64,000 bases of DNA, from positions 17,521 through 81,520 of the forward strand of contig MKUZ01000030.1 in NCBI GenBank assembly GCA_001899065.1, given 5' to 3'. Source of the DNA: Devosia sp. 66-22 (GTDB lineage Bacteria; Pseudomonadota; Alphaproteobacteria; Rhizobiales; Devosiaceae). Numbering within the stretch: position 1 is the first letter of the stretch; each line of letters begins with the position of its first letter. The notes under the pieces were generated by a model. It saw only the letters and a program-made list of their open reading frames with translations. It searched no databases and was not told the DNA's origin. This document shows, one piece after another, positions 1 through 64,000 of this stretch. The position numbers and the translations under genes are program-made.

Positions 1-4124
<4,124 letters not shown>

Positions 4125-4297
4125 TATGTGGAACAGCGGCCAGGAGGGCGACCCGCCGATGGCATCGGCACTCTACGTTGCCGACGCAACAGCGGCTCAC
4201 ATGGTCGTAGAGGCGGTGCTGGATGCGCTGCTCTGGCGCCACCGCGGCGGCCGAGGTGGCGCAGCAGCGGCGAGTCGTCGAAGGAGATCATCGACAT

Positions 4298-4912
4298 TGT
4301 GACGCTGGCCACCAACATCATCATCCAGGGGCTCGTGCTCGTGTTCACGGGCGGCGCCCCGTCGCCCTCCGCGCCATCCTTCATCCAGTTCATGGCCGTC
4401 GGCCGCGTCGGCGGTTTCCCTGTCATCGCCGTGCTGTGGCTGGTGCTGATCGCGCTGGTAACAATCGCGCTGTCCAAGACCGCCTTCGGCCGCCACCTCT
4501 ATGCTGTGGGCGGTAGCGCGGCGGTCGCCGAGCATTCGGGCGTGCCCGTGGCGCGCACTATCATCCTCACCTACGTCATCTCGGGCGCCACCGCCGCGAT
4601 CGCCGGCATGCTGCTCACGGGCTATTCGCGCCAGGCCTATCTCGGCATGGGCGACTCCTCCTGTTCACTTCTGTCGCCACGGTAGCGTTGGGTGGCGCCT
4701 CCATCCTCGGCGGCAACGGGCACTACATCGGCACGGTCGCCGGCGCGCTGGTGCTCACCGTGCTCAGCGGCCTGCTGCCGGCGCTGAACCTGTCCTCGGG
4801 CGCGCTGCTGGTGGTCTATGGCGCGATCATCCTGGTCACCGTCGCCATCAGTTCGGAGGCGATGACCAATCTGCTCTCCCTGCTGCCGCAACGTCGGAAC
4901 AAGAAGCCATGA
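4298..4912 (+). pseudogene. Remnant of ribose-type ABC transporter permease
   Basis: The C-terminal half of an RbsC-like inner-membrane permease. Recognisable sequence begins near 4298 (VTLATNIIIQG) directly after about 170 bp that follow the truncated CRISPR repeat; the N-terminal half and a start codon are missing. The frame also breaks near 4659: GMGDS continues in another frame as LFTSVATVALGGASI, which fits loss of one base from a Tyr codon (TAC read as TC). The second part ends at 4912 and overlaps the next start by four bases (ATGA), so it was once the last permease of a sugar importer operon with the lactonase downstream. The 4125-4297 stretch shows no protein I recognise. Non-functional as read. 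Confidence 0.85.
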
Positions 4913-5793
4913 TCGAGATCGACTGCGTGGTGCGCGCTCAGGACGAGCTGGGCGAGGCCACTATCTGGGACCCCGGGAGCGGCACGTTCTGGTGGGTCGA
5001 CATCTTCGGCAATGCGATCCGCAACTATGTCCCGGCAACCGGCGAAACGCGGTCGTGGATGACACCCGAGCACGTCGGTTGCATCGGCCTGCGCGAGCGC
5101 GGTGGCCTAGTCGCCGCGACGGTTAGCGGTTTCCACTTCTTCGACCCACGGACCGGCTTGATGACGCCGATCGTCGACCCCGAGGCCGATGTGCCCGAGA
5201 CCCGATTCAACGACGGCAAGACCGACCGCTTCGGCCGCTTCTGGGCAGCCTCGATGTTCGAGGTCGAGGGCCGCAAGGCGGAGCCGGTGGGGTGCCTCTA
5301 CCGGCTTGAGCCCGACATGACGGTGCATCGCGTGCTCGCGGGCGTCACTTCGCCCAACGGCCTCGCCTGGAGCCCGGATGGCCGGATCATGTACTTCACC
5401 GACAGCTCGACCCATTTCGTCTGGGCCTATGACATGGACCCCGCAACCGGCATGGCGAGCAACAAGCGCGTCTTCATCGACCTGTCCGCGCACAACTATG
5501 TCGTCGACGGCGCGACCGTCGACGCCGAAGGCAATTACTGGCTCACAGTTCCGTTCGGCGCGCGCGTTCTGGGCTACTCGCCAGCCGGCCGTCTGATCCG
5601 TGAAATCGAGCTGCCGGTCGACATTCCCACCTGTTGCGAATTCGGCGGCCCCAACCTCGACGTGCTCTACGTTACCTCGGCCGTGCTGCGCCGCTGGGGC
5701 AAGCCCGTCCGCAACCCGGACGTCGCCGGCGGCCTCTTCGCCATCACCGGCCTCGGCGTCACCGGCCTCCAGCTACCGCCCTTCGCGGGCTGA
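4909..5793 (+). CDS. SMP-30/gluconolactonase/LRE family protein
   Basis: 294-residue six-bladed beta-propeller of the SMP-30/regucalcin family, metal-dependent lactonases that open sugar lactones. Family metal and substrate residues are in place: Glu16 in GEATIWD, Asn101 in the RFNDGK segment, Asn150 in SPNGLAWSPDG and Asp200 in VVDGATVD. No signal peptide, so probably cytoplasmic. The start ATG overlaps the stop of the broken permease, indicating an old sugar-uptake operon. If the permease is truly lost, this gene may depend on a new promoter or be decaying, although its own frame is intact. The exact lactone cannot be told from sequence; gluconolactone, xylonolactone and arabinolactone are all possible for the family. 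Confidence 0.88.
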   Translation: MIEIDCVVRAQDELGEATIWDPGSGTFWWVDIFGNAIRNYVPATGETRSWMTPEHVGCIGLRERGGLVAATVSGFHFFDPRTGLMTPIVDPEADVPETRFNDGKTDRFGRFWAASMFEVEGRKAEPVGCLYRLEPDMTVHRVLAGVTSPNGLAWSPDGRIMYFTDSSTHFVWAYDMDPATGMASNKRVFIDLSAHNYVVDGATVDAEGNYWLTVPFGARVLGYSPAGRLIREIELPVDIPTCCEFGGPNLDVLYVTSAVLRRWGKPVRNPDVAGGLFAITGLGVTGLQLPPFAG

Positions 5794-5856
5794 TACTCGA
5801 GCGCCGAGCCGGGCTCGCATAAGCACTCGTGGCGCTCCTGGCGAACGATCCCAGTG

Positions 5857-6615
5857 CTACTTCTCCTCTGCGACCAGCAGCCGTGACACGGCCGAGACCA
5901 ACCCTACGGCGATCGCCGCATAGACGACGATGAGCAGGATGACGGCGTAGAGCTGGTCCATGGAAAAGACCGTGCCGTACTTCTTGACCAAGCCGCCAAG
6001 GCCGATGATGGCGATCAGCACTTCGCCATTGATCAAGCCCTTGACGCCGCGGGCGACGCCCAGCCGGAGGCCCGCGAGGAAGTAGGGTGCGCCGGCGGGC
6101 AGGCGAACGTCGCGGAAGATGGCCCAGCGGCTCGCGCCGAACGAATGCGCCATCTCGATGAGGCGGGGATCGCTGGCCCGCATTGCCGTCGCGGCATTGG
6201 TGGCGACGATGAACACCGAGAACGCAACGACGGTGGCGATGCGCGTCGCCGGGCCGATGCCGAAGATCATCAGGAACACCGGCACGAAGGCGATCATCGG
6301 CGCCGAGAGCCCGGCCTTCACATAGGGGCCGAGGGCGACGTCGACGAAGCGCGACAGGCCCATGCCAATGCCGATCAGGCTGCCCAAGGCGAGCGAGAGC
6401 ACGAGCCCGTAGAGCAGCGCCAGCGTGCTGTCGAGCAGTGGCGCGGTGACGGCGCCGCTGGCCCACAGGTCGTAGAAGGCCGCTAGCACCGCGGATAGCG
6501 GCGGCAGCGTGATGAGGTCGATGCTGCGGCCGACAACCTCCCAGAGCAGCGCCAGCGCGGCCAGCGAAAGCAGGAACGGTCCGTTACGATAGGCGAGCGA
6601 CGACAGCCAGCCCAT
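5857..6615 (-). CDS. ABC transporter permease, nitrate/sulfonate/taurine type
   Basis: 252-residue inner-membrane permease of the SsuC/TauC/ThiX class with about six hydrophobic segments. The EAA loop region (SFGASRWAIFRDVRLPAGAP) contacts the ATPase. The start is chosen at MGWLSSLAYRNG because its ATG overlaps the TGA of the upstream ATPase by one base (TGATG); longer readings would run into that gene. It is the last gene of a four-gene minus-strand operon: binding protein, first permease, ATPase, this permease. A second permease suggests a heterodimeric channel. It converges with the lactonase at 4909-5793. Confidence 0.88.
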   Translation of the reverse strand: MGWLSSLAYRNGPFLLSLAALALLWEVVGRSIDLITLPPLSAVLAAFYDLWASGAVTAPLLDSTLALLYGLVLSLALGSLIGIGMGLSRFVDVALGPYVKAGLSAPMIAFVPVFLMIFGIGPATRIATVVAFSVFIVATNAATAMRASDPRLIEMAHSFGASRWAIFRDVRLPAGAPYFLAGLRLGVARGVKGLINGEVLIAIIGLGGLVKKYGTVFSMDQLYAVILLIVVYAAIAVGLVSAVSRLLVAEEK

Positions 6616-7412
6616 CACGCGGCCCGCTCGTCCTGTTGGATCATGCCGCGCAGGCGGTCCCATACGAAGCCCGTGAGCTCAACGAAGCGCGGGTCGCGGC
6701 GCGTTTCCTCGGTCCGCGGCCGCGGCAGGTCGACATCGATGATGTCGGTCACGTGCCCGGGACGCGCGCCCATGATCACCACCTTGTCGGAGAGGAACAC
6801 CGCTTCGTCCATGGCGTGGGTGATGAACAGGACCGACAGGTCGGTCTTGGACCAGATGTCGAGCAGGTCGGTCTGGAGGATCAGCCTCGTCTGGGCGTCG
6901 ATTGCCGAGAACGGTTCGTCCATCAGCAGCAATTGCGGCGACACGGCGAGCGCGCGGGCAAGGCCGACGCGCTGCTGCATGCCGCCGGACAATTGCCGCG
7001 GATAGGAGGTCTCGAAATCGGCGAGGCCGACCGAAGCCAGGAGCTTCCGCGCAACGGCGTAGCGCTCAGGCTTCGCCATGCCGCGGACCTTGAGACCGAA
7101 CGACACATTGTCGATCACGGTCATCCAGGGCAGCAGCGCAAAGGACTGGAATACCGTTGCACGTTCCGGCCCGGGCCCGGTGACCGGCTTGCCGAGGACC
7201 TCGATGCTGCCCTCGTCCCAGCCAAGGATGCCTCCCACCATCTTGAGCATGGTGGTCTTGCCGCAGCCGCTCGGCCCGATGATTGAGACGAACTCGCCCC
7301 GGCCGACGGTCAGGGTGACGTTCTCAAGCGCCTTCATGCGCCGGCCCTTTGGCGAGCCGTAGAACTTGGTGAGATTGCTGATCGAAATGGCCGGAGCCTG
7401 GGTCTCGGTCAT
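6615..7412 (-). CDS. ABC transporter ATP-binding protein, nitrate/sulfonate/taurine type
   Basis: 265-residue cytoplasmic ATPase of the SsuB/TauB class. Walker A is GPSGCGKT (residues 46-53), the signature is LSGGMQQR (141-148) and Walker B is LLLMDEP (161-167), followed by a switch His in FITHAMDEA. The start at MTETQ overlaps the stop of the upstream permease by four bases (ATGA); the 12 residues readable upstream lie inside that gene and are not expected to be translated. It powers the importer made with the permeases on either side and the binding protein at 8221-9183. Confidence 0.92.
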   Translation of the reverse strand: MTETQAPAISISNLTKFYGSPKGRRMKALENVTLTVGRGEFVSIIGPSGCGKTTMLKMVGGILGWDEGSIEVLGKPVTGPGPERATVFQSFALLPWMTVIDNVSFGLKVRGMAKPERYAVARKLLASVGLADFETSYPRQLSGGMQQRVGLARALAVSPQLLLMDEPFSAIDAQTRLILQTDLLDIWSKTDLSVLFITHAMDEAVFLSDKVVIMGARPGHVTDIIDVDLPRPRTEETRRDPRFVELTGFVWDRLRGMIQQDERAA

Positions 7413-8221
7413 GATTGACTCCAACGACCGAGGCGGCGCTCGATCCATTCGACAATGGTCATGAGAAGCACGCCTTCGAGCACGATCGTGACGGCGATGG
7501 CGAGCACGGGGGCGACGCGGAAGCGGCCTTGCAGGTCGGCAATGAGGCTGCCGATGCCGGCGCCCACGATGGTCAGCTCAGCGACCACCATGCCGATCAG
7601 CGCCTGGCCCAACGCGATGCGGATGCCTGCCATGATGCCGGGCACGGCGGCAGGCAGCACCACGTCGCGCAGGATGACGAGGCGGGAAGCGCCGAAGCTC
7701 GTCGCCATTTCGGTGAGCACGGGGTCGACGCGGCGCACCGCAACGGCGGTGTTGATGATCACATAGGGAATGCCGAACAGCACCACCACCGTGACGCGCG
7801 CGGCGAAGGTGAGGCCGAGGATCGCCTGGATCACCGGGATGAGCGCGATGACCGGTATGGCCACGAGGAAGGTGATGTAAGGCGTAACGATCCGGTCGAG
7901 CACGCTGACCCGCGCCGTCATGATGCCCACCGGGATGCCGACGACCAGCATGACGATGATGCCGGCGAGGAGCGTCTGGTTGGTGACCAGCAGCGCCACC
8001 TGCAGCGTGCCGTCGCTGACGAGGCCCCAGAAGGCGACCAGCGTGCGGCCGAATGTCGGAAAGAGCAGGCCGATCGTGTCGTTGCCGGCGAGTTGCCACG
8101 CGCCGATCAGCGCGAGCAGGGCGGCGATGCGGACAAGGGTGCGGCCGAGGCCGGTTTCAACCAGCCGGTCGAGAGACCAGCGGGGCCTCTCGGCCCCGCC
8201 TTTGACTTTGTCCGCCGCCAT
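7409..8221 (-). CDS. ABC transporter permease, nitrate/sulfonate/taurine type
   Basis: 270-residue inner-membrane permease, paralogous to the one at 5857-6615, with an EAA-like loop (SFGASRLVILRDVVLP). The ATG at 8221 overlaps the TGA of the binding-protein gene by one base; a GTG just upstream is a less likely start. Residues 30-50 form the first membrane segment, preceded by a charged cytoplasmic tail. Tight overlaps on both sides show translational coupling across the operon. The substrate is unknown. Confidence 0.88.
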   Translation of the reverse strand: MAADKVKGGAERPRWSLDRLVETGLGRTLVRIAALLALIGAWQLAGNDTIGLLFPTFGRTLVAFWGLVSDGTLQVALLVTNQTLLAGIIVMLVVGIPVGIMTARVSVLDRIVTPYITFLVAIPVIALIPVIQAILGLTFAARVTVVVLFGIPYVIINTAVAVRRVDPVLTEMATSFGASRLVILRDVVLPAAVPGIMAGIRIALGQALIGMVVAELTIVGAGIGSLIADLQGRFRVAPVLAIAVTIVLEGVLLMTIVEWIERRLGRWSQS

Positions 8222-9183
8222 CACTCGGCCAGCACTTTGTCCAGCAGCGTACGGTCCACCACATCGGCCGCGGACTTGATGTTCGCAAACGGCTCGCCGT
8301 CATTGTTGAAGAAGTTGATCGTGTCCATCACATCCGCGTCCGCAAGGCCGCCATCGGTGGGCCAGACCTTGGCCGCGAGGAAGGCTTCGACGATCGAAGG
8401 GAGCGCTTCCTGGTCGATTTCGCCGAGCAGTTCGCGGCCCTTGGCGACGAGCAGTTCGGGGGTCTCGTAGCTCTCGCGATAGACGTCGAGATGCACCCGG
8501 ATCCAGTCCTCGATCAGCTTGGGATTGGCGGAGATGAAGCTGCGCGGTGCCGCGAAGGCGGCGCGCATGATGGGGGTCGTCTGCGTGTAGTCGGCCGTGA
8601 CGGTGAAGGCATCGGGGCGCTCGCGCTGCAGCAGCGTCCAGTCCTGCAGGTCGACCACGCTCGAGTCGAGCTGGCCGGCAAGGAGCGCCGCGAGGCGATT
8701 GTCGGAGCCTTCGATGACGGTCATGTTCGGCTTGGCGTCGGGGCAGGTCTGGGCAAACCACTGGATCGCCAGCTGCCCGACGAACGAGCCGGTCGACTGG
8801 ATGCCTACTGTGCGGCCATCCAGCGACTCGCAACTGGGAAGGTCGGTCTTCGATACGAGCAGGAACTCGTTGCTGTTGGCTTCGAGGAAGAAGCGGCTGT
8901 CGAGCCCCTGGTCGATCGCATCCATCACCTGTGCGATGGCGGTGATCTGCACGGCGCCAGTTGCCGCGGCCTGCAGCTGGTTGCTGTTGCCGCCCAGTTC
9001 GGCGACCTCGATGTCGTAGCCCAGCTCGGCGAGACGATCGATCGCAACCGCCGTCGGCAGGTAGCCGACGGCCCAGCCCGAGAACCCGAACACGGCATCG
9101 GCGGCTGCGGCAGGTACCGCGAGCGCGGTGCCCAGGCCGAGAGCGGCGGCCATTGTCTTTGTCCAGTGGTGGGAAGTTCGCAT
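8221..9183 (-). CDS. ABC transporter substrate-binding protein, NMT1/TauA-like
   Basis: 320-residue periplasmic binding protein with a Sec signal peptide (hydrophobic stretch then VPAAAADAVF). Fold and context match the NMT1/SsuA/TauA class, which binds taurine, sulfonates, pyrimidines or aromatic acids. The start is set at MRTSHHW because AAGGAG lies just upstream of this ATG; an in-frame GTG five codons earlier lacks such a site. First gene of the minus-strand importer operon, divergent from a GntR-family regulator. The opposite operon encodes an amidohydrolase, an FAH-family hydrolase and an Ldh2-type dehydrogenase, so the ligand may be an organic acid or ring-derived compound rather than a sulfonate; that is inference. 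Confidence 0.87.
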   Translation of the reverse strand: MRTSHHWTKTMAAALGLGTALAVPAAAADAVFGFSGWAVGYLPTAVAIDRLAELGYDIEVAELGGNSNQLQAAATGAVQITAIAQVMDAIDQGLDSRFFLEANSNEFLLVSKTDLPSCESLDGRTVGIQSTGSFVGQLAIQWFAQTCPDAKPNMTVIEGSDNRLAALLAGQLDSSVVDLQDWTLLQRERPDAFTVTADYTQTTPIMRAAFAAPRSFISANPKLIEDWIRVHLDVYRESYETPELLVAKGRELLGEIDQEALPSIVEAFLAAKVWPTDGGLADADVMDTINFFNNDGEPFANIKSAADVVDRTLLDKVLAE

Positions 9184-9250
9184 GATTTTCTCCTTCACCC
9201 TTTCCCCGGTGATGGACCATACAAGGACGCACGGATCGAGCCGTCAAGCG

Positions 9251-9262
9251 ATTTTCGAAAAT
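9251..9262. promoter_or_regulatory. Palindrome in divergent promoter region
   Basis: ATTTTCGAAAAT is a perfect 12-bp palindrome in the 192-bp gap between the importer (minus) and the gntR gene (plus). The same gap also holds TTGTGG and TTGTCC half-site-like words near 9279-9296. It could be an operator for the neighbouring GntR protein; there is no direct proof. Confidence 0.35.
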
Positions 9263-9375
9263 TCTTCATCTAATCGGTTTTGTGGCGCGTTGTCCAAAAT
9301 CGTGATTGCAAGGGCGCGGGCGCCCGATTACGTATCGATACAGCAAGATGGGAGGCCGTTGGCCGGGCCGATGCA

Positions 9376-10053
9376 ATGAACGAACACGCGACCCTCAACG
9401 CGTCGGTTTTCAGCCAGCTTCGGCAGGACATCCTCACCGGCCGGCTGCTGCCGGGCGAGCGCCTGCGGGCCGAAACCCTGCGCCAGCGCTACGATGTGGG
9501 CGGCAGCCCGGTGCGCGAGGCGCTGATGCGGCTCGAGGCCGAAGGCTTCGTGGTGCTCGAGGAAAACAAGGGCTTCCGCGTCGCCGACATCTCGGTGGCG
9601 CACCTTCAGGATCTGTCGCGCACCCGCGTCGAAGTCGAAGGCCTCGCCCTCAAATGGTCTATCGCCAAGGGCGGCGTGGACTGGGAATCGGCGATCGTGG
9701 CCTCGATGCACCGGCTCGCCAGCGTGCCCAAGCGGCTCGACACGGCCGGGCACGAGCAGAACGCCGTGTGGCTGCGCTACCACCGCGAATTCCACGCATC
9801 GCTGGTCGCCGCCTGCGATTCGCCGGTGCTGCTGTCGATCCGCAACCGGCTGTTCGACCAGGCGGAGCGCTATGTGGCGCTGTCGATCTCGGCGGGCGGC
9901 GAGGTTCGCGACGATGTCGGCGAACACCGGGCGATCATGGACGCCGTGCTGTCACGCGATGTGGAAATGTCGGTCGTCCTCAGCCGGCGGCATATCGAGC
10001 GCACCACCCAGAAGCTGCTCGCGGCGATGGAGAGTCGCGCCGTCTCCGCATAG
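9376..10053 (+). CDS. GntR family transcriptional regulator, FCD domain
   Basis: 225-residue regulator. The N-terminal winged helix (roughly residues 10-70) carries the GntR pattern LRQDILTGRLLPGERL ... SPVREALMRLEAEGFV; the C-terminal part (about 80-215) is a helical FCD ligand-binding domain. FCD proteins usually repress catabolic operons and release DNA on binding an organic-acid ligand. The start is the ATG at 9376, where conserved sequence begins; upstream residues in the same frame do not look like protein. Placed between a divergent ABC importer and a downstream catabolic operon, it probably controls both. Confidence 0.92.
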   Translation: MNEHATLNASVFSQLRQDILTGRLLPGERLRAETLRQRYDVGGSPVREALMRLEAEGFVVLEENKGFRVADISVAHLQDLSRTRVEVEGLALKWSIAKGGVDWESAIVASMHRLASVPKRLDTAGHEQNAVWLRYHREFHASLVAACDSPVLLSIRNRLFDQAERYVALSISAGGEVRDDVGEHRAIMDAVLSRDVEMSVVLSRRHIERTTQKLLAAMESRAVSA

Positions 10054-10058
10054 ACTTT

Positions 10059-10079
10059 CGACAATCTGCTTGATTGTCG
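10059..10079. promoter_or_regulatory. Inverted repeat after gntR, before cupin operon
   Basis: CGACAATC and GATTGTCG form perfect 8-bp arms around a 5-nt loop, starting six bases after the gntR stop. There is no clear T-run, so an operator for the FCD regulator (a TTGTC/GACAA-type site) is at least as likely as a terminator. Confidence 0.5.
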
Positions 10080-10158
10080 TTTATCTTGTCGCTATCCCTT
10101 TTTCACAGGCGGGCCTGAGATGCTCAAAAGGACGGCCCAAAAAACGGGAAGGTCGGCA

Positions 10159-10572
10159 ATGAACGACGGAAAAATCGGCATGCCTGCGGGAGCGCCGTCG
10201 CTCGAAGAAATCCTGCTGCAGACCAACGACATGCCCTGGCGGGCCAAGTCCCTCGCCGGCGTGCATGAGAAGATGCTGTGGCGCGACGAGGCGACGGGTG
10301 CCTCGGTGGCGCTGATCCGGTTCGACAAGGGCGCGAGCATCCCGACACCGCATCTGCACGCCTCCAACCAGATGATGTTCTGTCTGTCGGGCCGCTACGA
10401 GTACACGGCGACCGGCGTGACCCTCACGCCCGGCTCCTTCTACTGCAATCCCAAGGGCAATGTGCATGGGCCCACGCTCGCCCATGAGGACACCGTCGTG
10501 GTCGAAATCTATGACGGCCCGCACTACCCGCAGCGTCCCGATTGGTACGACAATGACGAGGACGCGCGCTGA
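10159..10572 (+). CDS. Cupin domain-containing protein
   Basis: 137-residue single-domain cupin. The metal-binding motif is recognisable as PTPHLHASNQMMFCLSGRYEY, followed by the second cupin motif PGSFYCNPKGNVHGP, giving His ligands and a Glu/Gln position of the small beta-barrel. Such proteins act as dioxygenases, isomerases or sensors; this one is not assignable further. The start at MNDGK has GGGAAGG a few bases upstream; a more distal ATG at 10120 is possible. It opens a five-gene operon and overlaps the next gene by one base (TGATG). Confidence 0.82.
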   Translation: MNDGKIGMPAGAPSLEEILLQTNDMPWRAKSLAGVHEKMLWRDEATGASVALIRFDKGASIPTPHLHASNQMMFCLSGRYEYTATGVTLTPGSFYCNPKGNVHGPTLAHEDTVVVEIYDGPHYPQRPDWYDNDEDAR

Positions 10573-11651
10573 TGGTCGACGGCCACACCGAGAGCGTCAG
10601 CGCTGCCGGCCTGCAGCGCGGCGTGGCGGCGATGTTCGTCGCCTGCGGCATTGAGCCGGCGCCCGCCGAGCATGTGGCAGAAGACCTCGTCGCTGCCGAC
10701 ATCGAAGGCGTCGCATCGCATGGCGTGATGCTCGTGCCGATGTATGTCGAGCGCCTGCGCGCCGGTTCGGTGTCGAAGGGCGTCACCGGCGTCATCGTGT
10801 CGGACCGGCAGGGCGCCGTGGTCGTCGATGCGCAGGACGTGCTCGGACAGTTGACGGCACGACAGGCTGTCGGCCTCGCCGTCGATCGCGCCCGCCAGTA
10901 CGGTCTCGCGGCCGTCGCAATGCGCAATGCTTTCCATTTCGGCACGGCCGGACGCTACGCGCGGATGATCGCGGACGAAGGTGCCGTCGGTATCGTGATG
11001 TCGAACACCCGGCCGCTGATGCCCGCGCCGGGCGGCGCGGAGGCGCTGACCGGCAACAATCCGCTCGCCATCGCTGCACCCAGCAGCGGCGCGTTTGCGC
11101 CTGAGATCGATATGGCGCTGAGCGCCGCGGCCATGGGCAAGATCCGCAACGCCGCGGCCGCGGGGCAGTCCATTCCCGCCGGCTGGGCAGCCGACAGCGA
11201 CGGCAACCCCACCAGCGATCCCGCGGCGGCGATCAAGGGCATGCTGCTGCCGGCGGCCGGCCCCAAGGGCTACGGCCTCGCCTTCATGATCGACCTGCTG
11301 GTCGGCGGCCTCTCCGTCGGCGCTATCGGGCCCGAGGTCAGCGGCCTCTATGGCGATCCGGCACAACCCTATCGCTGCTCCAATCTCTTCATCGCCATCG
11401 ATGTCGGCCATTTCGTTGCCCGCGACAGTTTCGAGGCACGCGCCGAGGGCGAACTGGCGCGCGTCTCGAACACGCGTCGCGCGCCGGGTACCGACCGTGT
11501 CTATGCCCCCGGCGAGCTGGCTCACGCCGCTCGCCAGCGATCCGACGGCCGCGCCAGCGTCGCGCCCGCGGCACTCAAGAGCCTGATCGACACCGGCGTC
11601 TCCCTCGGCGTCGATCTTCCGTCCTACCTCCAGTTGCGAGACCACCGATGA
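10572..11651 (+). CDS. Ldh2/malate-lactate dehydrogenase family oxidoreductase
   Basis: 359-residue NAD(P)-dependent oxidoreductase of the Ldh_2 family (malate/L-lactate, ureidoglycolate and 2,3-diketo-L-gulonate type dehydrogenases), a fold unrelated to classical LDH. Typical segments are ASHGVMLVPMYVERL near the N-terminus, the catalytic-His region NAFHFGTAGRYA, TGNNPLAIAAP and GPKGYGLAFMIDLL. It should interconvert a 2-hydroxy acid and a 2-keto acid in the cytoplasm. It overlaps both neighbours by 1-4 bases. With the FAH hydrolase and amidohydrolase downstream, it probably oxidises an intermediate of the imported substrate. Confidence 0.87.
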   Translation: MVDGHTESVSAAGLQRGVAAMFVACGIEPAPAEHVAEDLVAADIEGVASHGVMLVPMYVERLRAGSVSKGVTGVIVSDRQGAVVVDAQDVLGQLTARQAVGLAVDRARQYGLAAVAMRNAFHFGTAGRYARMIADEGAVGIVMSNTRPLMPAPGGAEALTGNNPLAIAAPSSGAFAPEIDMALSAAAMGKIRNAAAAGQSIPAGWAADSDGNPTSDPAAAIKGMLLPAAGPKGYGLAFMIDLLVGGLSVGAIGPEVSGLYGDPAQPYRCSNLFIAIDVGHFVARDSFEARAEGELARVSNTRRAPGTDRVYAPGELAHAARQRSDGRASVAPAALKSLIDTGVSLGVDLPSYLQLRDHR

Positions 11652-12046
11652 AAGTACAGATCACCACTCCCAAGCTTGCCAAGCCCAACGGCCACTTTTC
11701 GCAGGCCACCACGATCGAGGCGAAGGGCAAGCTGGTCTTCATTTCCGGCATGACCGCGCGCACCGCGGACGGCTCGGTGGCGGGCATCGGCAATGTCGAG
11801 GTGCAGACCCGGCAGGTGTGCGAGAACCTCAAGGCCGCAGCGGAAGCGGCAGGCGGCTCGCTCGAGGATATCGTGCGTGTCGACGTCTATGTGCGCAACA
11901 TCGAGCACTTCGCGGCGATCCACAAAGTGCGCGCCGAGTACTTCAAGGAACCGGTCCCGGCCTCGACCATGGTGGAGGTCTCCAAGATGGTGAACCCCGA
12001 ATATCTGATCGAGATCAGCGCCATCGCCGTGCTGCCCAACGGGTGA
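11648..12046 (+). CDS. RidA family protein lacking the catalytic arginine
   Basis: 132-residue member of the RidA/YjgF/UK114 family (trimeric enamine/imine deaminases and relatives). The family body is clear (KLVFISGMTAR ... VEVQTRQVCENLKAAAEAAGG). At the place of the active-site Arg, which sits in a PARSCVEV-type motif in archetypal RidA, this protein has PASTMVEV, with Ser106 aligned to the Arg. It is therefore unlikely to be a standard 2-aminoacrylate deaminase and may belong to an Rid subfamily with another role in the pathway. The ATG overlaps the previous stop (ATGA). A second RidA at 38949 keeps the Arg. Confidence 0.88.
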   Translation: MKVQITTPKLAKPNGHFSQATTIEAKGKLVFISGMTARTADGSVAGIGNVEVQTRQVCENLKAAAEAAGGSLEDIVRVDVYVRNIEHFAAIHKVRAEYFKEPVPASTMVEVSKMVNPEYLIEISAIAVLPNG

Positions 12047-12050
12047 TCCG

Positions 12051-12950
12051 ATGAAGCTGGCAACAGTCATGCACGCCGGCGCGAAACGCGTCGGCGCCGT
12101 CGCCGGCGAGGCGATCCGCCTCGTACCGGCGGGCGAGGGCGACATGGTCGAGCTGATCGGGCGGGGACAGGCGGAGATCGCCCGCCTCGTCGCGGCCAGC
12201 ACCGACACGGTGCCGCTCGCGGCGGTAGCGCTGCTCGCCCCGATCCAGCGCTTCAACCGCGACGTGCTCTGCACCGGCTGGAACTACTGGGAGCATTTCG
12301 AGGAAAGTCGCGGCAAGCGCGAAGGGCAGGACGTCGAGAAGCCCAAGGCGCCGACCTTCTTCACCAAGGGTCCAAAAACCGTCATCGGCCCGAACGACGA
12401 TGTCTGCGTCGATCCGCACATTTCGGCCAAGTGGGACTACGAGGCCGAAGTGGGCATCGTCATCGGCAAGGCTTGCCGCTCGGTATCCAGTGCGGCGGCG
12501 CTCGACCATGTCTTCGGCTACTTCCTGGCCAACGACGTGTCGGCGCGCGATCTGCAGCGCCGCCACGGCGGCCAGTGGCTCAAGGGCAAGAGCATCGACC
12601 GCACGATGCCTATCGGCCCCTTCATCGTCACGCCCGACGAACTCGACGTGCCCAGCATCAGGCTGGAGCTGACGCTCAACGGCCAGACCATGCAGAACGC
12701 CGTTCTCGAGCAGATGGCATTCCCCATTGCCGAACTCGTCGCCGAGCTCTCCTTCGGCATGACGCTCGACGTTGGCGACGTCATCATCACCGGCACGCCG
12801 CCCGGCATCGGCAATGCACGCGAACCGGCGGTATTCATCAAGCCGGGTGACGAGATGGTGGTGTCGGCGACCGGCCTCGGCGAGCTGCGCAACCGCGTGG
12901 TCTTGCACGACCTGCACGGCTCGACCGATATTGCATCGATGACCAGCTAG
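12051..12950 (+). CDS. Fumarylacetoacetate hydrolase family protein
   Basis: 299-residue FAH-fold protein. The C-terminal catalytic domain carries the metal-site pattern: FTKGPKTVIGPND, then WDYEAEVGIVIGK (acidic ligands), NDVSARDLQ and ITGTPPGIG. Family members hydrolyse C-C bonds of acylpyruvates, decarboxylate oxaloacetate or act as dehydratases or hydratases on sugar acids. It starts five bases after the RidA gene. The combination with an Ldh2 dehydrogenase and an ACMSD-like amidohydrolase suggests breakdown of a ring-derived or deoxy-sugar-acid intermediate; the exact step is unknown. Confidence 0.9.
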   Translation: MKLATVMHAGAKRVGAVAGEAIRLVPAGEGDMVELIGRGQAEIARLVAASTDTVPLAAVALLAPIQRFNRDVLCTGWNYWEHFEESRGKREGQDVEKPKAPTFFTKGPKTVIGPNDDVCVDPHISAKWDYEAEVGIVIGKACRSVSSAAALDHVFGYFLANDVSARDLQRRHGGQWLKGKSIDRTMPIGPFIVTPDELDVPSIRLELTLNGQTMQNAVLEQMAFPIAELVAELSFGMTLDVGDVIITGTPPGIGNAREPAVFIKPGDEMVVSATGLGELRNRVVLHDLHGSTDIASMTS

Positions 12951-12978
12951 CGCACCGCGCTACGCCGAGGGAGAAAGC

Positions 12979-13959
12979 ATGACCGAGCCGATCGCCCTCG
13001 ACGTGCACACGCATTTGATCCCGATCAACCCCGAGCGGCTCGAGGGGCTGGCAGGCGTCGCCTGGGACAGCGCGTCCCAGAGCATCTCGATCGAAGGTCA
13101 CCAGGTAGCGATGAAGCCGCTGTTCCGGCCGGCGGCTCTGCTCGACTGGATGGCGCAGAACCATGTTGCGCACGCCTTCGTTTCGGTGCCGCCGCCGACC
13201 TATCGCCAGCATCTGCGCGGTGACGCCGCCCGGCAGTGGGTGGCCTATCTCAATGACGAGCTGGCGGCGATCGCTGCGGCCTCAGGCGGCCGGTTGACGG
13301 CGCTGGTGCACCTTCCCACCGAAAGCCCCGCCCTCGCAGCCGAGATTGTTGCCCAGAGCGGGCGGCGGGGACTTCGGCACTTCGCCATGCCCACCGGCAC
13401 GGGTGACGAGCGGACCCTCGGCAGCGACGAGTTCGAGCCGCTCTGGCACGTCCTCGATGACTTCGCGGCGTTCGTCTTCTTCCACCCCGGCGAATGCGCC
13501 GATGGCCGCCTCACCTCGTTCTACCTGGGCAACCTCCTCGGCAACCCCTACGAGAGCACCGTGGCGCTGGCCCATCTCGTCTTCGCCGGCGTGCTGGAGC
13601 GGCATCCGCGCCTGACGCCGTGCTTCGCCCATGGCGGCGGCATGCTGCCGGCGGTCGCCGGCCGCTGGCAGCGCGGCTACGCGACCAGGCGCCCGGGCGT
13701 CGACACAGGGAACCGCGCGCCCGACGAGGTCTTTGGCCAGCTCTATGTCGACTGCATCTGCCACAGCGAGGCCGCGGCGATCGCCGCCGAAGCCGTGGTG
13801 ACGCCCGAGCATGTGGTGTTCGGGTCCGACTGGCCGTTCCCCATGGGCCTCGTGGCACCGCACGAGCAGCTGGCGGGCTACGCGGCCGAACGCCGCCGCG
13901 CTTATCTCACCACCAATGCGCAGGGCCTGCTGGCCCGCATCGCCCGTGGGCACCGCTAG
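12979..13959 (+). CDS. ACMSD-like amidohydrolase family protein
   Basis: 326-residue TIM-barrel metal enzyme of the amidohydrolase_2 group, related to aminocarboxymuconate-semialdehyde decarboxylase and gamma-resorcylate decarboxylase. Visible metal or catalytic residues are His10 and His12 (DVHTHLIP), a His in FFHPGE, a His in CFAHGGGMLP and the Asp of FGSDWPFPMG. Members are non-oxidative decarboxylases or hydrolases. Last gene of the cupin-to-amidohydrolase operon; GGGAGAAAGC precedes the ATG. It points to an aromatic or lactone-type substrate for the unit. Confidence 0.88.
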   Translation: MTEPIALDVHTHLIPINPERLEGLAGVAWDSASQSISIEGHQVAMKPLFRPAALLDWMAQNHVAHAFVSVPPPTYRQHLRGDAARQWVAYLNDELAAIAAASGGRLTALVHLPTESPALAAEIVAQSGRRGLRHFAMPTGTGDERTLGSDEFEPLWHVLDDFAAFVFFHPGECADGRLTSFYLGNLLGNPYESTVALAHLVFAGVLERHPRLTPCFAHGGGMLPAVAGRWQRGYATRRPGVDTGNRAPDEVFGQLYVDCICHSEAAAIAAEAVVTPEHVVFGSDWPFPMGLVAPHEQLAGYAAERRRAYLTTNAQGLLARIARGHR

Positions 13960-13967
13960 TGTTGTGA

Positions 13968-14246
13968 CTCCGGCACGTATCTCGCCGTTGCGACACCGCA
14001 GCCGATGAGCTACGCGTTGACCCGACCGAGGGCCAGACCGCTTACACGCCGGCCGAGCGTGAGAAGACTCAGTTCGGCGACCCGCTCGATCACATCTGGC
14101 GGCGATGCATTCTCGATTTCTGCGGCGTGACGCATGTGAACCGCGCGCTCTTCGGCGTCGTCGCCACAAGCTCGCATGACGAGCGACGCGCGTGGCTGGA
14201 GCAGGCCGGAAGGATGGCGCGGGAAACGCGGGAGCTGGCGCTGTGA
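13968..14246 (+). pseudogene. Possible gene remnant without start codon
   Basis: The 326-bp gap between the amidohydrolase and the iclR gene holds one open frame of 92 codons ending in TGA at 14244-14246, with protein-like composition (for example AEREKTQFGDPLDHIW and HDERRAWLEQAGRMARET). There is no ATG or upstream ribosome site; a GTG lies near 14127. I do not recognise the family. It may be a leftover of a gene lost by rearrangement, or chance coding-like sequence in GC-rich DNA. Confidence 0.3.
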
Positions 14247-14285
14247 CTCTGGCCGCTCGCCTCGCCCTTGCGTCGGAGCACCAGA

Positions 14286-15164
14286 TCAGAGCCTGGGCAG
14301 CGGCAGCCTGAGCGGCGGCAGCGTGCCACCCATGATTGAGGTGATGCGCTCGGCGGCCTGGTGCAGCATCGGCGCGGCGTCCTCGAACGGCACCGTGACC
14401 TGGTAGCTCGTGAGGAAGGGCATTGTCAGTGCCGCGAGCGAGCGGCCATCGGCATCGAGGACGGGAAAGCTCAGGTCGAACACGCCGTGCACGACTTCGC
14501 CCTCGATGAGTTCGTAGCCGCGCGCGCGGATATTGGCGATGCGCTGCTCGCAGGTCTTGAGCCAGTCCGCCGCCTGGAAGGCCTGCGATTCGTGCAGGAT
14601 CCATTCCTGGATCGGCGGCGGCTGGAACGCGAGGATGGTGCGGCCCGACGCGCCGCGCACCGCCGGGCTCGCCGCGCCGACGCGCAGCCGGATGGCGATG
14701 GGGGCAGGGCTGTCGACCTGCGCGACGATGCGCTGGTTGAGGCCGTCGAGCACCGCCATGTGGCACGCCTGCGAGGCTTCGAGGCTGAGCGCATTCATGA
14801 TCGGCTGCGCCGCATCGACCAGCCGCCGGAACGGCGGGAACATCGTGGCGAGGCCGAACATCTGCGTCGACAGCACCAGCGCTTCCTCGCCGGGCGGCCG
14901 AACGATGTAGCCGCGGCGCTCGAGCGCCAGCACCATGCGGTAGACTTCCTGCAGCGAGCGGCCGAGCCGCTGCGCGATCTGGCTGGGCGTGATCGGCGCC
15001 GACAGCCGCGCGAGGAGCTCGAGCACGTCGAGCCCCTTTTCGAGCGCTGGCACGGCATAGCCGGGCTTGCCCTCGGCCACCGGGGCCGCCGCCTTGCGCG
15101 CGGCGGGCCGGGTGGTCCGCTTCACGCTCGACTTCCGCACTGCCTTGGCAGGGGGCCGCGACAT
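14286..15164 (-). CDS. IclR family transcriptional regulator
   Basis: 292-residue IclR-type regulator. A basic, Ala/Lys-rich tail of about 30 residues precedes the winged helix-turn-helix (VPALEKGLDVLELLARL ... ITPSQIAQRLGRSLQEVYRMVLALERRGYI). The GAF-like effector domain follows (CHMAVLDGLNQRIVAQVDSP ... GASGRTILAFQPP). IclR proteins repress or activate catabolic operons in response to small acids. It lies 54 bp after the lactonase as the last gene of the minus-strand operon that begins with the binding protein at 21940, so it likely regulates that operon, including itself. Confidence 0.9.
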   Translation of the reverse strand: MSRPPAKAVRKSSVKRTTRPAARKAAAPVAEGKPGYAVPALEKGLDVLELLARLSAPITPSQIAQRLGRSLQEVYRMVLALERRGYIVRPPGEEALVLSTQMFGLATMFPPFRRLVDAAQPIMNALSLEASQACHMAVLDGLNQRIVAQVDSPAPIAIRLRVGAASPAVRGASGRTILAFQPPPIQEWILHESQAFQAADWLKTCEQRIANIRARGYELIEGEVVHGVFDLSFPVLDADGRSLAALTMPFLTSYQVTVPFEDAAPMLHQAAERITSIMGGTLPPLRLPLPRL

Positions 15165-15218
15165 TGTCCGCTCCCGGGTTGCTCTCCCATCGTGCTTGTG
15201 CCGCTTCGCCGCGGCAGG

Positions 15219-16289
15219 TCAATAGCGCCCGGTGCCGGCGCCGCGTTCGTCCCACAGCATTAGCCAGCCCGCGCCGGGGCAGTCGAACAAAGTCGTCGCT
15301 TCGGCCGGTTGGCCGCCGCGCAGCGGAAAAGCCCGCACCGCCGACGAATCCCAGCCGGCGACCAGCACGTGGTCTGCGGTCGCCAGCAGATGCTGCGGCC
15401 AGGCCGTGCCGGTATCGAGCTCGGAGACGAGGACGGGCAGCGCTGCGGTGACGTCGAAGGTCGTCATCGTGTCGTAGCCGCGATTGGCGAAATAGACGTA
15501 CCGGCCATCGGGCGAGCGCTGGATGTCGCCGGGATAGTTGCGGAGGTGCCGGGTTTTTGCCGGACCGTTCCGCACCGTGCTGCGCACATCGGCCCACGCC
15601 TCGGCCGGGTCGCCGCGCCGTCCGACGACGAGGTTGGACCCAAGCTCGCCGCTGATCGCCAGCCGTCCGTCCTCGAGCACCACGCCGTGGCGTGGGCCGC
15701 AGCCCGCCGGCACGCGCGTGCGGCGTGTCTCGACCAGTGCCTCGGCTCCGGGCCGGGTCAGGTCGATGGCGTATTCACGCACGAGGTCTGCGCCCAGATC
15801 GATCGCCACCAGCGTGTCGCCGATGAAGAACAATTGATGCGGATGTGCGTCCTCTTGCCGATCAGCTTCGGGACCACTGCCTTTGAGCCGCAGCAGGTCG
15901 ACCGGGCCGTCGAAGCCGCCCGTCGCGTCGAGCCGCTGCACGCCGATGGTGCAGGTGTTGTAATTGGCAAACAACAGCACGCGGCCACTGGGATCGACAA
16001 CGAGATGGCAGGGCTCGCCGCCTACGCTCGATGTCTCGCCGAGGGTCTTGGCGCTGTCGCCGTCGAGGCGCCACGCATGGATGTCGCCCTCCATGCCCAT
16101 GCGCGAGGTGCCGTAGAGCACCGGCAGAAATGGATGCCGGGCGAGGCTCGAGAGCTGGTTGACGCGGGCGAGCAGCGTGCCGGTCCAGCGGCCGTCGCGC
16201 ACGGCCCAGCGCATCAACCCATGTTCGGGGCCGGTGCCGCGCGCCGCAACGAGCAGGGCGGTCTGTGGCGCAAGGTGGAAGTCCGGCAT
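15219..16289 (-). CDS. Lactonase family protein, 7-bladed beta-propeller
   Basis: 356-residue protein of the Pgl/YbhE-like lactonase family (6-phosphogluconolactonase type). Repeated blade segments are visible, such as HPFLPVLYGTSRMGMEGDI, VDPSGRVLLFANYN, DAHPHQLFFIGD, GPRHGVVLEDGRLAIS and RSPDGRYVYFANRGYD. It is presumed cytoplasmic and opens a sugar-derived lactone. It sits 11 bp after the PLP enzyme gene in the operon with a ribose-type importer, so its lactone is likely a product of the imported compound. A non-enzymatic propeller cannot be excluded. Confidence 0.83.
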   Translation of the reverse strand: MPDFHLAPQTALLVAARGTGPEHGLMRWAVRDGRWTGTLLARVNQLSSLARHPFLPVLYGTSRMGMEGDIHAWRLDGDSAKTLGETSSVGGEPCHLVVDPSGRVLLFANYNTCTIGVQRLDATGGFDGPVDLLRLKGSGPEADRQEDAHPHQLFFIGDTLVAIDLGADLVREYAIDLTRPGAEALVETRRTRVPAGCGPRHGVVLEDGRLAISGELGSNLVVGRRGDPAEAWADVRSTVRNGPAKTRHLRNYPGDIQRSPDGRYVYFANRGYDTMTTFDVTAALPVLVSELDTGTAWPQHLLATADHVLVAGWDSSAVRAFPLRGGQPAEATTLFDCPGAGWLMLWDERGAGTGRY

Positions 16290-16300
16290 CGATGCCTCCG

Positions 16301-17428
16301 TTATTCCGATGAGCCGGGCCCGAACCCATCCCAGCTTGTGGTGATGGTGCCGCCTTCGACCACGCTGGCGCGCCGCAGCATCGCGAACGCCATGCAGACG
16401 TGATTGGGCACGATCTCGAGGCGCGTGCCGACCGGCAGCGCCGTCGGCTCGCCCGTGCCGTGCCAGCGCAGCCAGCCATGCTCCTCCGACATCCGCTCGA
16501 TGATCCAGCCCGGCGCATTCACCAGCAGGCCCATGCCCGGATACTCGTCGCGATGCGCCGAAGCGGGGACGAGGTCCGTGCTCAGCGACTTCGAGCCGGC
16601 GTCGATGCAGGCGCGGCCCGGTTCGGGATGGCTGACGACGGTCGCGATAACGCGGATCGCCGTGGTCTCGAGCGTGGCGTTGCCCAGCGCGATCTGCCCC
16701 ACATCGTTGAAGGCATAGATGCCGGGACGGATCTGGGTGACGCCGGGAACATGCGCGACCTCGCGCGCCGACGCCGAGGCGCCGAGCGACACGATGGGCA
16801 GGGCGATGCCCCGGGCGCGGATGCTTTCGGCGACGCCCACCATCAGCCGCGCGGCGGCCTGCGCCTTGCCGGTGAGGTCGGGGCCGTCCTTGGCGGAATA
16901 GGTCGTGCCCTCATGCGTGTAGATGCCGACGAGCTCGATGCCGGGTACCGCGCTGACCGCCGCCGCGATATCGGGCGCCTGCGCGGGCGACACCCCTTCG
17001 CGGCCGAGCCCCGAGTCGATGGCGAGCATGACGCGCGCCGTGGCGCCCGCCGCGGCGAAAGTCGGGCCAATGCTCCGCGCGGCGTCGGCGCTGTCGGTCG
17101 CGAGCAGCAGGTCGACGCGGCGCGACAGCGCGAGGGCGCGCGCCGCCTTCTGCGGTCCGACGATCGGGTTGGCGACGAACAGGCGCTTGACGCCTGCCGC
17201 CGCGAAGGCCTCGGCCTCGCCCAGCTTGGCGACGCACAGCCCGTGCGCGCCGCGTGCGATCTGCCGGCGACCGATCTCGGCCATGCGGTGGGTCTTGGCA
17301 TGCGGATAGAGTTCGACCCCGGCCCCGGCCGCGATGCCCGCCATCTCGTCGAGATTGCGGTCGAGCACCGCGAGGTCGACCACCAGTCCCGGCGTTGCCA
17401 CCTCGAGATCGATCCAGTTATTCGTCAC
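16301..17428 (-). CDS. D-threonine aldolase-like/alanine racemase-fold PLP enzyme
   Basis: 375-residue fold-type III PLP enzyme of the D-threonine aldolase / D-serine dehydratase / 3-hydroxyaspartate aldolase group. Lys45 in YPHAKTHRM is the expected Schiff-base lysine, and the C-terminal PNHVC (His343, Cys345) is the metal-binding pair of this subfamily. The start is GTG at 17428, overlapping the stop of the D-aminoacylase by four bases (GTGA); an open frame continues upstream but only inside that gene. Coupling to a D-aminoacylase suggests that N-acyl-D-amino acids are deacylated and then cleaved or deaminated. A paralogue lies at 48543-49601. Confidence 0.87.
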   Translation of the reverse strand: MTNNWIDLEVATPGLVVDLAVLDRNLDEMAGIAAGAGVELYPHAKTHRMAEIGRRQIARGAHGLCVAKLGEAEAFAAAGVKRLFVANPIVGPQKAARALALSRRVDLLLATDSADAARSIGPTFAAAGATARVMLAIDSGLGREGVSPAQAPDIAAAVSAVPGIELVGIYTHEGTTYSAKDGPDLTGKAQAAARLMVGVAESIRARGIALPIVSLGASASAREVAHVPGVTQIRPGIYAFNDVGQIALGNATLETTAIRVIATVVSHPEPGRACIDAGSKSLSTDLVPASAHRDEYPGMGLLVNAPGWIIERMSEEHGWLRWHGTGEPTALPVGTRLEIVPNHVCMAFAMLRRASVVEGGTITTSWDGFGPGSSE

Positions 17429-19026
17429 GCCCGTTCTCCCAGCCTCAGGACCCGCCCGGCGCGCGATCCGGTAACACGGCCATCCTCGACCGCAAAGACG
17501 CCGTTGACGAGCACGTGGCGGATGCCTGTCGCCGCCTGCCGCGGCGCATCGTAGGAGGCGTTGGCGGCCACATTGTCCCGGTCGAAGACGACGAGGTCGG
17601 CCCGCGCTCCGGGCACGATCCGTCCGCGGTCGGCCAGCCGCAGCCGGTCTGCGGCGGCGCTCGTCATATGGCGGACGCATTGCTCGAGGCTCAGCACGTT
17701 CTCCTCGCGCACATAAGTCTGCAGCATGCGCGGGAAGGTACCCCAGGAGCGCGGATGCGGGCGGTCGCCCACGAGGATGCCGTCGCTGCCCACAGTGTGC
17801 TCGTCGCGCTGCATGAGCGTGCGCACATGCTCCTCGATGCCGATGAAGAACACGCAGGGCGCGGCCCTGTCGGTCGCAACGAGCAGGTCGAGGCAGAGCT
17901 CGGCGGGCGGCACGTCCAGTTTCGCGGCAGCCTCCGCGATGCTCATCTGCATCACCCATTCGAGCTCGGGCGCACCGGGCGTGCCGGCGACGTAAAAGCC
18001 CGACCAGTCGAGCGTCAGCCCCTGGTGGCCATCCGAACCGGTGACGTTGAGCTCCGCGATGATGCGGGCGCGATCCTCGGGATCGCGCAACCGCGCCATC
18101 TGCTGCGCACTCGTGCCGGCCTGCGCCCAGCCGGGCAATTGCGAGTGCAGCGTCGTCATCGCCGCGAGGTAGGGGTAGCTGTCGAAGCTGAAGTCGATGC
18201 CTTCGGCGATTGCGTCGTCGAACATGCGCAGCAGCTCGGGCAGCTTACCGCGATTGGCCTCAAAGCTCAGATGCGTGTGGGCCAGGTGCAATGCCACGCC
18301 CGAGCGGCGCGCGATCTCGAAGCATTCGCGATAACCGCCAAGGGCATCGGCGCCATAGTTCCGGTGATGCGGGCAGTAGAAGCCGTCATACTCCGCTACC
18401 ACCTCGCACAGGGCCACCAGCTCCTCGGTGTTGGAGTACATGGCGGGCACATAGGTAAGTCCGGTGGAAAGGCCGACGCCGCCCTCTTCCATTGCGGTGC
18501 GGAGGAGCTGCTGCATCTGCGCAATCTCGCCGGCCGTGGCGAAGCGCGGCTCGTTGCCCATGACGAGGAGGCGCAGATTGCCGTGCGGCACGAGATAGGC
18601 GGTGTTGACCGCGGTGCTGCCGTCGAGGCGCTTGAGATACTCCGCCACGCTCCGCCAGTTCCAGTCGAACCCCGGCGGATCGTCGTTCCAGCCCTTGAGT
18701 TGCCGACGCAGCTCCAGCAGCGTCGCGTCGTCTACCGGGGCGTAGCTCAGGCCGTCCTGGCCGAGCACTTCGGTCGTCACGCCCTGGCTGAGTTTGGAAG
18801 TGTGGTCCGGATTGCAGAGGATCTGCAGGTCCGAATGGGTGTGCATATCGATAAAGCCGGGGGCGATGACCATGCCGTCGATCGCGACGGTACGCTCGGC
18901 GGTCAGCCCGCTCGGCGACACGGCCGCAATGTGGCCGGCCTCGACCAGCACGTCGGCACGAACGGGCGCGTTGCCCAGTCCGTCGACGACAGTGCCACCG
19001 GTAAAGAGTATGGAGCCGGAACTCAT
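17425..19026 (-). CDS. N-acyl-D-amino-acid deacylase (D-aminoacylase) family
   Basis: 533-residue amidohydrolase of the D-aminoacylase/dihydroorotase-like family. Zinc-site features are visible: FIDMHTHSD with His62 and His64, a second His cluster in HLAHTHLSFE near residue 250, and the catalytic Asp in HTVGSDGILVG. The C-terminal segment GRIVPGARADLVVFD is the usual small beta-domain closure. It releases a D-amino acid (or related amine) from its N-acyl form in the cytoplasm. It lies 59 bp after the ATPase of a ribose-type importer and is coupled to the D-threonine-aldolase-like gene. Confidence 0.88.
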   Translation of the reverse strand: MSSGSILFTGGTVVDGLGNAPVRADVLVEAGHIAAVSPSGLTAERTVAIDGMVIAPGFIDMHTHSDLQILCNPDHTSKLSQGVTTEVLGQDGLSYAPVDDATLLELRRQLKGWNDDPPGFDWNWRSVAEYLKRLDGSTAVNTAYLVPHGNLRLLVMGNEPRFATAGEIAQMQQLLRTAMEEGGVGLSTGLTYVPAMYSNTEELVALCEVVAEYDGFYCPHHRNYGADALGGYRECFEIARRSGVALHLAHTHLSFEANRGKLPELLRMFDDAIAEGIDFSFDSYPYLAAMTTLHSQLPGWAQAGTSAQQMARLRDPEDRARIIAELNVTGSDGHQGLTLDWSGFYVAGTPGAPELEWVMQMSIAEAAAKLDVPPAELCLDLLVATDRAAPCVFFIGIEEHVRTLMQRDEHTVGSDGILVGDRPHPRSWGTFPRMLQTYVREENVLSLEQCVRHMTSAAADRLRLADRGRIVPGARADLVVFDRDNVAANASYDAPRQAATGIRHVLVNGVFAVEDGRVTGSRAGRVLRLGERA

Positions 19027-19085
19027 GCTGCCCTGTTCGTGAAATGAGAAAAAGGACCCGCGGCATGCCGCGGCGCGAAATGATC

Positions 19086-19880
19086 CTATCCGGCGGCTGC
19101 AACCTGCTCGACAGCGGTGGCGGCGCCCGTCATCAGCGCCACGAGGTCTGTTCCCGTCAGCGCCGACATCTGCCCGTCGAACACCTTGCGCCCCAGACGC
19201 AGCACGCAGACGCGGTCGGCGACGCGCATCACGTGCTGCATGTTGTGGCTGATGAAGACAACCGCGACGTTGTGGCTCCGCAACTGCTCGATGAACGACA
19301 GCACGAGTTCGGTCTGCTTGACGCCGAGTGCCGCGGTCGGCTCATCGAGCACCACGATGCGGCTGCCCCACAGCACCGCGCGGGCGATGGCGACCACCTG
19401 TCGCTGGCCGCCCGACAGCCCGGCCACCTTGGTACGGATGTCGGGCAGGCCGAGGCCGAAGCGCTCGTAGCCCTCCTGCACGCGGCGACGCATGGCCGCC
19501 ACGTCCATCGTCCGCGTGACGGCTCCCAGCGGCCCCGACGCGAGCAGCTCGCGGCCGAGGAAGATGTTCTCGACGATGTCGAGGCCGGGAACGAGCGCAA
19601 GGGTCTGGAACACGGTCTCGACGCCGGCGCGCCGCGCATCCTGCGCCGACTCGAAGGTCTGCTTCTCGCCGGCCACGACGATGTCGCCCGTATCGGGGCG
19701 GATGGTGCCGGCCATCATGCGCGTCAACGTGCTCTTGCCCGCGCCATTGTCGCCCACGAGCCCGATCACTTCGCCCGGATAGATGCTGAGGCTCACCGAC
19801 TTGACGGCATGCACCGGCCCGAACGACTTGCTGAGCCCGCGCAGCTCGAGCACGGCGGGCTTTGCTTCGGCGGTGTTCAT
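19086..19880 (-). CDS. Sugar-type ABC transporter ATPase, single nucleotide-binding domain
   Basis: 264-residue ATPase related to the N-terminal half of RbsA/MglA/FrcA. Walker A GDNGAGKS (43-50), signature LSGGQRQ, Walker B VVLDEPTAAL and switch His FISHNM are intact. Unlike RbsA of about 500 residues it has one domain, as in FrcA-type importers, and is not truncated: it runs to a normal end after the usual C-terminal region. It overlaps the permease stop by four bases and powers the importer formed with the genes at 19877-21940. Confidence 0.9.
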   Translation of the reverse strand: MNTAEAKPAVLELRGLSKSFGPVHAVKSVSLSIYPGEVIGLVGDNGAGKSTLTRMMAGTIRPDTGDIVVAGEKQTFESAQDARRAGVETVFQTLALVPGLDIVENIFLGRELLASGPLGAVTRTMDVAAMRRRVQEGYERFGLGLPDIRTKVAGLSGGQRQVVAIARAVLWGSRIVVLDEPTAALGVKQTELVLSFIEQLRSHNVAVVFISHNMQHVMRVADRVCVLRLGRKVFDGQMSALTGTDLVALMTGAATAVEQVAAAG

Positions 19881-20884
19881 TGGCTGCCTCCCGTGCCTTG
19901 CGCGACAGGTTCGTTCGGTTCCCGTTCGACGGGCACCTGCAGGCGTTCGAGCCGCTGGTAGAGCATGTCGAGTGCGGCCGCGCCGCAGAGCGCCGCGCCG
20001 ATCGCCACCTGCTCCACATAGGGGCTGACATTGATCTGGATGAGCCCGTTCGACAGCACGCCGACGAAGAGCAGGCCGAAGAACACGCCGAACAGCGACC
20101 CGCGGCCGCCGGTGAAGGAGACGCCGCCCAGAAGGATCGCGGTCAGCACCTCGAGCTCCATGCCGGTACCGATGGTGACGGCAGCGCCGTCAAGCTGCGA
20201 CGCCACGATCAGTCCGCCAAGCGCCGAGGCGAGGCCGGAGGCGACGTAGAGCCAGAACGGGACGAGCTTGACCGGAATGCCGAGCTCAGCCGCCGTGTCC
20301 TTGGCGCCACCGATGGCGATCATGTGCCGCCCGAGCGGCGCGCGGTACCAGAGATGGAGGCCGATTGCGAGGACGATGAGAAACAGGATGATCGGTACCG
20401 GCACGCCGAGCAGCTTGCCGTTGCCGAGGAGGGCGAACTGAGGGCCGTAGCCGTAGGTGGTGAAGCCCTGCGTGATGAACTCGGCGAGGCCCCGCGCGCC
20501 CGCCAGCCCACCCAGCGTGATGATGATGGGCGAAAAGCCGAGGATGGCGATGAGGTAGCCGTTGAAGGCGCCCCACAGCATGCCCACGCCAAGGCCGAGC
20601 AGCATGGAGACCGGCAGGCCGAACCCGCTGTCCATCGCCTGGCCGAAGACCACTGCCGCCAGTACCGCGATCGAGCCGACCGAGAGGTCGACGAGGCCGC
20701 ACAGGATCAGCATGGCGCCGGGCACGACGATCAGCCCGATCACCGCGTTCTGCAGCAGGATGACGGTCATGTTGGGAACCGTCAGGAAGCGGCTGCTGGC
20801 GAATGAAAAGATCGCGATGAGCAGGACGAGCGCGAAGAATAGTCCGTTGCGCTGGGTCCAGGTCAGTATCTGCTGGCGTGTCAC
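19877..20884 (-). CDS. Ribose-type ABC transporter permease
   Basis: 335-residue inner-membrane permease of the RbsC/FrcC family with about eight to ten hydrophobic segments. Signature stretches are GLVDLSVGSIAVLAAV, the GFSPIIITLGGLAGARGLAE loop, APLGRHMIAIGGAKDTAAELGI and LLGGVSFTGGRGS. The gene lies between the binding protein (63 bp upstream, with a hairpin) and the ATPase (4-bp overlap). Substrate is unknown; downstream enzymes hint at an N-acylated amino compound or sugar derivative. Confidence 0.9.
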   Translation of the reverse strand: MTRQQILTWTQRNGLFFALVLLIAIFSFASSRFLTVPNMTVILLQNAVIGLIVVPGAMLILCGLVDLSVGSIAVLAAVVFGQAMDSGFGLPVSMLLGLGVGMLWGAFNGYLIAILGFSPIIITLGGLAGARGLAEFITQGFTTYGYGPQFALLGNGKLLGVPVPIILFLIVLAIGLHLWYRAPLGRHMIAIGGAKDTAAELGIPVKLVPFWLYVASGLASALGGLIVASQLDGAAVTIGTGMELEVLTAILLGGVSFTGGRGSLFGVFFGLLFVGVLSNGLIQINVSPYVEQVAIGAALCGAAALDMLYQRLERLQVPVEREPNEPVAQGTGGSQ

Positions 20885-20908
20885 GTGGCAGTCATCCCCT
20901 CGATGGGA

Positions 20909-20931
20909 CGGCGGGGACAGGGACCCCGCCG
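20909..20931 (-). terminator. Intercistronic hairpin between binding protein and permease
   Basis: CGGCGGGG and CCCCGCCG form perfect 8-bp arms around a 7-nt loop in the 63-bp gap. No U-run follows, so it more likely attenuates transcription or protects the upstream mRNA end, favouring excess binding protein, than acts as a full terminator. Confidence 0.6.
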
Positions 20932-20947
20932 CCTTGTGCGCATTGCG

Positions 20948-21940
20948 TCAGGAATAAACGCTCAGGATCGTATCGATGTCGGCTTCCGCCGTCTCGTGCG
21001 AAACCAGCTTGTACTCCTGCAGCACATGCGTTTCCGATTCCGGACCGCCGTTCCACAACTGGTAGGGGATATCGATGACCCGGCGGCCGATATCGCCGAT
21101 GTCGAGCGCCATGCTGACCTGCAGGTACGGATCGCGGGCCTTGACCAGCTCGAGATTCTGCTTGGCGCCGTCGAAGCCGGCGATCAGCACGTTGTCCGGG
21201 CCGAGGCCGCTGTTCTGGTACGCCGAACGAGCGCCGAGCGCGCCGTCGTCGGTGCAACAGATAACGATCTTCATCGCCGGATGCGCCTGCAGCAGCGACT
21301 GCGTCGCCTTGAGCGCGTCCGGCGCGTTGAGCGCCGTCGCCTCGAAGAACTTGGTGTCAGGCAGCTCGGCAAGGATCGCCTCGCGCGTCGACTCGATGCG
21401 GTCGGTCACCACCTGGATGTTGGTTGCCGTGAGGAATCCCACTTCCGCGCCGCCGCCGCCCAGCTTCTCCTTGATGTGCTTGGCGGTGTAGGCGCCGAGC
21501 AGGGCGCCCGCGTCGCGGTCGGCCCATTTGATGAACCCGTCCTCACCCTCGATGCGGTTGGCATAGGAGATGAAGAGGGCGTTCTGCTCGTGCACTTTGG
21601 CGACGACCGGCGCCATGGCATTGGCGTCGAGCGCCAGCACGATCAGCGCGTCAAAGCCCTGCGCCAGCCAGGTGTTGACCTCGGCGAGCTGCTTCTGCGG
21701 GTCCATGCCCGAAAAGCTCTGCAGCACGTCGTAGCCGCGCTTTTCGGCTTCGGCCAAAGCCGCATTCATGAAGCCCTGGAAGTAGTCGGCGGCGCGGTCC
21801 GGATGCGCCAGCGCAATGCGCTTGCGCTCCTGCGCCACCACCGGAAGTCCCATCGACGCCACGCCGGCGACGGCAACGCCGGCTGCCGACATTTTGAGAA
21901 GATCGCGACGCGTCACGGCGCGAGATGCCTTGGTCCCCAT
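20948..21940 (-). CDS. Ribose-type ABC substrate-binding protein, Tat-like signal
   Basis: 330-residue periplasmic binding protein of the RbsB-like Peripla_BP_4 class. The N-terminus carries a twin-arginine motif, TRRDLLKM (Arg11-Arg12), then a hydrophobic stretch ending VVAQE; Tat export is predicted. The body shows the two-lobe pattern (ALAHPDRAADYFQGFMNAALAEAEKRGYDVLQ ends the first strand-helix unit in pieces). First gene of a seven-gene minus-strand operon ending with iclR. A GAGGGA ribosome site precedes the ATG. The divergent region to 22040 holds an AT-rich operator-like palindrome. Confidence 0.88.
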   Translation of the reverse strand: MGTKASRAVTRRDLLKMSAAGVAVAGVASMGLPVVAQERKRIALAHPDRAADYFQGFMNAALAEAEKRGYDVLQSFSGMDPQKQLAEVNTWLAQGFDALIVLALDANAMAPVVAKVHEQNALFISYANRIEGEDGFIKWADRDAGALLGAYTAKHIKEKLGGGGAEVGFLTATNIQVVTDRIESTREAILAELPDTKFFEATALNAPDALKATQSLLQAHPAMKIVICCTDDGALGARSAYQNSGLGPDNVLIAGFDGAKQNLELVKARDPYLQVSMALDIGDIGRRVIDIPYQLWNGGPESETHVLQEYKLVSHETAEADIDTILSVYS

Positions 21941-21996
21941 ACAAGTCCCTCCAATCCATCACTGGCCATCCCAGTGGACACAGCCTAGCCCGGCAA

Positions 21997-22007
21997 TTAT
22001 CATATAT
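21997..22007. promoter_or_regulatory. Operator-like AT-rich motif TTATCATATAT
   Basis: One-base variant of the TTATCATATAA motif found at 39370 and 43325. It lies in the 99-bp divergent region between the binding-protein gene (minus) and the SDR gene (plus), where the DNA is sharply AT-rich compared with its surroundings. On the minus strand it overlaps a TATGAT/GATAAT -10-like stretch. Confidence 0.5.
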
Positions 22008-22039
22008 CAACATCTGCTTTCGTATATGAGAGTCACTCA

Positions 22040-22846
22040 GTGACAAGCCTCGATGGAAAGATCGCGATCGTCACCGGCGCCGGGCGCGGCCTTGGACGGC
22101 GGGCCGCGCTGCGGCTGGCGGCGTTGGGTGCCGATGTGGCGCTGGTGGCGCGGAGTGCGCCGCAATTGCAGGAGACCGCCGCCGCCATTGCCGGAACGGG
22201 CCGCCGCGCGGCGGTGCTGCCCATCGATCTCGCCCGCGAGCTCTCGCCCGATGTCATTCGCGGCACAGTGGAAGGCGCCGTCGGGCGCCCGGATATTCTG
22301 GTCAACGCGGCCGGCGTCTCCGGTCCCCTGGCGCTCGTCAGGGACGGCGATCCCGCCGCGTGGATCGAGACCATGACGGTCAACATGGTGAGCCACTACG
22401 TGACCTGCCGCGCCTTCGTGGGCGGTATGATCGATGCCGGCTGGGGCCGCATCGTCAATGTGTCATCAGCCGCCGCGCTGCTGCCGCCCGGCCCGATCGA
22501 CAGCGCCTATGCGACGAGCAAGGCGGCGCTCAACCACTTCACGCGCCACCTTGCCTCAGAGCTCGAGGGCACGGGCGTCACCGCTAACGTCATGCACCCC
22601 GGCGACGTGCGGACCGAGATGTGGGCCGACATCCGCGACAGCGTCGCGGGCCTCGGCCCCGAGGCCGCGCCCTATCGACAGTGGGTCGACTGGGTCGCAG
22701 CGACCGGCGGCGACGACCCCGACAAGGCCGCCGACCTCATCGCCCACCTCGTGAGCCCGGAAGCGGCGGCGATCAACGGCCAGTTCCTGTGGATCGAGGA
22801 CGGTATCCGACCGCCGACGCCGAGCTGGCCGGCCAGTCCGGCTTAG
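22040..22846 (+). CDS. SDR family oxidoreductase
   Basis: 268-residue classical short-chain dehydrogenase. The NAD(P) motif is TGAGRGLG near the N-terminus, the NAAG-type motif is VNAAG, the catalytic Ser is in VNVSSAAA and the active pair is YATSK. The usual C-terminal strand is replaced by a somewhat divergent FLWIEDGIRPPTPSW tail. The start is GTG at 22040; no in-frame ATG fits. Divergent from the importer operon and 70 bp upstream of a halogenase homologue on the same strand. Substrate unknown. Confidence 0.87.
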   Translation: MTSLDGKIAIVTGAGRGLGRRAALRLAALGADVALVARSAPQLQETAAAIAGTGRRAAVLPIDLARELSPDVIRGTVEGAVGRPDILVNAAGVSGPLALVRDGDPAAWIETMTVNMVSHYVTCRAFVGGMIDAGWGRIVNVSSAAALLPPGPIDSAYATSKAALNHFTRHLASELEGTGVTANVMHPGDVRTEMWADIRDSVAGLGPEAAPYRQWVDWVAATGGDDPDKAADLIAHLVSPEAAAINGQFLWIEDGIRPPTPSWPASPA

Positions 22847-22916
22847 GAAACCGGACCTCTCGAGGGTTGCGGCGGCCGGGGCGGCGGGAGACGCTGCGCG
22901 GAGGGGGAGCGGAGCG

Positions 22917-24455
22917 ATGCCATCGCGTTTCGTGATCGTGGGCGGCGGGACGGCGGGCTGGATCACCGCCTTTATCGTGCAGGACGCGGTTCGGCGGCTG
23001 CGGCTCGACGCCAGCGTAACCGTGGTCGAACCGTCGAGGATTCCGACCGTTGGCGTGGGCGAGGCGACGACCGCGGCGTTCTACGTCTTCCTCAAGAGCT
23101 TCGGCATCGACGAGTTCGAATTCTTCCAGCAGACCGGCGCGACGTTCAAGCTGGGGATCCGGCACGAGGACTGGCGCCGCAAGGGCTTCACCTATTACGG
23201 CCCGATCGACGACCCGCACCAGGTGGTCGCGCCACCGCAGGGAGCACCATCGGACTACCTCAATGTCTATGCCATCGCCGCCGGCCGGCCGATCGAGGAC
23301 ATGCACATGTTCGGGCCGCTGCTCCGGCAGTGGAAGGCGCCTTACGCCCTCAAGGCAGACGGCACGCCGATCCGCCTCGGGCCGTTCATGCATGCCTATC
23401 ATTTCGACCAGGCGCTGGTCGGTCGGTTCCTCGCGGGCAAGTCGAAAGGCGTCACCATCGCCGACGGCGTCGTCGCCGGCGTCGAGCGCGACCAGGTCAA
23501 TGGCGACATCCGGACGCTGGTGCTCGATACCGGCGAGCGCGTCGAGGGCGACTTCTTCTTCGACTGCTCGGGCTTCCACAAGCGGCTGATCGTCAAGGAG
23601 CTCAACGCCCCCTGGATCAGCTATGCACATGAGTTGCCGGTCAATCGCGCCTTGCCGTTCTGGCTCGACATCAAGGACGGCGAGGAGATCCCCAACTACA
23701 CGCGCGCCTGGGCGCAGGAAGCGGGCTGGATGTGGCAGATCCCGACCCAGACGCGTTTCGGCTGCGGCTATGTCTATTCCGACGAGTTCCGCACGCCCGA
23801 AGAGGCCAAGCTCGAAGTCGAGCGCGTCCTCGGCCGCGAGATCGAAGTGCGCAGCGATATCCGCTTCCAGATCGGCCGCCTCGAAAAGGCATGGATCGGC
23901 AACACCGTCGCCGTGGGGCTGAGCTCGAGCTTCCTCGAGCCGCTGGAGTCGACGTCGATCCACGGCACGATCGTGCAGATGATGCTGTTCGCGCGGCGCT
24001 TCCTCAAGGCACCGCAGGCCATGACCGACGACGACCGCGCCGACTACAACCGGCGCGTAGGCCGGCAGGTCGACGACTTCCGCACCTTCGTCAACACGCA
24101 CTACATGACCGAGCGCGACGACACGCCCTTCTGGCGGGAAGTGCGCGAGCACCGCATTCATCCGGAAACGAAGGAGCGGCTGGCGCGCTGGCAGAAGGAA
24201 ATGCCGCGCATGACGCACTTCCCCGACGATCTCGACGGGCTGCCGCATGTGCAGACGCAGCTGCACTATCCGGTGCTCGAGGGCCTGGGCCTGCTCAACC
24301 AGGATACGGCACGCGCCGAGATGGCACTCGACCCCAAGCTGCGACAGTTCGCGCGCGACACCTATGAGTCGCTGGTGCGCGAGTATCGCGATGCCGCCAG
24401 ACAGGCACTCGGGCACGCCCAGTACCTGCAACTGGTGCGCGAGATGAAGCTCTGA
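22917..24455 (+). CDS. Flavin-dependent tryptophan halogenase family protein
   Basis: 512-residue homologue of PrnA/RebH-type halogenases. The FAD motif is VGGGTAGW (residues 8-15). Lys78 in ATFKLGIRHEDW matches the catalytic Lys that conducts HOCl. The family hallmark W-x-W-x-I-P is present as GWMWQIP (Trp271, Trp273), and the FLEPLESTS segment (340-347) holds the Glu expected near the indole nitrogen. These residues predict real halogenating ability with FADH2 from a separate flavin reductase, which is not nearby. Many family members in sugar-using bacteria sit beside transporters and have unknown substrates, so the true role may differ from tryptophan chlorination. It converges with melA with no bases between. 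Confidence 0.9.
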   Translation: MPSRFVIVGGGTAGWITAFIVQDAVRRLRLDASVTVVEPSRIPTVGVGEATTAAFYVFLKSFGIDEFEFFQQTGATFKLGIRHEDWRRKGFTYYGPIDDPHQVVAPPQGAPSDYLNVYAIAAGRPIEDMHMFGPLLRQWKAPYALKADGTPIRLGPFMHAYHFDQALVGRFLAGKSKGVTIADGVVAGVERDQVNGDIRTLVLDTGERVEGDFFFDCSGFHKRLIVKELNAPWISYAHELPVNRALPFWLDIKDGEEIPNYTRAWAQEAGWMWQIPTQTRFGCGYVYSDEFRTPEEAKLEVERVLGREIEVRSDIRFQIGRLEKAWIGNTVAVGLSSSFLEPLESTSIHGTIVQMMLFARRFLKAPQAMTDDDRADYNRRVGRQVDDFRTFVNTHYMTERDDTPFWREVREHRIHPETKERLARWQKEMPRMTHFPDDLDGLPHVQTQLHYPVLEGLGLLNQDTARAEMALDPKLRQFARDTYESLVREYRDAARQALGHAQYLQLVREMKL

Positions 24456-25826
24456 CTATTCCGCCGCGATCTTGTTCCCCACCCGCGCCCATTCGGGCAG
24501 CCACTGATCATGCGCGACCAGCAGATCGTCGACCAGTGCCCAGATCTGGTCGAGGTCGAGCTCGGCGCCGGTATGGGGGTCCATCATCGCCGCGTGGTAG
24601 ATGTGCTCGCGGTTCTCGGTCAGCAGCGCCTGGACCGTCAGTTCCTGCACGTTGATGTTGGTGCGGATCAGCGCGGTGAGCTGCGGCGGCAGATCGCCGA
24701 CATAGGTCGGCTGGATGCCGTTGTGATCGACGAGACACGGCACCTCCACGGCGCAGCCATCGGGCAGCGACGTGATCAGCCCATCGTTGCGCACATTGCC
24801 GTAGATGACGCTCGGCTGGCCGGTCCAGCGCGAGTTCATGATCTCGGAGGCATACTCATGGCTCTCCCGGATCTCGACGGTGTTGGCCGTCTTGTAGCGT
24901 TCGGCTTCGGCCTTCCAGCGCGCGATCTGCTCGATGCAGCGCTTGGGATACTCATCGAGTGGGATCGAGAATTTCTCGATCAGGTCCTCGCGGCCTTCCT
25001 TGATGAACCACGGCACGTATTCGGCGAAGTGCTCGGAGCTTTCGGTGACGAAGTAGCCCAGTCGCGTCATCATCTCGTAGCGCACCTTGTTGGGGCAGCG
25101 CGGGTTCCAGTGGTTCTTGCGCGGGAAGCGGCCCTCGCGATAGCCGGCATGCAGCTCGGGATAGAGGTCGCGCGTCGTGCCGTCGGGCAGCTCCTGCTCG
25201 AACTTGAGGTAGAACGCCATGTGGTTGATGCCGGCGGCCTTGTAGCGCATCTGCGAGACGGGGATGCCGAGGTCGCGGCTGAGCTCGTTCGCCGTGCCCT
25301 GCACCGAATGGCAGAGGCCGACCTGCCTGATGGTGGGGTACTTCGCCGCGATGGCCCAGGTGTTGATCGCCATCGGGTTGACATATTGCAGCATGATCGC
25401 CTCGGGACACACCGCGAGCATGTCCTCGCAGATGCTCCACAAATGCGGCACGGTGCGGATGCCGCGCATGATGCCGCCGATCCCGAGCGTATCGGCGATG
25501 GTCTGGCGCAGGCCGAACTTTTTGGGCACCTCGAAGTCGGTGATGGTACAGGGGTCGTAGCCGCCGATCTGGAAGCAGACGACGACAAAGTCCGCGCCCT
25601 CCAGCGCACGGCGCTGGTCGGCGAAGGTCTCGATCGTCGCCTTGGTGCCCAGCGTCTGGACCAGCTTGCCGGCGATGACCGCGCTCTCCTCGAGCCGCTG
25701 CGGGTTGATGTCCATCAGCGCGATCCGCGCATCGGCCAGCGCCGGCCGCTGCAGCACGTCGCCGACGATGTTCTTCATGAACACGGTCGAGCCGGCGCCG
25801 ATGAAGGTGATCTTGGGGTTAGGCAT
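24456..25826 (-). CDS. melA: Alpha-galactosidase, glycoside hydrolase family 4
   Basis: 456-residue GH4 enzyme that hydrolyses alpha-galactosides such as melibiose and raffinose through an NAD+ and Mn2+-dependent oxidation-elimination mechanism. The N-terminal Rossmann segment is KITFIGAGSTVF; metal ligands of the family are Cys172 in LCHSVQG and His202 in GINHMAF. Cytoplasmic, no signal peptide. It lies 29 bp downstream of the double ATPase and closes the agp-type importer operon, as in Sinorhizobium alpha-galactoside utilisation. It was preferred over alpha-glucosidase or alpha-glucuronidase GH4 members because of the Agp context and the CHSVQG motif. Confidence 0.9.
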   Translation of the reverse strand: MPNPKITFIGAGSTVFMKNIVGDVLQRPALADARIALMDINPQRLEESAVIAGKLVQTLGTKATIETFADQRRALEGADFVVVCFQIGGYDPCTITDFEVPKKFGLRQTIADTLGIGGIMRGIRTVPHLWSICEDMLAVCPEAIMLQYVNPMAINTWAIAAKYPTIRQVGLCHSVQGTANELSRDLGIPVSQMRYKAAGINHMAFYLKFEQELPDGTTRDLYPELHAGYREGRFPRKNHWNPRCPNKVRYEMMTRLGYFVTESSEHFAEYVPWFIKEGREDLIEKFSIPLDEYPKRCIEQIARWKAEAERYKTANTVEIRESHEYASEIMNSRWTGQPSVIYGNVRNDGLITSLPDGCAVEVPCLVDHNGIQPTYVGDLPPQLTALIRTNINVQELTVQALLTENREHIYHAAMMDPHTGAELDLDQIWALVDDLLVAHDQWLPEWARVGNKIAAE

Positions 25827-25855
25827 CGAAGTCTCCGGGGATGTGCGTGGCCGGG

Positions 25856-27523
25856 TCAGGCGGCGATATCGAAAGCGGCGCGGACGAGCCGGGCGGTGTA
25901 GTCGGTTTTGGGGTGACTCAGAACATCGTTGACTGGGCCCTGCTCGACGATCTTGCCGTATTGCATGACCATCACGCGGTGGCAGAGGGCCCGCACGACC
26001 TTGAGGTCATGTGAAATGAACAGATAGCTGAGCCCCTTCTCGTCCTGCAGCTTGCGCAGCAGCTCGATGATCTGCGCCTGGACGCTGAGGTCGAGCGCCG
26101 ATGTGGGCTCGTCGAGCAGGATGAACTCGGGTTCGAGCGCAATGGCGCGCGCGATGGCGATGCGTTGCCGCTGGCCGCCCGAAAACTCGTGCGGGAAACG
26201 CGACAGGATCGTGTCGGGCATGCCGGCGTCGCGCAGCGCCTGCCGCACCCACTCGACCCGCTCGGCCGACGTTGCGCCGATGCCATTGACGATCAGCCCC
26301 TCCTCGATGATCTGGCGGATCGACATGCGCGGATTGAGCGAGGCATAGGGATCCTGGAACACGATCTGGATGCGGCTGCGCAGCGGCCGCATCTGCTTGC
26401 GGTCCTTGTCGTGGATCGACTGGCCGTCAAAGAAGATCTCGCCGCCATTGTTGGCGATGAGCCGGATCAGCGCCTGGCCGAACGTCGTCTTGCCCGACCC
26501 GGACTCGCCGACGAGCCCCAGCGTCTCGTGCCGCTTGAGGCCGAGCGAGAGACTGTCGACGGCGACGAGGTCCATGAAATTGGGGCGGAACAGCCCGCCG
26601 CGCTTGAGCGTGTAGACGACGCGCACGTCGCGCCCTTCGAGCACCGTCTCGCCGCCCTCGGGCAGCGGCTTGGCCGCGCCCCTGGGTTCGGAGGCAAGGA
26701 GATGGCGGGTGTAGGCGTGGACAGGACCAGCGAAGAGGTCTTCGGTCCGGTTGTGCTCCTTCACTTCGCCGTTCTGCATCACATAGACGTAGTCGGAGAA
26801 CTGCCGCACGATCGTCAGATCGTGCGTGATGAGGATCACGGCCATGCCGTATTTGGCCTTGAGGTCCTTGATGAGGTTGAGGATCTGCGCCTGGACCGTG
26901 ACGTCGAGCGCGGTCGTCGGCTCGTCCGCGATCAGGATGTCGGGCCGGTTGGCGAGCGCCATGGCGATCATCACGCGCTGCCGCTGCCCACCCGAAAGCT
27001 GGTGCGGATACTGGCGCAGCCGCGCGTCGGGCTCGGGGATCTGCACTTCCTCGAGCAGCTCCCTGGCGCGCGCCGTCGCCGCGGCCGGGCTCATGCGGTT
27101 GTGGAGATGCAGGATCTCGCAGATCTGCTGGCCCACTGTGTAGACCGGGTTCAGCGAGCTCATCGGCTCCTGGAAGATCATCGCCACGTCATTGCCGCGG
27201 AGCTTGCGCATCTGGCGGTCGCCGAGCGCCATGATGTTCTTGCCGCTCATGGTGATGCGCGTGCGCGGACTGATGCGGGCGCGCTTGGTGAGGAGCCGCA
27301 TCACCGTGCGCGCCGTCACCGACTTGCCCGAGCCGCTCTCGCCGACGAGCGCGATGGTCTCGCCGCGATGGAGCTGGAACGAGACATCGCGCACTGCCTT
27401 GACGATGCCGCCCTCGACCTTGAAGTCGACGCCGATATTGCGCGCATCGAGGATGAGCTCGCGGCCATGCGTGCCCAGGTCGGCGCGGTCGTCGGAGACA
27501 GGAGCTGTGTAGCTGTCGGTCAT
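25856..27523 (-). CDS. agpD: Dipeptide-type ABC transporter ATPase with two ATPase domains (AgpD-like)
   Basis: 555-residue fusion of DppD- and DppF-like ATPases. Domain 1 (about 25-285) has Walker A GESGSGKS, signature LSGGQRQRV and Walker B ILIADEPTTALD. Domain 2 (about 310-555) has GESGSGKT, FSGGQRQRI and ILLDEPTSALD. The start MTDSYTA is chosen because the frame upstream lies inside the permease gene. It lies 8 bp after the second permease. In this context it energises uptake of alpha-galactosides by an Opp-family importer, as described for the Sinorhizobium agp genes. Confidence 0.92.
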   Translation of the reverse strand: MTDSYTAPVSDDRADLGTHGRELILDARNIGVDFKVEGGIVKAVRDVSFQLHRGETIALVGESGSGKSVTARTVMRLLTKRARISPRTRITMSGKNIMALGDRQMRKLRGNDVAMIFQEPMSSLNPVYTVGQQICEILHLHNRMSPAAATARARELLEEVQIPEPDARLRQYPHQLSGGQRQRVMIAMALANRPDILIADEPTTALDVTVQAQILNLIKDLKAKYGMAVILITHDLTIVRQFSDYVYVMQNGEVKEHNRTEDLFAGPVHAYTRHLLASEPRGAAKPLPEGGETVLEGRDVRVVYTLKRGGLFRPNFMDLVAVDSLSLGLKRHETLGLVGESGSGKTTFGQALIRLIANNGGEIFFDGQSIHDKDRKQMRPLRSRIQIVFQDPYASLNPRMSIRQIIEEGLIVNGIGATSAERVEWVRQALRDAGMPDTILSRFPHEFSGGQRQRIAIARAIALEPEFILLDEPTSALDLSVQAQIIELLRKLQDEKGLSYLFISHDLKVVRALCHRVMVMQYGKIVEQGPVNDVLSHPKTDYTARLVRAAFDIAA

Positions 27524-27531
27524 GGCGGCAC

Positions 27532-28689
27532 TCAGTAGGGGTCGATGGCGTCGCGCAGGCCATCGCCCAGCGCGTTGAAGGCGAAGACGGTGATCAGCAC
27601 GAAGACGACGGGCGAGAGAATCCAGGGGTAGGAGCCAAGCACCGAGAAGGTGTTGGTGTCCTGCAGCATCAGGCCCCAGGAAATCAGCGGCGGCTTCACC
27701 GCAAAGCCGAGAAAGCCCAGGAAGCTCTCGAGCAGCACGATGGCCGGGATCGACAGCGTCACCGACACGATCACATGGCTCATCACATTGGGCAGGATGT
27801 GCCGTGCGACGATGCGGAAGTCGCCCGCGCCCGTGGCGATGGCGGCGCGCACATACTCGATCCGCGCCAGCGCCAGCGTCTTGCCGCGCACCTCGCGACT
27901 GAGCTGGGCCCAGCGCAGCACGATCAGCACGCCAATGACGAAGGCGATGTAGAGATGGCTGGGCGCCGTGACCGGGATCAGCGTCGCGAGCGCCAGGTAG
28001 AGCGGCAGCTCGGGGAAGGCCAGCATCAGGTCGACGAAGCGCTGCCCCCAGGCATCGACGCGCCCGCCCAGATAGCCGCAGATGATGCCGACCAGCGTAC
28101 CGATGATGGTGGTGAGCGCGACGACGATGAGCGCGATGGTGAGCGTGATGCGCGAGCCGATGATGCCGCGCGAAAGGATGTCGCGCCCGAACTTGTCGGT
28201 GCCCAGCAGGTTGAGCGGCCCGCCATCGGCCGTACCGAAAAGGTGGATGTCGCTGTCGATGACCCAGAACAGCTTGTACGACCAACCACGGACGAAAAAG
28301 CTCAGATATTTCGGGTTCTGGAGGTCGGGACCGGTCAGCGGCTGGAAGGTGATCGGATCGAACTCGCCGGTTTCGACGATCGGGTAGTAGACTGGGCGGA
28401 AGCTGAAGGTGCCGTCGGCATCGACGAAACTGAGCGTGGTCGGTGGGCCGTAGGGCAGGAGCGTCAGCTTGGGATCGAGCGGTGCGAAGAAATCGGCGAA
28501 CACCGCCATGATCAGCAGCATCGCCACCAGCACCAGGCCGATCATGCCGGCGACGGAGCGGCGGAACCGACGCCAGACCAGATTGAGATAGGATTCGTCG
28601 CCGCTGTGGCGCGAGACGACGATCTCGTCGGCGATCGTCTCGGGCTTGGCGGGCACCACGGCTTTTCCCTCGAGGTCGACGCTGGTCAT
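27532..28689 (-). CDS. agpC: Opp/Dpp-type ABC permease, AgpC-like
   Basis: 385-residue inner-membrane permease of the DppC/OppC class. After a short cytoplasmic tail and first membrane segment (about residues 48-68) comes an unusually long periplasmic loop of about 110 residues (VYYPIVETGEFDP ... FVRGWSYKLFWVIDSD) before NLLGTDKFGRDILSR. That large insert is seen in sugar-associated Opp permeases. The EAA loop lies in the region RAAIATGAGDFRIVARHILPN. The ATG overlaps the AgpB-like stop by four bases. Confidence 0.88.
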   Translation of the reverse strand: MTSVDLEGKAVVPAKPETIADEIVVSRHSGDESYLNLVWRRFRRSVAGMIGLVLVAMLLIMAVFADFFAPLDPKLTLLPYGPPTTLSFVDADGTFSFRPVYYPIVETGEFDPITFQPLTGPDLQNPKYLSFFVRGWSYKLFWVIDSDIHLFGTADGGPLNLLGTDKFGRDILSRGIIGSRITLTIALIVVALTTIIGTLVGIICGYLGGRVDAWGQRFVDLMLAFPELPLYLALATLIPVTAPSHLYIAFVIGVLIVLRWAQLSREVRGKTLALARIEYVRAAIATGAGDFRIVARHILPNVMSHVIVSVTLSIPAIVLLESFLGFLGFAVKPPLISWGLMLQDTNTFSVLGSYPWILSPVVFVLITVFAFNALGDGLRDAIDPY

Positions 28690-29696
28690 TCCGCCTGCCC
28701 TCCGAGCCGCACCCGCGGATCGAGCAGGGCCAGCACGATGTCGGCGATGATGTTGCCCACGATCAGCACTGCCGCCAGCATCAGCACGAAGGACGAGGCG
28801 ACGTAGACGTCGTTGACGGTCATCGCGCCCACGAGCGCCGGGCCGACCGTTGCCAGCGTGAACACGATCGCCACTTCGATCTCGCCGGTCAGCATGTAGG
28901 GCAGGGCCACGCCCTGGTACATGACGATGGGATGGAGGGCATTGGGCACCGCGTGCCGCATGATCACCGCGCCCTCTGGCAGTCCCTTGGCACGGGCCGT
29001 CTCGACATATTGGGAGGAGAGCACGTCGAGCAGGTTCGCGCGCATCACCCGCATGTTGTAGGCGAGGCCGCCGAAGGTCGCGATGAACACCACCGGCCAG
29101 ATGTGCTGGACGAGATTGACGAACTTCTCCCAGCTCCACGGCGCCATGGAGTATTTCGGCGAAAAGAACGCGCCGATCTCCTGCACGTTGAGCTTGAAGA
29201 CGATCAGATAGAGGATGATGAGCGCCAGCAGGAACCTGGGGATTGTCATGCCGAGGAACGAGACGAAGGAGAACGCCGTGTCGACCCAGCTATATTGCCG
29301 CGTGGCCGCAACGATCCCCAGGGTGATGCCGATGCCCGTCGCGAGCAGGTGGCACACCAGCGCCAGCAGCATCGTCTTGGGTAGCCGCTCGGCGATCACC
29401 TCCGACACCGGGCGGTTGTAGTAGAACGAATGTCCGAAATCGAAACGGGTGACGATCCCCGTGATCCAGTTGAGATAGCGCAGTGGCAGCGGATCGTTGA
29501 GCCCATGTGCCTCGCGATAGGCGTCGGCCTGGGCCTGCGCGGCCTGCTCGGTGGCACCGGCGCGCGAGATCGCGTTGAACTTGATGATATCGGCGTAGTC
29601 GCCGGGGGGAGCTTCGATCAGCGTGAAGGTGATGAGGCTCAGAAGCAGCAGGACTGGGAGCGCCGACAGGACGCGGAACGTGATGAAGCGGAGCAT
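28686..29696 (-). CDS. agpB: Opp/Dpp-type ABC permease, AgpB-like
   Basis: 336-residue inner-membrane permease of the DppB/OppB class. The N-terminal membrane segment and LPVLLLLSLITFTLIEAPPGD are typical, followed by HGLNDPLPLRYLNW and the EAA-like region TARAKGLPEGAVIMRHAVPNA. Second gene of the alpha-galactoside operon, separated from the binding-protein gene by 77 bp containing a strong hairpin. Confidence 0.88.
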   Translation of the reverse strand: MLRFITFRVLSALPVLLLLSLITFTLIEAPPGDYADIIKFNAISRAGATEQAAQAQADAYREAHGLNDPLPLRYLNWITGIVTRFDFGHSFYYNRPVSEVIAERLPKTMLLALVCHLLATGIGITLGIVAATRQYSWVDTAFSFVSFLGMTIPRFLLALIILYLIVFKLNVQEIGAFFSPKYSMAPWSWEKFVNLVQHIWPVVFIATFGGLAYNMRVMRANLLDVLSSQYVETARAKGLPEGAVIMRHAVPNALHPIVMYQGVALPYMLTGEIEVAIVFTLATVGPALVGAMTVNDVYVASSFVLMLAAVLIVGNIIADIVLALLDPRVRLGGQAE

Positions 29697-29721
29697 GCGG
29701 CAAACCCACCCGTGGAAGACT

Positions 29722-29760
29722 GAGATCAGGGAGGCCCCGGGAGGATGCCTCCCTGATCTC
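29722..29760 (-). terminator. Strong intercistronic hairpin after the agpA-like gene
   Basis: GAGATCAGGGAGGC and GCCTCCCTGATCTC are perfect 14-bp arms around an 11-nt loop. There is no T-run on the minus strand, so partial termination or protection of the binding-protein mRNA is the likely role. Confidence 0.75.
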
Positions 29761-29773
29761 GACTATAGCCGAA

Positions 29774-31821
29774 CTAGAGCCCGGCCAACGTCTTGGGGAA
29801 CAGTTCGTAGTCCTTCTGTTCCTCGGCAGGCACATACATCTGCTCGCGCAGCGCGCTGTCTTCCGCCCACTGGAAGGACAGGATGGGCGTACCGGCTGGC
29901 ACGTTGCGGAAGCGCTTGTTGATGATCAGCGCACCCGGATAGTTCACCAGGCCCGCCGAATAGACGTTCTCGGTGAAGATCTTCTGGTAGTCGACCATCA
30001 GCTCCTTGCGCCGTTCGGCGGTGGCCGAGCGGAACTCGTTCATGATGTCGACGAGCTTCTGCTCGAAGTCCATCACTTCGATCGTCCCGTCGGGACCCGC
30101 CTTGTGGAACGGGCTGGTCGTCGGACCCAGCGGCGCCAGCGACGCAGTGTCCTGCAGCACCGTGTTGAAGGCACGTTCGACCCGGCGGATGGCCCAGTCG
30201 AAGTCGCCTGCATCGCGCCGCGCCTCGACGCCATTGCCGTCGGTATAGTCGGCAATCACGCGCAGCCCGATCTTCTCCATCATGGCGATGATGCCGTCCG
30301 ACAGCGTCGTATCGGTGCCCGCCGCGTTGGACGCGAGGAGCGCGATCTCGACATTGGCGCCGTCCGGATAGTTGACGAGGCCGTCGCCGTCGCTGTCCTT
30401 GAGGCCCGCCGCCTCGAGATAGGCCTTCGCCTGCTCGACCGAGAACGGATAGTAGATGGTCGAGTCCTGGTTGTAGTAGGTCGTATCCGGATAGAGGCCA
30501 CCCGGATAGATCGCCATGAACGGCCCCTTGACCATCGAGTCGCCGAGCAGCACGCGGTCGAGCCCGGTGGTCACCGCCTTGCGGAAGTTGAGGTCGCGGT
30601 TGAGCAGGCGGTTGGCCTGCTGCCGCTCGTCCGGATCGCCCCAGCCGGTCGAGCCGTAGTTGAACTCGAGCGAGTAGCCCAGGATGCGCGGACCGAATTC
30701 GAGCCGCGCCGGAGCGGTCGGTTCGGCGGCGCGGCGGAGCGCCTCGACATAGTTCTGCGTCTCTTCGAGGTTCGACCAGTCGCCCGAGCCGGCGACGGCC
30801 TGGATCGTACGGTCGGGCCAGGTCGGAGCTTGTACTGCACCTCGTCGAGATAGGGCAGCTGGTTGCCCTGGTCGTCGACCTTCCAGTAGTAGGGATTGCG
30901 GCGCAGCACGATGATCTCGTCCGGCCGGTAGGCCGCCGGCACCCACGCCCCCATGCCCGGGAAGTTCTTATAGTCGGCCGGGAAGGCGTTCTTGTATTCC
31001 TCGTAGGTATTGTCGGCGTTGTATTTGGGATGCTGCGGCTTCATGACGTGGCTGGGCAGCGGGCAGAACTTGCCGAACGCCATCTCGTACAGCACGCCCT
31101 CCGGCCGTACATCCTTGAACGTGAAGCGGATCGTGTAGGCGTCGAGCGCCTCGAGCGTCGTACCCACGCCGAAGGTGTCAGGCGTCGCACCCCCCTGCGG
31201 GGCGATGTTGCTGTCCATCAGATGGTCGTTCCAGTAGAACATCACATCGTCCGCGTCGAACGGATCGCCGTCGGACCACTTGGCGCCCTCGATCAGGTGC
31301 ATCGTGAGCTGGTGCCCGTCCTCGGACCACTCCCAGCTCTTGGCGAGGTTGGGCAGCGGCGCGAGCTCGTCGGCCCGGACCTCGAACAGCGGGCCGGTAC
31401 GGGTGAGGCACTCCCACATGCCGTATTCGACGCCGCCCCAGCCCTGGTTCTGGCCGGCGATCCAGTTCCAGCCCTCGGGCCGCCCGCCGATGACGTGGCG
31501 CATCACGTCGCCATAGACGCCGGTGCCGTCCTTCATCGTCGCCGTCTTGAAGATCAGCGGTTCCTTGGGCAGGCGCTCGGCGACCGGCGGCAGCTTGCCG
31601 GTGTTGACGAACTCCTCGGTCACCCAGGCGGGTTCATGGTAGGCGGCGAGGGTGCCGAACGCGTAGATGTCGGTGGGGCCGACGAAATTGATCTCGCCGC
31701 GCGCCTCGAATTTGGGTGGGTCGGGAACGACGGTTGGCGTAACCATCTGCGCCAAGGCGGCGGCGCCCGAAACGCTCACCAGCAGAGCCGCCACCGGAAT
31801 GGCGTGTACGTGTTTAGGCAT
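29774..31821 (-). pseudogene. agpA: OppA-like alpha-galactoside-binding protein, frameshifted (AgpA-like)
   Basis: A periplasmic binding protein of the SBP_bac_5 (OppA) family, about 680 residues when both frames are joined. It has a signal peptide (MPKHVHAIPVAALLVSVSG ... ALAQ) and the family motif LAKSWEWSEDGHQLTMHL. The reading frame breaks near 30825: YLDEVQYKLR continues in the next frame as WPDRTIQAVAGSGDWSNLEE and then to the normal C-terminus at 29774. The two halves read as one protein, consistent with one lost base. GGGGAGAG precedes the start. All other operon genes are intact, so either the deletion is recent or it is a sequence error. If real, uptake of melibiose-type sugars through this system would fail. 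Confidence 0.85.
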
Positions 31822-31858
31822 TTTCTCTCCCCTGCTATGGATGCGAAACAACTCGCGC

Positions 31859-31885
31859 CGGAAACAGGCCTCCTACCTGTTTCCG
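31859..31885. promoter_or_regulatory. Inverted repeat in the agpA/agpT divergent region
   Basis: CGGAAACAGG and CCTGTTTCCG form perfect 10-bp arms with a 7-nt loop, midway in the 146-bp gap between the binding-protein gene (minus) and the AraC-family gene (plus). Candidate binding site for the AraC activator or another regulator; a leader hairpin is the alternative. Confidence 0.55.
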
Positions 31886-31967
31886 AACCTTCCACGCCGG
31901 CAAAACGTAGCGCTTGCCCTCCTGCCAACAATCCCATTATCTTACAAATCAGTTCCGGGTTCTAAAG

Positions 31968-32903
31968 ATGGTTGTGCAGATGGCGAATACCGTTCTACAG
32001 CGCGCTCCCACGGCGGCCAAGAAGCCCCCCGTGCCCCGGCCGGACCGGCGTTTCTACGCGCAGACCCAGGCCTTCGGCCGCTTCGGCATCCGCTGGTTCG
32101 ACACCCAGATCATGCCCAAGGAGCATTTCCACGGCCATATCGAGCTCAACTGGCTCACCGCCGGAGACATGGACTATGTCATTGATGGGCATGAGGTTTT
32201 GGTGCCGTCGCAGCGACTCGTAATGTTCTGGGCCGGCATCCCGCACCGCACGCTCGATGTGCGCCGCGGTCCCGGTGGCGAAAGCAAGCAGTGCAATGTC
32301 TACCTGCCGCTCGATACCTTCCTGCACATGCCCAATCTGGGCAAGCTTACTGACACAATGATGGGCGGCGGCGTCGTTGCCTTGCCGCCCGGAACGATCA
32401 GCACCGAGATCCTCGAGCGCTGGTACGACGACTATCGCAGCGGCAATGCCGAGCGCGGCGATCTGCTGCGCGCCGAGATCGCCATCATGCTGCGCCGCGC
32501 CTCGCTGACCGGCTGGGACGAGCTGCTGCCGCCCTGGATCGAAGCGGTGACCCCCACGACGAAATCGGCCACGCCGCTGCGCTACGTGGTGGCGATGATC
32601 AAGCACATCCTCGAGCATCTCAACGATCCGCTGCGCTCGCAGGACATCGCCTCCGTCGTCGGACTGCACCCCAATTACGCGCTCAATCTCTTCACCTCGG
32701 TGATGAACGTCTCGCTGCACAAATTCGTGGTGCGGATGCGCCTCATCCGCGCCCGCGCGTTGCTGTTTGAGGGCAATCTGTCGATCGAGAATGTCGCCTA
32801 TTCGAGCGGCTTCACCGCACTCAGTCAGTTCTACGAGCAGTTCCGCAACGCTTACGGCATCACGCCGCACGAAATGCGCGCGCACTATCTGCACCAGCAA
32901 TAG
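31968..32903 (+). CDS. agpT: AraC family regulator, AgpT-like
   Basis: 311-residue regulator with an N-terminal cupin sensor (MPKEHFHGHIELNWL ... DGHEVLVPSQRLVMF) and a C-terminal double helix-turn-helix (HLNDPLRSQDIASVVGLH, then the AraC signature ENVAYSSGFTALSQFYEQFRNAYGITP in pieces). In Sinorhizobium an AraC-like activator, AgpT, switches on the agp/mel genes in response to alpha-galactosides; position and family match here. Two starts are possible, 31968 or the ATG at 31980. Confidence 0.88.
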   Translation: MVVQMANTVLQRAPTAAKKPPVPRPDRRFYAQTQAFGRFGIRWFDTQIMPKEHFHGHIELNWLTAGDMDYVIDGHEVLVPSQRLVMFWAGIPHRTLDVRRGPGGESKQCNVYLPLDTFLHMPNLGKLTDTMMGGGVVALPPGTISTEILERWYDDYRSGNAERGDLLRAEIAIMLRRASLTGWDELLPPWIEAVTPTTKSATPLRYVVAMIKHILEHLNDPLRSQDIASVVGLHPNYALNLFTSVMNVSLHKFVVRMRLIRARALLFEGNLSIENVAYSSGFTALSQFYEQFRNAYGITPHEMRAHYLHQQ

Positions 32904-32960
32904 GCCTCTTGCCAAAACGGCGTTTCACAGTGTTGAGTGCGGATCGCCCGGAGCGATGGC

Positions 32961-33527
32961 ATGAGCGATCCCGTCCTGTTCTTTCTCGCCGTCCTGACGA
33001 TCCTTGCGACGCCGGGACCGACGAACACGCTGATGGCGACCGCCGGCGCGACGCGTGGGCTGGCGGGGTCGCTGCGCCTGCTGCTGGCGGAGATCGGCGG
33101 CTATCTTCTTGCGATCTTTGCCATCCACTTCGCGCTCGGGCAGGTCGTCGGCGACCACCCCGTCATCGGGAGCGGGCTCAAGATCGCGGTGGCGGCCTAT
33201 CTCGTCTGGCTGGCGGTCAAGCTCTGGCGCCGTCCCCTCATTCTCGACGCCGGGGCGCAGGCGGTGAGCTTTGCCAATGTGTTCGTCACGACGCTGCTCA
33301 ATCCCAAGGCGCTGGTCTTTGCGCTGACCGTGCTGCCCTGGCAGTCGCCGGCGCTCGGCTGGTACGTCGCGGCGTTTGCGGCAACGGTGGTTGCCGCGGG
33401 CGGCGGCTGGATTGCGCTGGGGAGCACGCTGCGCGGCGCCATGGGCTCCCGGGCCGGCTACCTGCCGCGTATCGCCGCCGTTGCCCTGCTCGCCTTCGCC
33501 GGCCTGGTGCTGCGCGCCGCCCTTTAG
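32961..33527 (+). CDS. LysE/RhtB family amino-acid exporter
   Basis: 188-residue membrane protein with about six hydrophobic segments and the family N-terminus (LFFLAVLTILATPGPTN). LysE/RhtB proteins export amino acids or derivatives using proton exchange. It lies 57 bp after the AraC gene on the same strand and converges with the importer at 33542. Slightly shorter than the usual 200-210 residues. Substrate unknown. Confidence 0.83.
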   Translation: MSDPVLFFLAVLTILATPGPTNTLMATAGATRGLAGSLRLLLAEIGGYLLAIFAIHFALGQVVGDHPVIGSGLKIAVAAYLVWLAVKLWRRPLILDAGAQAVSFANVFVTTLLNPKALVFALTVLPWQSPALGWYVAAFAATVVAAGGGWIALGSTLRGAMGSRAGYLPRIAAVALLAFAGLVLRAAL

Positions 33528-33541
33528 CCGTCGGCGAAGCG

Positions 33542-34381
33542 CTAGCCCTTCGTGCTGCCGGCGGCGAGGCCGGAGATCAGGGATTTCTGCAGTAGGAAGC
33601 CGACGACCACCGGGGGCAGTGCGGCAAGCACGCCCACCGCCGAGATCAGGCCATAGTCCGTCATCCGGCCCGAGGCGAAGTCGCCGATCGCCACCGGCAG
33701 CGTCTTGGCGCGCAGATCGTTGGTGTAGAGCAGGGCGTAGAAGAACTCGTCCCAGGCGAGCAGCAGCGCGAACAGCGTCGCCGAGCCGAGCGCCGCGACG
33801 GCGACCGGCAGCACGACGTGCCGGATCACGCCGAGCACCGAGGCGCCGTCGATGCGCGCCGCTTCGTCGATGTCGACCGGCACGGCGTCGAAGCCCGATT
33901 TGAGCAGCCAGGTGACGAACGGCAGCAGGATCGTGCAGTAGACGATGATCAGCGCGATGGTGGTGTTGAGCAGGCCGAGCGCCGAGAACACCATGTAGAG
34001 CGGCAGAATCAGCGCCACCGGCGGCAGCATGTAGGTAACGATCACGCCATAGAGCAGCCCCATCTTGCCGAAGCGCGAGAAGCTGTAGGCGGCGGGAATG
34101 CCGGCCAGCAGCGCAATCGCCGTCGCCCCGAACGCCACCGTCAGGGAGTTGCGCATGGCGCTGAGGAAGGCGAGCCCCTGCGAGCCCGGCTCGAGCGAAA
34201 ACAGGCGGGCATAGCGGCTGAGGTCGAGGGCATCGGGCAGCCAGCGCAGCGGCAGCTCGGTGAGCTGTCGCGCCGGCACGATGCTCATCACCACCAGCCA
34301 GAACACCGGCGCCACGATGCTGATGACGAGCAGCACCACGCACATGTAGATCAGGGCGCTCAGCCACCAGGGCCGTCTCAT
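33542..34381 (-). CDS. Carbohydrate ABC transporter permease, MalG type
   Basis: 279-residue inner-membrane permease of the CUT1 family. About six membrane segments and the EAA motif DEAARIDGASVLGVIRHVVLP are visible. The ATG overlaps the MalF-type stop by four bases. Last gene of a three-gene operon (binding protein, MalF type, MalG type) that contains no ATPase, so a shared MalK/UgpC-type ATPase encoded elsewhere must serve it. Confidence 0.9.
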   Translation of the reverse strand: MRRPWWLSALIYMCVVLLVISIVAPVFWLVVMSIVPARQLTELPLRWLPDALDLSRYARLFSLEPGSQGLAFLSAMRNSLTVAFGATAIALLAGIPAAYSFSRFGKMGLLYGVIVTYMLPPVALILPLYMVFSALGLLNTTIALIIVYCTILLPFVTWLLKSGFDAVPVDIDEAARIDGASVLGVIRHVVLPVAVAALGSATLFALLLAWDEFFYALLYTNDLRAKTLPVAIGDFASGRMTDYGLISAVGVLAALPPVVVGFLLQKSLISGLAAGSTKG

Positions 34382-35265
34382 GCCGTCCTCCCCTGGCGGC
34401 GCAGCATCAGGATGTAGAGCCCGATCAGCACGCCCGAGATGGCCGTCACCGTCAGCGCATAGGCGGCGCCGCTGCCGGCGCGCAGATAGCTGAACGATTC
34501 CTGGTACACGAAAAAGCTGGCGGTCTTGGTCTTGTCCGCCGGCCCGCCGCGCGTCATCACATAGATGATGTCGAACACCTTGAAGGCCTCGATCGAGCGC
34601 AGCACCAGCGCCACGCTCAAGGCGCCGAGGATGCCAGGCAGCGTCACATACCAGAAGCGGCGGAAGACGCCCGCCCCGTCGATCGCCGCCGCTTCGTAGA
34701 GGTCGCGCGGCACGGTCTGCAGCGCGCCCAGCACGATGAGCGCGATCAGCGGATAGTTCTTCCACACATCGGCCAGGATGATCGCGTTCATCGCGGTCTT
34801 GGGGTCGCCCAGCCACGACCGGTAGTCGGCGATGAGGCCGATCTGGGTGAGCAGGGCGTTGAGCGCGCCGAAATCGGGGTTGTAGATCAGCCGCCACATC
34901 ATGGCGTTGACGATGGTCGGCAGCGCCCAGGGCAGGATCAGCAGGGCCCGTACCAGCGTGCGGCCCTTGAACGGCTGGTTGAGCAGCAGCGCGACGAGAA
35001 CGCCGAGCACGACCTCGATGCCCACCGAGACCAGGGAGAAATAGAACGTCGCCCCGAGCGCGGCGCGGAACTTCCGGTCGCCGGCGATGTAGGCGAAATT
35101 GTCGAACCACACGAAGTGGCCGTCATACCCGCGGCCGGTGAGGCCGATATCGGTGAAGGCGAGCCACAGCGTGTTCGCCAGCGGAAAGCCGGTGACCACG
35201 AGCATGATCGCCAGCATCGGCAGAAGCAGGAGCCACGACACGCGCGCATTCGTTGCCGACAGCAT
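34378..35265 (-). CDS. Carbohydrate ABC transporter permease, MalF type
   Basis: 295-residue CUT1 permease. First membrane segment at about residues 9-30, EAA motif YEAAAIDGAGVFRRFWYVTLPG near residue 200, and the TRGGPADKT segment typical of MalF-like proteins. Located 36 bp after the binding-protein gene. Substrate unknown. Confidence 0.9.
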   Translation of the reverse strand: MLSATNARVSWLLLLPMLAIMLVVTGFPLANTLWLAFTDIGLTGRGYDGHFVWFDNFAYIAGDRKFRAALGATFYFSLVSVGIEVVLGVLVALLLNQPFKGRTLVRALLILPWALPTIVNAMMWRLIYNPDFGALNALLTQIGLIADYRSWLGDPKTAMNAIILADVWKNYPLIALIVLGALQTVPRDLYEAAAIDGAGVFRRFWYVTLPGILGALSVALVLRSIEAFKVFDIIYVMTRGGPADKTKTASFFVYQESFSYLRAGSGAAYALTVTAISGVLIGLYILMLRRQGRTA

Positions 35266-35301
35266 GCCGTCGCGGCTCCCGCTGGGTCTGTTCGCCGAAC
35301 C

Positions 35302-36555
35302 TTAGCGCAGGTTCGACGCTTCGTCGCTGGCCGCCTGCATCGCCGCAGCCGGATCTTCGCCGCCCACCAGCACCTGGTGCAGCGCATTCTGGAGGATCGC
35401 CGAGACCTCGTTATAGGTCGACGTCACCGGGCGGTTCGAGATGATGGCGATCGAGGTCTTGGCCGCCGCCACCAGTTGCTCCTGGCCCGCCGCCACCGCC
35501 GGGTCGTCATAGGACGACTTCCAGATCGGCAGGCTGAGCTTGGCATATTTGTTCTGCACCGCCTGGCTGGTCATATAGGTGATGAGCTTCCACGCCTCGT
35601 CGGGATGCGCGGCGTTGGACGGAATGCCAAGCCCCATCGAGCCGTTGATCGCGGAATTGGCCGCACCGCCCTCGGCACCGGGCGCGGGCGCGATACCCAC
35701 CTGTCCGGCGATCGAGGTTTCATCGCCCGGCGTATTCGCCAGGTTGAACATATAGGCCCAGTTGAGCGCGAACGCCGCTTCGCCGGCCGAAAAGACCTTG
35801 CGCACGTCCTCCTCGAAGTACTCGGTCGAGCTCGGATTGGTCAGTCCGCTCGCCAGGGTGTCCTTCATGAACTGCACCGCCTTGAGCGACTCGGGCGAAG
35901 CGAAGGCCGGCTTGTTGTCGGCATCGAAGAAATTCGCCTTGTAGGCGGCCATCAGCGTTCCGTAGTCGCAGATGATCGTTTCCGCCTGGGCCCAGTCGGC
36001 GACGATGGGGTACTCGACGAGCCCGGCATCCTTGATCTTCTGCGCCGCCGCCAGCAGTTCCTCGAACGTCGCGGGCGGCGCGTCGATCCCGGCCTTGGCC
36101 AGCATGTCCTTGTTGTAGAACAGGTACTTGGTGTCGAGAATCCACGGCATGCCCCATTTCCTGCCGTCATAGAGCGCCGTCGCCCAGGCGCCGTCGAAGA
36201 CCTGGTCGTTGACCTCGGCAGGCACCCGCGCCGTGACCTCCTGGAGGAAGCCCTTGCTGGCGAACTCGGCGAGATAAGGCACGTCGTAGAGCGCCACGTC
36301 ATAGCCGCCACCGCCGGCGCTCGAGGACGCGACGAGCTTGTCGTGCAGGGCTTCGCTGGCGACGAATTCGGGGTTCACCTTGATCCCCGGATTGGCCGCT
36401 TCGAAGTCGGCGATCATGCTGCGCACATCCGCTTCGCTATAGGCCGCCTGCGACATGAACAGCGCGTTGACCGTCACGTCCTGCGCCAGCGCCGCGGCGG
36501 TCGACAGAGTACCCAGCGCGACCGCGAGGGCAAATCCATAGGCGTATCTGAACAT
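35302..36555 (-). CDS. CUT1-family extracellular sugar-binding protein
   Basis: 417-residue periplasmic binding protein (SBP_bac_1). Signal peptide MFRYAYGFALAVALGTLSTA with cleavage after ALAQ. Lobe features include FEAANPGIKVNPEF, WGMPWILDTKYLFYNKDML and GSMGLGIPSNAAHPDEAWKLI. First gene of the minus-strand importer, divergent from the polar-amino-acid importer at 36711. Ligand not assignable. Confidence 0.9.
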   Translation of the reverse strand: MFRYAYGFALAVALGTLSTAAALAQDVTVNALFMSQAAYSEADVRSMIADFEAANPGIKVNPEFVASEALHDKLVASSSAGGGGYDVALYDVPYLAEFASKGFLQEVTARVPAEVNDQVFDGAWATALYDGRKWGMPWILDTKYLFYNKDMLAKAGIDAPPATFEELLAAAQKIKDAGLVEYPIVADWAQAETIICDYGTLMAAYKANFFDADNKPAFASPESLKAVQFMKDTLASGLTNPSSTEYFEEDVRKVFSAGEAAFALNWAYMFNLANTPGDETSIAGQVGIAPAPGAEGGAANSAINGSMGLGIPSNAAHPDEAWKLITYMTSQAVQNKYAKLSLPIWKSSYDDPAVAAGQEQLVAAAKTSIAIISNRPVTSTYNEVSAILQNALHQVLVGGEDPAAAMQAASDEASNLR

Positions 36556-36628
36556 CGTTGAAAACCTCCCTGAGCGGCAGGCGGCGACCCTCCCGTAAGA
36601 CCCGCCTGCACGAGCTCATGTTGACTCA

Positions 36629-36640
36629 TTTATCAGACAA
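36629..36640. promoter_or_regulatory. Weak match to the shared AT-rich operator (TTTATCAGACAA)
   Basis: TTTATCAGACAA matches TTTATCATATAA at nine of twelve positions and lies in the 155-bp divergent region. A TTGACT hexamer at 36621-36626 immediately precedes it and could serve as -35 for the plus-strand importer. Confidence 0.4.
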
Positions 36641-36710
36641 TTGCTAGAGGGGCACGCCGCCATCGGGGATCTCCATCCGGGATGGTGGCCATCAGGGAGG
36701 GAGGAATAGA

Positions 36711-37553
36711 ATGAGGTTCGCATCGAAAATCGCGGCGGCTGCAAGCGGGGCGCTGCTGCTCGTCGCGTTGCCGGTCGGGGCCCAGGCACAGAGCAAGCTC
36801 GACGAGGTCCTGGCGCGCGGCCATCTGATCGTTGGCACGGGTTCCACCAATGCCCCATGGCACTTCAAGGGGGAGGGCGATGTCCTGCAGGGGTTCGACA
36901 TCGACATCGCCAAGATCGTCGCCAAGGGGCTGTTCGACGATCCCGAGAAGGTCGAGTTCGTGCTGCAGGCATCGGACGCGCGCATCCCCAATGTGGTGAC
37001 CGACAAGGTCGACATCACCTGCCAGTTCATGACTGTCACCGCCGCCCGCGCGCAGCAGATCGCCGTGACGATTCCCTACTATCGCGAGGGCGTCGGCCTG
37101 ATGCTGCCCGCCGGTTCGCAATATGCCGACTACGCCGCTCTCAAGGCCGCCGGCTCCGCCGTCACCATCTCCGTGCTGCAGAACGTCTATGCCGAGGAGC
37201 TCGTCCACCAGGCGCTACCCGAAGCCAGGGTCGACCAGTACGACGCGCAGGATCTGATCTATCAGGCGCTCGATGCCGGCCGCGCCGATGCCGCCGTCAC
37301 CGACCAGTCGTCGATCGCCTGGCTGCTGGTGCAGCAGCCCGGCAAGTACAAGGACGGGGGCTATGGCTGGAGCCCGCAGACCTACGCCTGCGCCGTCAAG
37401 CGCGGCGACCAGGAGTGGCTCAACTTCGTCAACACCGCGCTGCACGAGGCGATGACCGGCGTCGAGTTCAACGCCTATGCCGCGTCCTTCAAGAAGTGGT
37501 TCGGCGTCGACCTGCCGCCGCCCAGCATCGGCTTCCCGGTCGAGTTCAAGTAA
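36711..37553 (+). CDS. Polar amino-acid-type ABC substrate-binding protein
   Basis: 280-residue periplasmic binding protein, SBP family 3. Signal peptide to about residue 27 (ALPVGAQAQS is read as LPVGAQAQ). Typical segments are KLDEVLARGHLIVGTG, GFDIDIAKIVAKGLF, RIPNVVTDKVDITCQFMTVT and DAGRADAAVTDQSSIAWL. GGGAGGAATAG precedes the ATG. First gene of a plus-strand unit with two permeases and a RidA protein, but no ATPase. Confidence 0.9.
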   Translation: MRFASKIAAAASGALLLVALPVGAQAQSKLDEVLARGHLIVGTGSTNAPWHFKGEGDVLQGFDIDIAKIVAKGLFDDPEKVEFVLQASDARIPNVVTDKVDITCQFMTVTAARAQQIAVTIPYYREGVGLMLPAGSQYADYAALKAAGSAVTISVLQNVYAEELVHQALPEARVDQYDAQDLIYQALDAGRADAAVTDQSSIAWLLVQQPGKYKDGGYGWSPQTYACAVKRGDQEWLNFVNTALHEAMTGVEFNAYAASFKKWFGVDLPPPSIGFPVEFK

Positions 37554-37563
37554 CTGCACAATC

Positions 37564-37590
37564 GATGGAGCGGTCTCGTGCCGCTCCATC
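37564..37590 (+). terminator. Intercistronic hairpin between binding protein and permease
   Basis: GATGGAGCGG and CCGCTCCATC are perfect 10-bp arms around a 7-nt loop in the gap after the binding-protein stop. No T-run follows; attenuation or mRNA protection is likely. Confidence 0.68.
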
Positions 37591-37611
37591 CCTGCCACGG
37601 GATGCTCCGCC

Positions 37612-38271
37612 TTGGGCTACACCCTCAACTTCGCCGCTGTGTGGCGCGACATCGACCTGCTCTGGGCCGGCCTCGCCATGGGCCTGCTGCTGGCGCTGGC
37701 GTCCATCGTGGTCGGCGCCGTTCTCGGTCTGCTGCTGAGCTTTGTGCTGATCTCGAAGTCCCGCGCCCGGCCACTGGCCGCGGCCTATGTCAGCGTCTTT
37801 CGCAACACGCCGCTGCTGGTGCTCGTGCTCTTCACCTATTTCGCGCTGCCGCAGCTCGGCATCCGCCTGGGCAAGATCGAGAGCTTCGTTGCGACGCTGT
37901 CGCTCTACGCCGGCGCCTATCTCGCCGAAGTGTTCCGCGGCGCGCTGCTGTCCGTCCCCGCCGGGCTGAGCGAGGCCGGGCTGTCGCTGGGGCTCCGGCC
38001 CTGGCAGACGCGGCTGCTCATCGTCGTTCCGGTGATGCTGCGGACCGCGCTGCCGTCGCTGTCGAGCACCTTCATTTCGCTGTTCAAGGACACCTCGCTC
38101 GCCGCCGCCATCGCGGTCCCCGAGCTCACCTATTACGCCCGCAAGATCAACAATGAGAGCTTCCGCGTCATCGAGGTCTGGCTCGTGGCGAGCCTGTTCT
38201 ATGTCGCGACCTGCGTGCTGCTTGCCATGCTCCTCCGCCTGTTCGAGCGGCGACTGGCGCTGCCGAAATGA
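37612..38271 (+). CDS. Polar amino-acid ABC transporter permease
   Basis: 219-residue HisM/GlnP-type permease with the N-terminal LNFAAVWRDIDLLWAGLAMG pattern and the conserved VFRNTPLLVLVLF and VPAGLSEAGLSLGL regions. No ATG or GTG precedes the first membrane segment in frame; TTG at 37612 is the chosen start and lies right where family similarity begins. The stop overlaps the next gene by four bases. Confidence 0.85.
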   Translation: MGYTLNFAAVWRDIDLLWAGLAMGLLLALASIVVGAVLGLLLSFVLISKSRARPLAAAYVSVFRNTPLLVLVLFTYFALPQLGIRLGKIESFVATLSLYAGAYLAEVFRGALLSVPAGLSEAGLSLGLRPWQTRLLIVVPVMLRTALPSLSSTFISLFKDTSLAAAIAVPELTYYARKINNESFRVIEVWLVASLFYVATCVLLAMLLRLFERRLALPK

Positions 38272-38939
38272 GCGCTGCGCAAGCCTTCTTCGACGTGTTG
38301 TGGGGCGCGCGCATGGCGCTGCTGGGCGGTCTCGCGACGACGGTGCTCGTTTCGCTGCTGGCGGTACTCGCCGGCACGCTGCTGGGCGTGGTGGTTGGCC
38401 TCGTGCTGAGCTATCTGCGCGGCCCGCTCAACTGGCTGGTGCGGCTCTATGTCGACTTCATCCGCGGCACGCCGGTGCTCGTTCTGATCCTCGCGAGCTT
38501 CTACGTGCTGGGCACGGTGGGCTGGAAGCTCAACGCTCTGCAGGCCGGCGTGCTGGCGCTCGCCATCTTCTGCTCGAGCCATGTCGGCGAGATCGTGCGT
38601 GGCGCGCTCGGCGCTGTCCCCAGAGGGCAGACGGAGGCGGCGCGGACGCTCGGTCTCAGCTTCCCGCTCACCTTCGCGCTCATCTTGCTGCCGCAGGCCG
38701 CACGCATCGCCTTGCCCGCCTGGGTCAATACGGCCGCCGAGATCGTCAAGGCCTCGACGCTGCTCTCGATCGTCGGCGTCGCCGAACTGCTGCTCGCGAC
38801 GCAAGAGGTCATCGCCCGCAGCTTCATGGGGCTGCCGTTCTACGTCTTCGCCGGCGCCGTCTACTTCGCCGTCAATTTCGCCATCGAACGCCTCGGCAAG
38901 GCGCTCGAGCGGCGGCTCGCCACCGACACAACTCAATAG
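38268..38939 (+). CDS. Polar amino-acid ABC transporter permease
   Basis: 223-residue HisQ/GlnP-type permease. It shows the family segments VDFIRGTPVLVLILA, ALGAVPRGQTEAARTLGL (EAA loop) and a C-terminal LERRLATD tail. Partner of the preceding permease in a heterodimer. The ATPase subunit is missing from the locus. Confidence 0.88.
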   Translation: MSAAQAFFDVLWGARMALLGGLATTVLVSLLAVLAGTLLGVVVGLVLSYLRGPLNWLVRLYVDFIRGTPVLVLILASFYVLGTVGWKLNALQAGVLALAIFCSSHVGEIVRGALGAVPRGQTEAARTLGLSFPLTFALILLPQAARIALPAWVNTAAEIVKASTLLSIVGVAELLLATQEVIARSFMGLPFYVFAGAVYFAVNFAIERLGKALERRLATDTTQ

Positions 38940-38948
38940 GAGGAAGCA

Positions 38949-39332
38949 TTGAGCATTGTTCGTTACGGCACCGGGGGGAAGGGCGCGGGTGGCCAGCCGC
39001 TGCCGTTTGCGCGTGCCGTCAAGGCCGATGGTTGGCTGCATGTGTCTGGCCAGGTGGGCATGGAGAATGGCGAGATCGTGACGGGCGGGCTGATTGCCGA
39101 GACGCACCGGGCGATCCAGAACCTGATCGCGATCCTGTCGGAGGCCGGCTACGGCGTCGAGGACGTGGTGCGGTGCGGCGTGTGGCTGGACGATCCGCGC
39201 GACTTCTGGACGTTCAACAAGATCTACGCCGAGTATTTCGGCGCTGCGCCGCCGGCCCGGGCCTGCGTGCAGTCGGCCATGATGGTGGACTGCAAGATCG
39301 AGATCGACTGCGTCGCCTACAAGCCTGCCTGA
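38949..39332 (+). CDS. RidA family protein with conserved arginine
   Basis: 127-residue RidA/YjgF family protein. In contrast to the paralogue at 11648 it keeps the family Arg (Arg104 in PPARACVQ), so imine/enamine deaminase activity is plausible. Start is TTG at 38949, set by AGGAGGAAGCA directly upstream. It follows an amino-acid importer by nine bases, suggesting it clears reactive imines formed when the imported amine is oxidised by PLP or flavin enzymes. Confidence 0.87.
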   Translation: MSIVRYGTGGKGAGGQPLPFARAVKADGWLHVSGQVGMENGEIVTGGLIAETHRAIQNLIAILSEAGYGVEDVVRCGVWLDDPRDFWTFNKIYAEYFGAAPPARACVQSAMMVDCKIEIDCVAYKPA

Positions 39333-39351
39333 TCCGCCCGCCGAGCCGCGC

Positions 39352-39381
39352 TTGACGCTGGCAAATGAATTATCATATAAA
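39352..39381 (+). promoter_or_regulatory. Promoter with overlapping AT-rich operator
   Basis: TTGACG (39352-39357) is followed after 17 bp by ATATAA (39375-39380), a plausible sigma-70 promoter for the importer at 39418. TTATCATATAA (39370-39380) covers the -10 region, the placement expected for repressor occlusion. Confidence 0.65.
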
Positions 39382-39417
39382 CCGATAAATACCGGAAAGA
39401 ACGCAAGGGAGGGTGTC

Positions 39418-40674
39418 ATGTCCATTCACCGGTTGATCGTGAAGTCTGCGGCGCTGCTGACGGCGGGAATAGCCATCGGCGCATTGCTGGCGGGCGCCGC
39501 GGCCGCGCAGCAGAAGCTGAGCTTCCTTGCGGCCGAATACAGCGCCAAGACGCTGCCCTTCTGGGAGCAGGTCGTGGCCGATTTCGAAGCCGCCAATCCC
39601 GATATCGATGTGACGCTCGAAGTGGTGGGCTGGAACACCATCCACGACCTCACCGCCCAGCGCATCGCCGCCGGCACCATGCCCGACCTCGTCAACACCG
39701 CGACCATCTGGGTGCCCGAATGGGTCGACGCCGCCGCCATCCGCCCGCTTGGCGACGACCTCGTCGATGCCACGCTCAGGGCCGACTTCGTCCCCGCGCT
39801 GTTCGACAAGGGCGCCGTCTACAATGGCGAGAACTGGGGCCTGCCCATCGCCGCCGCGGCGCGCGCCATCCTGCTCAACAAGGGGCTTCTCGCGCAGGCG
39901 GGTTTCGATCCCGACGCGCCCATCGCCACCTGGGACGACTATCGCAGTATCATCGTGGGCGTGAAGGAAAAGACCGGCGCCTTCGGCTATGCCTTCGACG
40001 CCAAGGGCGTCCGCGCCTTCCGCGACTTCGGCTACTACCTGCTCAACAATGGCGGCACGTTCTTTGCCGCCGACGGCAGGGCCGCCTTCAACAGTCCGGA
40101 AGGCGTCGAGGCGCTGCAGTTCCTCGTCGATCTCGTCAAGGCCGGCGCCGTGCCCGATCCACTCGGCACCACGCTCGAGGACTACCAGCCCATGTACGAA
40201 GCGGGCCGCGTGGCGACGATGATCAACGGCAATTTCGCCATCGCCGGCATCAAGGCCAATGCGCCCGGCCTCGAGATCGCCGTCGCCGCCGTGCCGGTGA
40301 AAACCGCTGGCCAGACGCCCGTGACCTGGGGCGTCACCGACACGCTCGTCATCGGCAAGGCCGCGCCGGTCGAGGCGAGCCGCAAGTTCATTGCGCATAT
40401 CTTCTCGACCGCGGTGCGCAACCAGTTCGACGAGGCCGAGGGCATGCTGCCCGTGCTGCTCTCGCAGGCCGGCAACCCGGCCTTCACCGGCGATCCCAAC
40501 ATCAAGGCCTTCATCGACATGCTGCCCACCAGCCAGTTCGATCCGTTCCATCCGCAATATGCGCAGATGCAGGAGCTGGTGAAGACCGCGATGCAGTCGG
40601 CCATCACCGGCGCCGCCTCGCCCAAGGACGCGCTCGACAAGGCGGCCGCCGATTTCAATGCCCTGGTCAAGTAG
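39418..40674 (+). CDS. CUT1-family extracellular sugar-binding protein
   Basis: 418-residue SBP_bac_1 protein with a signal peptide ending GAAAAQQK. Family features are FEAANPDIDVTLEVVGWNT, AAARAILLNKGLLAQAGFDP, AFDAKGVRAFRDFGYYLLNN and MINGNFAIAGIKAN. The start MSIHRL has AGGGAGGGTGTC upstream; earlier in-frame residues overlap the promoter. First gene of a three-gene importer (with permeases at 40.8-42.5 kb) lacking an ATPase. Likely under the AT-rich operator just upstream. Confidence 0.9.
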   Translation: MSIHRLIVKSAALLTAGIAIGALLAGAAAAQQKLSFLAAEYSAKTLPFWEQVVADFEAANPDIDVTLEVVGWNTIHDLTAQRIAAGTMPDLVNTATIWVPEWVDAAAIRPLGDDLVDATLRADFVPALFDKGAVYNGENWGLPIAAAARAILLNKGLLAQAGFDPDAPIATWDDYRSIIVGVKEKTGAFGYAFDAKGVRAFRDFGYYLLNNGGTFFAADGRAAFNSPEGVEALQFLVDLVKAGAVPDPLGTTLEDYQPMYEAGRVATMINGNFAIAGIKANAPGLEIAVAAVPVKTAGQTPVTWGVTDTLVIGKAAPVEASRKFIAHIFSTAVRNQFDEAEGMLPVLLSQAGNPAFTGDPNIKAFIDMLPTSQFDPFHPQYAQMQELVKTAMQSAITGAASPKDALDKAAADFNALVK

Positions 40675-40695
40675 GGTCCTCTCCTGACCAGGCCT

Positions 40696-40725
40696 GAGTG
40701 GCGGAGACTCCCGGCTCCGCCACTC
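40696..40725 (+). terminator. Intercistronic hairpin between binding protein and permease
   Basis: GAGTGGCGGAG and CTCCGCCACTC form perfect 11-bp arms around an 8-nt loop, 21 bp after the binding-protein stop. It covers the only in-frame start (GTG at 40698) of the long reading of the next gene, which argues against that start. Confidence 0.72.
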
Positions 40726-40812
40726 GCTCTTCCGGATCGACCGATGGTCTCGCTGACACCCCATCCGCTGGCAGTCCCCGCGCTCGGTCCGCCCGCGCGT
40801 ATCGCCGATCCC

Positions 40813-41681
40813 ATGACGATCGCGCCGCGGCGTCGGCCTACCTTGCGCCCGCCTTCGCGCTTGTCGCCATCTTCATCTGCCTGCCCATCGCGCTCACGCT
40901 GTGGATGTCGCTCAACGAGGTCGACCAGTTCGGCCGCTTCGGCGGCTTCGTCGGTCTTGGGCACTACCTCGCGCTGTTCTCCGATCCGCAGTTCATCGCC
41001 GCCGCGTGGCGCACCGTGATCTGGACCGTCAGCATCGTCGCCGCCACCACCGTGATCGCCCTGTTCCTCGCCGTCGTGCTGCAGCAGAAGTTCCGCGGCC
41101 GGGCGCTGGTGCGGGGCCTCCTGCTCCTGCCCTGGGCCACCGGTCTCGTCATCGTCAGCCTGCTCTGGCGCTGGATGGCGCATCCCGATTTCGGCGCCAT
41201 CGGCCGTGTGGTGAACGCCATCGGGTTCCCGGCGCTGCGCGTCGAGTGGCTGGGCAATCCCGCGCTCGCCTTCCCGCTGATGATCTGGGTGGGCATCTGG
41301 GCGTCGATCCCGTTCACCACGCTGGTGCTCGCCGCCGGCATCCAGTCGATCGACACCGATCTCTACGAAGCCGCGACGCTCGACGGCGCGAGCCAGTGGC
41401 GGCTGTTCCGCGACATCACGCTGCCGCAGCTTCGTCCGGTGCTCGCCGTGTCGATCCTGCTCAACGTGATCTTCGTGTTCAATTCCTTCCCCATCATCTG
41501 GGTGATGACGGAGGGCGGCCCGGCGGGCGCCACCGACACGCTGATCACCTTCCTCTATCGCAAGGGCTTCCGCTTCTACGATATGGGCGCCGCCTCGGCG
41601 ACCTCGGTGGTGGTCTTCGCGATCCTCCTCGGCTTTGCCATCCTTCACACGCGCATCATGTGGCGGAACGTGCTCCGATGA
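40813..41681 (+). CDS. Carbohydrate ABC transporter permease, MalF type, probable frame break near its start
   Basis: CUT1 permease of about 290 residues. The body is intact: YLAPAFALVAIFICLPIALTLW begins the first membrane segment (split here as YLAPAFALVAIF and ICLPIALTLW), and the EAA motif is YEAATLDGASQWRLFRDITLP. No usable start exists in this frame before the first membrane segment except GTG 40698 inside a hairpin. ATG 40813 (MTIAPR) in the neighbouring frame gives a natural N-terminus if one base is missing near 40820-40832. I therefore place the start there and suspect a frameshift or sequence error. It ends four bases into the next gene. Confidence 0.75.
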
Positions 41682-42523
41682 TCGATGTCACCTATCTGCG
41701 CGAAGGGCTGCCCACCCGGCTCATGCGCTTCGGCCTCCTCGCCCTCATCCTGGTGCTGCTGCTGTTCCCCTTCATCGAGATGCTGTCGACGGCGCTGAAG
41801 CCACGCAGCACGCTCTATGCCTGGCCGCCGGCCTGGTTTCCCGCCGTGCCGGCATGGGGCAATTTCCTTGCGATCTGGAGCGACGTGCCGCTGGCGCTCT
41901 ACTTCTGGAACTCGTTCGTCATCGCCGGCGGCGCCACCGCGCTCGCTACCCTTGTCGGCCTGCCGGCGGGCTATGCGTTGGCGCGCTTCCGCTTTCCCGG
42001 CCGGCAATTGTTCCTCTACTTCATCATCGGCACGCAGATGTTCTCGCCCGTCGTCCTGCTGCTCGCTTTGTTCCTGATGCTCAACGCCATGGCGCTGCTC
42101 AACACCCATGTCGCGCTGATCGTGGTGAACGCCGCCGTCGCCTTGCCCTTCACCATCTGGATGATGACGGCCTATTTCTCCTCCGTACCCGCCGAGATCG
42201 AGGAAGCCGCCATCCTCGACGGGGCGGGGCGGTTCCGCATCCTTGTCGACCACTTCCTGCCCATTGCCGCGCCAGGCATCGCCACGGCGATGACCTTCTC
42301 GTTCGTCAACGCATGGAACGAGTTCCTGCTGGCGCTGACCTTCCTCAGCGACGCGAAGCTGCGGCCGTTGACCACGGGCATCTACAGCTTCGTCGGTCGC
42401 TACGAGATTCAGTGGCACCTGCTGCTCGCGGCATCGCTGGTCGCGATCGTGCCCGTTTTCCTCGGCTTCCTGCTGATGCAGCGCCAGCTCGTGGCCGGTC
42501 TTGCGGCGGGCGGCGTGAAGTAG
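41678..42523 (+). CDS. Carbohydrate ABC transporter permease, MalG type
   Basis: 281-residue CUT1 permease with about six membrane segments; EAA motif EEAAILDGAGRFRILVDHFLP near residue 190 and NAWNEFLLALTFL typical of MalG-like proteins. ATGA overlap with the preceding permease. It ends directly against the stop of the GntR-family gene on the other strand, with no spacing. Confidence 0.9.
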   Translation: MIDVTYLREGLPTRLMRFGLLALILVLLLFPFIEMLSTALKPRSTLYAWPPAWFPAVPAWGNFLAIWSDVPLALYFWNSFVIAGGATALATLVGLPAGYALARFRFPGRQLFLYFIIGTQMFSPVVLLLALFLMLNAMALLNTHVALIVVNAAVALPFTIWMMTAYFSSVPAEIEEAAILDGAGRFRILVDHFLPIAAPGIATAMTFSFVNAWNEFLLALTFLSDAKLRPLTTGIYSFVGRYEIQWHLLLAASLVAIVPVFLGFLLMQRQLVAGLAAGGVK

Positions 42524-43276
42524 CTAGGCGGTTTCCCGCGAACTGCGCTTGGTTCGCGGCCGCGTCTCGTGCTCGAGGAAATCGCGCGTGCCGGTCAGCA
42601 ACTGGTCCATGGCCTTGCGTGCTGCCTCGGGCTTCCGCTTCTTGATCGCGATCAGCACGTCCTTGTGCTTGGAGAGGAACACGGTGAACGGATCGCGGGA
42701 GATCCGGTAGGCGACCAGCAGGCCGACGCCGATCAGGCTCGCCATCTGGTGCAGCAGCGGATTGTGCGCCGCCGCGAGGATCTCGCGATGGAAAGCGAGG
42801 TCCGCCTCGATCGCTTCGTCCGACCCGTTCTTGGCCGTCTCCATCAGCTCGTAGGCCGTCTCCATCGCCGCGATCTCGGCTTCGCTGCCGCGCTGCGCCG
42901 CGAGCGAGGCTGCCTCGGGCTCGATCATGCGGCGGATCTCGAACAGCTCGCGGAAGAAGGCCTCGGGCGGCATCGCGGTGTAGCGCCATTCGAGCACATC
43001 GGTGTCGAACAGGTTCCAGCGCGATTCCGGCAGCACGCGGATACCGGTACGGGTGCGCGATTCGAGCAGCCCCTTGGCCGCCAGCGACTTCACCACCTCG
43101 CGGATCACCGACCGGCTGGCGCCGAATTCCTGGCCGAGTTCGGCCTCGATCGGGAAGGGATCTCCGGGCTTGATGTCGCCCCGCACGATGCGGGTTCCCA
43201 GTTCATCCGCCACATGGGCGAACAGATTACGTTTTTGGCTACCGCCGAGAAGCTTACGAGGCTGCATAGTTGTCAT
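42524..43276 (-). CDS. GntR/FadR family regulator (FCD), DgoR-like
   Basis: 250-residue regulator. Winged helix at roughly residues 17-85 (LFAHVADELGTRIVRGDIKPG ... GASRSVIREVVKSLAAKGLL, split for length) followed by a linker with WNLFDTDVLEWR, a stretch common in sugar-acid regulators such as DgoR. The FCD effector domain follows (about 100-235) with FFRELFEIRRMIEPEAASLA. Such proteins repress sugar-acid catabolic genes. It is divergent from the importer at 43370 and only 49 bp from a TTATCATATAA site, so it is the best candidate for the protein that binds this motif throughout 22-54.6 kb, including its own promoter region. Confidence 0.9.
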   Translation of the reverse strand: MTTMQPRKLLGGSQKRNLFAHVADELGTRIVRGDIKPGDPFPIEAELGQEFGASRSVIREVVKSLAAKGLLESRTRTGIRVLPESRWNLFDTDVLEWRYTAMPPEAFFRELFEIRRMIEPEAASLAAQRGSEAEIAAMETAYELMETAKNGSDEAIEADLAFHREILAAAHNPLLHQMASLIGVGLLVAYRISRDPFTVFLSKHKDVLIAIKKRKPEAARKAMDQLLTGTRDFLEHETRPRTKRSSRETA

Positions 43277-43304
43277 GGCGATAGCAATATCGGGGCTTTT
43301 TGGA

Positions 43305-43335
43305 TTGACAAGCTGCGATCTTATTTATCATATAA
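43305..43335 (+). promoter_or_regulatory. Promoter and AT-rich operator upstream of sugar importer
   Basis: TTGACA (43305-43310) is followed after 17-18 bp by a TCATAT/CATATA stretch. TTATCATATAA lies at 43325-43335 within a longer imperfect palindrome (TTATTTATCATATAATAAG). Located in the 93-bp region between the GntR gene and the ATPase gene, so it may serve both. Confidence 0.65.
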
Positions 43336-43369
43336 TAAGAAAATCACAACTGAGCATGAGGAACGGGCG

Positions 43370-44932
43370 GTGGAAAGCGGCAGGCAGGCGGTGCAGGAGG
43401 GGGCGGATACAGTCGTGCTGTCGATGGGCGGCATCTCCAAGCGCTACCCCGGCGTCGTCGCGCTCGACGACGTCGCGCTCACGCTCCGGCGTGGTGAGGT
43501 CCATGGCCTGGTGAGCGAAAACGGCGCCGGAAAATCGACGCTCATCAAGATTCTGGCCGGCGCGATCCACGCCGATAGCGGCGAGATCGTCATCGCCGGC
43601 CGCGCCGTCGATCACCCCACCCCGGCCGAGATGCACGACTACGGCATCGCCGTCATCTACCAGGAGCTGATGCTGGCGCCGCATCTCACGGTGGCCGAGA
43701 ATCTGTTCCTTGGACGGCTCCCCCGCGGACCGCTTGGCATCATCGACTGGCGCGCGGCACACCGGCAGGCCGGCGAGCTCATGGACCGGCTCGGTTTCCG
43801 TGTCGATCCTGCCGCCCGTCTCGACCAGCTCAGCGTGGCACAGCGGCAGATGGTCGAGATCGCGTCGGCCCTCTCGCGCAATGCCCGCATCGTCGTGCTC
43901 GATGAGCCCTCCGCGGTGCTCGGCGGGTCCGAGCTCGAGCGGCTGTTCGAGATTATCCGCCGCCTCTCGGCGCAGGGCGTGAGCTTCATCTACATCTCGC
44001 ACCGGCTGAGCGAGGTCTTCGCCATCTGCGACAATGTCACGGTGCTGCGCGACGGCCGTCGGGTCGGCAGCCGTCCCATCGGCGAGGTCGATCCGGAGAG
44101 CCTGATCTCCATGATGGTGGGGCGCACCCTGGCCGACATCTATCCGGCGCGTCGCCGCGGCATCGGTGCTCCGGTCCTGTCCGTGCGCGGCCTCAATCGC
44201 CCGCGTGTTCTGCACGGCATCGACCTCGATGTGCGGGCCGGGGAGATTCTGGGCATTTGTGGCCTCGCCGGTTCGGGGCGCACCGAGCTGCTGCGCGCCC
44301 TGATGGGCGCCGACCGCGCCGCCGCGAGCACCTACACGCTGCGCGGCCGCGAGCGCCGCATCGCAACGCCCGCCGCGGCCATCCGCGAGCGCATGTGCCT
44401 GTTGCCGGAGGACCGCAAGACCCAGGGCTGCTTCCTGCCGCAGAGCGTCGCCTTCAACATGACGATCGCGCGCCTCGGCAAGATCAGCCGCGGGGGAATG
44501 CTGAGCCACGCCACCGAGCGACGGATCGCGACCCGCCTCGTACAGCGGCTCAAGGTCCGCACCCCGGGCCCCGATGCGCTCGTGCACCAGCTTTCGGGCG
44601 GCAACCAGCAGAAATGTCTCATCGCCCGCAGCCTCAATGCCGAATGCGATATCCTGCTGATCGACGAGCCCACACGCGGCGTCGATGTCGGCGCCAAGCG
44701 CGAGATCTACGAACTGCTCGCGCAGCTCGCCGACGAGGAGCACGCCGCCATCGTCATGGTCTCGTCCGAGCTGCCCGAAATCCTCGGCCTCTCCGATCGC
44801 ATCCTGGTGATGCGCGACGGCCGCATCGCCGGCCGTTTCGAGCGCGACGAGGCCACCGAGGAAAAGCTCATGGCGGCGGCTATCGGCGCTGGCCGTCCGG
44901 CGCGGGAGGAGGCTGTCCATGCGGCGCTATGA
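43370..44932 (+). CDS. Sugar ABC transporter ATPase, two domains (RbsA/MglA type)
   Basis: 520-residue ATPase with two nucleotide-binding domains. Domain 1 has an altered Walker A, SENGAGKS (from residue 49), where the usual first Gly is Ser; VVLDEPSAVLGG replaces the common DEPTAAL form. Domain 2 has the degenerate CGLAGSGRTE P-loop normal for this family, LSGGNQQK and LLIDEPTRGVDVG. Start is GTG at 43370, eight bases after GAGG; an ATG at 43421 or nearby would cut family sequence. It overlaps the aldehyde dehydrogenase gene by 14 bases. Part of an importer with the genes at 46397 and 47449. Confidence 0.88.
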   Translation: MESGRQAVQEGADTVVLSMGGISKRYPGVVALDDVALTLRRGEVHGLVSENGAGKSTLIKILAGAIHADSGEIVIAGRAVDHPTPAEMHDYGIAVIYQELMLAPHLTVAENLFLGRLPRGPLGIIDWRAAHRQAGELMDRLGFRVDPAARLDQLSVAQRQMVEIASALSRNARIVVLDEPSAVLGGSELERLFEIIRRLSAQGVSFIYISHRLSEVFAICDNVTVLRDGRRVGSRPIGEVDPESLISMMVGRTLADIYPARRRGIGAPVLSVRGLNRPRVLHGIDLDVRAGEILGICGLAGSGRTELLRALMGADRAAASTYTLRGRERRIATPAAAIRERMCLLPEDRKTQGCFLPQSVAFNMTIARLGKISRGGMLSHATERRIATRLVQRLKVRTPGPDALVHQLSGGNQQKCLIARSLNAECDILLIDEPTRGVDVGAKREIYELLAQLADEEHAAIVMVSSELPEILGLSDRILVMRDGRIAGRFERDEATEEKLMAAAIGAGRPAREEAVHAAL

Positions 44933-46400
44933 TCACTTCATCGGCGGCGCGTCCTGCGTCCCCTCGAGCGGCAAGCTGATCGACCGCTTCTCGCCCGCCA
45001 CGGGCGCCCTTGTCGCGGTCTTCGCCGCGGGGAACGCCCGCGACGTCGATACCGCCGTGCTCGCGGCGCGCACCGCCTTCGACGAGGGCCCGTGGTCGCG
45101 GCTGAGCGGCATCGACCGCTCGCGCCTGCTGCGCGCCTTTGCCGAGCTGATGCTCGCCAATCTTGGGCGGCTCGCCCAGATCGAATCCGACGAGGTCGGC
45201 AAGCCCATTCGCTATGCCCGCAAGGATATCGAGGGCGGTGCCAAGGTCGTCCACTACGCCGCGGGCCTTGCCGCCGATCTCCACGGCATTGCCTATCCGT
45301 CCCTGAGGCCGGGACAGACCGGTCTCGTCATGCGTGAGCCGGCCGGCGTGGTGGGCGCCATCATCCCGTGGAACTTCCCGGCCTTCGTGTTCTGCCACAA
45401 GGTGCCGTTCGCGCTCGCCGCGGGCTGTACCGTGGTGGTCAAGCCCTCCGAGTTCACTTCGGGTACCGCGCTCGAGTTGGCGCGGCTCGCTCTTGAGGCC
45501 GGCATCCCGCCCGGCGTCGTCAACGTCGTCACCGGCTACGGCGCCGAGGCAGGCGACGCCCTCGTCAGTCATCCCGGCGTCGACATGGTGAGCTTCACCG
45601 GCTCCACCGCTACCGGCCGCAAGGTGATGCAGGCGGCTATCGCCACCACCAAGCGCGTGTCGCTCGAACTGGGCGGCAAAGGCGCCAATATCGTCTTCGC
45701 CGACGCCGATATCGACGATGCGCTCGACGGCACGCTCTTCGGGGTCTTCCACAATTCCGGCCAGGTCTGCAGCGCCGGCACGCGCCTCATCATCGACGAG
45801 GCGATCGCCGACGGCTTCCTCGCGCGGCTGAAGCAGGCAATCGGCGGCATCCGCATCGGCGATCCGGCCGATGAAGCAACCGACATGGGCTCGCTCATTC
45901 ATGCTCCGGCGCTCGATCGGGTCCGTGCCTATGTCGACGGCAGCGCGGCCGAGGGCGTCGTCACCTATGCCGGCGGTCATCGCTTGAGCGGCGGGCTCTA
46001 CGACAAGGGCAGCTTCTTCGCACCCACCATACTCGACCGCGTCACCCCCTTCGTGCGCGCGCACCGCGAGGAAATCTTCGGGCCCGTGCTGACGGTCACC
46101 CGCTTCCGCTCCACCGAGGAAGCCGTCGCGCTCGCCAACGACACCAGCTACGGCCTCGCCAATGCGCTGTGGAGCCGCGACCTCGACAAGGTGATGGGCG
46201 TTTCTGCGGCCCTGCGCAGCGGCGTCGTGTGGGTCAACACCACGCTCGACGGCTCGCCGCAGATGCCCTTCGGCGGCCGCCAGCAATCTGGCTTCGGCCG
46301 CGAGTTCGGCCGCGCCGGGCTCGAAGAATTCACCGAGATCAAATCGATCTTCCTCTCCACCGGCCGTCGCGCGCCGGAATTCTATGGACGCACGCCATGA
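44919..46400 (+). CDS. Aldehyde dehydrogenase family protein
   Basis: 493-residue NAD(P)+-dependent aldehyde dehydrogenase. Conserved residues are Asn152 (PWNFP), Glu250 in LELGGKG and the nucleophile Cys284 in GQVCSAG. Cytoplasmic. It lies between the ATPase and permease genes, overlapping both by 4-14 bases, so its substrate very likely derives from the imported compound. Substrate class (semialdehyde, betaine-type or sugar-derived aldehyde) cannot be fixed. A second aldehyde dehydrogenase lies at 57745. Confidence 0.92.
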   Translation: MRRYDHFIGGASCVPSSGKLIDRFSPATGALVAVFAAGNARDVDTAVLAARTAFDEGPWSRLSGIDRSRLLRAFAELMLANLGRLAQIESDEVGKPIRYARKDIEGGAKVVHYAAGLAADLHGIAYPSLRPGQTGLVMREPAGVVGAIIPWNFPAFVFCHKVPFALAAGCTVVVKPSEFTSGTALELARLALEAGIPPGVVNVVTGYGAEAGDALVSHPGVDMVSFTGSTATGRKVMQAAIATTKRVSLELGGKGANIVFADADIDDALDGTLFGVFHNSGQVCSAGTRLIIDEAIADGFLARLKQAIGGIRIGDPADEATDMGSLIHAPALDRVRAYVDGSAAEGVVTYAGGHRLSGGLYDKGSFFAPTILDRVTPFVRAHREEIFGPVLTVTRFRSTEEAVALANDTSYGLANALWSRDLDKVMGVSAALRSGVVWVNTTLDGSPQMPFGGRQQSGFGREFGRAGLEEFTEIKSIFLSTGRRAPEFYGRTP

Positions 46401-47401
46401 CCGACCATGCCGCCCGCTCGGCCTCGCCGCCGGCACCGACCCTGCTGTCCCGCCTCAGGCGTCTGGGCGCGCTCCGCGCCTCCGGCCTCATCTGGGTGCT
46501 GCTGCTCATGATCATCGTCGCGGTGATCTACAAGCCCACCTTCATCAATCCGTCCAACCTCGTCAGCGTCGCCCGGCAAACCGCTCTCTTCGGCATCGTC
46601 GCCATCGGCATGACGATGGTGATCCTCACCGCCGGCATCGATCTGAGCGTCGGCTCGATCGTCGCGGTGGCCGGCGTTGTCTGCGCCACCATGCTCGATG
46701 CGGGCATGCCGATCTGGTCGGTGGTCATCGTCGGCCTGCTGATCGGCGCGACGCTGGGGGCCATCAACGGCATCGTCATCGTCATCGGCCGCGTGCCGCC
46801 CTTCATCATGACGCTGGGCATGATGGTCATCGGCCGCGGCCTCGCCATGACAATATCGGGCGGCCACCCCGTGCACTTCCGCGAAGCGGCGGAGTCGTTC
46901 GCCTGGCTGGGGCAGGGCTTCCTGCTCGGCCTGCCGGTGCCGGTGTGGGTGTTCCTGCTCGTCGCCGCCAGCGCCTTCTTCGTGCTGCGCTACACGCCCT
47001 TCGGCCGCAACATCTATGCGGTGGGGTCCAATCCGGAAGCCGCGCGGCTCTCGGGTATCAATGTCGGCGCCACCATCTTCGGCGTCTATCTGATCTCGGG
47101 CTTTCTCGCCGGCCTCACCGCCCTCGTGATGATCTCGCGCCTCACCGTCGGCGAGCCGGTGCTCGCCACCGGCCTCGAGCTCGAGGCCATCGCCATGACG
47201 GTCATCGGCGGCACCTCGCTGTTCGGCGGCGAGGGCGGCGTGATCGGCACGATCCTGGGCGCCGCCATCGTCACCGTGCTCGCCAACATGCTCAACCTGT
47301 TCGGCGTCTCGCCCTTCACCCAGCAGATCGTCAAAGGCTTCATCATCGTCGCCGCGGTGCTCTTCGAGACCTACCGGCGCAACCGCAATTCCGCGAAGTA
47401 G
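46397..47401 (+). CDS. Ribose-type ABC transporter permease
   Basis: 334-residue RbsC-family permease, about eight to ten membrane segments. Typical stretches are NLVSVARQTALFGIVAIGMT, LTAGIDLSVGSIVAVAG, PPFIMTLGMMVIGRGLA, YTPFGRNIYAVGSNPEAARLSGI (split for length) and GGTSLFGGEGG. ATGA overlap with the aldehyde dehydrogenase gene. Part of the importer of 43370-48396. Confidence 0.92.
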   Translation: MTDHAARSASPPAPTLLSRLRRLGALRASGLIWVLLLMIIVAVIYKPTFINPSNLVSVARQTALFGIVAIGMTMVILTAGIDLSVGSIVAVAGVVCATMLDAGMPIWSVVIVGLLIGATLGAINGIVIVIGRVPPFIMTLGMMVIGRGLAMTISGGHPVHFREAAESFAWLGQGFLLGLPVPVWVFLLVAASAFFVLRYTPFGRNIYAVGSNPEAARLSGINVGATIFGVYLISGFLAGLTALVMISRLTVGEPVLATGLELEAIAMTVIGGTSLFGGEGGVIGTILGAAIVTVLANMLNLFGVSPFTQQIVKGFIIVAAVLFETYRRNRNSAK

Positions 47402-47448
47402 CGGAACGGACGGGACCGCAAAAACCCGTCACCATCAAGGAGGAACTA

Positions 47449-48396
47449 ATGAACACTCTAGGTAGAACCGTGCTGGTCCTGACGGCCGCGGCCCTGCTCG
47501 CGGGTACCGCATCCGTCCCCACCATCGCGCAGGACAAGGTCAAGATCGGCTTCTCGCAGGGCACCATGGAAAGCTCGTGGCGCGTCAACATGGTCGAGCG
47601 CAACAAGAAGTGGTTCGACGAGAACATCGCCGACAAGGCCGAGCTGACAATCACCAATGCCGAGAACAATGCGAGCAAGCAGGTGACCGATGTCGAGGGC
47701 CTGCTCGCCTCGGGCATCGAGATCCTCGTGATCTCGCCCGTCACCGCCGATGCGCTCACCCCCGTGGTCAAGCAGGCCATGGATGCGGGCGTCAAGGTGC
47801 TCACCCTCGACCGCTCGGTCAATACGCCGGTGACCAGCCATATCGGCGCCGACAATATCCTCATCGGCAATACCGCCGGCAAGTTTGTGTGCGAGCTGCT
47901 GGGCGGCGAGGGGACCGTTGGCGAGATCCAGGGCGTCGCCGGCGCCTCGGCCACGGTGGACCGCCACGATGCCTTCAACGCCACCATCGCCAAGGAATGC
48001 CCCGGCGTGAAGGTGGTGGCCGACGGCATCGGCGACTATGTCCGCGAGCCGGCCATGCGCCTCACCGAAGACTGGATCCAGCGCTTCCCCGAAGGCGAGC
48101 TCGACGTGATCTACGCCCACAATGACGGCATGGCGCTCGGCGCCGTCGCCGCGCTCGAAGCCGCCGGCCGCCTCGACGACGTCAAGGTGGTGGGCATCGA
48201 TGGAGAGGAAGCCGCCTACCAGGCCATCAAGGATGGCAAGATGGCCGCGACCTTCACCTACCACTTCGTCGCGCCCGAAGGCATGATGTACGCCTGGGAC
48301 ATCGCGCAGGGGAAGACGCTCGACGCCAAGATCGTCCTGCCCACCGCACAGATCGACGCCACCAATGTCGATGAGTTCCTCGGGACCGGCTTCTAG
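47449..48396 (+). CDS. Ribose-type ABC substrate-binding protein
   Basis: 315-residue periplasmic binding protein (Peripla_BP_4). Signal peptide to about residue 28 (SVPTIAQDK). The body begins KIGFSQGTMESSWRVNMVE and includes LDRSVNTPVTSHIGADN and YAHNDGMALGAVAALEAAG, in the style of RbsB-like proteins. AAGGAGGAACTA precedes the ATG. Unusually the binding protein is last in the operon (ATPase, dehydrogenase, permease, binding protein). Confidence 0.92.
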   Translation: MNTLGRTVLVLTAAALLAGTASVPTIAQDKVKIGFSQGTMESSWRVNMVERNKKWFDENIADKAELTITNAENNASKQVTDVEGLLASGIEILVISPVTADALTPVVKQAMDAGVKVLTLDRSVNTPVTSHIGADNILIGNTAGKFVCELLGGEGTVGEIQGVAGASATVDRHDAFNATIAKECPGVKVVADGIGDYVREPAMRLTEDWIQRFPEGELDVIYAHNDGMALGAVAALEAAGRLDDVKVVGIDGEEAAYQAIKDGKMAATFTYHFVAPEGMMYAWDIAQGKTLDAKIVLPTAQIDATNVDEFLGTGF

Positions 48397-48435
48397 GTCA
48401 TCCCGCAGTTTGCCCGTCCCCCCGGTCGGGCGGAA

Positions 48436-48497
48436 CGGACGCAAAGCCCGAAATCGAAGGTTCCCTGTTCTCCCCTTCCACTCGGGTTTTGCGTCCG
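48436..48497. repeat. Long-loop inverted repeat after the importer operon
   Basis: CGGACGCAAAGCCCGA (48436-48451) and TCGGGTTTTGCGTCCG (48482-48497) pair over 16 bp with one G-T wobble and a 30-nt loop. It lies between the binding-protein stop and the next operator, and could be a terminator for the importer operon or a regulatory structure. Confidence 0.6.
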
Positions 48498-48502
48498 ACT
48501 AA

Positions 48503-48514
48503 TAATCATATTAA
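48503..48514. promoter_or_regulatory. Operator-like AT-rich motif TAATCATATTAA
   Basis: Variant of TTATCATATAA, followed by AACGATAATACG, in the short gap before the D-threonine-aldolase-like gene at 48543. AT-rich island in otherwise GC-rich DNA. Confidence 0.5.
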
Positions 48515-48542
48515 ACGATAATACGAATCACCGGAGTAGCCC

Positions 48543-49601
48543 ATGCGTGTCGAAGACCTCGATACCCCGTCCGTCGTCATCCATCTGGACCGGCTCGAGG
48601 CCAACATCGCACGCGTCCAGTCCATGGTCGATGCGCGCGGCATCGCCAACCGCCCGCACGTCAAGACCCACAAGATTCCTGCCGTCGGCCGGATGCAGAT
48701 CGAGGCCGGCGCCGTCGGGCTCACCTGCCAGAAGCTGGGCGAGGTCGAGGCCTTCGTCCGCGCCGGCGTCTGCGACGATATCCTGCTCAGCTTCAACATC
48801 GTGGGCGAGCGCAAGACCGACCGGCTGATGGAACTGTCTGCATCGCTGCGCCGGCTTGCCGTCGTCGCCGACAACGAGGAGGTGATCGACGGCCTCGACG
48901 CCGCGGGGCGCCGCCACGGCCGCGACATCCCGCTGCTCATCGAGTGCGACACCGGCTTCGGCCGCAACGGCGCCACCACGCCCGAGCGCGTCCTCGAGCT
49001 CGCCCGCCACGCCGCGCGCAAGCCGAACATCCGGCTCGACGGCATCATGACCTTCCCCAATCAGGCACCGGCCACCAACAGCTTCGTCGAGCGGTCGCTG
49101 CACCTGCTCGAGGCCGCCGGCCTGCCCATCGCCATCATCTCGGGCGGCGGCACGTCGGCGCTGCTCACCATGGCCGACTTCCCGCTCATGACCGAGCATC
49201 GCGCCGGCACCTATGTCTATAACGACGTGATGATGATGGCCGCGGGTTTTGCCAGCCTCGACCAGTGCGCCATGCATGTGCGCACCACAGTCGTCTCCAC
49301 CCCGACCGCTGATCGCGTCGTCGTCGACGCCGGCTCCAAGGTGCTCACCCATGAGCGCTATTACGTCGAGAATTTCGGTGCCGTCGTCGAATACCCCGAC
49401 GCCATCGTCGAGCGCCTCTCGGAGGAGCACGGCGTCCTCGACGTCTCGCGCTCGGCCCGCAAGCCGAAAGTCGGCGAAGTGCTGAGCATCATCCCCAATC
49501 ATTGCTGCGTCGTCTCCAATATGGTCGACGAGGTGTTCGGCGTTCGCGACGGCATCGTCGAAGTCGAATGGCCGGTCGCGGCGCGGGGTGCCACCAGATG
49601 A
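48543..49601 (+). CDS. D-threonine aldolase-like/alanine racemase-fold PLP enzyme
   Basis: 352-residue fold-type III PLP protein. Lys41 in HVKTHKIP is the expected Schiff-base residue and PNHCC (His320, Cys322) the metal-binding pair near the C-terminus. Relatives are D-threonine aldolase, D-3-hydroxyaspartate aldolase and D-serine dehydratase. CCGGAG lies upstream of the ATG. Second such gene in the window (other at 16301-17428), each beside a ribose-type importer. It is followed by an SDR with 10 bp between. Likely cleaves or dehydrates a beta-hydroxy-D-amino acid. Confidence 0.88.
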
Positions 49602-49611
49602 GGACATGACA

Positions 49612-50385
49612 ATGAACGATCTTCCCAGCTTCGCTCTCGCGGGCAGGACCGCGCTCGTCACCGGTGCCGCGCGCGGCCTCGGCCGGGCCATCGCGCTGGC
49701 GCTTGCCAATGCCGGCGCCGATATCGCGCTCGGCCTGCGCGATCGGGCGAGCGCCGCCGATCTGGTCGCCGACATCGAAGCGATGGGTCGCCGTGCGTTC
49801 CCCCTGCAGATGGATGTGCGGAAGCTGCCCGAGGCCTACGCCGCGATCGATGCCGCCATCGGCGGACTCGGCGGCATCGACATCCTCGTCAACAATGTCG
49901 GCGGCGGCACCGAGGGGCCCATCGAGGACTTCACCGAGGCCGAGTTCGACGACACCATCACGCTCAACGTCAAGGCGAGCTTCTTCATTGCGCAGCGCGT
50001 CGCAAAGCACATGAGCGCCACCGGCAAAGGCGGCAGCATCGTCAATATGAGCTCGCAGGCCGGCTTCATCGCGCTCCCCAATGAGGCCATCTACTGCCTC
50101 TCCAAGGCGGCCGTCGCCCACATGACAAAATGCATGGCCGTCGAGTGGGGCAGGTACGGCATCACCGTCAACGCCGTCGCCCCCACCTTCATCGAGACCG
50201 ATGGCACCGCCGATGCGCTCGGCCGCCCCGGCTTCCGCGACGACGTCGTCGAGCGCATCGCCGCGCTGCACCGCGTCGGCCAGCCGCGCGAGGTCAGCGG
50301 CGCCGTCGCCTTCCTCGTGTCCCCCGCCGCGTCGCTGATCACCGGCCAGACCCTCATCATCGACGGCGGCTGGACCGCTCGCTGA
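49612..50385 (+). CDS. SDR family oxidoreductase
   Basis: 257-residue classical short-chain dehydrogenase. Cofactor motif [16 protein letters not shown] in place of NNAG, Ser in VNMSSQAG, active pair YCLSK, and C-terminal [12 protein letters not shown]. The ATG at 49612 is chosen because GAGG lies eight bases before it; the ATG at 49606 is too close to that site. Follows the PLP enzyme gene and likely acts on the same pathway. Confidence 0.9.
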
Positions 50386-50407
50386 CGGTAACGCTCAATA
50401 AATCTGT

Positions 50408-50418
50408 TTATATGATAA
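50408..50418. promoter_or_regulatory. Operator-like AT-rich motif TTATATGATAA
   Basis: Exact reverse complement of TTATCATATAA, 25 bp upstream of the chemoreceptor start. The flanks extend the match (TTTATATGATAAAT). It includes a TATGAT -10-like hexamer at 50411-50416. Confidence 0.58.
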
Positions 50419-50442
50419 ATAAGGAGAACGACGGAGGCTGCG

Positions 50443-52367
50443 ATGATCAGGCGGATATGGGCGCGGATGCGGAGCATCAGGTTTCCGGCCCTCTCGCTGC
50501 GCTACAAGATCCTCGCGCCCTTCGCTGCTCTGCTGCTTCTCGCCATCGTCGCCGCCGCATGGATCTCCGCAACCGCGGTCCTCAGTTTCGGCCAGGCCAA
50601 TATCGCCGTCGGCAATGCTCTCATCACCATCCACCACGCGCGCGAGATTCGGATCGCGTCGAACGAGGCGCGCACGCTTGTCGATCGCAATCTGCGCGGT
50701 GCCGCGCGGGACGATCTGAACGCGCTGTTTCTTGACCGCATGACGCGCCTCCAGGCCGCGGTCGATGGCCTCAAGGGCTCGGCCGCCGCCTACGCGCTGC
50801 GCGAGAAGGCGGCGCTGGTCGAGTTCACGGCGCGTGACTGGCAGCAGTTTGCCCGGGCCGCGCTGGGTCTTCCGTCGCGCGAAAGCAACGATCCCGTCAC
50901 GCTCGACAGGCGCGCCGCCGAGCTCGACGCCGTCATCGCAGAGGTCGAGGCTATGGCCGACGCCGAGGCGCTCGACCGGCTCGCGGCGGAAGCGGCGGCC
51001 TTCCGCGCCGACCTCGTCGGCATCGCCGCTATCCTCGGCGGCGTCATGCTGCTCGCGGCGATCTCGGGCAGCATCAGCACCATCGGTACCACCAGTGCCC
51101 TGTTGCGCATGACGCGCCGCATGCGCGACCTCGCGTCCGGCGATCTCGCGGCGCCCATCGGCGGCCTCGCACGCCGCGACGAGGTGGGCGCGATGGCGCG
51201 TGCCCTGCAGGTGTTCCGCGATGCGCTGGACGAGCGGCGCGGCCTCGAAGCGGCGCGGCAGGAGTCGATGCACAGCCAGACCCGACGCGCCGAAGCCCTC
51301 GCCGGCTTCCAGCACGAGCTCGCCGACATTGTCGACCAGGCGGCAATGGGGGACTTCTCGCGCCGTCTCGACCTGTCCGCCGTGGGCAGCGAGTTCGGCG
51401 CCTTCGCCGACCGCGTCAACACGCTGCTCGAAACGGTCGCCGGCGGTATCGGCGAGACCGGCCGCGTGCTTGCGGCTCTGGCCGAGGCGGACCTCACTCA
51501 TCGCGTCGAAGGCGACTATGACGGCGTTTTTGACGACCTCAAGGCGAGCACCAACGCCGTCGCGTCCAAGCTCGGCGACATTCTCGCCGGTCTGCGCGCG
51601 ACATCGACTGCCCTCCGCATCGCCACCGGCGAGATCCTGGCCGGCGCCGGCGATCTCAGCGAGCACACCACACGGCAGGCTGCCACCATCGAGGAGACGG
51701 CCGCCGCGATGGCGCAGCTTTCGGGCACCGTGCTCGCCAATGCCGGACGCGCCAGGGATGCCTCCGAGGTCGCCGCCGCGGTGGCAGGCGCGGCAGAGGA
51801 GGGCGGCCAGGTGATGGTGCGCGCCACCCAGGCGATGGAGCGCATCACCGCGTCCTCGGGCAAGATCTCGAACATCATCGGTATGATCGACGACATCGCC
51901 TTCCGACCAATCTGCTCGCGCTCAATGCCTCGGTGGAGGCGGCGCGAGCCGGGGAAGCGGGCAAGGGCTTTGCCGTCGTCGCGGTCGAAGTGCGCCGCCT
52001 CGCGCAATCGGCGGCCCAGGCCTCGTCCGAGGTCAAGGCGCTGATCGAGCAGAGCAGTACCGATGTGCGCGGCGGTTCGCGCCTCGTCGCCGAGGCCGCG
52101 ACGCGGCTCGAGGCGATGCTGGGCAAGGCGCGCATGTCCAGCGAGCTCATGGACGCCATTGCGCGTGCCAGTCGCGAGCAGGCGTCCGCCATCGAGGAGG
52201 TCGACGCGGCCGTCCGCGCGATGGACGAGATGACCCAGCACAATGCCGCGCTCGTCGAGCAGACCAACGCCTCCATCGAGCAGACCGAGCGGCAGGCCGG
52301 TGAGCTCGATCGCATCGTCGCCGTGTTTCGCATCGAGAGCGGACAGGGCGCTGCCCACGCTGCTTGA
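50443..52367 (+). pseudogene. Methyl-accepting chemotaxis protein, frameshifted
   Basis: A chemoreceptor of about 640 residues when two frames are joined. Membrane segments lie at roughly residues 25-47 and 191-211, enclosing a helical periplasmic sensor; a HAMP domain follows (about 212-264), then a second HAMP-like unit (about 320-380) and the signalling helices. The frame breaks between 51904 and 51905 inside the most conserved receptor segment: IDDIAF should continue [18 protein letters not shown], which appears in the next frame as if one A had been lost from a CAG codon. The C-terminal part then runs to 52367. If real, the receptor lacks its signalling tip. Own AT-rich operator upstream, within a catabolic cluster. 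Confidence 0.85.
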
Positions 52368-52398
52368 CTCCGCTCTCATCTATCATTTTATATGATAA
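52364..52398 (+). promoter_or_regulatory. Promoter and AT-rich operator before aminotransferase
   Basis: TTGACT (52364-52369), then TTTATA after 17 bp (52387-52392), form a plausible promoter. TTATATGATAA (52388-52398) overlaps the -10 element; the flanks repeat TTTATATGATAAATAAG seen at 50407. Confidence 0.65.
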
Positions 52399-52417
52399 AT
52401 AAGAGACGGAGGCACCT

Positions 52418-53779
52418 ATGCTCGATCTGGCGCAACGCGATATCGCCGCGCATCTACACTCGCAGACAAATCCCACCCAGTTCGAGGCGAACGGCCCGCT
52501 CGTCGTCACGCGCGGACATGGCGTCTACATCACCGATGCCGACGGCAAGCGCTACATCGATGCGATGGCGGGCCTCTGGTGCGCCTCGCTGGGCTTCACC
52601 CATCCGCGCGTGGCCGCGGCGGCCGAGAGGCAATACTCCGAGCTTGGCTTCTACCACACCTTCTTCAACCGCACGCTGCCCAAGGCCACCGAGCTTGCCG
52701 AAAAGCTCGTCGCGCTCACCGGAATGACAGGCGGCAAGGCCTACTTCGCCACCTCCGGCTCCGAGGCCAACGAGACAATGGTCAAGCTCGCCTGGGTCTA
52801 CCACAGCACGCGCGGCAAGCCGGGCAAGCGTAAGGTCATTGCCCGCGACCGCTCGTTCCATGGCTCCACCATCGTCGCTGCCTCGATGTGCGGCCTCGAC
52901 TTCATGCATCGCGAGTTCGGGTTGCCGCTGCCAGGCTTTCTCCACACCCCGGCGCCCTACCTCTACCGCGACGGTCTGCCCGGTGAGACCGAGGATGCCT
53001 TCGTCGCGCGGCTCATGGCCGAGCTCGAGGCGCTGATCCTGCGCGAGGGGCCCGACACCATCGCGGCCTTCATCGCCGAGCCGATCCATGCCGGCGGCGG
53101 CATCATCGTGCCGCCCGCGAGCTATTTCCCCGAAGTCCACAAGCTGCTGAGCAAATACGACATTCTCGCCCTCGCCGACGAGATCGTGTGCGGCTTCGGC
53201 CGCACCGGCAGCTGGTTCGGCAAGGACACCACGAACTACGCGCCCGACATGATGGCGCTCGCCAAGGGATTGTCGGCCGGTCACTTCCCCATCTCGGCGG
53301 TGGTGATGAGCGCGCCCGTCTACGAGGCGGTCAAGGCGTTCAACAGCGCCGGCGGCAATTTCGGCCACGGCTTCACCAACTCCGGTCACCCGGTCGGCCT
53401 CGCGATCGCCCTCGAAGTGATCCGCATCTACGAGGAGATGGATGTCGTCACCCATGCGTGGACCATGGGCGCGCGCCTCGTCGGCCACTTCCACGAGCTC
53501 GCCAATGAGTTCGACATCATCGGCGACATCCGGGGCGAGGGGCTGATGCTAGGCATCGAGCTGGTGGCCGACCGCGAAACCCGCACGCCCTTCGAACCCG
53601 CGCTCAAGGCCGGCATGGCGTTCGACCGCCTCGCTTATGCCAATGGGCTCATCGGCCGCTGCATGGGAGACACGCTCGGCTTCTCGCCGCCGCTCATCGT
53701 GGGCACGGCCGAGGTCGACGAGATCGCCGACAAGACGCGCACCAGCCTCAAACAACTCACCAGGCATCTGGGCCGATAG
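52418..53779 (+). CDS. Class III aminotransferase
   Basis: 453-residue PLP-dependent omega-type aminotransferase. Conserved parts are GLWCASLGFTHP near residue 53, TSGSEANET (112-120), Asp254 in LADEIVCGFGRTGSWFG and the Schiff-base Lys283 in MALAKGLSAG. Relatives use beta-alanine, putrescine, 4-aminobutyrate or similar amines with pyruvate or 2-oxoglutarate. It is followed ten bases later by an SDR gene. Together with aldehyde dehydrogenases nearby it could turn an amine into an aldehyde and then an acid. Confidence 0.9.
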   Translation: MLDLAQRDIAAHLHSQTNPTQFEANGPLVVTRGHGVYITDADGKRYIDAMAGLWCASLGFTHPRVAAAAERQYSELGFYHTFFNRTLPKATELAEKLVALTGMTGGKAYFATSGSEANETMVKLAWVYHSTRGKPGKRKVIARDRSFHGSTIVAASMCGLDFMHREFGLPLPGFLHTPAPYLYRDGLPGETEDAFVARLMAELEALILREGPDTIAAFIAEPIHAGGGIIVPPASYFPEVHKLLSKYDILALADEIVCGFGRTGSWFGKDTTNYAPDMMALAKGLSAGHFPISAVVMSAPVYEAVKAFNSAGGNFGHGFTNSGHPVGLAIALEVIRIYEEMDVVTHAWTMGARLVGHFHELANEFDIIGDIRGEGLMLGIELVADRETRTPFEPALKAGMAFDRLAYANGLIGRCMGDTLGFSPPLIVGTAEVDEIADKTRTSLKQLTRHLGR

Positions 53780-53789
53780 GAGAGACGCG

Positions 53790-54575
53790 ATGAATCTCGG
53801 ACTCAAGGGCCGGACGGCCATCGTCACCGGCGCCAGCGTCGGCATCGGCCTCGCCATCGCCGAAGGGCTCGCGGCAGAGGGGACCAACCTCATCCTCGCG
53901 GCCCGCGGCGGCGAGCGCATGGCCGCTGAATGCAGCCGTATCGCCGGCACCTTCGGCGTCACCGCCACGCCGGTCGCGGCCGACGTCGCAACCGAAGCGG
54001 GCGTCGCCGCCATCGTCGATGCCGCAAAGGCTGCTGGCGTCGACATCCTCGTCAATAATGCCGGCACCGGATCGGGCGAAACCGTGCTCGACGCGCCCGA
54101 TGCCAAATGGGACCAGTACTGGGACCTCCACGTCAAGGCCGCCGTGCGGCTTGCCCGCGGCGTCCATCCGTTGATGAAGGCGCGGGGCGGCGGCGTGATC
54201 CTCCACAACGCCTCCATCTGCGCCACCCAGCCGCTCTGGTACGAGCCGGTCTACAACGTCTCCAAGGCGGCGCTGCTGATGTTCTCCAAGACCCTCAGCT
54301 ACGAGTTCATCAAGGACAATATCCGCGTCAACACCGTCAATGCCGGCCTGATCCTCACACCGGACTGGATCAAGACCGCCAAGCAGCTGACGGCCGCCAG
54401 CGGTGGCGACTACGAGGCCTATCTGCAGAAGGTCGCCGACGACTTCGCGCCCATCCGCCGCTTCGGCACGCCCGAGGAAGCGGCCAATCTGTTCGTCTTC
54501 CTCGCCTCCGCGCGGGCCTCCTACTGCGTCGGCTCCACCTACTATGTGGACGGCGGCATGCTCCGGACCATCTAG
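53790..54575 (+). CDS. SDR family oxidoreductase
   Basis: 261-residue short-chain dehydrogenase. Cofactor motif TGASVGIG, VNNAGTGSG, active pair YNVSK, and C-terminal VGSTYYVDGGML. The catalytic Ser position reads HNASICATQ, compatible with an active enzyme. AGGAGAGACGCG precedes the ATG. Second gene after the aminotransferase; partner substrate unknown. Confidence 0.88.
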   Translation: MNLGLKGRTAIVTGASVGIGLAIAEGLAAEGTNLILAARGGERMAAECSRIAGTFGVTATPVAADVATEAGVAAIVDAAKAAGVDILVNNAGTGSGETVLDAPDAKWDQYWDLHVKAAVRLARGVHPLMKARGGGVILHNASICATQPLWYEPVYNVSKAALLMFSKTLSYEFIKDNIRVNTVNAGLILTPDWIKTAKQLTAASGGDYEAYLQKVADDFAPIRRFGTPEEAANLFVFLASARASYCVGSTYYVDGGMLRTI

Positions 54576-54577
54576 AA

Positions 54578-54591
54578 TATAATCAGATAAT
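54578..54591. promoter_or_regulatory. Weak AT-rich operator-like motif upstream of importer
   Basis: TATAATCAGATAAT resembles the shared motif with CAG in place of CAT, like the site at 36629. It lies three bases after the SDR stop and about 120 bp before the importer at 54711. Confidence 0.35.
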
Positions 54592-54636
54592 CGGACGCAA
54601 TGTTAAGTGCGGGCATTGGCTCTGTCCGACCTCAAT

Positions 54637-54652
54637 GTAACCATCCGGTTAC
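54637..54652. promoter_or_regulatory. Inverted repeat GTAACC-atcc-GGTTAC
   Basis: Perfect 6-bp arms around ATCC, in the leader of the importer gene at 54711. The half-sites resemble those of the LacI-type palindrome at 60424-60437 (GCAACC/GGTTGC) but with four extra central bases, so binding by the same LacI protein is only possible, not likely on spacing alone. Confidence 0.4.
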
Positions 54653-54710
54653 TTGCTGGAAGGCCCGGGGAAGAGGGCCAGGCGGGTGCGAAATCCTGAG
54701 GAGGAACAAG

Positions 54711-55931
54711 ATGAACACCAAGACGACCGGGCGCTCCAGGCTCCGCCTGAGCGCCGCCAGTGCTGCCTTGCTGCTCGGTACCGCGCTGGGCGCCGTCGGC
54801 GCGCAGGCCGAGTCCATCAAGGTGATGGACTATCTCACCGAAGGCACCGCGACGGTGGCCTTCGACAATATCCTGCTGAAGGCCTGCACGGAAAAGACCG
54901 GGCTCACCGTCGATCGCACCTCGGTGCCCTATGCCGAGCTCGTCCAGCAGTTCCTGCTGGCGGCTTCGACCAACAGCATGCCCGACATCGCCTACATCGA
55001 TAACTCGGATGTGGCGCAGTTGGCCGCCGCCGGCTACCTCACTTCTGTCGCCGACATCGGCATGTCGCTCGAAGGCTTCGTCCCCGCGCTGCAGGCGCTC
55101 GGCAATTACGAGGGCAAGGACTACGCCGTACCCTCGCTCAACAACACCGTGGCGCTCTATTACCACAAGGCGATGCTCGAAAAGGCCGGCATCCAGCCGC
55201 CCACCACCTGGGCCGAGCTCAAGGCCGCCGCCAAGGCCCTCACCCAAGGCGACACCTATGGCTTCGTCTTCCCCGGCATCAATAACGAGCAGGGCACGTT
55301 CCACACCTCGCCCTTCATCTGGTCCAATGGCGGCAATTTCGAGCAGCTCAACTCGGCCCAGAATGTCGAGGCGCTTACCTATCTGCGCGACCTCGTCAAT
55401 GACGGGTCGGTGTCGAAATCGGTCGTCACCTTCGCCATCCCCGATGCGCGCGATCAGTTCATCTCCGGCCGTGCCGCCATGATGATCGGCGGCTCGTGGC
55501 TGCTGCCGCAGCTCGATGAGCATCCCGATCTGAGCTACGGCGTCGTCCCCGTGCCGGTGCCCGAGGGCAAGGCGCGCGGCGTTCCCACCGGCGGCGAGCT
55601 CTGGGTCATCTCGGCCACCGCCAACAAGGCGAACGCCAAGGCCTTCCTCGAATGCGTCTCGTCGCCGGAAATGATGCTGACCTACGCCCTCGACCGCAAC
55701 AACGTACCGTCGCGCGAAGCGCTGTGGGCCGACTTCAACGCCAAGCTGCCGCGCATGGCGCCGTTCGTCGAATCGCTCGCCGGCGCACGCAGCCGCACGG
55801 CGGTGCTCGGCACGCAATATCCCAAATACTCGGCCGCCTATTCGGCCGCCATGCAGGCCATTCTCATTGGCGAGAAGGACCCGCAGGCCGCGCTCGACGA
55901 GGCCCAGGCCACCGCCGAAGCGGGGATGTAG
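54711..55931 (+). CDS. CUT1-family extracellular sugar-binding protein
   Basis: 406-residue SBP_bac_1 protein with a signal peptide (LSAASAALLLGTALGAVG, cleavage after AQA). Family segments include SLNNTVALYYHKAMLEKAGI, SPFIWSNGGNFEQL and FISGRAAMMIGGSW. The start is fixed by GAGGAGGAACAAG just upstream of MNTKTT. First gene of a plus-strand unit with two permeases and an aldehyde dehydrogenase; no ATPase. Amino-sugar genes under LacI control follow, so an amino sugar or its glycoside is a possible ligand. Confidence 0.9.
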   Translation: MNTKTTGRSRLRLSAASAALLLGTALGAVGAQAESIKVMDYLTEGTATVAFDNILLKACTEKTGLTVDRTSVPYAELVQQFLLAASTNSMPDIAYIDNSDVAQLAAAGYLTSVADIGMSLEGFVPALQALGNYEGKDYAVPSLNNTVALYYHKAMLEKAGIQPPTTWAELKAAAKALTQGDTYGFVFPGINNEQGTFHTSPFIWSNGGNFEQLNSAQNVEALTYLRDLVNDGSVSKSVVTFAIPDARDQFISGRAAMMIGGSWLLPQLDEHPDLSYGVVPVPVPEGKARGVPTGGELWVISATANKANAKAFLECVSSPEMMLTYALDRNNVPSREALWADFNAKLPRMAPFVESLAGARSRTAVLGTQYPKYSAAYSAAMQAILIGEKDPQAALDEAQATAEAGM

Positions 55932-55932
55932 C

Positions 55933-56892
55933 ATCATCACCGCGCCGGCCGACATCGCCACCACGCCGGGCGCCAGGCGCGCCCGGCACAGCCGCCTCCC
56001 GCTCGAGGGCGGCTGGACCGTCGCCGCCGCCTTCATGGCGCCGGCCGTTATCTTCATGGTCGTGCTGTTCGCCTATCCGCTGTTCTACAACATCTGGATG
56101 AGCGTCACCGACTTCCGCGTCGCCACCTTCCTCACCGGCGTCGCGCCCTTCGTCGGCCTCGAAAACTACATCGACCTGTTGCGCAACCGCACCTTCTATG
56201 GCGCGCTCGGCCTCACCGCTGTCTTCACGGCGCTGTCGATTGCCGGGCAGATGACCATCGGCATGCTGCTCGCCCTCTTCTTCTGGCGCAGCTTCCCGCT
56301 CAATTCCACCATGCGCGCGCTGCTGCTCGCGCCCTGGCTGCTGCCGCTCGTCGTCTCGTCCTCGGTCTGGCAATGGATGTTCGCGCAGGACTACGGCGTC
56401 ATCAACTACCTGCTGCTCAAGCTCGGCCTCATCGATCATAAGATCCCCTGGCTGGTCGATCCGACCAACGCGCTCGTCGCCGTCATCCTCACCAACATCT
56501 GGATCGGCATTCCGTTCTCGCTCGCCGTGTTTCACTCGGGCCTCCAGGCCCTGCCGCGCGAGCTGCTCGAGGCCGCCGAGCTCGACGGCGCCGGCCCCGT
56601 ACAGCGCTTCTTCCGCATCATCCTGCCGCTGCTGCGCCCGCTCACGGCGATCGTCTTCGTCCTTTCGGTCACATACACCGTCAAGGTGTTCGACCTCATC
56701 TATGTGCTGACCGGCGGCGGTCCCGCCGACGCCACGCAGACCCTCGCCATCTTCAGCTTCAAGCTCAGCTTCAAGCTGTTCGATTTCGGCCACGGCGCCG
56801 CCGTCGGCAATGTGCTGGTGGTGATCTCGCTGGTCTTTGCCTTCTTCTACATCCGCTCGTTCCGCCGCCAGCTCGAGAGCGACCCCACATGA
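55933..56892 (+). CDS. Carbohydrate ABC transporter permease, MalF type, unclear start
   Basis: CUT1 permease of about 320 residues, EAA motif LEAAELDGAGPVQRFFRIILP and TGGGPADATQT intact. The start is odd: between the preceding stop (55929-55931) and the first membrane segment no in-frame ATG, GTG or TTG exists. ATC at 55933 (followed by ITAPAD) sits where a start is expected, suggesting a rare ATC start or an ATG changed by one base. The first in-frame ATG, 56035, lies inside membrane segment one. A TTG at 55867 would give an Arg-rich leader inside the previous gene and is unlikely. Confidence 0.82.
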   Translation: MITAPADIATTPGARRARHSRLPLEGGWTVAAAFMAPAVIFMVVLFAYPLFYNIWMSVTDFRVATFLTGVAPFVGLENYIDLLRNRTFYGALGLTAVFTALSIAGQMTIGMLLALFFWRSFPLNSTMRALLLAPWLLPLVVSSSVWQWMFAQDYGVINYLLLKLGLIDHKIPWLVDPTNALVAVILTNIWIGIPFSLAVFHSGLQALPRELLEAAELDGAGPVQRFFRIILPLLRPLTAIVFVLSVTYTVKVFDLIYVLTGGGPADATQTLAIFSFKLSFKLFDFGHGAAVGNVLVVISLVFAFFYIRSFRRQLESDPT

Positions 56893-57728
56893 GCCGCCGG
56901 CTGCTCTTCGGCACGCCTCTGCGCGACTGGACGCGGACCGTCATCGGCTGCGTCATCGTCGCGATCATCCTGTTCCCGCTCTACTGGATGACCAACGTCT
57001 CGCTGCAGCCGCGTGCCGCGCTGCTCGCCACCGAGCTGCGCTTCCTGCCCATCCCGCCGCTCACCGAGAACTATGTGCGTGTCTTCGGCGAGCAGGCCGG
57101 CAGCATCGGCACCAGCCTGTTCATCGCCACCACCACGGCGATCGTCTGCCTGCTCATCGCCGCGCCCGCCGCCTACGCGCTCGTCGTCTTCCGCCTGCGC
57201 TGGCTGACGCTGTTCGTGCTGCTGCTGCTCATCGTGCAGATGATCCCGCATGTCGTCGTCGCCAATGCGCTCTACGCCATCTATGCGCGTGCCGGCCTGC
57301 TCAACACGCATCTGGGGCTCATCCTTGCCGATGCCTCGATGGGCGTCCCCTTCGCCATCCTGATCCTCCGCGCCTTCATCGTGTCGCTGCCGCGCTCGCT
57401 GATCGAAGCCGCGCTGGTCGACGGCGCCACTCATTGGGGCGCCTTCACCCGCATCATCCTGCCGCTCAGCCGCAATGGCCTCATCACCTCGGGCCTGTTC
57501 TGCTTCCTCTTTGCCTGGTCCGATTTCCTGTTCGCCCTCACCATGGGCACGCAGGGCAAGATCGTGCCCATCACGCTGGGCATCTACAAATACATCGGCA
57601 ACGAGAACACGAGCTGGAACTCGATCATGGCGGCCGCCGTGCTCGCCTCGATTCCGCCCATCGTGCTGCTGCTTGCCGGCCAGCGCTACATCACCGCCGG
57701 CCTCGTGGGCGGCGCCGTCAAGGAATAG
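56889..57728 (+). CDS. Carbohydrate ABC transporter permease, MalG type
   Basis: 279-residue CUT1 permease, about six membrane segments, EAA motif IEAALVDGATHWGAFTRIILP and FAWSDFLFALTMGTQGK. ATGA overlap with the MalF-type gene. Followed 16 bp later by an aldehyde dehydrogenase gene. Confidence 0.9.
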   Translation: MSRRLLFGTPLRDWTRTVIGCVIVAIILFPLYWMTNVSLQPRAALLATELRFLPIPPLTENYVRVFGEQAGSIGTSLFIATTTAIVCLLIAAPAAYALVVFRLRWLTLFVLLLLIVQMIPHVVVANALYAIYARAGLLNTHLGLILADASMGVPFAILILRAFIVSLPRSLIEAALVDGATHWGAFTRIILPLSRNGLITSGLFCFLFAWSDFLFALTMGTQGKIVPITLGIYKYIGNENTSWNSIMAAAVLASIPPIVLLLAGQRYITAGLVGGAVKE

Positions 57729-57744
57729 ACCGGGGAGGGTCGCC

Positions 57745-59253
57745 ATGACCGTTCAGTTCATCGAGCCCGATCGCGCCGATCCGCGCCTCGCCGTCGAGCG
57801 TCGCTACACCATGCTGGTCGGCGGCAGGAGCGTCGCCGCCGCCTCGGGCCGGACCATCCGGCGTGAAAGCCCCGTGCATCCCGGCCTCGTCGTCGGCGAA
57901 TTCCCCGACGCGTCCGCCGAGGATGTCGAACGCGCCATCCTCGCCGCCCGCCGGGCCTTCGACGAGGGACCGTGGCCACGCCTGAGCGGCAAGGAGCGCG
58001 CCGCCTATCTCTACAAGATCTCGCAGGCCATCCGCGACCACGCCGAGGAACTCGCGCTCATCGAGTCGCTTGAAGTGGGCAAGACCCTCGCCGGCGCCCG
58101 CAGCGAGATGAACAACTGCGCCGATCTGTGGCAGTTCGCGGCCGGCCTCGTGCGCGGTCTCGAAGGCTCGACGCACAATGCGCTCAGCGAGCACGCGCTC
58201 GGCCTCGTCCTGCGCGAGCCCATCGGCGTTGTCGGCGTGGTCACGCCGTGGAACTATCCGCTGGTTATCGCATCGGAGCGGCTGCCCTGGGCACTTGGCG
58301 CCGGCTGCACCATCGTGCTCAAGCCCAGCGAGTTCACCTCGGGATCGTCGCTCCGTCTGGGAGAGCTCGCGCGCGATGCCGGCCTCCCCGACGGCGTCGT
58401 CAATGTCGTCAGCGGCTATGGCAACCCGGCCGGCCAGATCCTCGCCGAGCATCCGGCCACCGACATGGTCGCCTTCACCGGCTCGCAGCGTGTCGGCCGC
58501 CAGATCGGCGCCTTTGCCGCGCCCACCATCAAACGGGTGGGACTGGAGCTTGGCGGCAAGGGGCCGGTTGTCGTCTTCGCCGATGCCGACCTCGAAGCGG
58601 CGGCCAATCAGGTGTCGCGCAGCATCTTCTCCAACCAGGGCCAGACCTGCATCGCCGGCAGCCGCCTCATTGTCGAACGCAGGGTCGCGCACGAATTCGT
58701 GCAGCGGCTCGAAGGCCTCGCCAACCGCGTCACCGTCGGCGACCCGCTCAATCCCGACACCAAGGTCGGCGCCTTCATCAATCCAGTGCAGCTGGGCAAG
58801 GTCGAAAGCTATGTGAGGGCCGGTCGCGAGGCCGGCGCGCGCATCGTCGTCGGGGGCGAGCGCATCGGCACCAATGGCGGGCTGTTCTACCAGCCCACCA
58901 TCTTCACCGATGTGCGGCCCGACATGAGCATCGTGCGCGACGAGATCTTCGGCCCCGTCCTCGCGGTGCAGCAGTTCGACACGCGCGAGGAGGCCATCGG
59001 CATCGCCAACGACACCATCTATGGCCTGTCCGCCGTCGTCTGGTCGCTCAACATCGACAACGCGCTCCAGACCATCCGCGGCATCCGCGCCAGTCGCTGC
59101 GGCATCAACGGTCAGGAAGGCGCGGCCGAAATGCCCATCGGCGGCTACAAGCAGAGCGGCCAGGGCCGCGAGCTCGGCCACCGGGGCTTTGACGAGTACT
59201 CCGAGTTCAAGAACATCCACATCAACATGGCGCCCAGCCGGGCGTGGCTATAG
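57745..59253 (+). CDS. Aldehyde dehydrogenase family protein
   Basis: 502-residue NAD(P)+-dependent aldehyde dehydrogenase. Asn170 in PWNYP, Glu268 in LELGGKG and nucleophile Cys302 in GQTCIAG are present; the C-terminal ending QGRELGHRGFDEYSEFKNIHI resembles betaine/amino-aldehyde dehydrogenases. GGGGAGGGT precedes the ATG. Last gene of the importer unit; its 3' end overlaps the lacI-family gene on the opposite strand by six bases. Confidence 0.92.
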   Translation: MTVQFIEPDRADPRLAVERRYTMLVGGRSVAAASGRTIRRESPVHPGLVVGEFPDASAEDVERAILAARRAFDEGPWPRLSGKERAAYLYKISQAIRDHAEELALIESLEVGKTLAGARSEMNNCADLWQFAAGLVRGLEGSTHNALSEHALGLVLREPIGVVGVVTPWNYPLVIASERLPWALGAGCTIVLKPSEFTSGSSLRLGELARDAGLPDGVVNVVSGYGNPAGQILAEHPATDMVAFTGSQRVGRQIGAFAAPTIKRVGLELGGKGPVVVFADADLEAAANQVSRSIFSNQGQTCIAGSRLIVERRVAHEFVQRLEGLANRVTVGDPLNPDTKVGAFINPVQLGKVESYVRAGREAGARIVVGGERIGTNGGLFYQPTIFTDVRPDMSIVRDEIFGPVLAVQQFDTREEAIGIANDTIYGLSAVVWSLNIDNALQTIRGIRASRCGINGQEGAAEMPIGGYKQSGQGRELGHRGFDEYSEFKNIHINMAPSRAWL

Positions 59254-60264
59254 CGCCTGGCGGGGCGTGGCGGCCCCGGTGGTGTCGCGCACCACGAGGT
59301 GCGTTTCGAGCACATAGCGGACGTCGCGGATGGCGCTCGATTGCAACATGTCGAACAGCAGCGACACTGCCGCGCGTCCCGCCTCCACCGACCAGTTCGA
59401 GACCGTCGTCAGCGCCGGCTGCGTCACCGCGCCCAGCACGTCGTCGCAGCCGACAACGCTGAAGTCCCTGGGCACGGCCACGCCATTGTCGGAGAGTCCC
59501 GCCAGCAGGCCATGCGCGGTGACGTCGTCGAAGGCGATGGCCGCCGTCGCGCCGGTGCGCAGCACCTGCGGCGCCGCCGCGCGTCCGGCCTGGTAGCTGG
59601 GGATCGGCGCGGGCACCGTGAAGTGCTTGAGGCCCAGCTTCTCGGCGGCCTTGCGCACCGCGTTGCGCCGCTGCCGGTTCGACCATGAGCTGGCCGGCCC
59701 GCTGATATAGACGATGCCGCGGTGCCCCAGGCTCGCCAGGTGCGCCACCGCTTCCTCCACCCCCGAGCCGCTGTCGATCAGCACGCGTGGAATGCCGTTC
59801 ACATCGCGGTTGATCAGCACCAACGGACGCTTGCTGGTGTGGGCGCGGATCTGCGCCTCGGGCAGTCGGCTCGACGCGAGGATCATGCCCGCGACCTGTC
59901 CGGCGAAGCGGCCGACGAGCTTGTCCTCCTGATAGGGGTCTTCGTCGGTGTTACCCAGGAACAGGCAGAAATCGAGCTGGTCGGCTTCGCGCTGCACGGC
60001 GCGGATCAGCGGCGGGAAGAACGGGTTGGCCACATCGGGCACGATCAGCGCGATGTTGCCGTGGCGTCCCGTGCTCAAGGCGCGTGCCGTGTGGTTGGGC
60101 ACATAGCCGATGCGCTCGGCCGCATCGAGCACGCGCTGCACGGTCTCGGCGCTGAGCATTGCGGGGCGGGTGAAGGCGCGCGATACCGTCGACCGGTCCA
60201 CTCCGGCGGCCGCCGCCACCTGGCTGATCGTCGGCGTCGCCTTGCGCTCGTGCTTGCTCTTCAT
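59248..60264 (-). CDS. LacI family transcriptional regulator
   Basis: 338-residue repressor. N-terminal helix-turn-helix TISQVAAAAGVDRSTVSRAF with hinge YVPNHTARALSTGR, then a sugar-binding core (NIALIVPDVANPFFPPLIRA). The start at MKSKHERK is chosen as the first ATG before the conserved helix; upstream residues in the frame fall in the divergent promoter. A perfect TGCAACCGGTTGCA palindrome lies 160 bp upstream in the promoter of the divergent amino-sugar operon, its likely target. Ligand is presumably an amino sugar or its phosphate. Confidence 0.92.
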   Translation of the reverse strand: MKSKHERKATPTISQVAAAAGVDRSTVSRAFTRPAMLSAETVQRVLDAAERIGYVPNHTARALSTGRHGNIALIVPDVANPFFPPLIRAVQREADQLDFCLFLGNTDEDPYQEDKLVGRFAGQVAGMILASSRLPEAQIRAHTSKRPLVLINRDVNGIPRVLIDSGSGVEEAVAHLASLGHRGIVYISGPASSWSNRQRRNAVRKAAEKLGLKHFTVPAPIPSYQAGRAAAPQVLRTGATAAIAFDDVTAHGLLAGLSDNGVAVPRDFSVVGCDDVLGAVTQPALTTVSNWSVEAGRAAVSLLFDMLQSSAIRDVRYVLETHLVVRDTTGAATPRQAL

Positions 60265-60417
60265 TGGACCCGTTTGCCACAGGAGGGGGCGCGAGTGCCA
60301 GAGCCGCCATCCGTCCTCCGTTGTGCGTCGTTCCCCCGTCATGTGCCGAAAAGACCGCCGGCTTTCGCTGACTTTTGGCAGGATTTCGACGTCGCTTAAG
60401 ACCGTCGGCGCGGCTGC

Positions 60418-60446
60418 TTGACATGCAACCGGTTGCAGAGAATAGT
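60418..60446 (+). promoter_or_regulatory. Promoter with LacI-type operator for amino-sugar operon
   Basis: TTGACA (60418-60423) and AATAGT (60441-60446) are 17 bp apart. The perfect 14-bp palindrome TGCAACCGGTTGCA (60424-60437) fills the spacer, a typical LacI-family operator with central CG, so repression by the neighbouring LacI protein is expected. Confidence 0.82.
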
Positions 60447-60481
60447 CCCGCCACGTGCCCTGCTGCCCCTCTGGAGGTTCC

Positions 60482-61264
60482 ATGTCTACCGAGCCCGTCA
60501 CCGACCGGTCCGTCGATCGCACGGTCGGGCGGCTGCAGGTCAGGGGCTTTCCCACCCGCCGCGCCATGGCCGAAACGGCGGCCGCCGACATCGCCGCCAC
60601 GCTGCGCCGACTGCTCGCTGGGCAGGGCGCCGTCCGCATGGTGTTTGCCGCGGCGCCCAGCCAGGCCGACACGCTCGCTGCCCTGCGCCGCGCGCCCGGT
60701 ATCGACTGGAGCCGCGTCACCGCCTTCCACATGGACGAATACATCGGCCTGCCATCGGCGGCGCCCGAGCGCTTCGCCGCCTGGCTCGACGATCAGGTGT
60801 TTACTCGGCTGCCCTTCGCCGCGGTGCACCGCATCGTGCCCGAGCCCGATCCGGCCGCCGCCGCGGCCCGCTACGCCGCGCTGCTGGGTGAAGGGCCGCT
60901 CGACATCGTTTGCCTCGGCATCGGCGTCAACGGCCACATCGCCTTCAACGATCCGCCCGTCGCCGATTTCGCCGATCCGCTCGACGTCAAGGTGGTGGAG
61001 CTCGACGAGGCTTGCCGCCAGCAGCAGGTCGACGACGCCTGCTTCCCGACCCTTGCGGACGTGCCGCTTCGCGCCATCACGCTCACTATTCCGCTGCTGC
61101 TGCGCGGCCGCGAGCTGTTCTGTGTCGTTCCGGGGCGCAGCAAGCGCGATGCCGTCGCTGCCGCGCTCACCGGCCCCATCGCCACGAGCTGCCCCGCCAG
61201 CATCCTGCGCACCCACCCCGACTGCACGCTCTATCTCGATCCGGAGTCAGCCCCCGATGCCTGA
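60482..61264 (+). CDS. Glucosamine-6-phosphate deaminase (NagB)-like protein
   Basis: 260-residue NagB/6-phosphogluconolactonase-family protein. FHMDEYIGLP (Asp85, Glu86) matches the NagB motif. The active-site loop reads GIGVNGHIAFNDPP: His152 is kept, but the usual catalytic Asp before GH is Asn150 and the usual Glu is Asp157. Related NagB-like enzymes with such loops are common, so an isomerase/deaminase acting on another amino-sugar phosphate is plausible. GGAGGTTCC precedes the ATG. It overlaps the SIS gene by eight bases. Confidence 0.85.
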   Translation: MSTEPVTDRSVDRTVGRLQVRGFPTRRAMAETAAADIAATLRRLLAGQGAVRMVFAAAPSQADTLAALRRAPGIDWSRVTAFHMDEYIGLPSAAPERFAAWLDDQVFTRLPFAAVHRIVPEPDPAAAAARYAALLGEGPLDIVCLGIGVNGHIAFNDPPVADFADPLDVKVVELDEACRQQQVDDACFPTLADVPLRAITLTIPLLLRGRELFCVVPGRSKRDAVAAALTGPIATSCPASILRTHPDCTLYLDPESAPDA

Positions 61265-62030
61265 GGCAATCGACGCAGACGCGCTCACCACGCGCTATTT
61301 CGACGATGTCACCGCGCATATGCGGCGCATTCTGGTCGAGGAGAAAGCCAGTCTCGACGCCGCGGCGACGCGCCTCGCCGAGCAGGTCGCGGCCGACCGG
61401 CTGGTGCATGTCTATGGCCCGGGCGGCCACTCCAACCTCGCAGCGCAGGAGATCTTCTTCCGCGCCGGTGGCCTCATGCATGTGAGCGCCATCCTCGATG
61501 AAGGCACGCTCCTCTCCAATGGCGCGCTGCGGTCCATGGCCATCGAGCGTACCCCCGGCTACGGCAAGGTGGTAATCGCCGACAACCGGCTGGGCGCGGG
61601 CGATCTGCTGCTCCTCACCAATGCCTATGGCATCAACGCCGCGCTCATCGATGCCGCGCTCGAAGCCCGGTCGCGTGGCGTTTTCGTCATCGGCGTCAGC
61701 TCGCGCGCGCATGCCGAAAGCACGCGCGCCGAGCATCCCGCCCGCCATCCCACGAGGAAGAATCTGCACGACGTGGTCGATCTCGCCATCGACACAAAGG
61801 TGCCCATCGGCGACGCGTTGGTGGAGATCCCCGGCATGGGCGAGCGCATCGCTGCGGTATCCACCTTCGCCAATGCCTTCGCGCTCAACTGCCTCGTCAT
61901 CCGCACCGTCGCTAAGCTGGTCGAGCGCGGCGTCGAGCCGCCCGTCTGGCGCAGCGGCAATGCCCCGGGCGGCGACGAGGCCAATGCCCGCTTCCTCGCC
62001 CGCTTCCGCGATCGGGTGCGCTGGCTGTGA
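61257..62030 (+). CDS. SIS domain-containing protein
   Basis: 257-residue protein with one SIS phosphosugar-binding domain (VHVYGPGGHSNLAAQEIFFRAGG, split as VHVYGPGGHSNLAAQEI and FFRAGG; later DLLLLTNAYGINAALIDAAL). Proteins of this type are isomerases, regulators or etherase-like enzymes for phosphorylated amino sugars. It lies between NagB-like and NagA genes with overlaps on both sides, so it probably acts on the same phosphosugar. Confidence 0.85.
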   Translation: MPEAIDADALTTRYFDDVTAHMRRILVEEKASLDAAATRLAEQVAADRLVHVYGPGGHSNLAAQEIFFRAGGLMHVSAILDEGTLLSNGALRSMAIERTPGYGKVVIADNRLGAGDLLLLTNAYGINAALIDAALEARSRGVFVIGVSSRAHAESTRAEHPARHPTRKNLHDVVDLAIDTKVPIGDALVEIPGMGERIAAVSTFANAFALNCLVIRTVAKLVERGVEPPVWRSGNAPGGDEANARFLARFRDRVRWL

Positions 62031-63175
62031 GCATGGCGCGCACCCTCGCTGGCCGTGACCCGGCAACGGGCGAGGGGATCACCATTACCATTGCCGACGG
62101 GCGCATCGCCGGCGTCGCGCCCAGCCGCGAGGCCGGCGATCTGTGGCTGTCGCCCGGCCTCGTCGACCTTCAGGTCAACGGCTATGCCGGCCTCGACCTC
62201 AATGCCGAGGGGCTGGATCCGGTCACCGTCGTCGCCCTGGGCGAACGCCTCGCCCGCGCCGGTATCACCACCTTTGCGCCCACCCTGATCACAGCCTCCG
62301 AAGCCGCCATCGTCGCGGCCCTGCGCGCCATCGCCGCCGCCCGCCGACAGTCGCCCCTGCTGCGCGAGATGGTGCCGTTCATTCACGTCGAAGGGCCCTC
62401 CATCAGTCCCGAGGATGGCCCGCGCGGGGCCCATCCGGCCGCCCATGTCCGGCCGCCGAGCCTTGATGAGTTCCGCCGCTGGCAGGGTGCCGCCGAAGGG
62501 CTGGTCGGCCTCGTAACGCTGAGCCCCGAATGGCCCCAAGCCATCCCCTATGTCGAGGCGCTGGCCCGCGACGGCGTGCTGGTCGCCATCGGCCACACGG
62601 CCGCAACGCCGGCGCAGATTCACGCCGCCGCCGCCGCCGGCGCGCGCCTCTCGACGCATCTGGGCAACGGCGCCGCGGCGCTCCTGCCGCGCCATCCCAA
62701 TTTCATCTGGGCGCAACTGGCGGACGATCGGCTTACCGCGAGCTTCATCGCCGACGGCCACCATCTGCCGGGCGACACCCTCAAGGCCATGCTGCGCGCC
62801 AAGTCGCTCGACCGCGCCATCCTCGTCTCCGACGCCGCCGCGCTCGGCGGCATGCCCGCCGGCCGCTACACCTCGCCCATCGGCGGCGAGGTCGAGGTTG
62901 GCGCGGATGGCCGCCTCGGCATCGCCGGTACGTCCTACCTCGCCGGCGCCGGCCATCTGCTCACCCAGAACGTTGCGACCCTGGTCAACGGCGTCGGCCT
63001 GTCCCTGGCCGACGCGCTGCGCCTCGCGACCCGCAATCCCGGCGTCTTCGCCGGCGGCCGCGGCACGCTCGCCGTGGGCGCGCGCGCCGATCTCATCCGT
63101 TTCCGCTTCGCGCCCGGCGACAGCGCCCTCGCGGTAACGGACTGCTTCGTGGCGGGCGAGGAGATCGACCGATGA
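62027..63175 (+). CDS. nagA: N-acetylglucosamine-6-phosphate deacetylase
   Basis: 382-residue amidohydrolase-fold deacetylase removing acetate from N-acetyl amino-sugar 6-phosphates. Metal and catalytic residues are Glu122 in HVEGPS, His190 in IGHTAA, His211 in STHLGNG and Asp269 in LVSDAAA. QVNGYAG replaces the HxH at the first strand, as usual in NagA. The start is GTG at 62027, overlapping the previous stop (GTGA), or ATG two codons later. Third gene of the LacI-controlled operon. Confidence 0.88.
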   Translation: MSMARTLAGRDPATGEGITITIADGRIAGVAPSREAGDLWLSPGLVDLQVNGYAGLDLNAEGLDPVTVVALGERLARAGITTFAPTLITASEAAIVAALRAIAAARRQSPLLREMVPFIHVEGPSISPEDGPRGAHPAAHVRPPSLDEFRRWQGAAEGLVGLVTLSPEWPQAIPYVEALARDGVLVAIGHTAATPAQIHAAAAAGARLSTHLGNGAAALLPRHPNFIWAQLADDRLTASFIADGHHLPGDTLKAMLRAKSLDRAILVSDAAALGGMPAGRYTSPIGGEVEVGADGRLGIAGTSYLAGAGHLLTQNVATLVNGVGLSLADALRLATRNPGVFAGGRGTLAVGARADLIRFRFAPGDSALAVTDCFVAGEEIDR

Positions 63176-64000
63176 AGGCCGGTGTTGCCGTCGTCGATAT
63201 CACCCCGCCGCCCGGCCTTCTGATGTCGGGCTTCGCGGCGCGTACCGAGCCCTCCGTTGGTGCCCACGATCCGCTCACCGTGCGGGCGCTCGTCGTCGGC
63301 GACACCGCACTCGTCACGGTCGACGTCGTCGGCCTGCACGAGGAGATGGTGGCGCGCATCCGTGCCCGCACCGAGCTGCCCGACGCCAATGTGGTCGTCG
63401 CGGCCATTCACACCCATGGCGCGCCGATCTCGCAGGTCGGCCGTCTCGGCGACGCACCCGATCCGGCCTTCCTCCGGGCCATCGAGGACGGGTGCGTCGC
63501 GGCTATTGCAGAGGCCCGCGCCAATGTCCGGGCCGCCACGATCTCTGCCGGCATGGGCGCCGATCCCGACGTGGCGCGCAACCGTCGCCATGCCGACGGT
63601 CCGCTCGACCGCGCGCTGCCGGTGCTGCGCTTCCGCGACGCGGCGGGGCAGGTGTTCGCGGTGCTCGTCTCCTACGCCTGCCACCCCGTGGTGCTCGCTG
63701 CCGACAACCGCCTGCTCACCGCCGACTACGTGCACTACGTGCGCGAGGCGGTCGAAGCGGCCCATCCGGGCGCCGTCGCCGTCTTCGCCACCGGCTGCTG
63801 CGGCGACGTCAACACCGGCCATTCCGCGCATGCCTCATGGACGCTCGCCGCCAATGCCACGCGCAGCTTCGACACCGCCGAGCGGCTGGGCCGCCGCATC
63901 GGCGTTGCCGCGCTCGCGGCGGGCGAAGCGCCCGTCGCCCCGGGGGTTGCGGCGCTCGCCGCCGATGTCGTGCTCCGCCTGACGCGCCTCGAGCAGGAGC
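63172..64000 (+). CDS. Neutral/alkaline ceramidase-like protein, cut by window end
   Basis: First 276 residues of a protein resembling the N-terminal domain of neutral/alkaline non-lysosomal ceramidases and related hydrolases: VAVVDITPPPGLLMSGFAAR, His80 and His82 in AAIHTHGAP (zinc ligands in the family), YACHPVVLAAD and FATGCCGDVN. No signal peptide, which is unlike secreted ceramidases. It overlaps nagA by four bases. In bacteria such proteins often sit beside amino-sugar or glycoside genes and probably hydrolyse other amides. The frame is open at the right edge. Confidence 0.83.
   Translation, partial: MKAGVAVVDITPPPGLLMSGFAARTEPSVGAHDPLTVRALVVGDTALVTVDVVGLHEEMVARIRARTELPDANVVVAAIHTHGAPISQVGRLGDAPDPAFLRAIEDGCVAAIAEARANVRAATISAGMGADPDVARNRRHADGPLDRALPVLRFRDAAGQVFAVLVSYACHPVVLAADNRLLTADYVHYVREAVEAAHPGAVAVFATGCCGDVNTGHSAHASWTLAANATRSFDTAERLGRRIGVAALAAGEAPVAPGVAALAADVVLRLTRLEQE

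Follow-up and report, generated by a model that had tools for sequence, protein, structure and literature searches.

A predicted operator shared by at least six promoters around a DgoR-like GntR gene in Devosia sp. 66-22

A 64,000-nucleotide stretch of the Devosia sp. 66-22 genome (contig MKUZ01000030.1, positions 17,521 to 81,520; hereafter the window, with coordinates counted from its first letter) carries an AT-rich repeat in front of genes for import, chemotaxis, and breakdown. Is the repeat an operator, which protein would read it, and what compound would the genes serve? With the comparisons described here, a motif spotted by eye becomes a regulator-operator pair open to test. From the sequence, one repressor appears to act at six or more promoters and to join PLP enzymes, sugar-type importers, and a chemoreceptor in a single system for taking up and degrading a nutrient, which may be an amino-sugar acid.

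The repeat and its confinement to the window

The repeat is a palindromic site, ATTTAT-N3-ATAAAT, with the 11-mer TTATCATATAA inside it. A re-scan returned the four exact copies given in the original prediction, at 39370 and 43325 on the forward strand and at 50408 and 52388 on the reverse strand, and these are the only four in the 4.36-Mb genome. The near-variants at 21997 and 48503 were also present (one and two mismatches), and the weaker sites placed at 36629 and 54578 exist but are really at 36630 and 54580, with two mismatches each. When up to two mismatches were allowed, the window held 11 sites vs 0.70 expected and a maximum of 5 in 100 shuffles, in keeping with the earlier view that such recurrence is improbable by chance. 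Across the genome there were seven sites with up to one mismatch, five of them in the window (reversed-pattern control, 0), and 47 with up to two (control, 28); that 11 of the 47 fall in 1.5% of the genome has a binomial P of 7e-11, but the 11-mer was picked from the window itself, which biases any test based on its densities. The core TTAT-N3-ATAA without mismatch was confined genome-wide to the four exact places, and with one mismatch permitted it was not enriched in the genome (59 per strand vs 68 for the reversed pattern).

An unbiased test of the claimed sites is a matrix trained with the window left out. The training set was 65 non-redundant regions upstream of distant gntR homologs on genome contigs, obtained by taking the 80 top-ranked of 147 relatives identified from peptide patterns and dropping 15 near-duplicates; 40 restarts were used for the real set and 10 for each shuffled null, and the centre is odd by construction. 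The top six matrix sites in the window are six of the eight claimed earlier, each scoring at least 16. These predicted operators lie upstream of a class III aminotransferase gene (52385–52401, score 23.0), upstream of the chemoreceptor gene (50405–50421, 22.1), between gntR and an Rbs-type importer operon (43322–43338, 21.0), between divergent binding-protein genes (36627–36643, 19.5), upstream of a gene for a D-TA-family enzyme (48500–48516, 16.7), and upstream of a MalE-type importer (39367–39383, 16.1). The site at 36627 had been called weak but ranks fourth, while the same description of 54577 agrees with its score of 11.0. Next in the window were 31934 (12.2), 39375 (11.5, overlapping 39367), 54577, 21994 (10.5), and 50397 (8.3, overlapping 50405), and no other site in the rest of the window reached 6. 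As a comparison, twenty 20-kb stretches picked by hand from the same genome (400 kb) held no site scoring 14 or more, one of 12 or more, and two of 10 or more. Upstream of the homologs, 66 of 80 regions score at least 14, a count that is circular because 65 of them trained the matrix. The matrix boxes read TTAT/ATAA, and G has a frequency of only 0.13 at the variable operator position.

The weakest three sites are probably operators too. One (54577–54593) lies before a second MalE-type importer, and another (21994–22010, one mismatch to the 11-mer) separates minus-strand genes for an Rbs-type importer, a D-aminoacylase-like protein, and a second D-TA-family enzyme from a plus-strand SDR gene. 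The third (31934–31950), a possible addition to the sites reported before, is upstream of a gene for an AraC-type regulator. As had been claimed, the sites lie close to starts, at 16 to 71 bases from the start codon, with the exception of 54577 (6 or 117 bases by the start chosen).

The further claim that sites cover the -10 element is plausible: TTGAC occurs in the 40 bases upstream of four of the six strong sites, but a strict sigma-70 promoter scan of 36000–55500 gave one match vs 2.4 expected and does not support canonical promoters. Could the repeats be mere AT-rich -10 elements and no operator? The TATAA inside the motif and the upstream TTGAC would fit. However, promoters are everywhere and the exact copies are not, and a 15-bp palindrome follows one regulator clade across records that we take, from their names, to be alpha- and gammaproteobacterial. 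With the motif confined to this locus, the promoter-element reading is largely refuted, and we rejected it as having hardly any chance of being correct.

A DgoR-like GntR protein as candidate regulator

The gene at 42524–43276 (minus strand) encodes a GntR/FCD (FadR-type) regulator according to Pfam and a structure match. It has the FadR-subfamily architecture of the GntR superfamily, with an N-terminal GntR winged helix (1.4e-16; 60.3 bits, cut-off 27) and a C-terminal FCD domain (1.4e-27; 97.0 bits, cut-off 24.3). The nearest solved structure is 7c7e (6.8e-34), which is E. coli DgoR (PMC7674646). We propose that this protein is an autoregulated repressor acting through the shared operator at six promoters and probably at three weaker ones, and put the probability at about 0.77, a figure that leaves out the substrate assignment. 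A dimer would bind ATTTAT-N3-ATAAAT at 36627, 39367, 43322, 48500, 50405, and 52385, and probably also the weaker sites at 21994, 31934, and 54577. The bound repressor would overlap the promoter and block RNA polymerase until a small-molecule effector frees the DNA, a mode of action (binding as a dimer, repression, ligand-induced release) that we infer from the family.

The pairing of regulator and operator is well supported by sequence comparison because the matrix came from distant homologs and exact copies of the 11-mer precede the gntR genes of two orthologs, G013 and G278. In G013 the operator stands between gntR and a D-TA-like gene with RidA; in G278 no D-TA gene was found within 50 kb around gntR. 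Near gntR, the 11-mer with up to one mismatch occurred at 21 of 93 homolog loci vs 1.0% of 1400 control segments, and with up to two mismatches at 48 of 93 vs 3.7%. The window regulator and the two orthologs form a clade (support 0.997) nested in an 83-member clade (0.998), in which all 14 listed members score at least 14 upstream. By comparison, only 2 of 12 reached this score among homologs L010–L021, which include the own-genome paralog. Ortholog operators, window-free matrix, and clade tree thus agree with the original choice of the DgoR-like protein as the one regulator, and the comparison supports an operator motif that extends beyond this genome to the GntR clade, whose members in Sphingomonas, Microbulbifer, and Shewanella records have sugar-acid genes nearby. 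Among the candidates scored, G278 was the sole close ortholog besides the window's own in 397 genomes of the order (E ≤ 1e-55), none was found in 385 genomes of the class, and in 61 relatives (E ≤ 1e-40) G013 matched at 63% and the remainder at 37–44%. Plasmids had no copy of the regulator at E ≤ 1e-50; at 1e-30 there were 175 distant records, and the one opened had no D-TA gene annotated beside the regulator.

The operator might instead be used by another regulator in the window, where a GntR/FCD protein (9280), a LacI (59248), an AraC (31980), and an IclR (14286) are all present and the AraC gene has the score-12 site upstream. This is very improbable: none of the sites scoring at least 6 is close to 9280, 59248, or 14286, and the phylogenetic footprint tracks the 42524 protein, whose paralog at C31:72590 (41% identity) is without an operator site.

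The proposed operator can be set beside those of known relatives. FadR-subfamily operators are described in PMC4494728 (section 10) as AT-rich palindromes with TKGT/ACMA boxes and a spacer of usually 3; the palindrome and spacer fit here, but the boxes are TTAT/ATAA. DgoR, whose IR1 contains TTGT-AGT-ACAA (PMC12288454), is alike in domain architecture and in 4-3-4 operator geometry and differs in its half-sites (TTGT/ACAA). The GntR/FadR-family regulator BioR has the site TTATMKATAA (PMC4494728, section 10), with the same half-sites as the window but a spacer of 2, whereas the four exact window copies have a spacer of 3. The regulon of AraR-II, a Shewanella GntR-type arabinose regulator, resembles the one proposed here in being local, spanning several operons, and including a Ytf/Rbs-type ABC importer (PMC2996990). 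Shewanella homologs of the window protein have the same operator type, and loci L023, L029, and L035 carry DgoK, SDR, and SMP-30 homologs; however, no fetched Shewanella homolog was identified as AraR-II. The GntR clade would be a case of one operator grammar preserved despite changes in effector loop and regulated pathway. As a cause of TTAT vs TTGT, one residue of the HTH was considered and rejected, since it is Ala here but Ala in E. coli DgoR too. The position was placed with FadR numbering. A correlation of this HTH position with G/C is given in PMC4494728. A literature search with the operator string returned no regulator paper among the titles examined, which were part of the matches (RegPrecise and most subscription papers were outside the search), and one on GntR, FCD, alginate, and Sphingomonas found no paper.

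Is the locus then a D-galactonate (DgoR) regulon? DgoR is the nearest solved structure, and a DgoK homolog was seen at 54 of 80 homolog loci. However, of the DgoR residues essential for galactonate, R102, W181, T191, and R224 (PMC7674646), R102 is kept, W181 is R, and T191 is F in the window protein; this comparison is alignment-dependent (HMMER gaps W181, and R179 is Arg in one alignment and Ile in the other), and R224 is beyond the chain segment compared. D146, H150, and H195 are conserved along with the ligand residue R102, and the effector loop is shorter than in DgoR. The window has no homolog of DgoK, EDD, or two DHDPS-family queries, and the only DGOK-family match of the genome is on contig C9. 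We regard galactonate as quite unlikely.

Genes under the predicted operator and the candidate substrate

Gene annotation agrees with the earlier listing of products encoded downstream of the sites: the chemoreceptor, the aminotransferase, the D-TA-family enzyme, importers, and SDRs. On the plus strand, an amino-acid-type ABC importer (36711–38939; binding protein 36711–37553, permease ORF 37477–38271 with its start not set, permease 38268–38939; no ATPase gene seen) is followed by a RidA-family imine/enamine deaminase (38949–39332; TIGR00004, below cut-off) and a MalE/MalF/MalG-type importer (39418–42523; 39418–40674, 40743–41681, about 41678–42523). Beyond gntR are an Rbs/Ara-type importer unit (43370–48396; ATPase 43370–44932, permease 46397–47401, binding protein about 47452–48396) with an aldehyde dehydrogenase within it (44919–46400), the D-TA-family fold-type III PLP enzyme (48543–49601), a GolD/DthD-like SDR (49612–50385, below cut-off), the chemoreceptor (50443–52367, with HAMP), the class III aminotransferase (52418–53779; NCBIfam PRK06105, over cut-off), an SDR (53790–54575), and a second MalE/F/G-type importer with a second aldehyde dehydrogenase (54711–59253; the latter 57745–59253). 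The chemoreceptor reading frame is broken near 51900 and resumes in another frame, and the first piece stops partway through the MCP signal domain. On the other side of the gene map, the minus strand carries, divergently from the 21994 site, an Rbs-type ABC importer (19086–21940; permease, binding protein, and an ATPase by similarity), a D-aminoacylase/OngB-superfamily amidohydrolase (17425–19026), and the second D-TA-family enzyme (16301–17425, start not set). The repressor would control at least three ABC importers, the chemoreceptor, the D-TA-family enzyme, RidA, the class III aminotransferase, SDRs, and an aldehyde dehydrogenase.

The enzyme at 48543 had been called D-threonine-aldolase-like. 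It does belong to the D-TA family, but its metal motif is His-x-Cys (NHCC), which is dehydratase-type (PMC4401734); the second enzyme has His-x-Cys as well (NHVC). The nearest solved relatives of the two are D-threonine aldolase, D-3-hydroxyaspartate aldolase, and D-threo-3-hydroxyaspartate dehydratase, with the second enzyme matching the last at 2.5e-45 and D-threonine aldolase at 8.8e-44. In all six other loci opened, representing roughly four independent lineages, RidA adjoins the D-TA gene or is about 2.1 kb off. In the window 9.2 kb separates the two, which belong to different units, and the window RidA is 76.8% identical to that of a Rhizobium D-TA locus. No good operator was found in 19.9 kb at the D-TA/RidA pair of G105, G262, or G367 (best scores 8.4, 8.4, and 7.2).

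The Pseudoalteromonas ong cluster, with OngB, OngC, OngD, KdgK, and OngR, offers in its OngC/OngD step a precedent in glucosaminate breakdown (PMC9537276). Both systems appear to combine RidA with a fold-type III PLP enzyme of D-Ser deaminase and D-Thr aldolase kinship (His-x-Cys and RidA linkage in relatives on the window side, OngC being compared by description only), and the window also has a D-aminoacylase-like hydrolase. This protein (17425) matches PpOngB 9kb1 at superfamily level (1.7e-72) but has Asp at the position of the zinc ligand Cys97, unlike the Cys/His/His metal site of OngB. The ong regulator is RpiR and its uptake SSS, in contrast to the GntR protein and ABC importers here. 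A literature search on glucosaminate dehydratase with threonine aldolase found no paper. Linkage to RidA and the parallel with the ong pathway lend indirect support to an amino-sugar acid, with the His-x-Cys motif also in its favor, and we tentatively favor a 2-amino-2-deoxy-aldonate or a close amino-sugar acid as the substrate, at less than even odds. The D-TA-family enzyme with RidA would then deaminate the amino-aldonate to a 2-keto-3-deoxy acid.

Under the same regulator and operator, a D-beta-hydroxy or D-amino acid is a possible substrate, though not a probable one. The D-TA-family enzyme would then be a dehydratase or aldolase for D-serine, D-threonine, or D-3-hydroxyaspartate, RidA would clear the enamine, and the carbon skeleton would pass to the aminotransferase, SDRs, and aldehyde dehydrogenases. 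The solved relatives, the amino-acid-type importer at one strong site, and the acceptance of D-serine and D-threonine by OngC (PMC9537276) fit such a substrate, and a plain D-beta-hydroxy-amino acid is possible. However, most importers of the window are of carbohydrate type (Rbs/Ara, MalEFG), and at 68 of 80 homolog loci one or more of eight sugar-acid or glycan query proteins has a relative, in scans that are uninformative for absence of the MalE-type protein (39420) and the permease (37602). RpiR and ugpC-type sugar ABC genes are present at both of two closely related Rhizobium plasmid D-TA loci, the ones opened among 390 plasmid records that contain a D-TA relative. Should the substrate be an amino-sugar acid, the locus would combine glucosaminate-type deamination with its own chemotaxis receptor and a regulator class unlike that of ong. 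A broader and doubtful proposal is that this is an alphaproteobacterial route, parallel to marine ong, for sensing, import, and deamination of 2-amino-2-deoxy-aldonates, in which a DgoR-type repressor has kept the clade operator, changed its effector pocket, and also controls a dedicated chemoreceptor.

Two further places were seen outside the window, both doubtful as sites. The one at C31:303090 had no score above 6, and the one at C6:100136 scored 10.0 and is flanked by an EAL/CHASE4 gene on one side and, on the other, by one weakly similar to ABC ATPases.

Occurrence of the candidate operator in the window and in related loci

The original prediction placed exact copies of the 11-mer TTATCATATAA at 39370, 43325, 50408 and 52388 and near-variants at 21997, 36629, 48503 and 54578. 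All of these are present, the near-variants each with one or two mismatches. In a scan of the 4,355,070-base genome, of which the window (contig C30, 17521-81520) makes up 1.5%, the four exact copies were the only ones, and the window held 5 of the 7 sites with up to one mismatch and 11 of the 47 with up to two. The perfect palindromic core TTAT-N3-ATAA was found only at the same four places; with one mismatch permitted, it was not commoner than its reversed control (59 versus 68 per strand). These density counts rest on a pattern picked from the window itself, so we sought an independent test.

For this we used the GntR/FCD protein at 42524-43276 (minus strand), encoded by gntR, as the query and fetched the best 80 of 147 homologs (36.8 to 44.5% identity). 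These come mainly from Sphingomonas and relatives, and also from Microbulbifer, Shewanella, Steroidobacter and others. Upstream of gntR in 93 homolog loci (L009-L101), TTATCATATAA occurred exactly in 4, with one mismatch in 17, with two in 27 and with three or more in 45; in 1400 random segments of the same loci the frequencies were 0.07% (exact), 0.9% (one mismatch) and 2.7% (two). De novo palindromic motif discovery in 65 non-redundant upstream regions of the 80, with the window left out, yielded ATTTAT-(A/C)-N-(G/T)-ATAAAT with a log-likelihood of 466, versus 20 to 26 in five shuffled sets. When the window was scanned with the resulting matrix, the top six sites were, in order, 52385, 50405, 43322, 36627, 48500 and 39367, followed by 31934, 39375 (overlapping 39367), 54577, 21994 and 50397 (overlapping 50405); no further site in the window scored 6 or more. 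The site near 36629 had been ranked among the weaker ones, a rank that its fourth place here contradicts. Across twenty hand-picked 20-kb control stretches of the same genome with nearly equal GC the best score was 12.3 and none reached 14, and 3 Mb of first-order simulated DNA gave one site scoring at least 16.

The likely regulator and its clade

The closest orthologs found, in genomes G013 (63 to 64% identity) and G278 (55 to 58%), both have an exact TTATCATATAA some 50 to 60 bases upstream of gntR. A FastTree tree grouped these two with the window protein (support 0.997), nested in an 83-member clade (0.998), and all 14 clade members listed had an upstream score of at least 14. The paralog in the same genome (C31:72590, 41% identity) has no such site upstream, and with this paralog counted in, 2 of 12 loci from the same genus, family or order (L010-L021) scored at least 14. 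No matrix site of at least 6 lies near the GntR/FCD gene at 9280, the LacI gene at 59248 or the IclR gene at 14286. Together, the ortholog sites, the clade scores and the siteless paralog and other regulators lead us to conclude, from sequence comparison, that the 42524 protein, as originally proposed, is the likely regulator of this operator and would repress itself. The second GntR/FCD regulator (9280-10053), without a nearby operator of the TTATCATATAA type, might control the Ldh_2, FAA-hydrolase and amidohydrolase genes at 10572-13959.

Local regulons of the FadR type for sugar acids are already known. In the loci of the best 80 of 147 homologs, DgoK homologs occur in 54, and relatives of one or more of eight query proteins for sugar acids or glycans occur in 68. 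For the Shewanella GntR-type AraR-II, control of most of the operons in its ara locus is reported as a prediction (PMC2996990). The BioR site TTATMKATAA has similar half-sites but a spacer of 2 rather than 3 (PMC4494728). The novelty lies in the gene set and probably also in the effector; a search of largely open-access literature, RegPrecise aside, gave no prior description of this regulon. Several Sphingomonas and Sphingopyxis loci (L056 12885, L065 12879, L041 16673 and others) have second sites of the form TATATATCNNATAAAW at a distance from gntR, so local regulons with more than one site may be a general feature of the clade.

Candidate regulated units and promoter placement

With operon membership inferred from gene order, strong sites precede gntR with an Rbs/Ara-type importer and aldehyde dehydrogenase (importer unit, 43370-48396), a MalEFG-type importer (39418-42523), an amino-acid-type importer with RidA (36711-39332), the divergent MalE-type binding protein (35302-36555), a D-threonine-aldolase (D-TA) family enzyme with an SDR (48543-50385), a chemoreceptor (50443 onward) and a class III aminotransferase with an SDR (52418-54575). 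The functions first assigned to the regulon (chemoreceptor, importers, aminotransferase, D-TA-like enzyme and SDRs) lie downstream of sites. Weaker sites precede a second MalEFG-type importer with aldehyde dehydrogenase (54711-59253), an AraC-type gene (31980), and two units that diverge from each other: one holds an Rbs-type importer plus the D-aminoacylase-like and second D-TA genes (16301-21940), the other an SDR and a gene of the tryptophan-halogenase family (22040-24455). The halogenase-family protein (22917-24455, Pfam 1.4e-108) has homologs in 7 of the 80 fetched loci. The minus-strand genes at 14286-21940, divergent from the 21994 site, encode an IclR protein, a seven-bladed lactonase, the second D-TA enzyme, a D-aminoacylase-like amidohydrolase and the Rbs-type importer. 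The chemoreceptor frame (50443-52367) breaks near 51900, its first 486 codons stopping within the MCP signal domain and the remainder running in another frame to 52367; a pseudogene and an assembly error are both possible.

Proteins of the FadR subfamily bind short palindromes as dimers, and their DNA binding changes when the FCD domain takes up a ligand (PMC4494728, section 10; PMC7674646). The predicted closeness of the sites to starts holds, with 16 to 71 bases between operator and start codon, 54577 excepted. For the predicted overlap with -10 elements, TTGAC upstream of 36627, 39367, 43322 and 52385 is spaced such that the operator would fall on the promoter spacer or -10 region, a placement consistent with repression by occlusion. 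Promoters under the operators were not confirmed in a strict promoter scan.

Effector and substrate

Aligned with E. coli DgoR, the 42524 protein conserves D146, H150, H195 and the ligand residue R102. DgoR W181 and T191, both required for galactonate (PMC7674646), are replaced by R and F, and the loop has fewer residues. Most fetched homologs show yet another pattern, 76 of the 93 having Asn at 181; the alignment is uncertain in this loop. The conserved operator and these changes suggest that operator recognition is common to the clade and that the effector is probably different.

The nearest relatives of the 48543 enzyme are D-threonine and D-3-hydroxyaspartate aldolases, and the best matches of the second D-TA enzyme (16301-17425; 31% identical to the first) are D-threo-3-hydroxyaspartate dehydratase (2.5e-45) and D-threonine aldolase (8.8e-44). 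A D-beta-hydroxy-amino acid as the substrate is an alternative only slightly less likely than the reading favored below. The metal motifs are of the His-x-Cys kind, NHCC in the alignment of the first enzyme and NHVC in the second; a serine dehydratase is reported with His-x-Cys, and the aldolase with His and Asp at these positions (PMC4401734). A RidA gene adjoins the ortholog of the 48543 enzyme (61 to 64%) in all four of G013, G105, G262 and G367, and on two Rhizobium plasmids (D-TA 48 to 49%) RidA, 77% identical to that of the window, lies about 2.1 kb off. Because G105 is closely related to G262, and the Rhizobium records likewise to one another, this linkage counts as about four lineages. 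In the window 9.2 kb separate the D-TA gene and RidA; in G013 gntR, operator, D-TA gene and RidA form one uninterrupted block.

The gene order in G367 (RpiR-type regulator, D-TA, RidA, and an Rbs-type importer about 5 kb further) recalls the Pseudoalteromonas ong cluster, where the fold-type III PLP enzyme OngC converts 2-amino-2-deoxy-D-gluconate by deamination into 2-keto-3-deoxygluconate, with an in vivo requirement for the RidA protein OngD (PMC9537276). The amidohydrolase at 17425-19026, adjoined by the lactonase (15219), belongs to the D-aminoacylase/OngB superfamily (PpOngB 9kb1, 1.7e-72), but has Asp in place of the zinc-ligand Cys of PpOngB (PMC12017989). DgoK, EDD and DHDPS-family queries found no homolog within the window. 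The His-x-Cys motifs, RidA linkage, likeness to ong, amidohydrolase and lactonase lead us to slightly favor an amino-sugar acid over the hydroxy-amino acid, with a probability of about 0.35.

Beside the regulon, 59248-63175 holds an amino-sugar-like set: the LacI regulator, a SIS sugar-isomerase-domain protein (PRK02947, over the cut-off) and a NagA-like deacetylase below the cut-off. A homolog of a Microbulbifer gntR-locus SMP-30/gluconolactonase (4885-5682; 31.9%, 1.8e-38) is distant from every operator. At 24456-25826 (minus strand), a GH4 enzyme over the NCBIfam alpha-galactosidase cut-off lies beside oligopeptide-type ABC genes.
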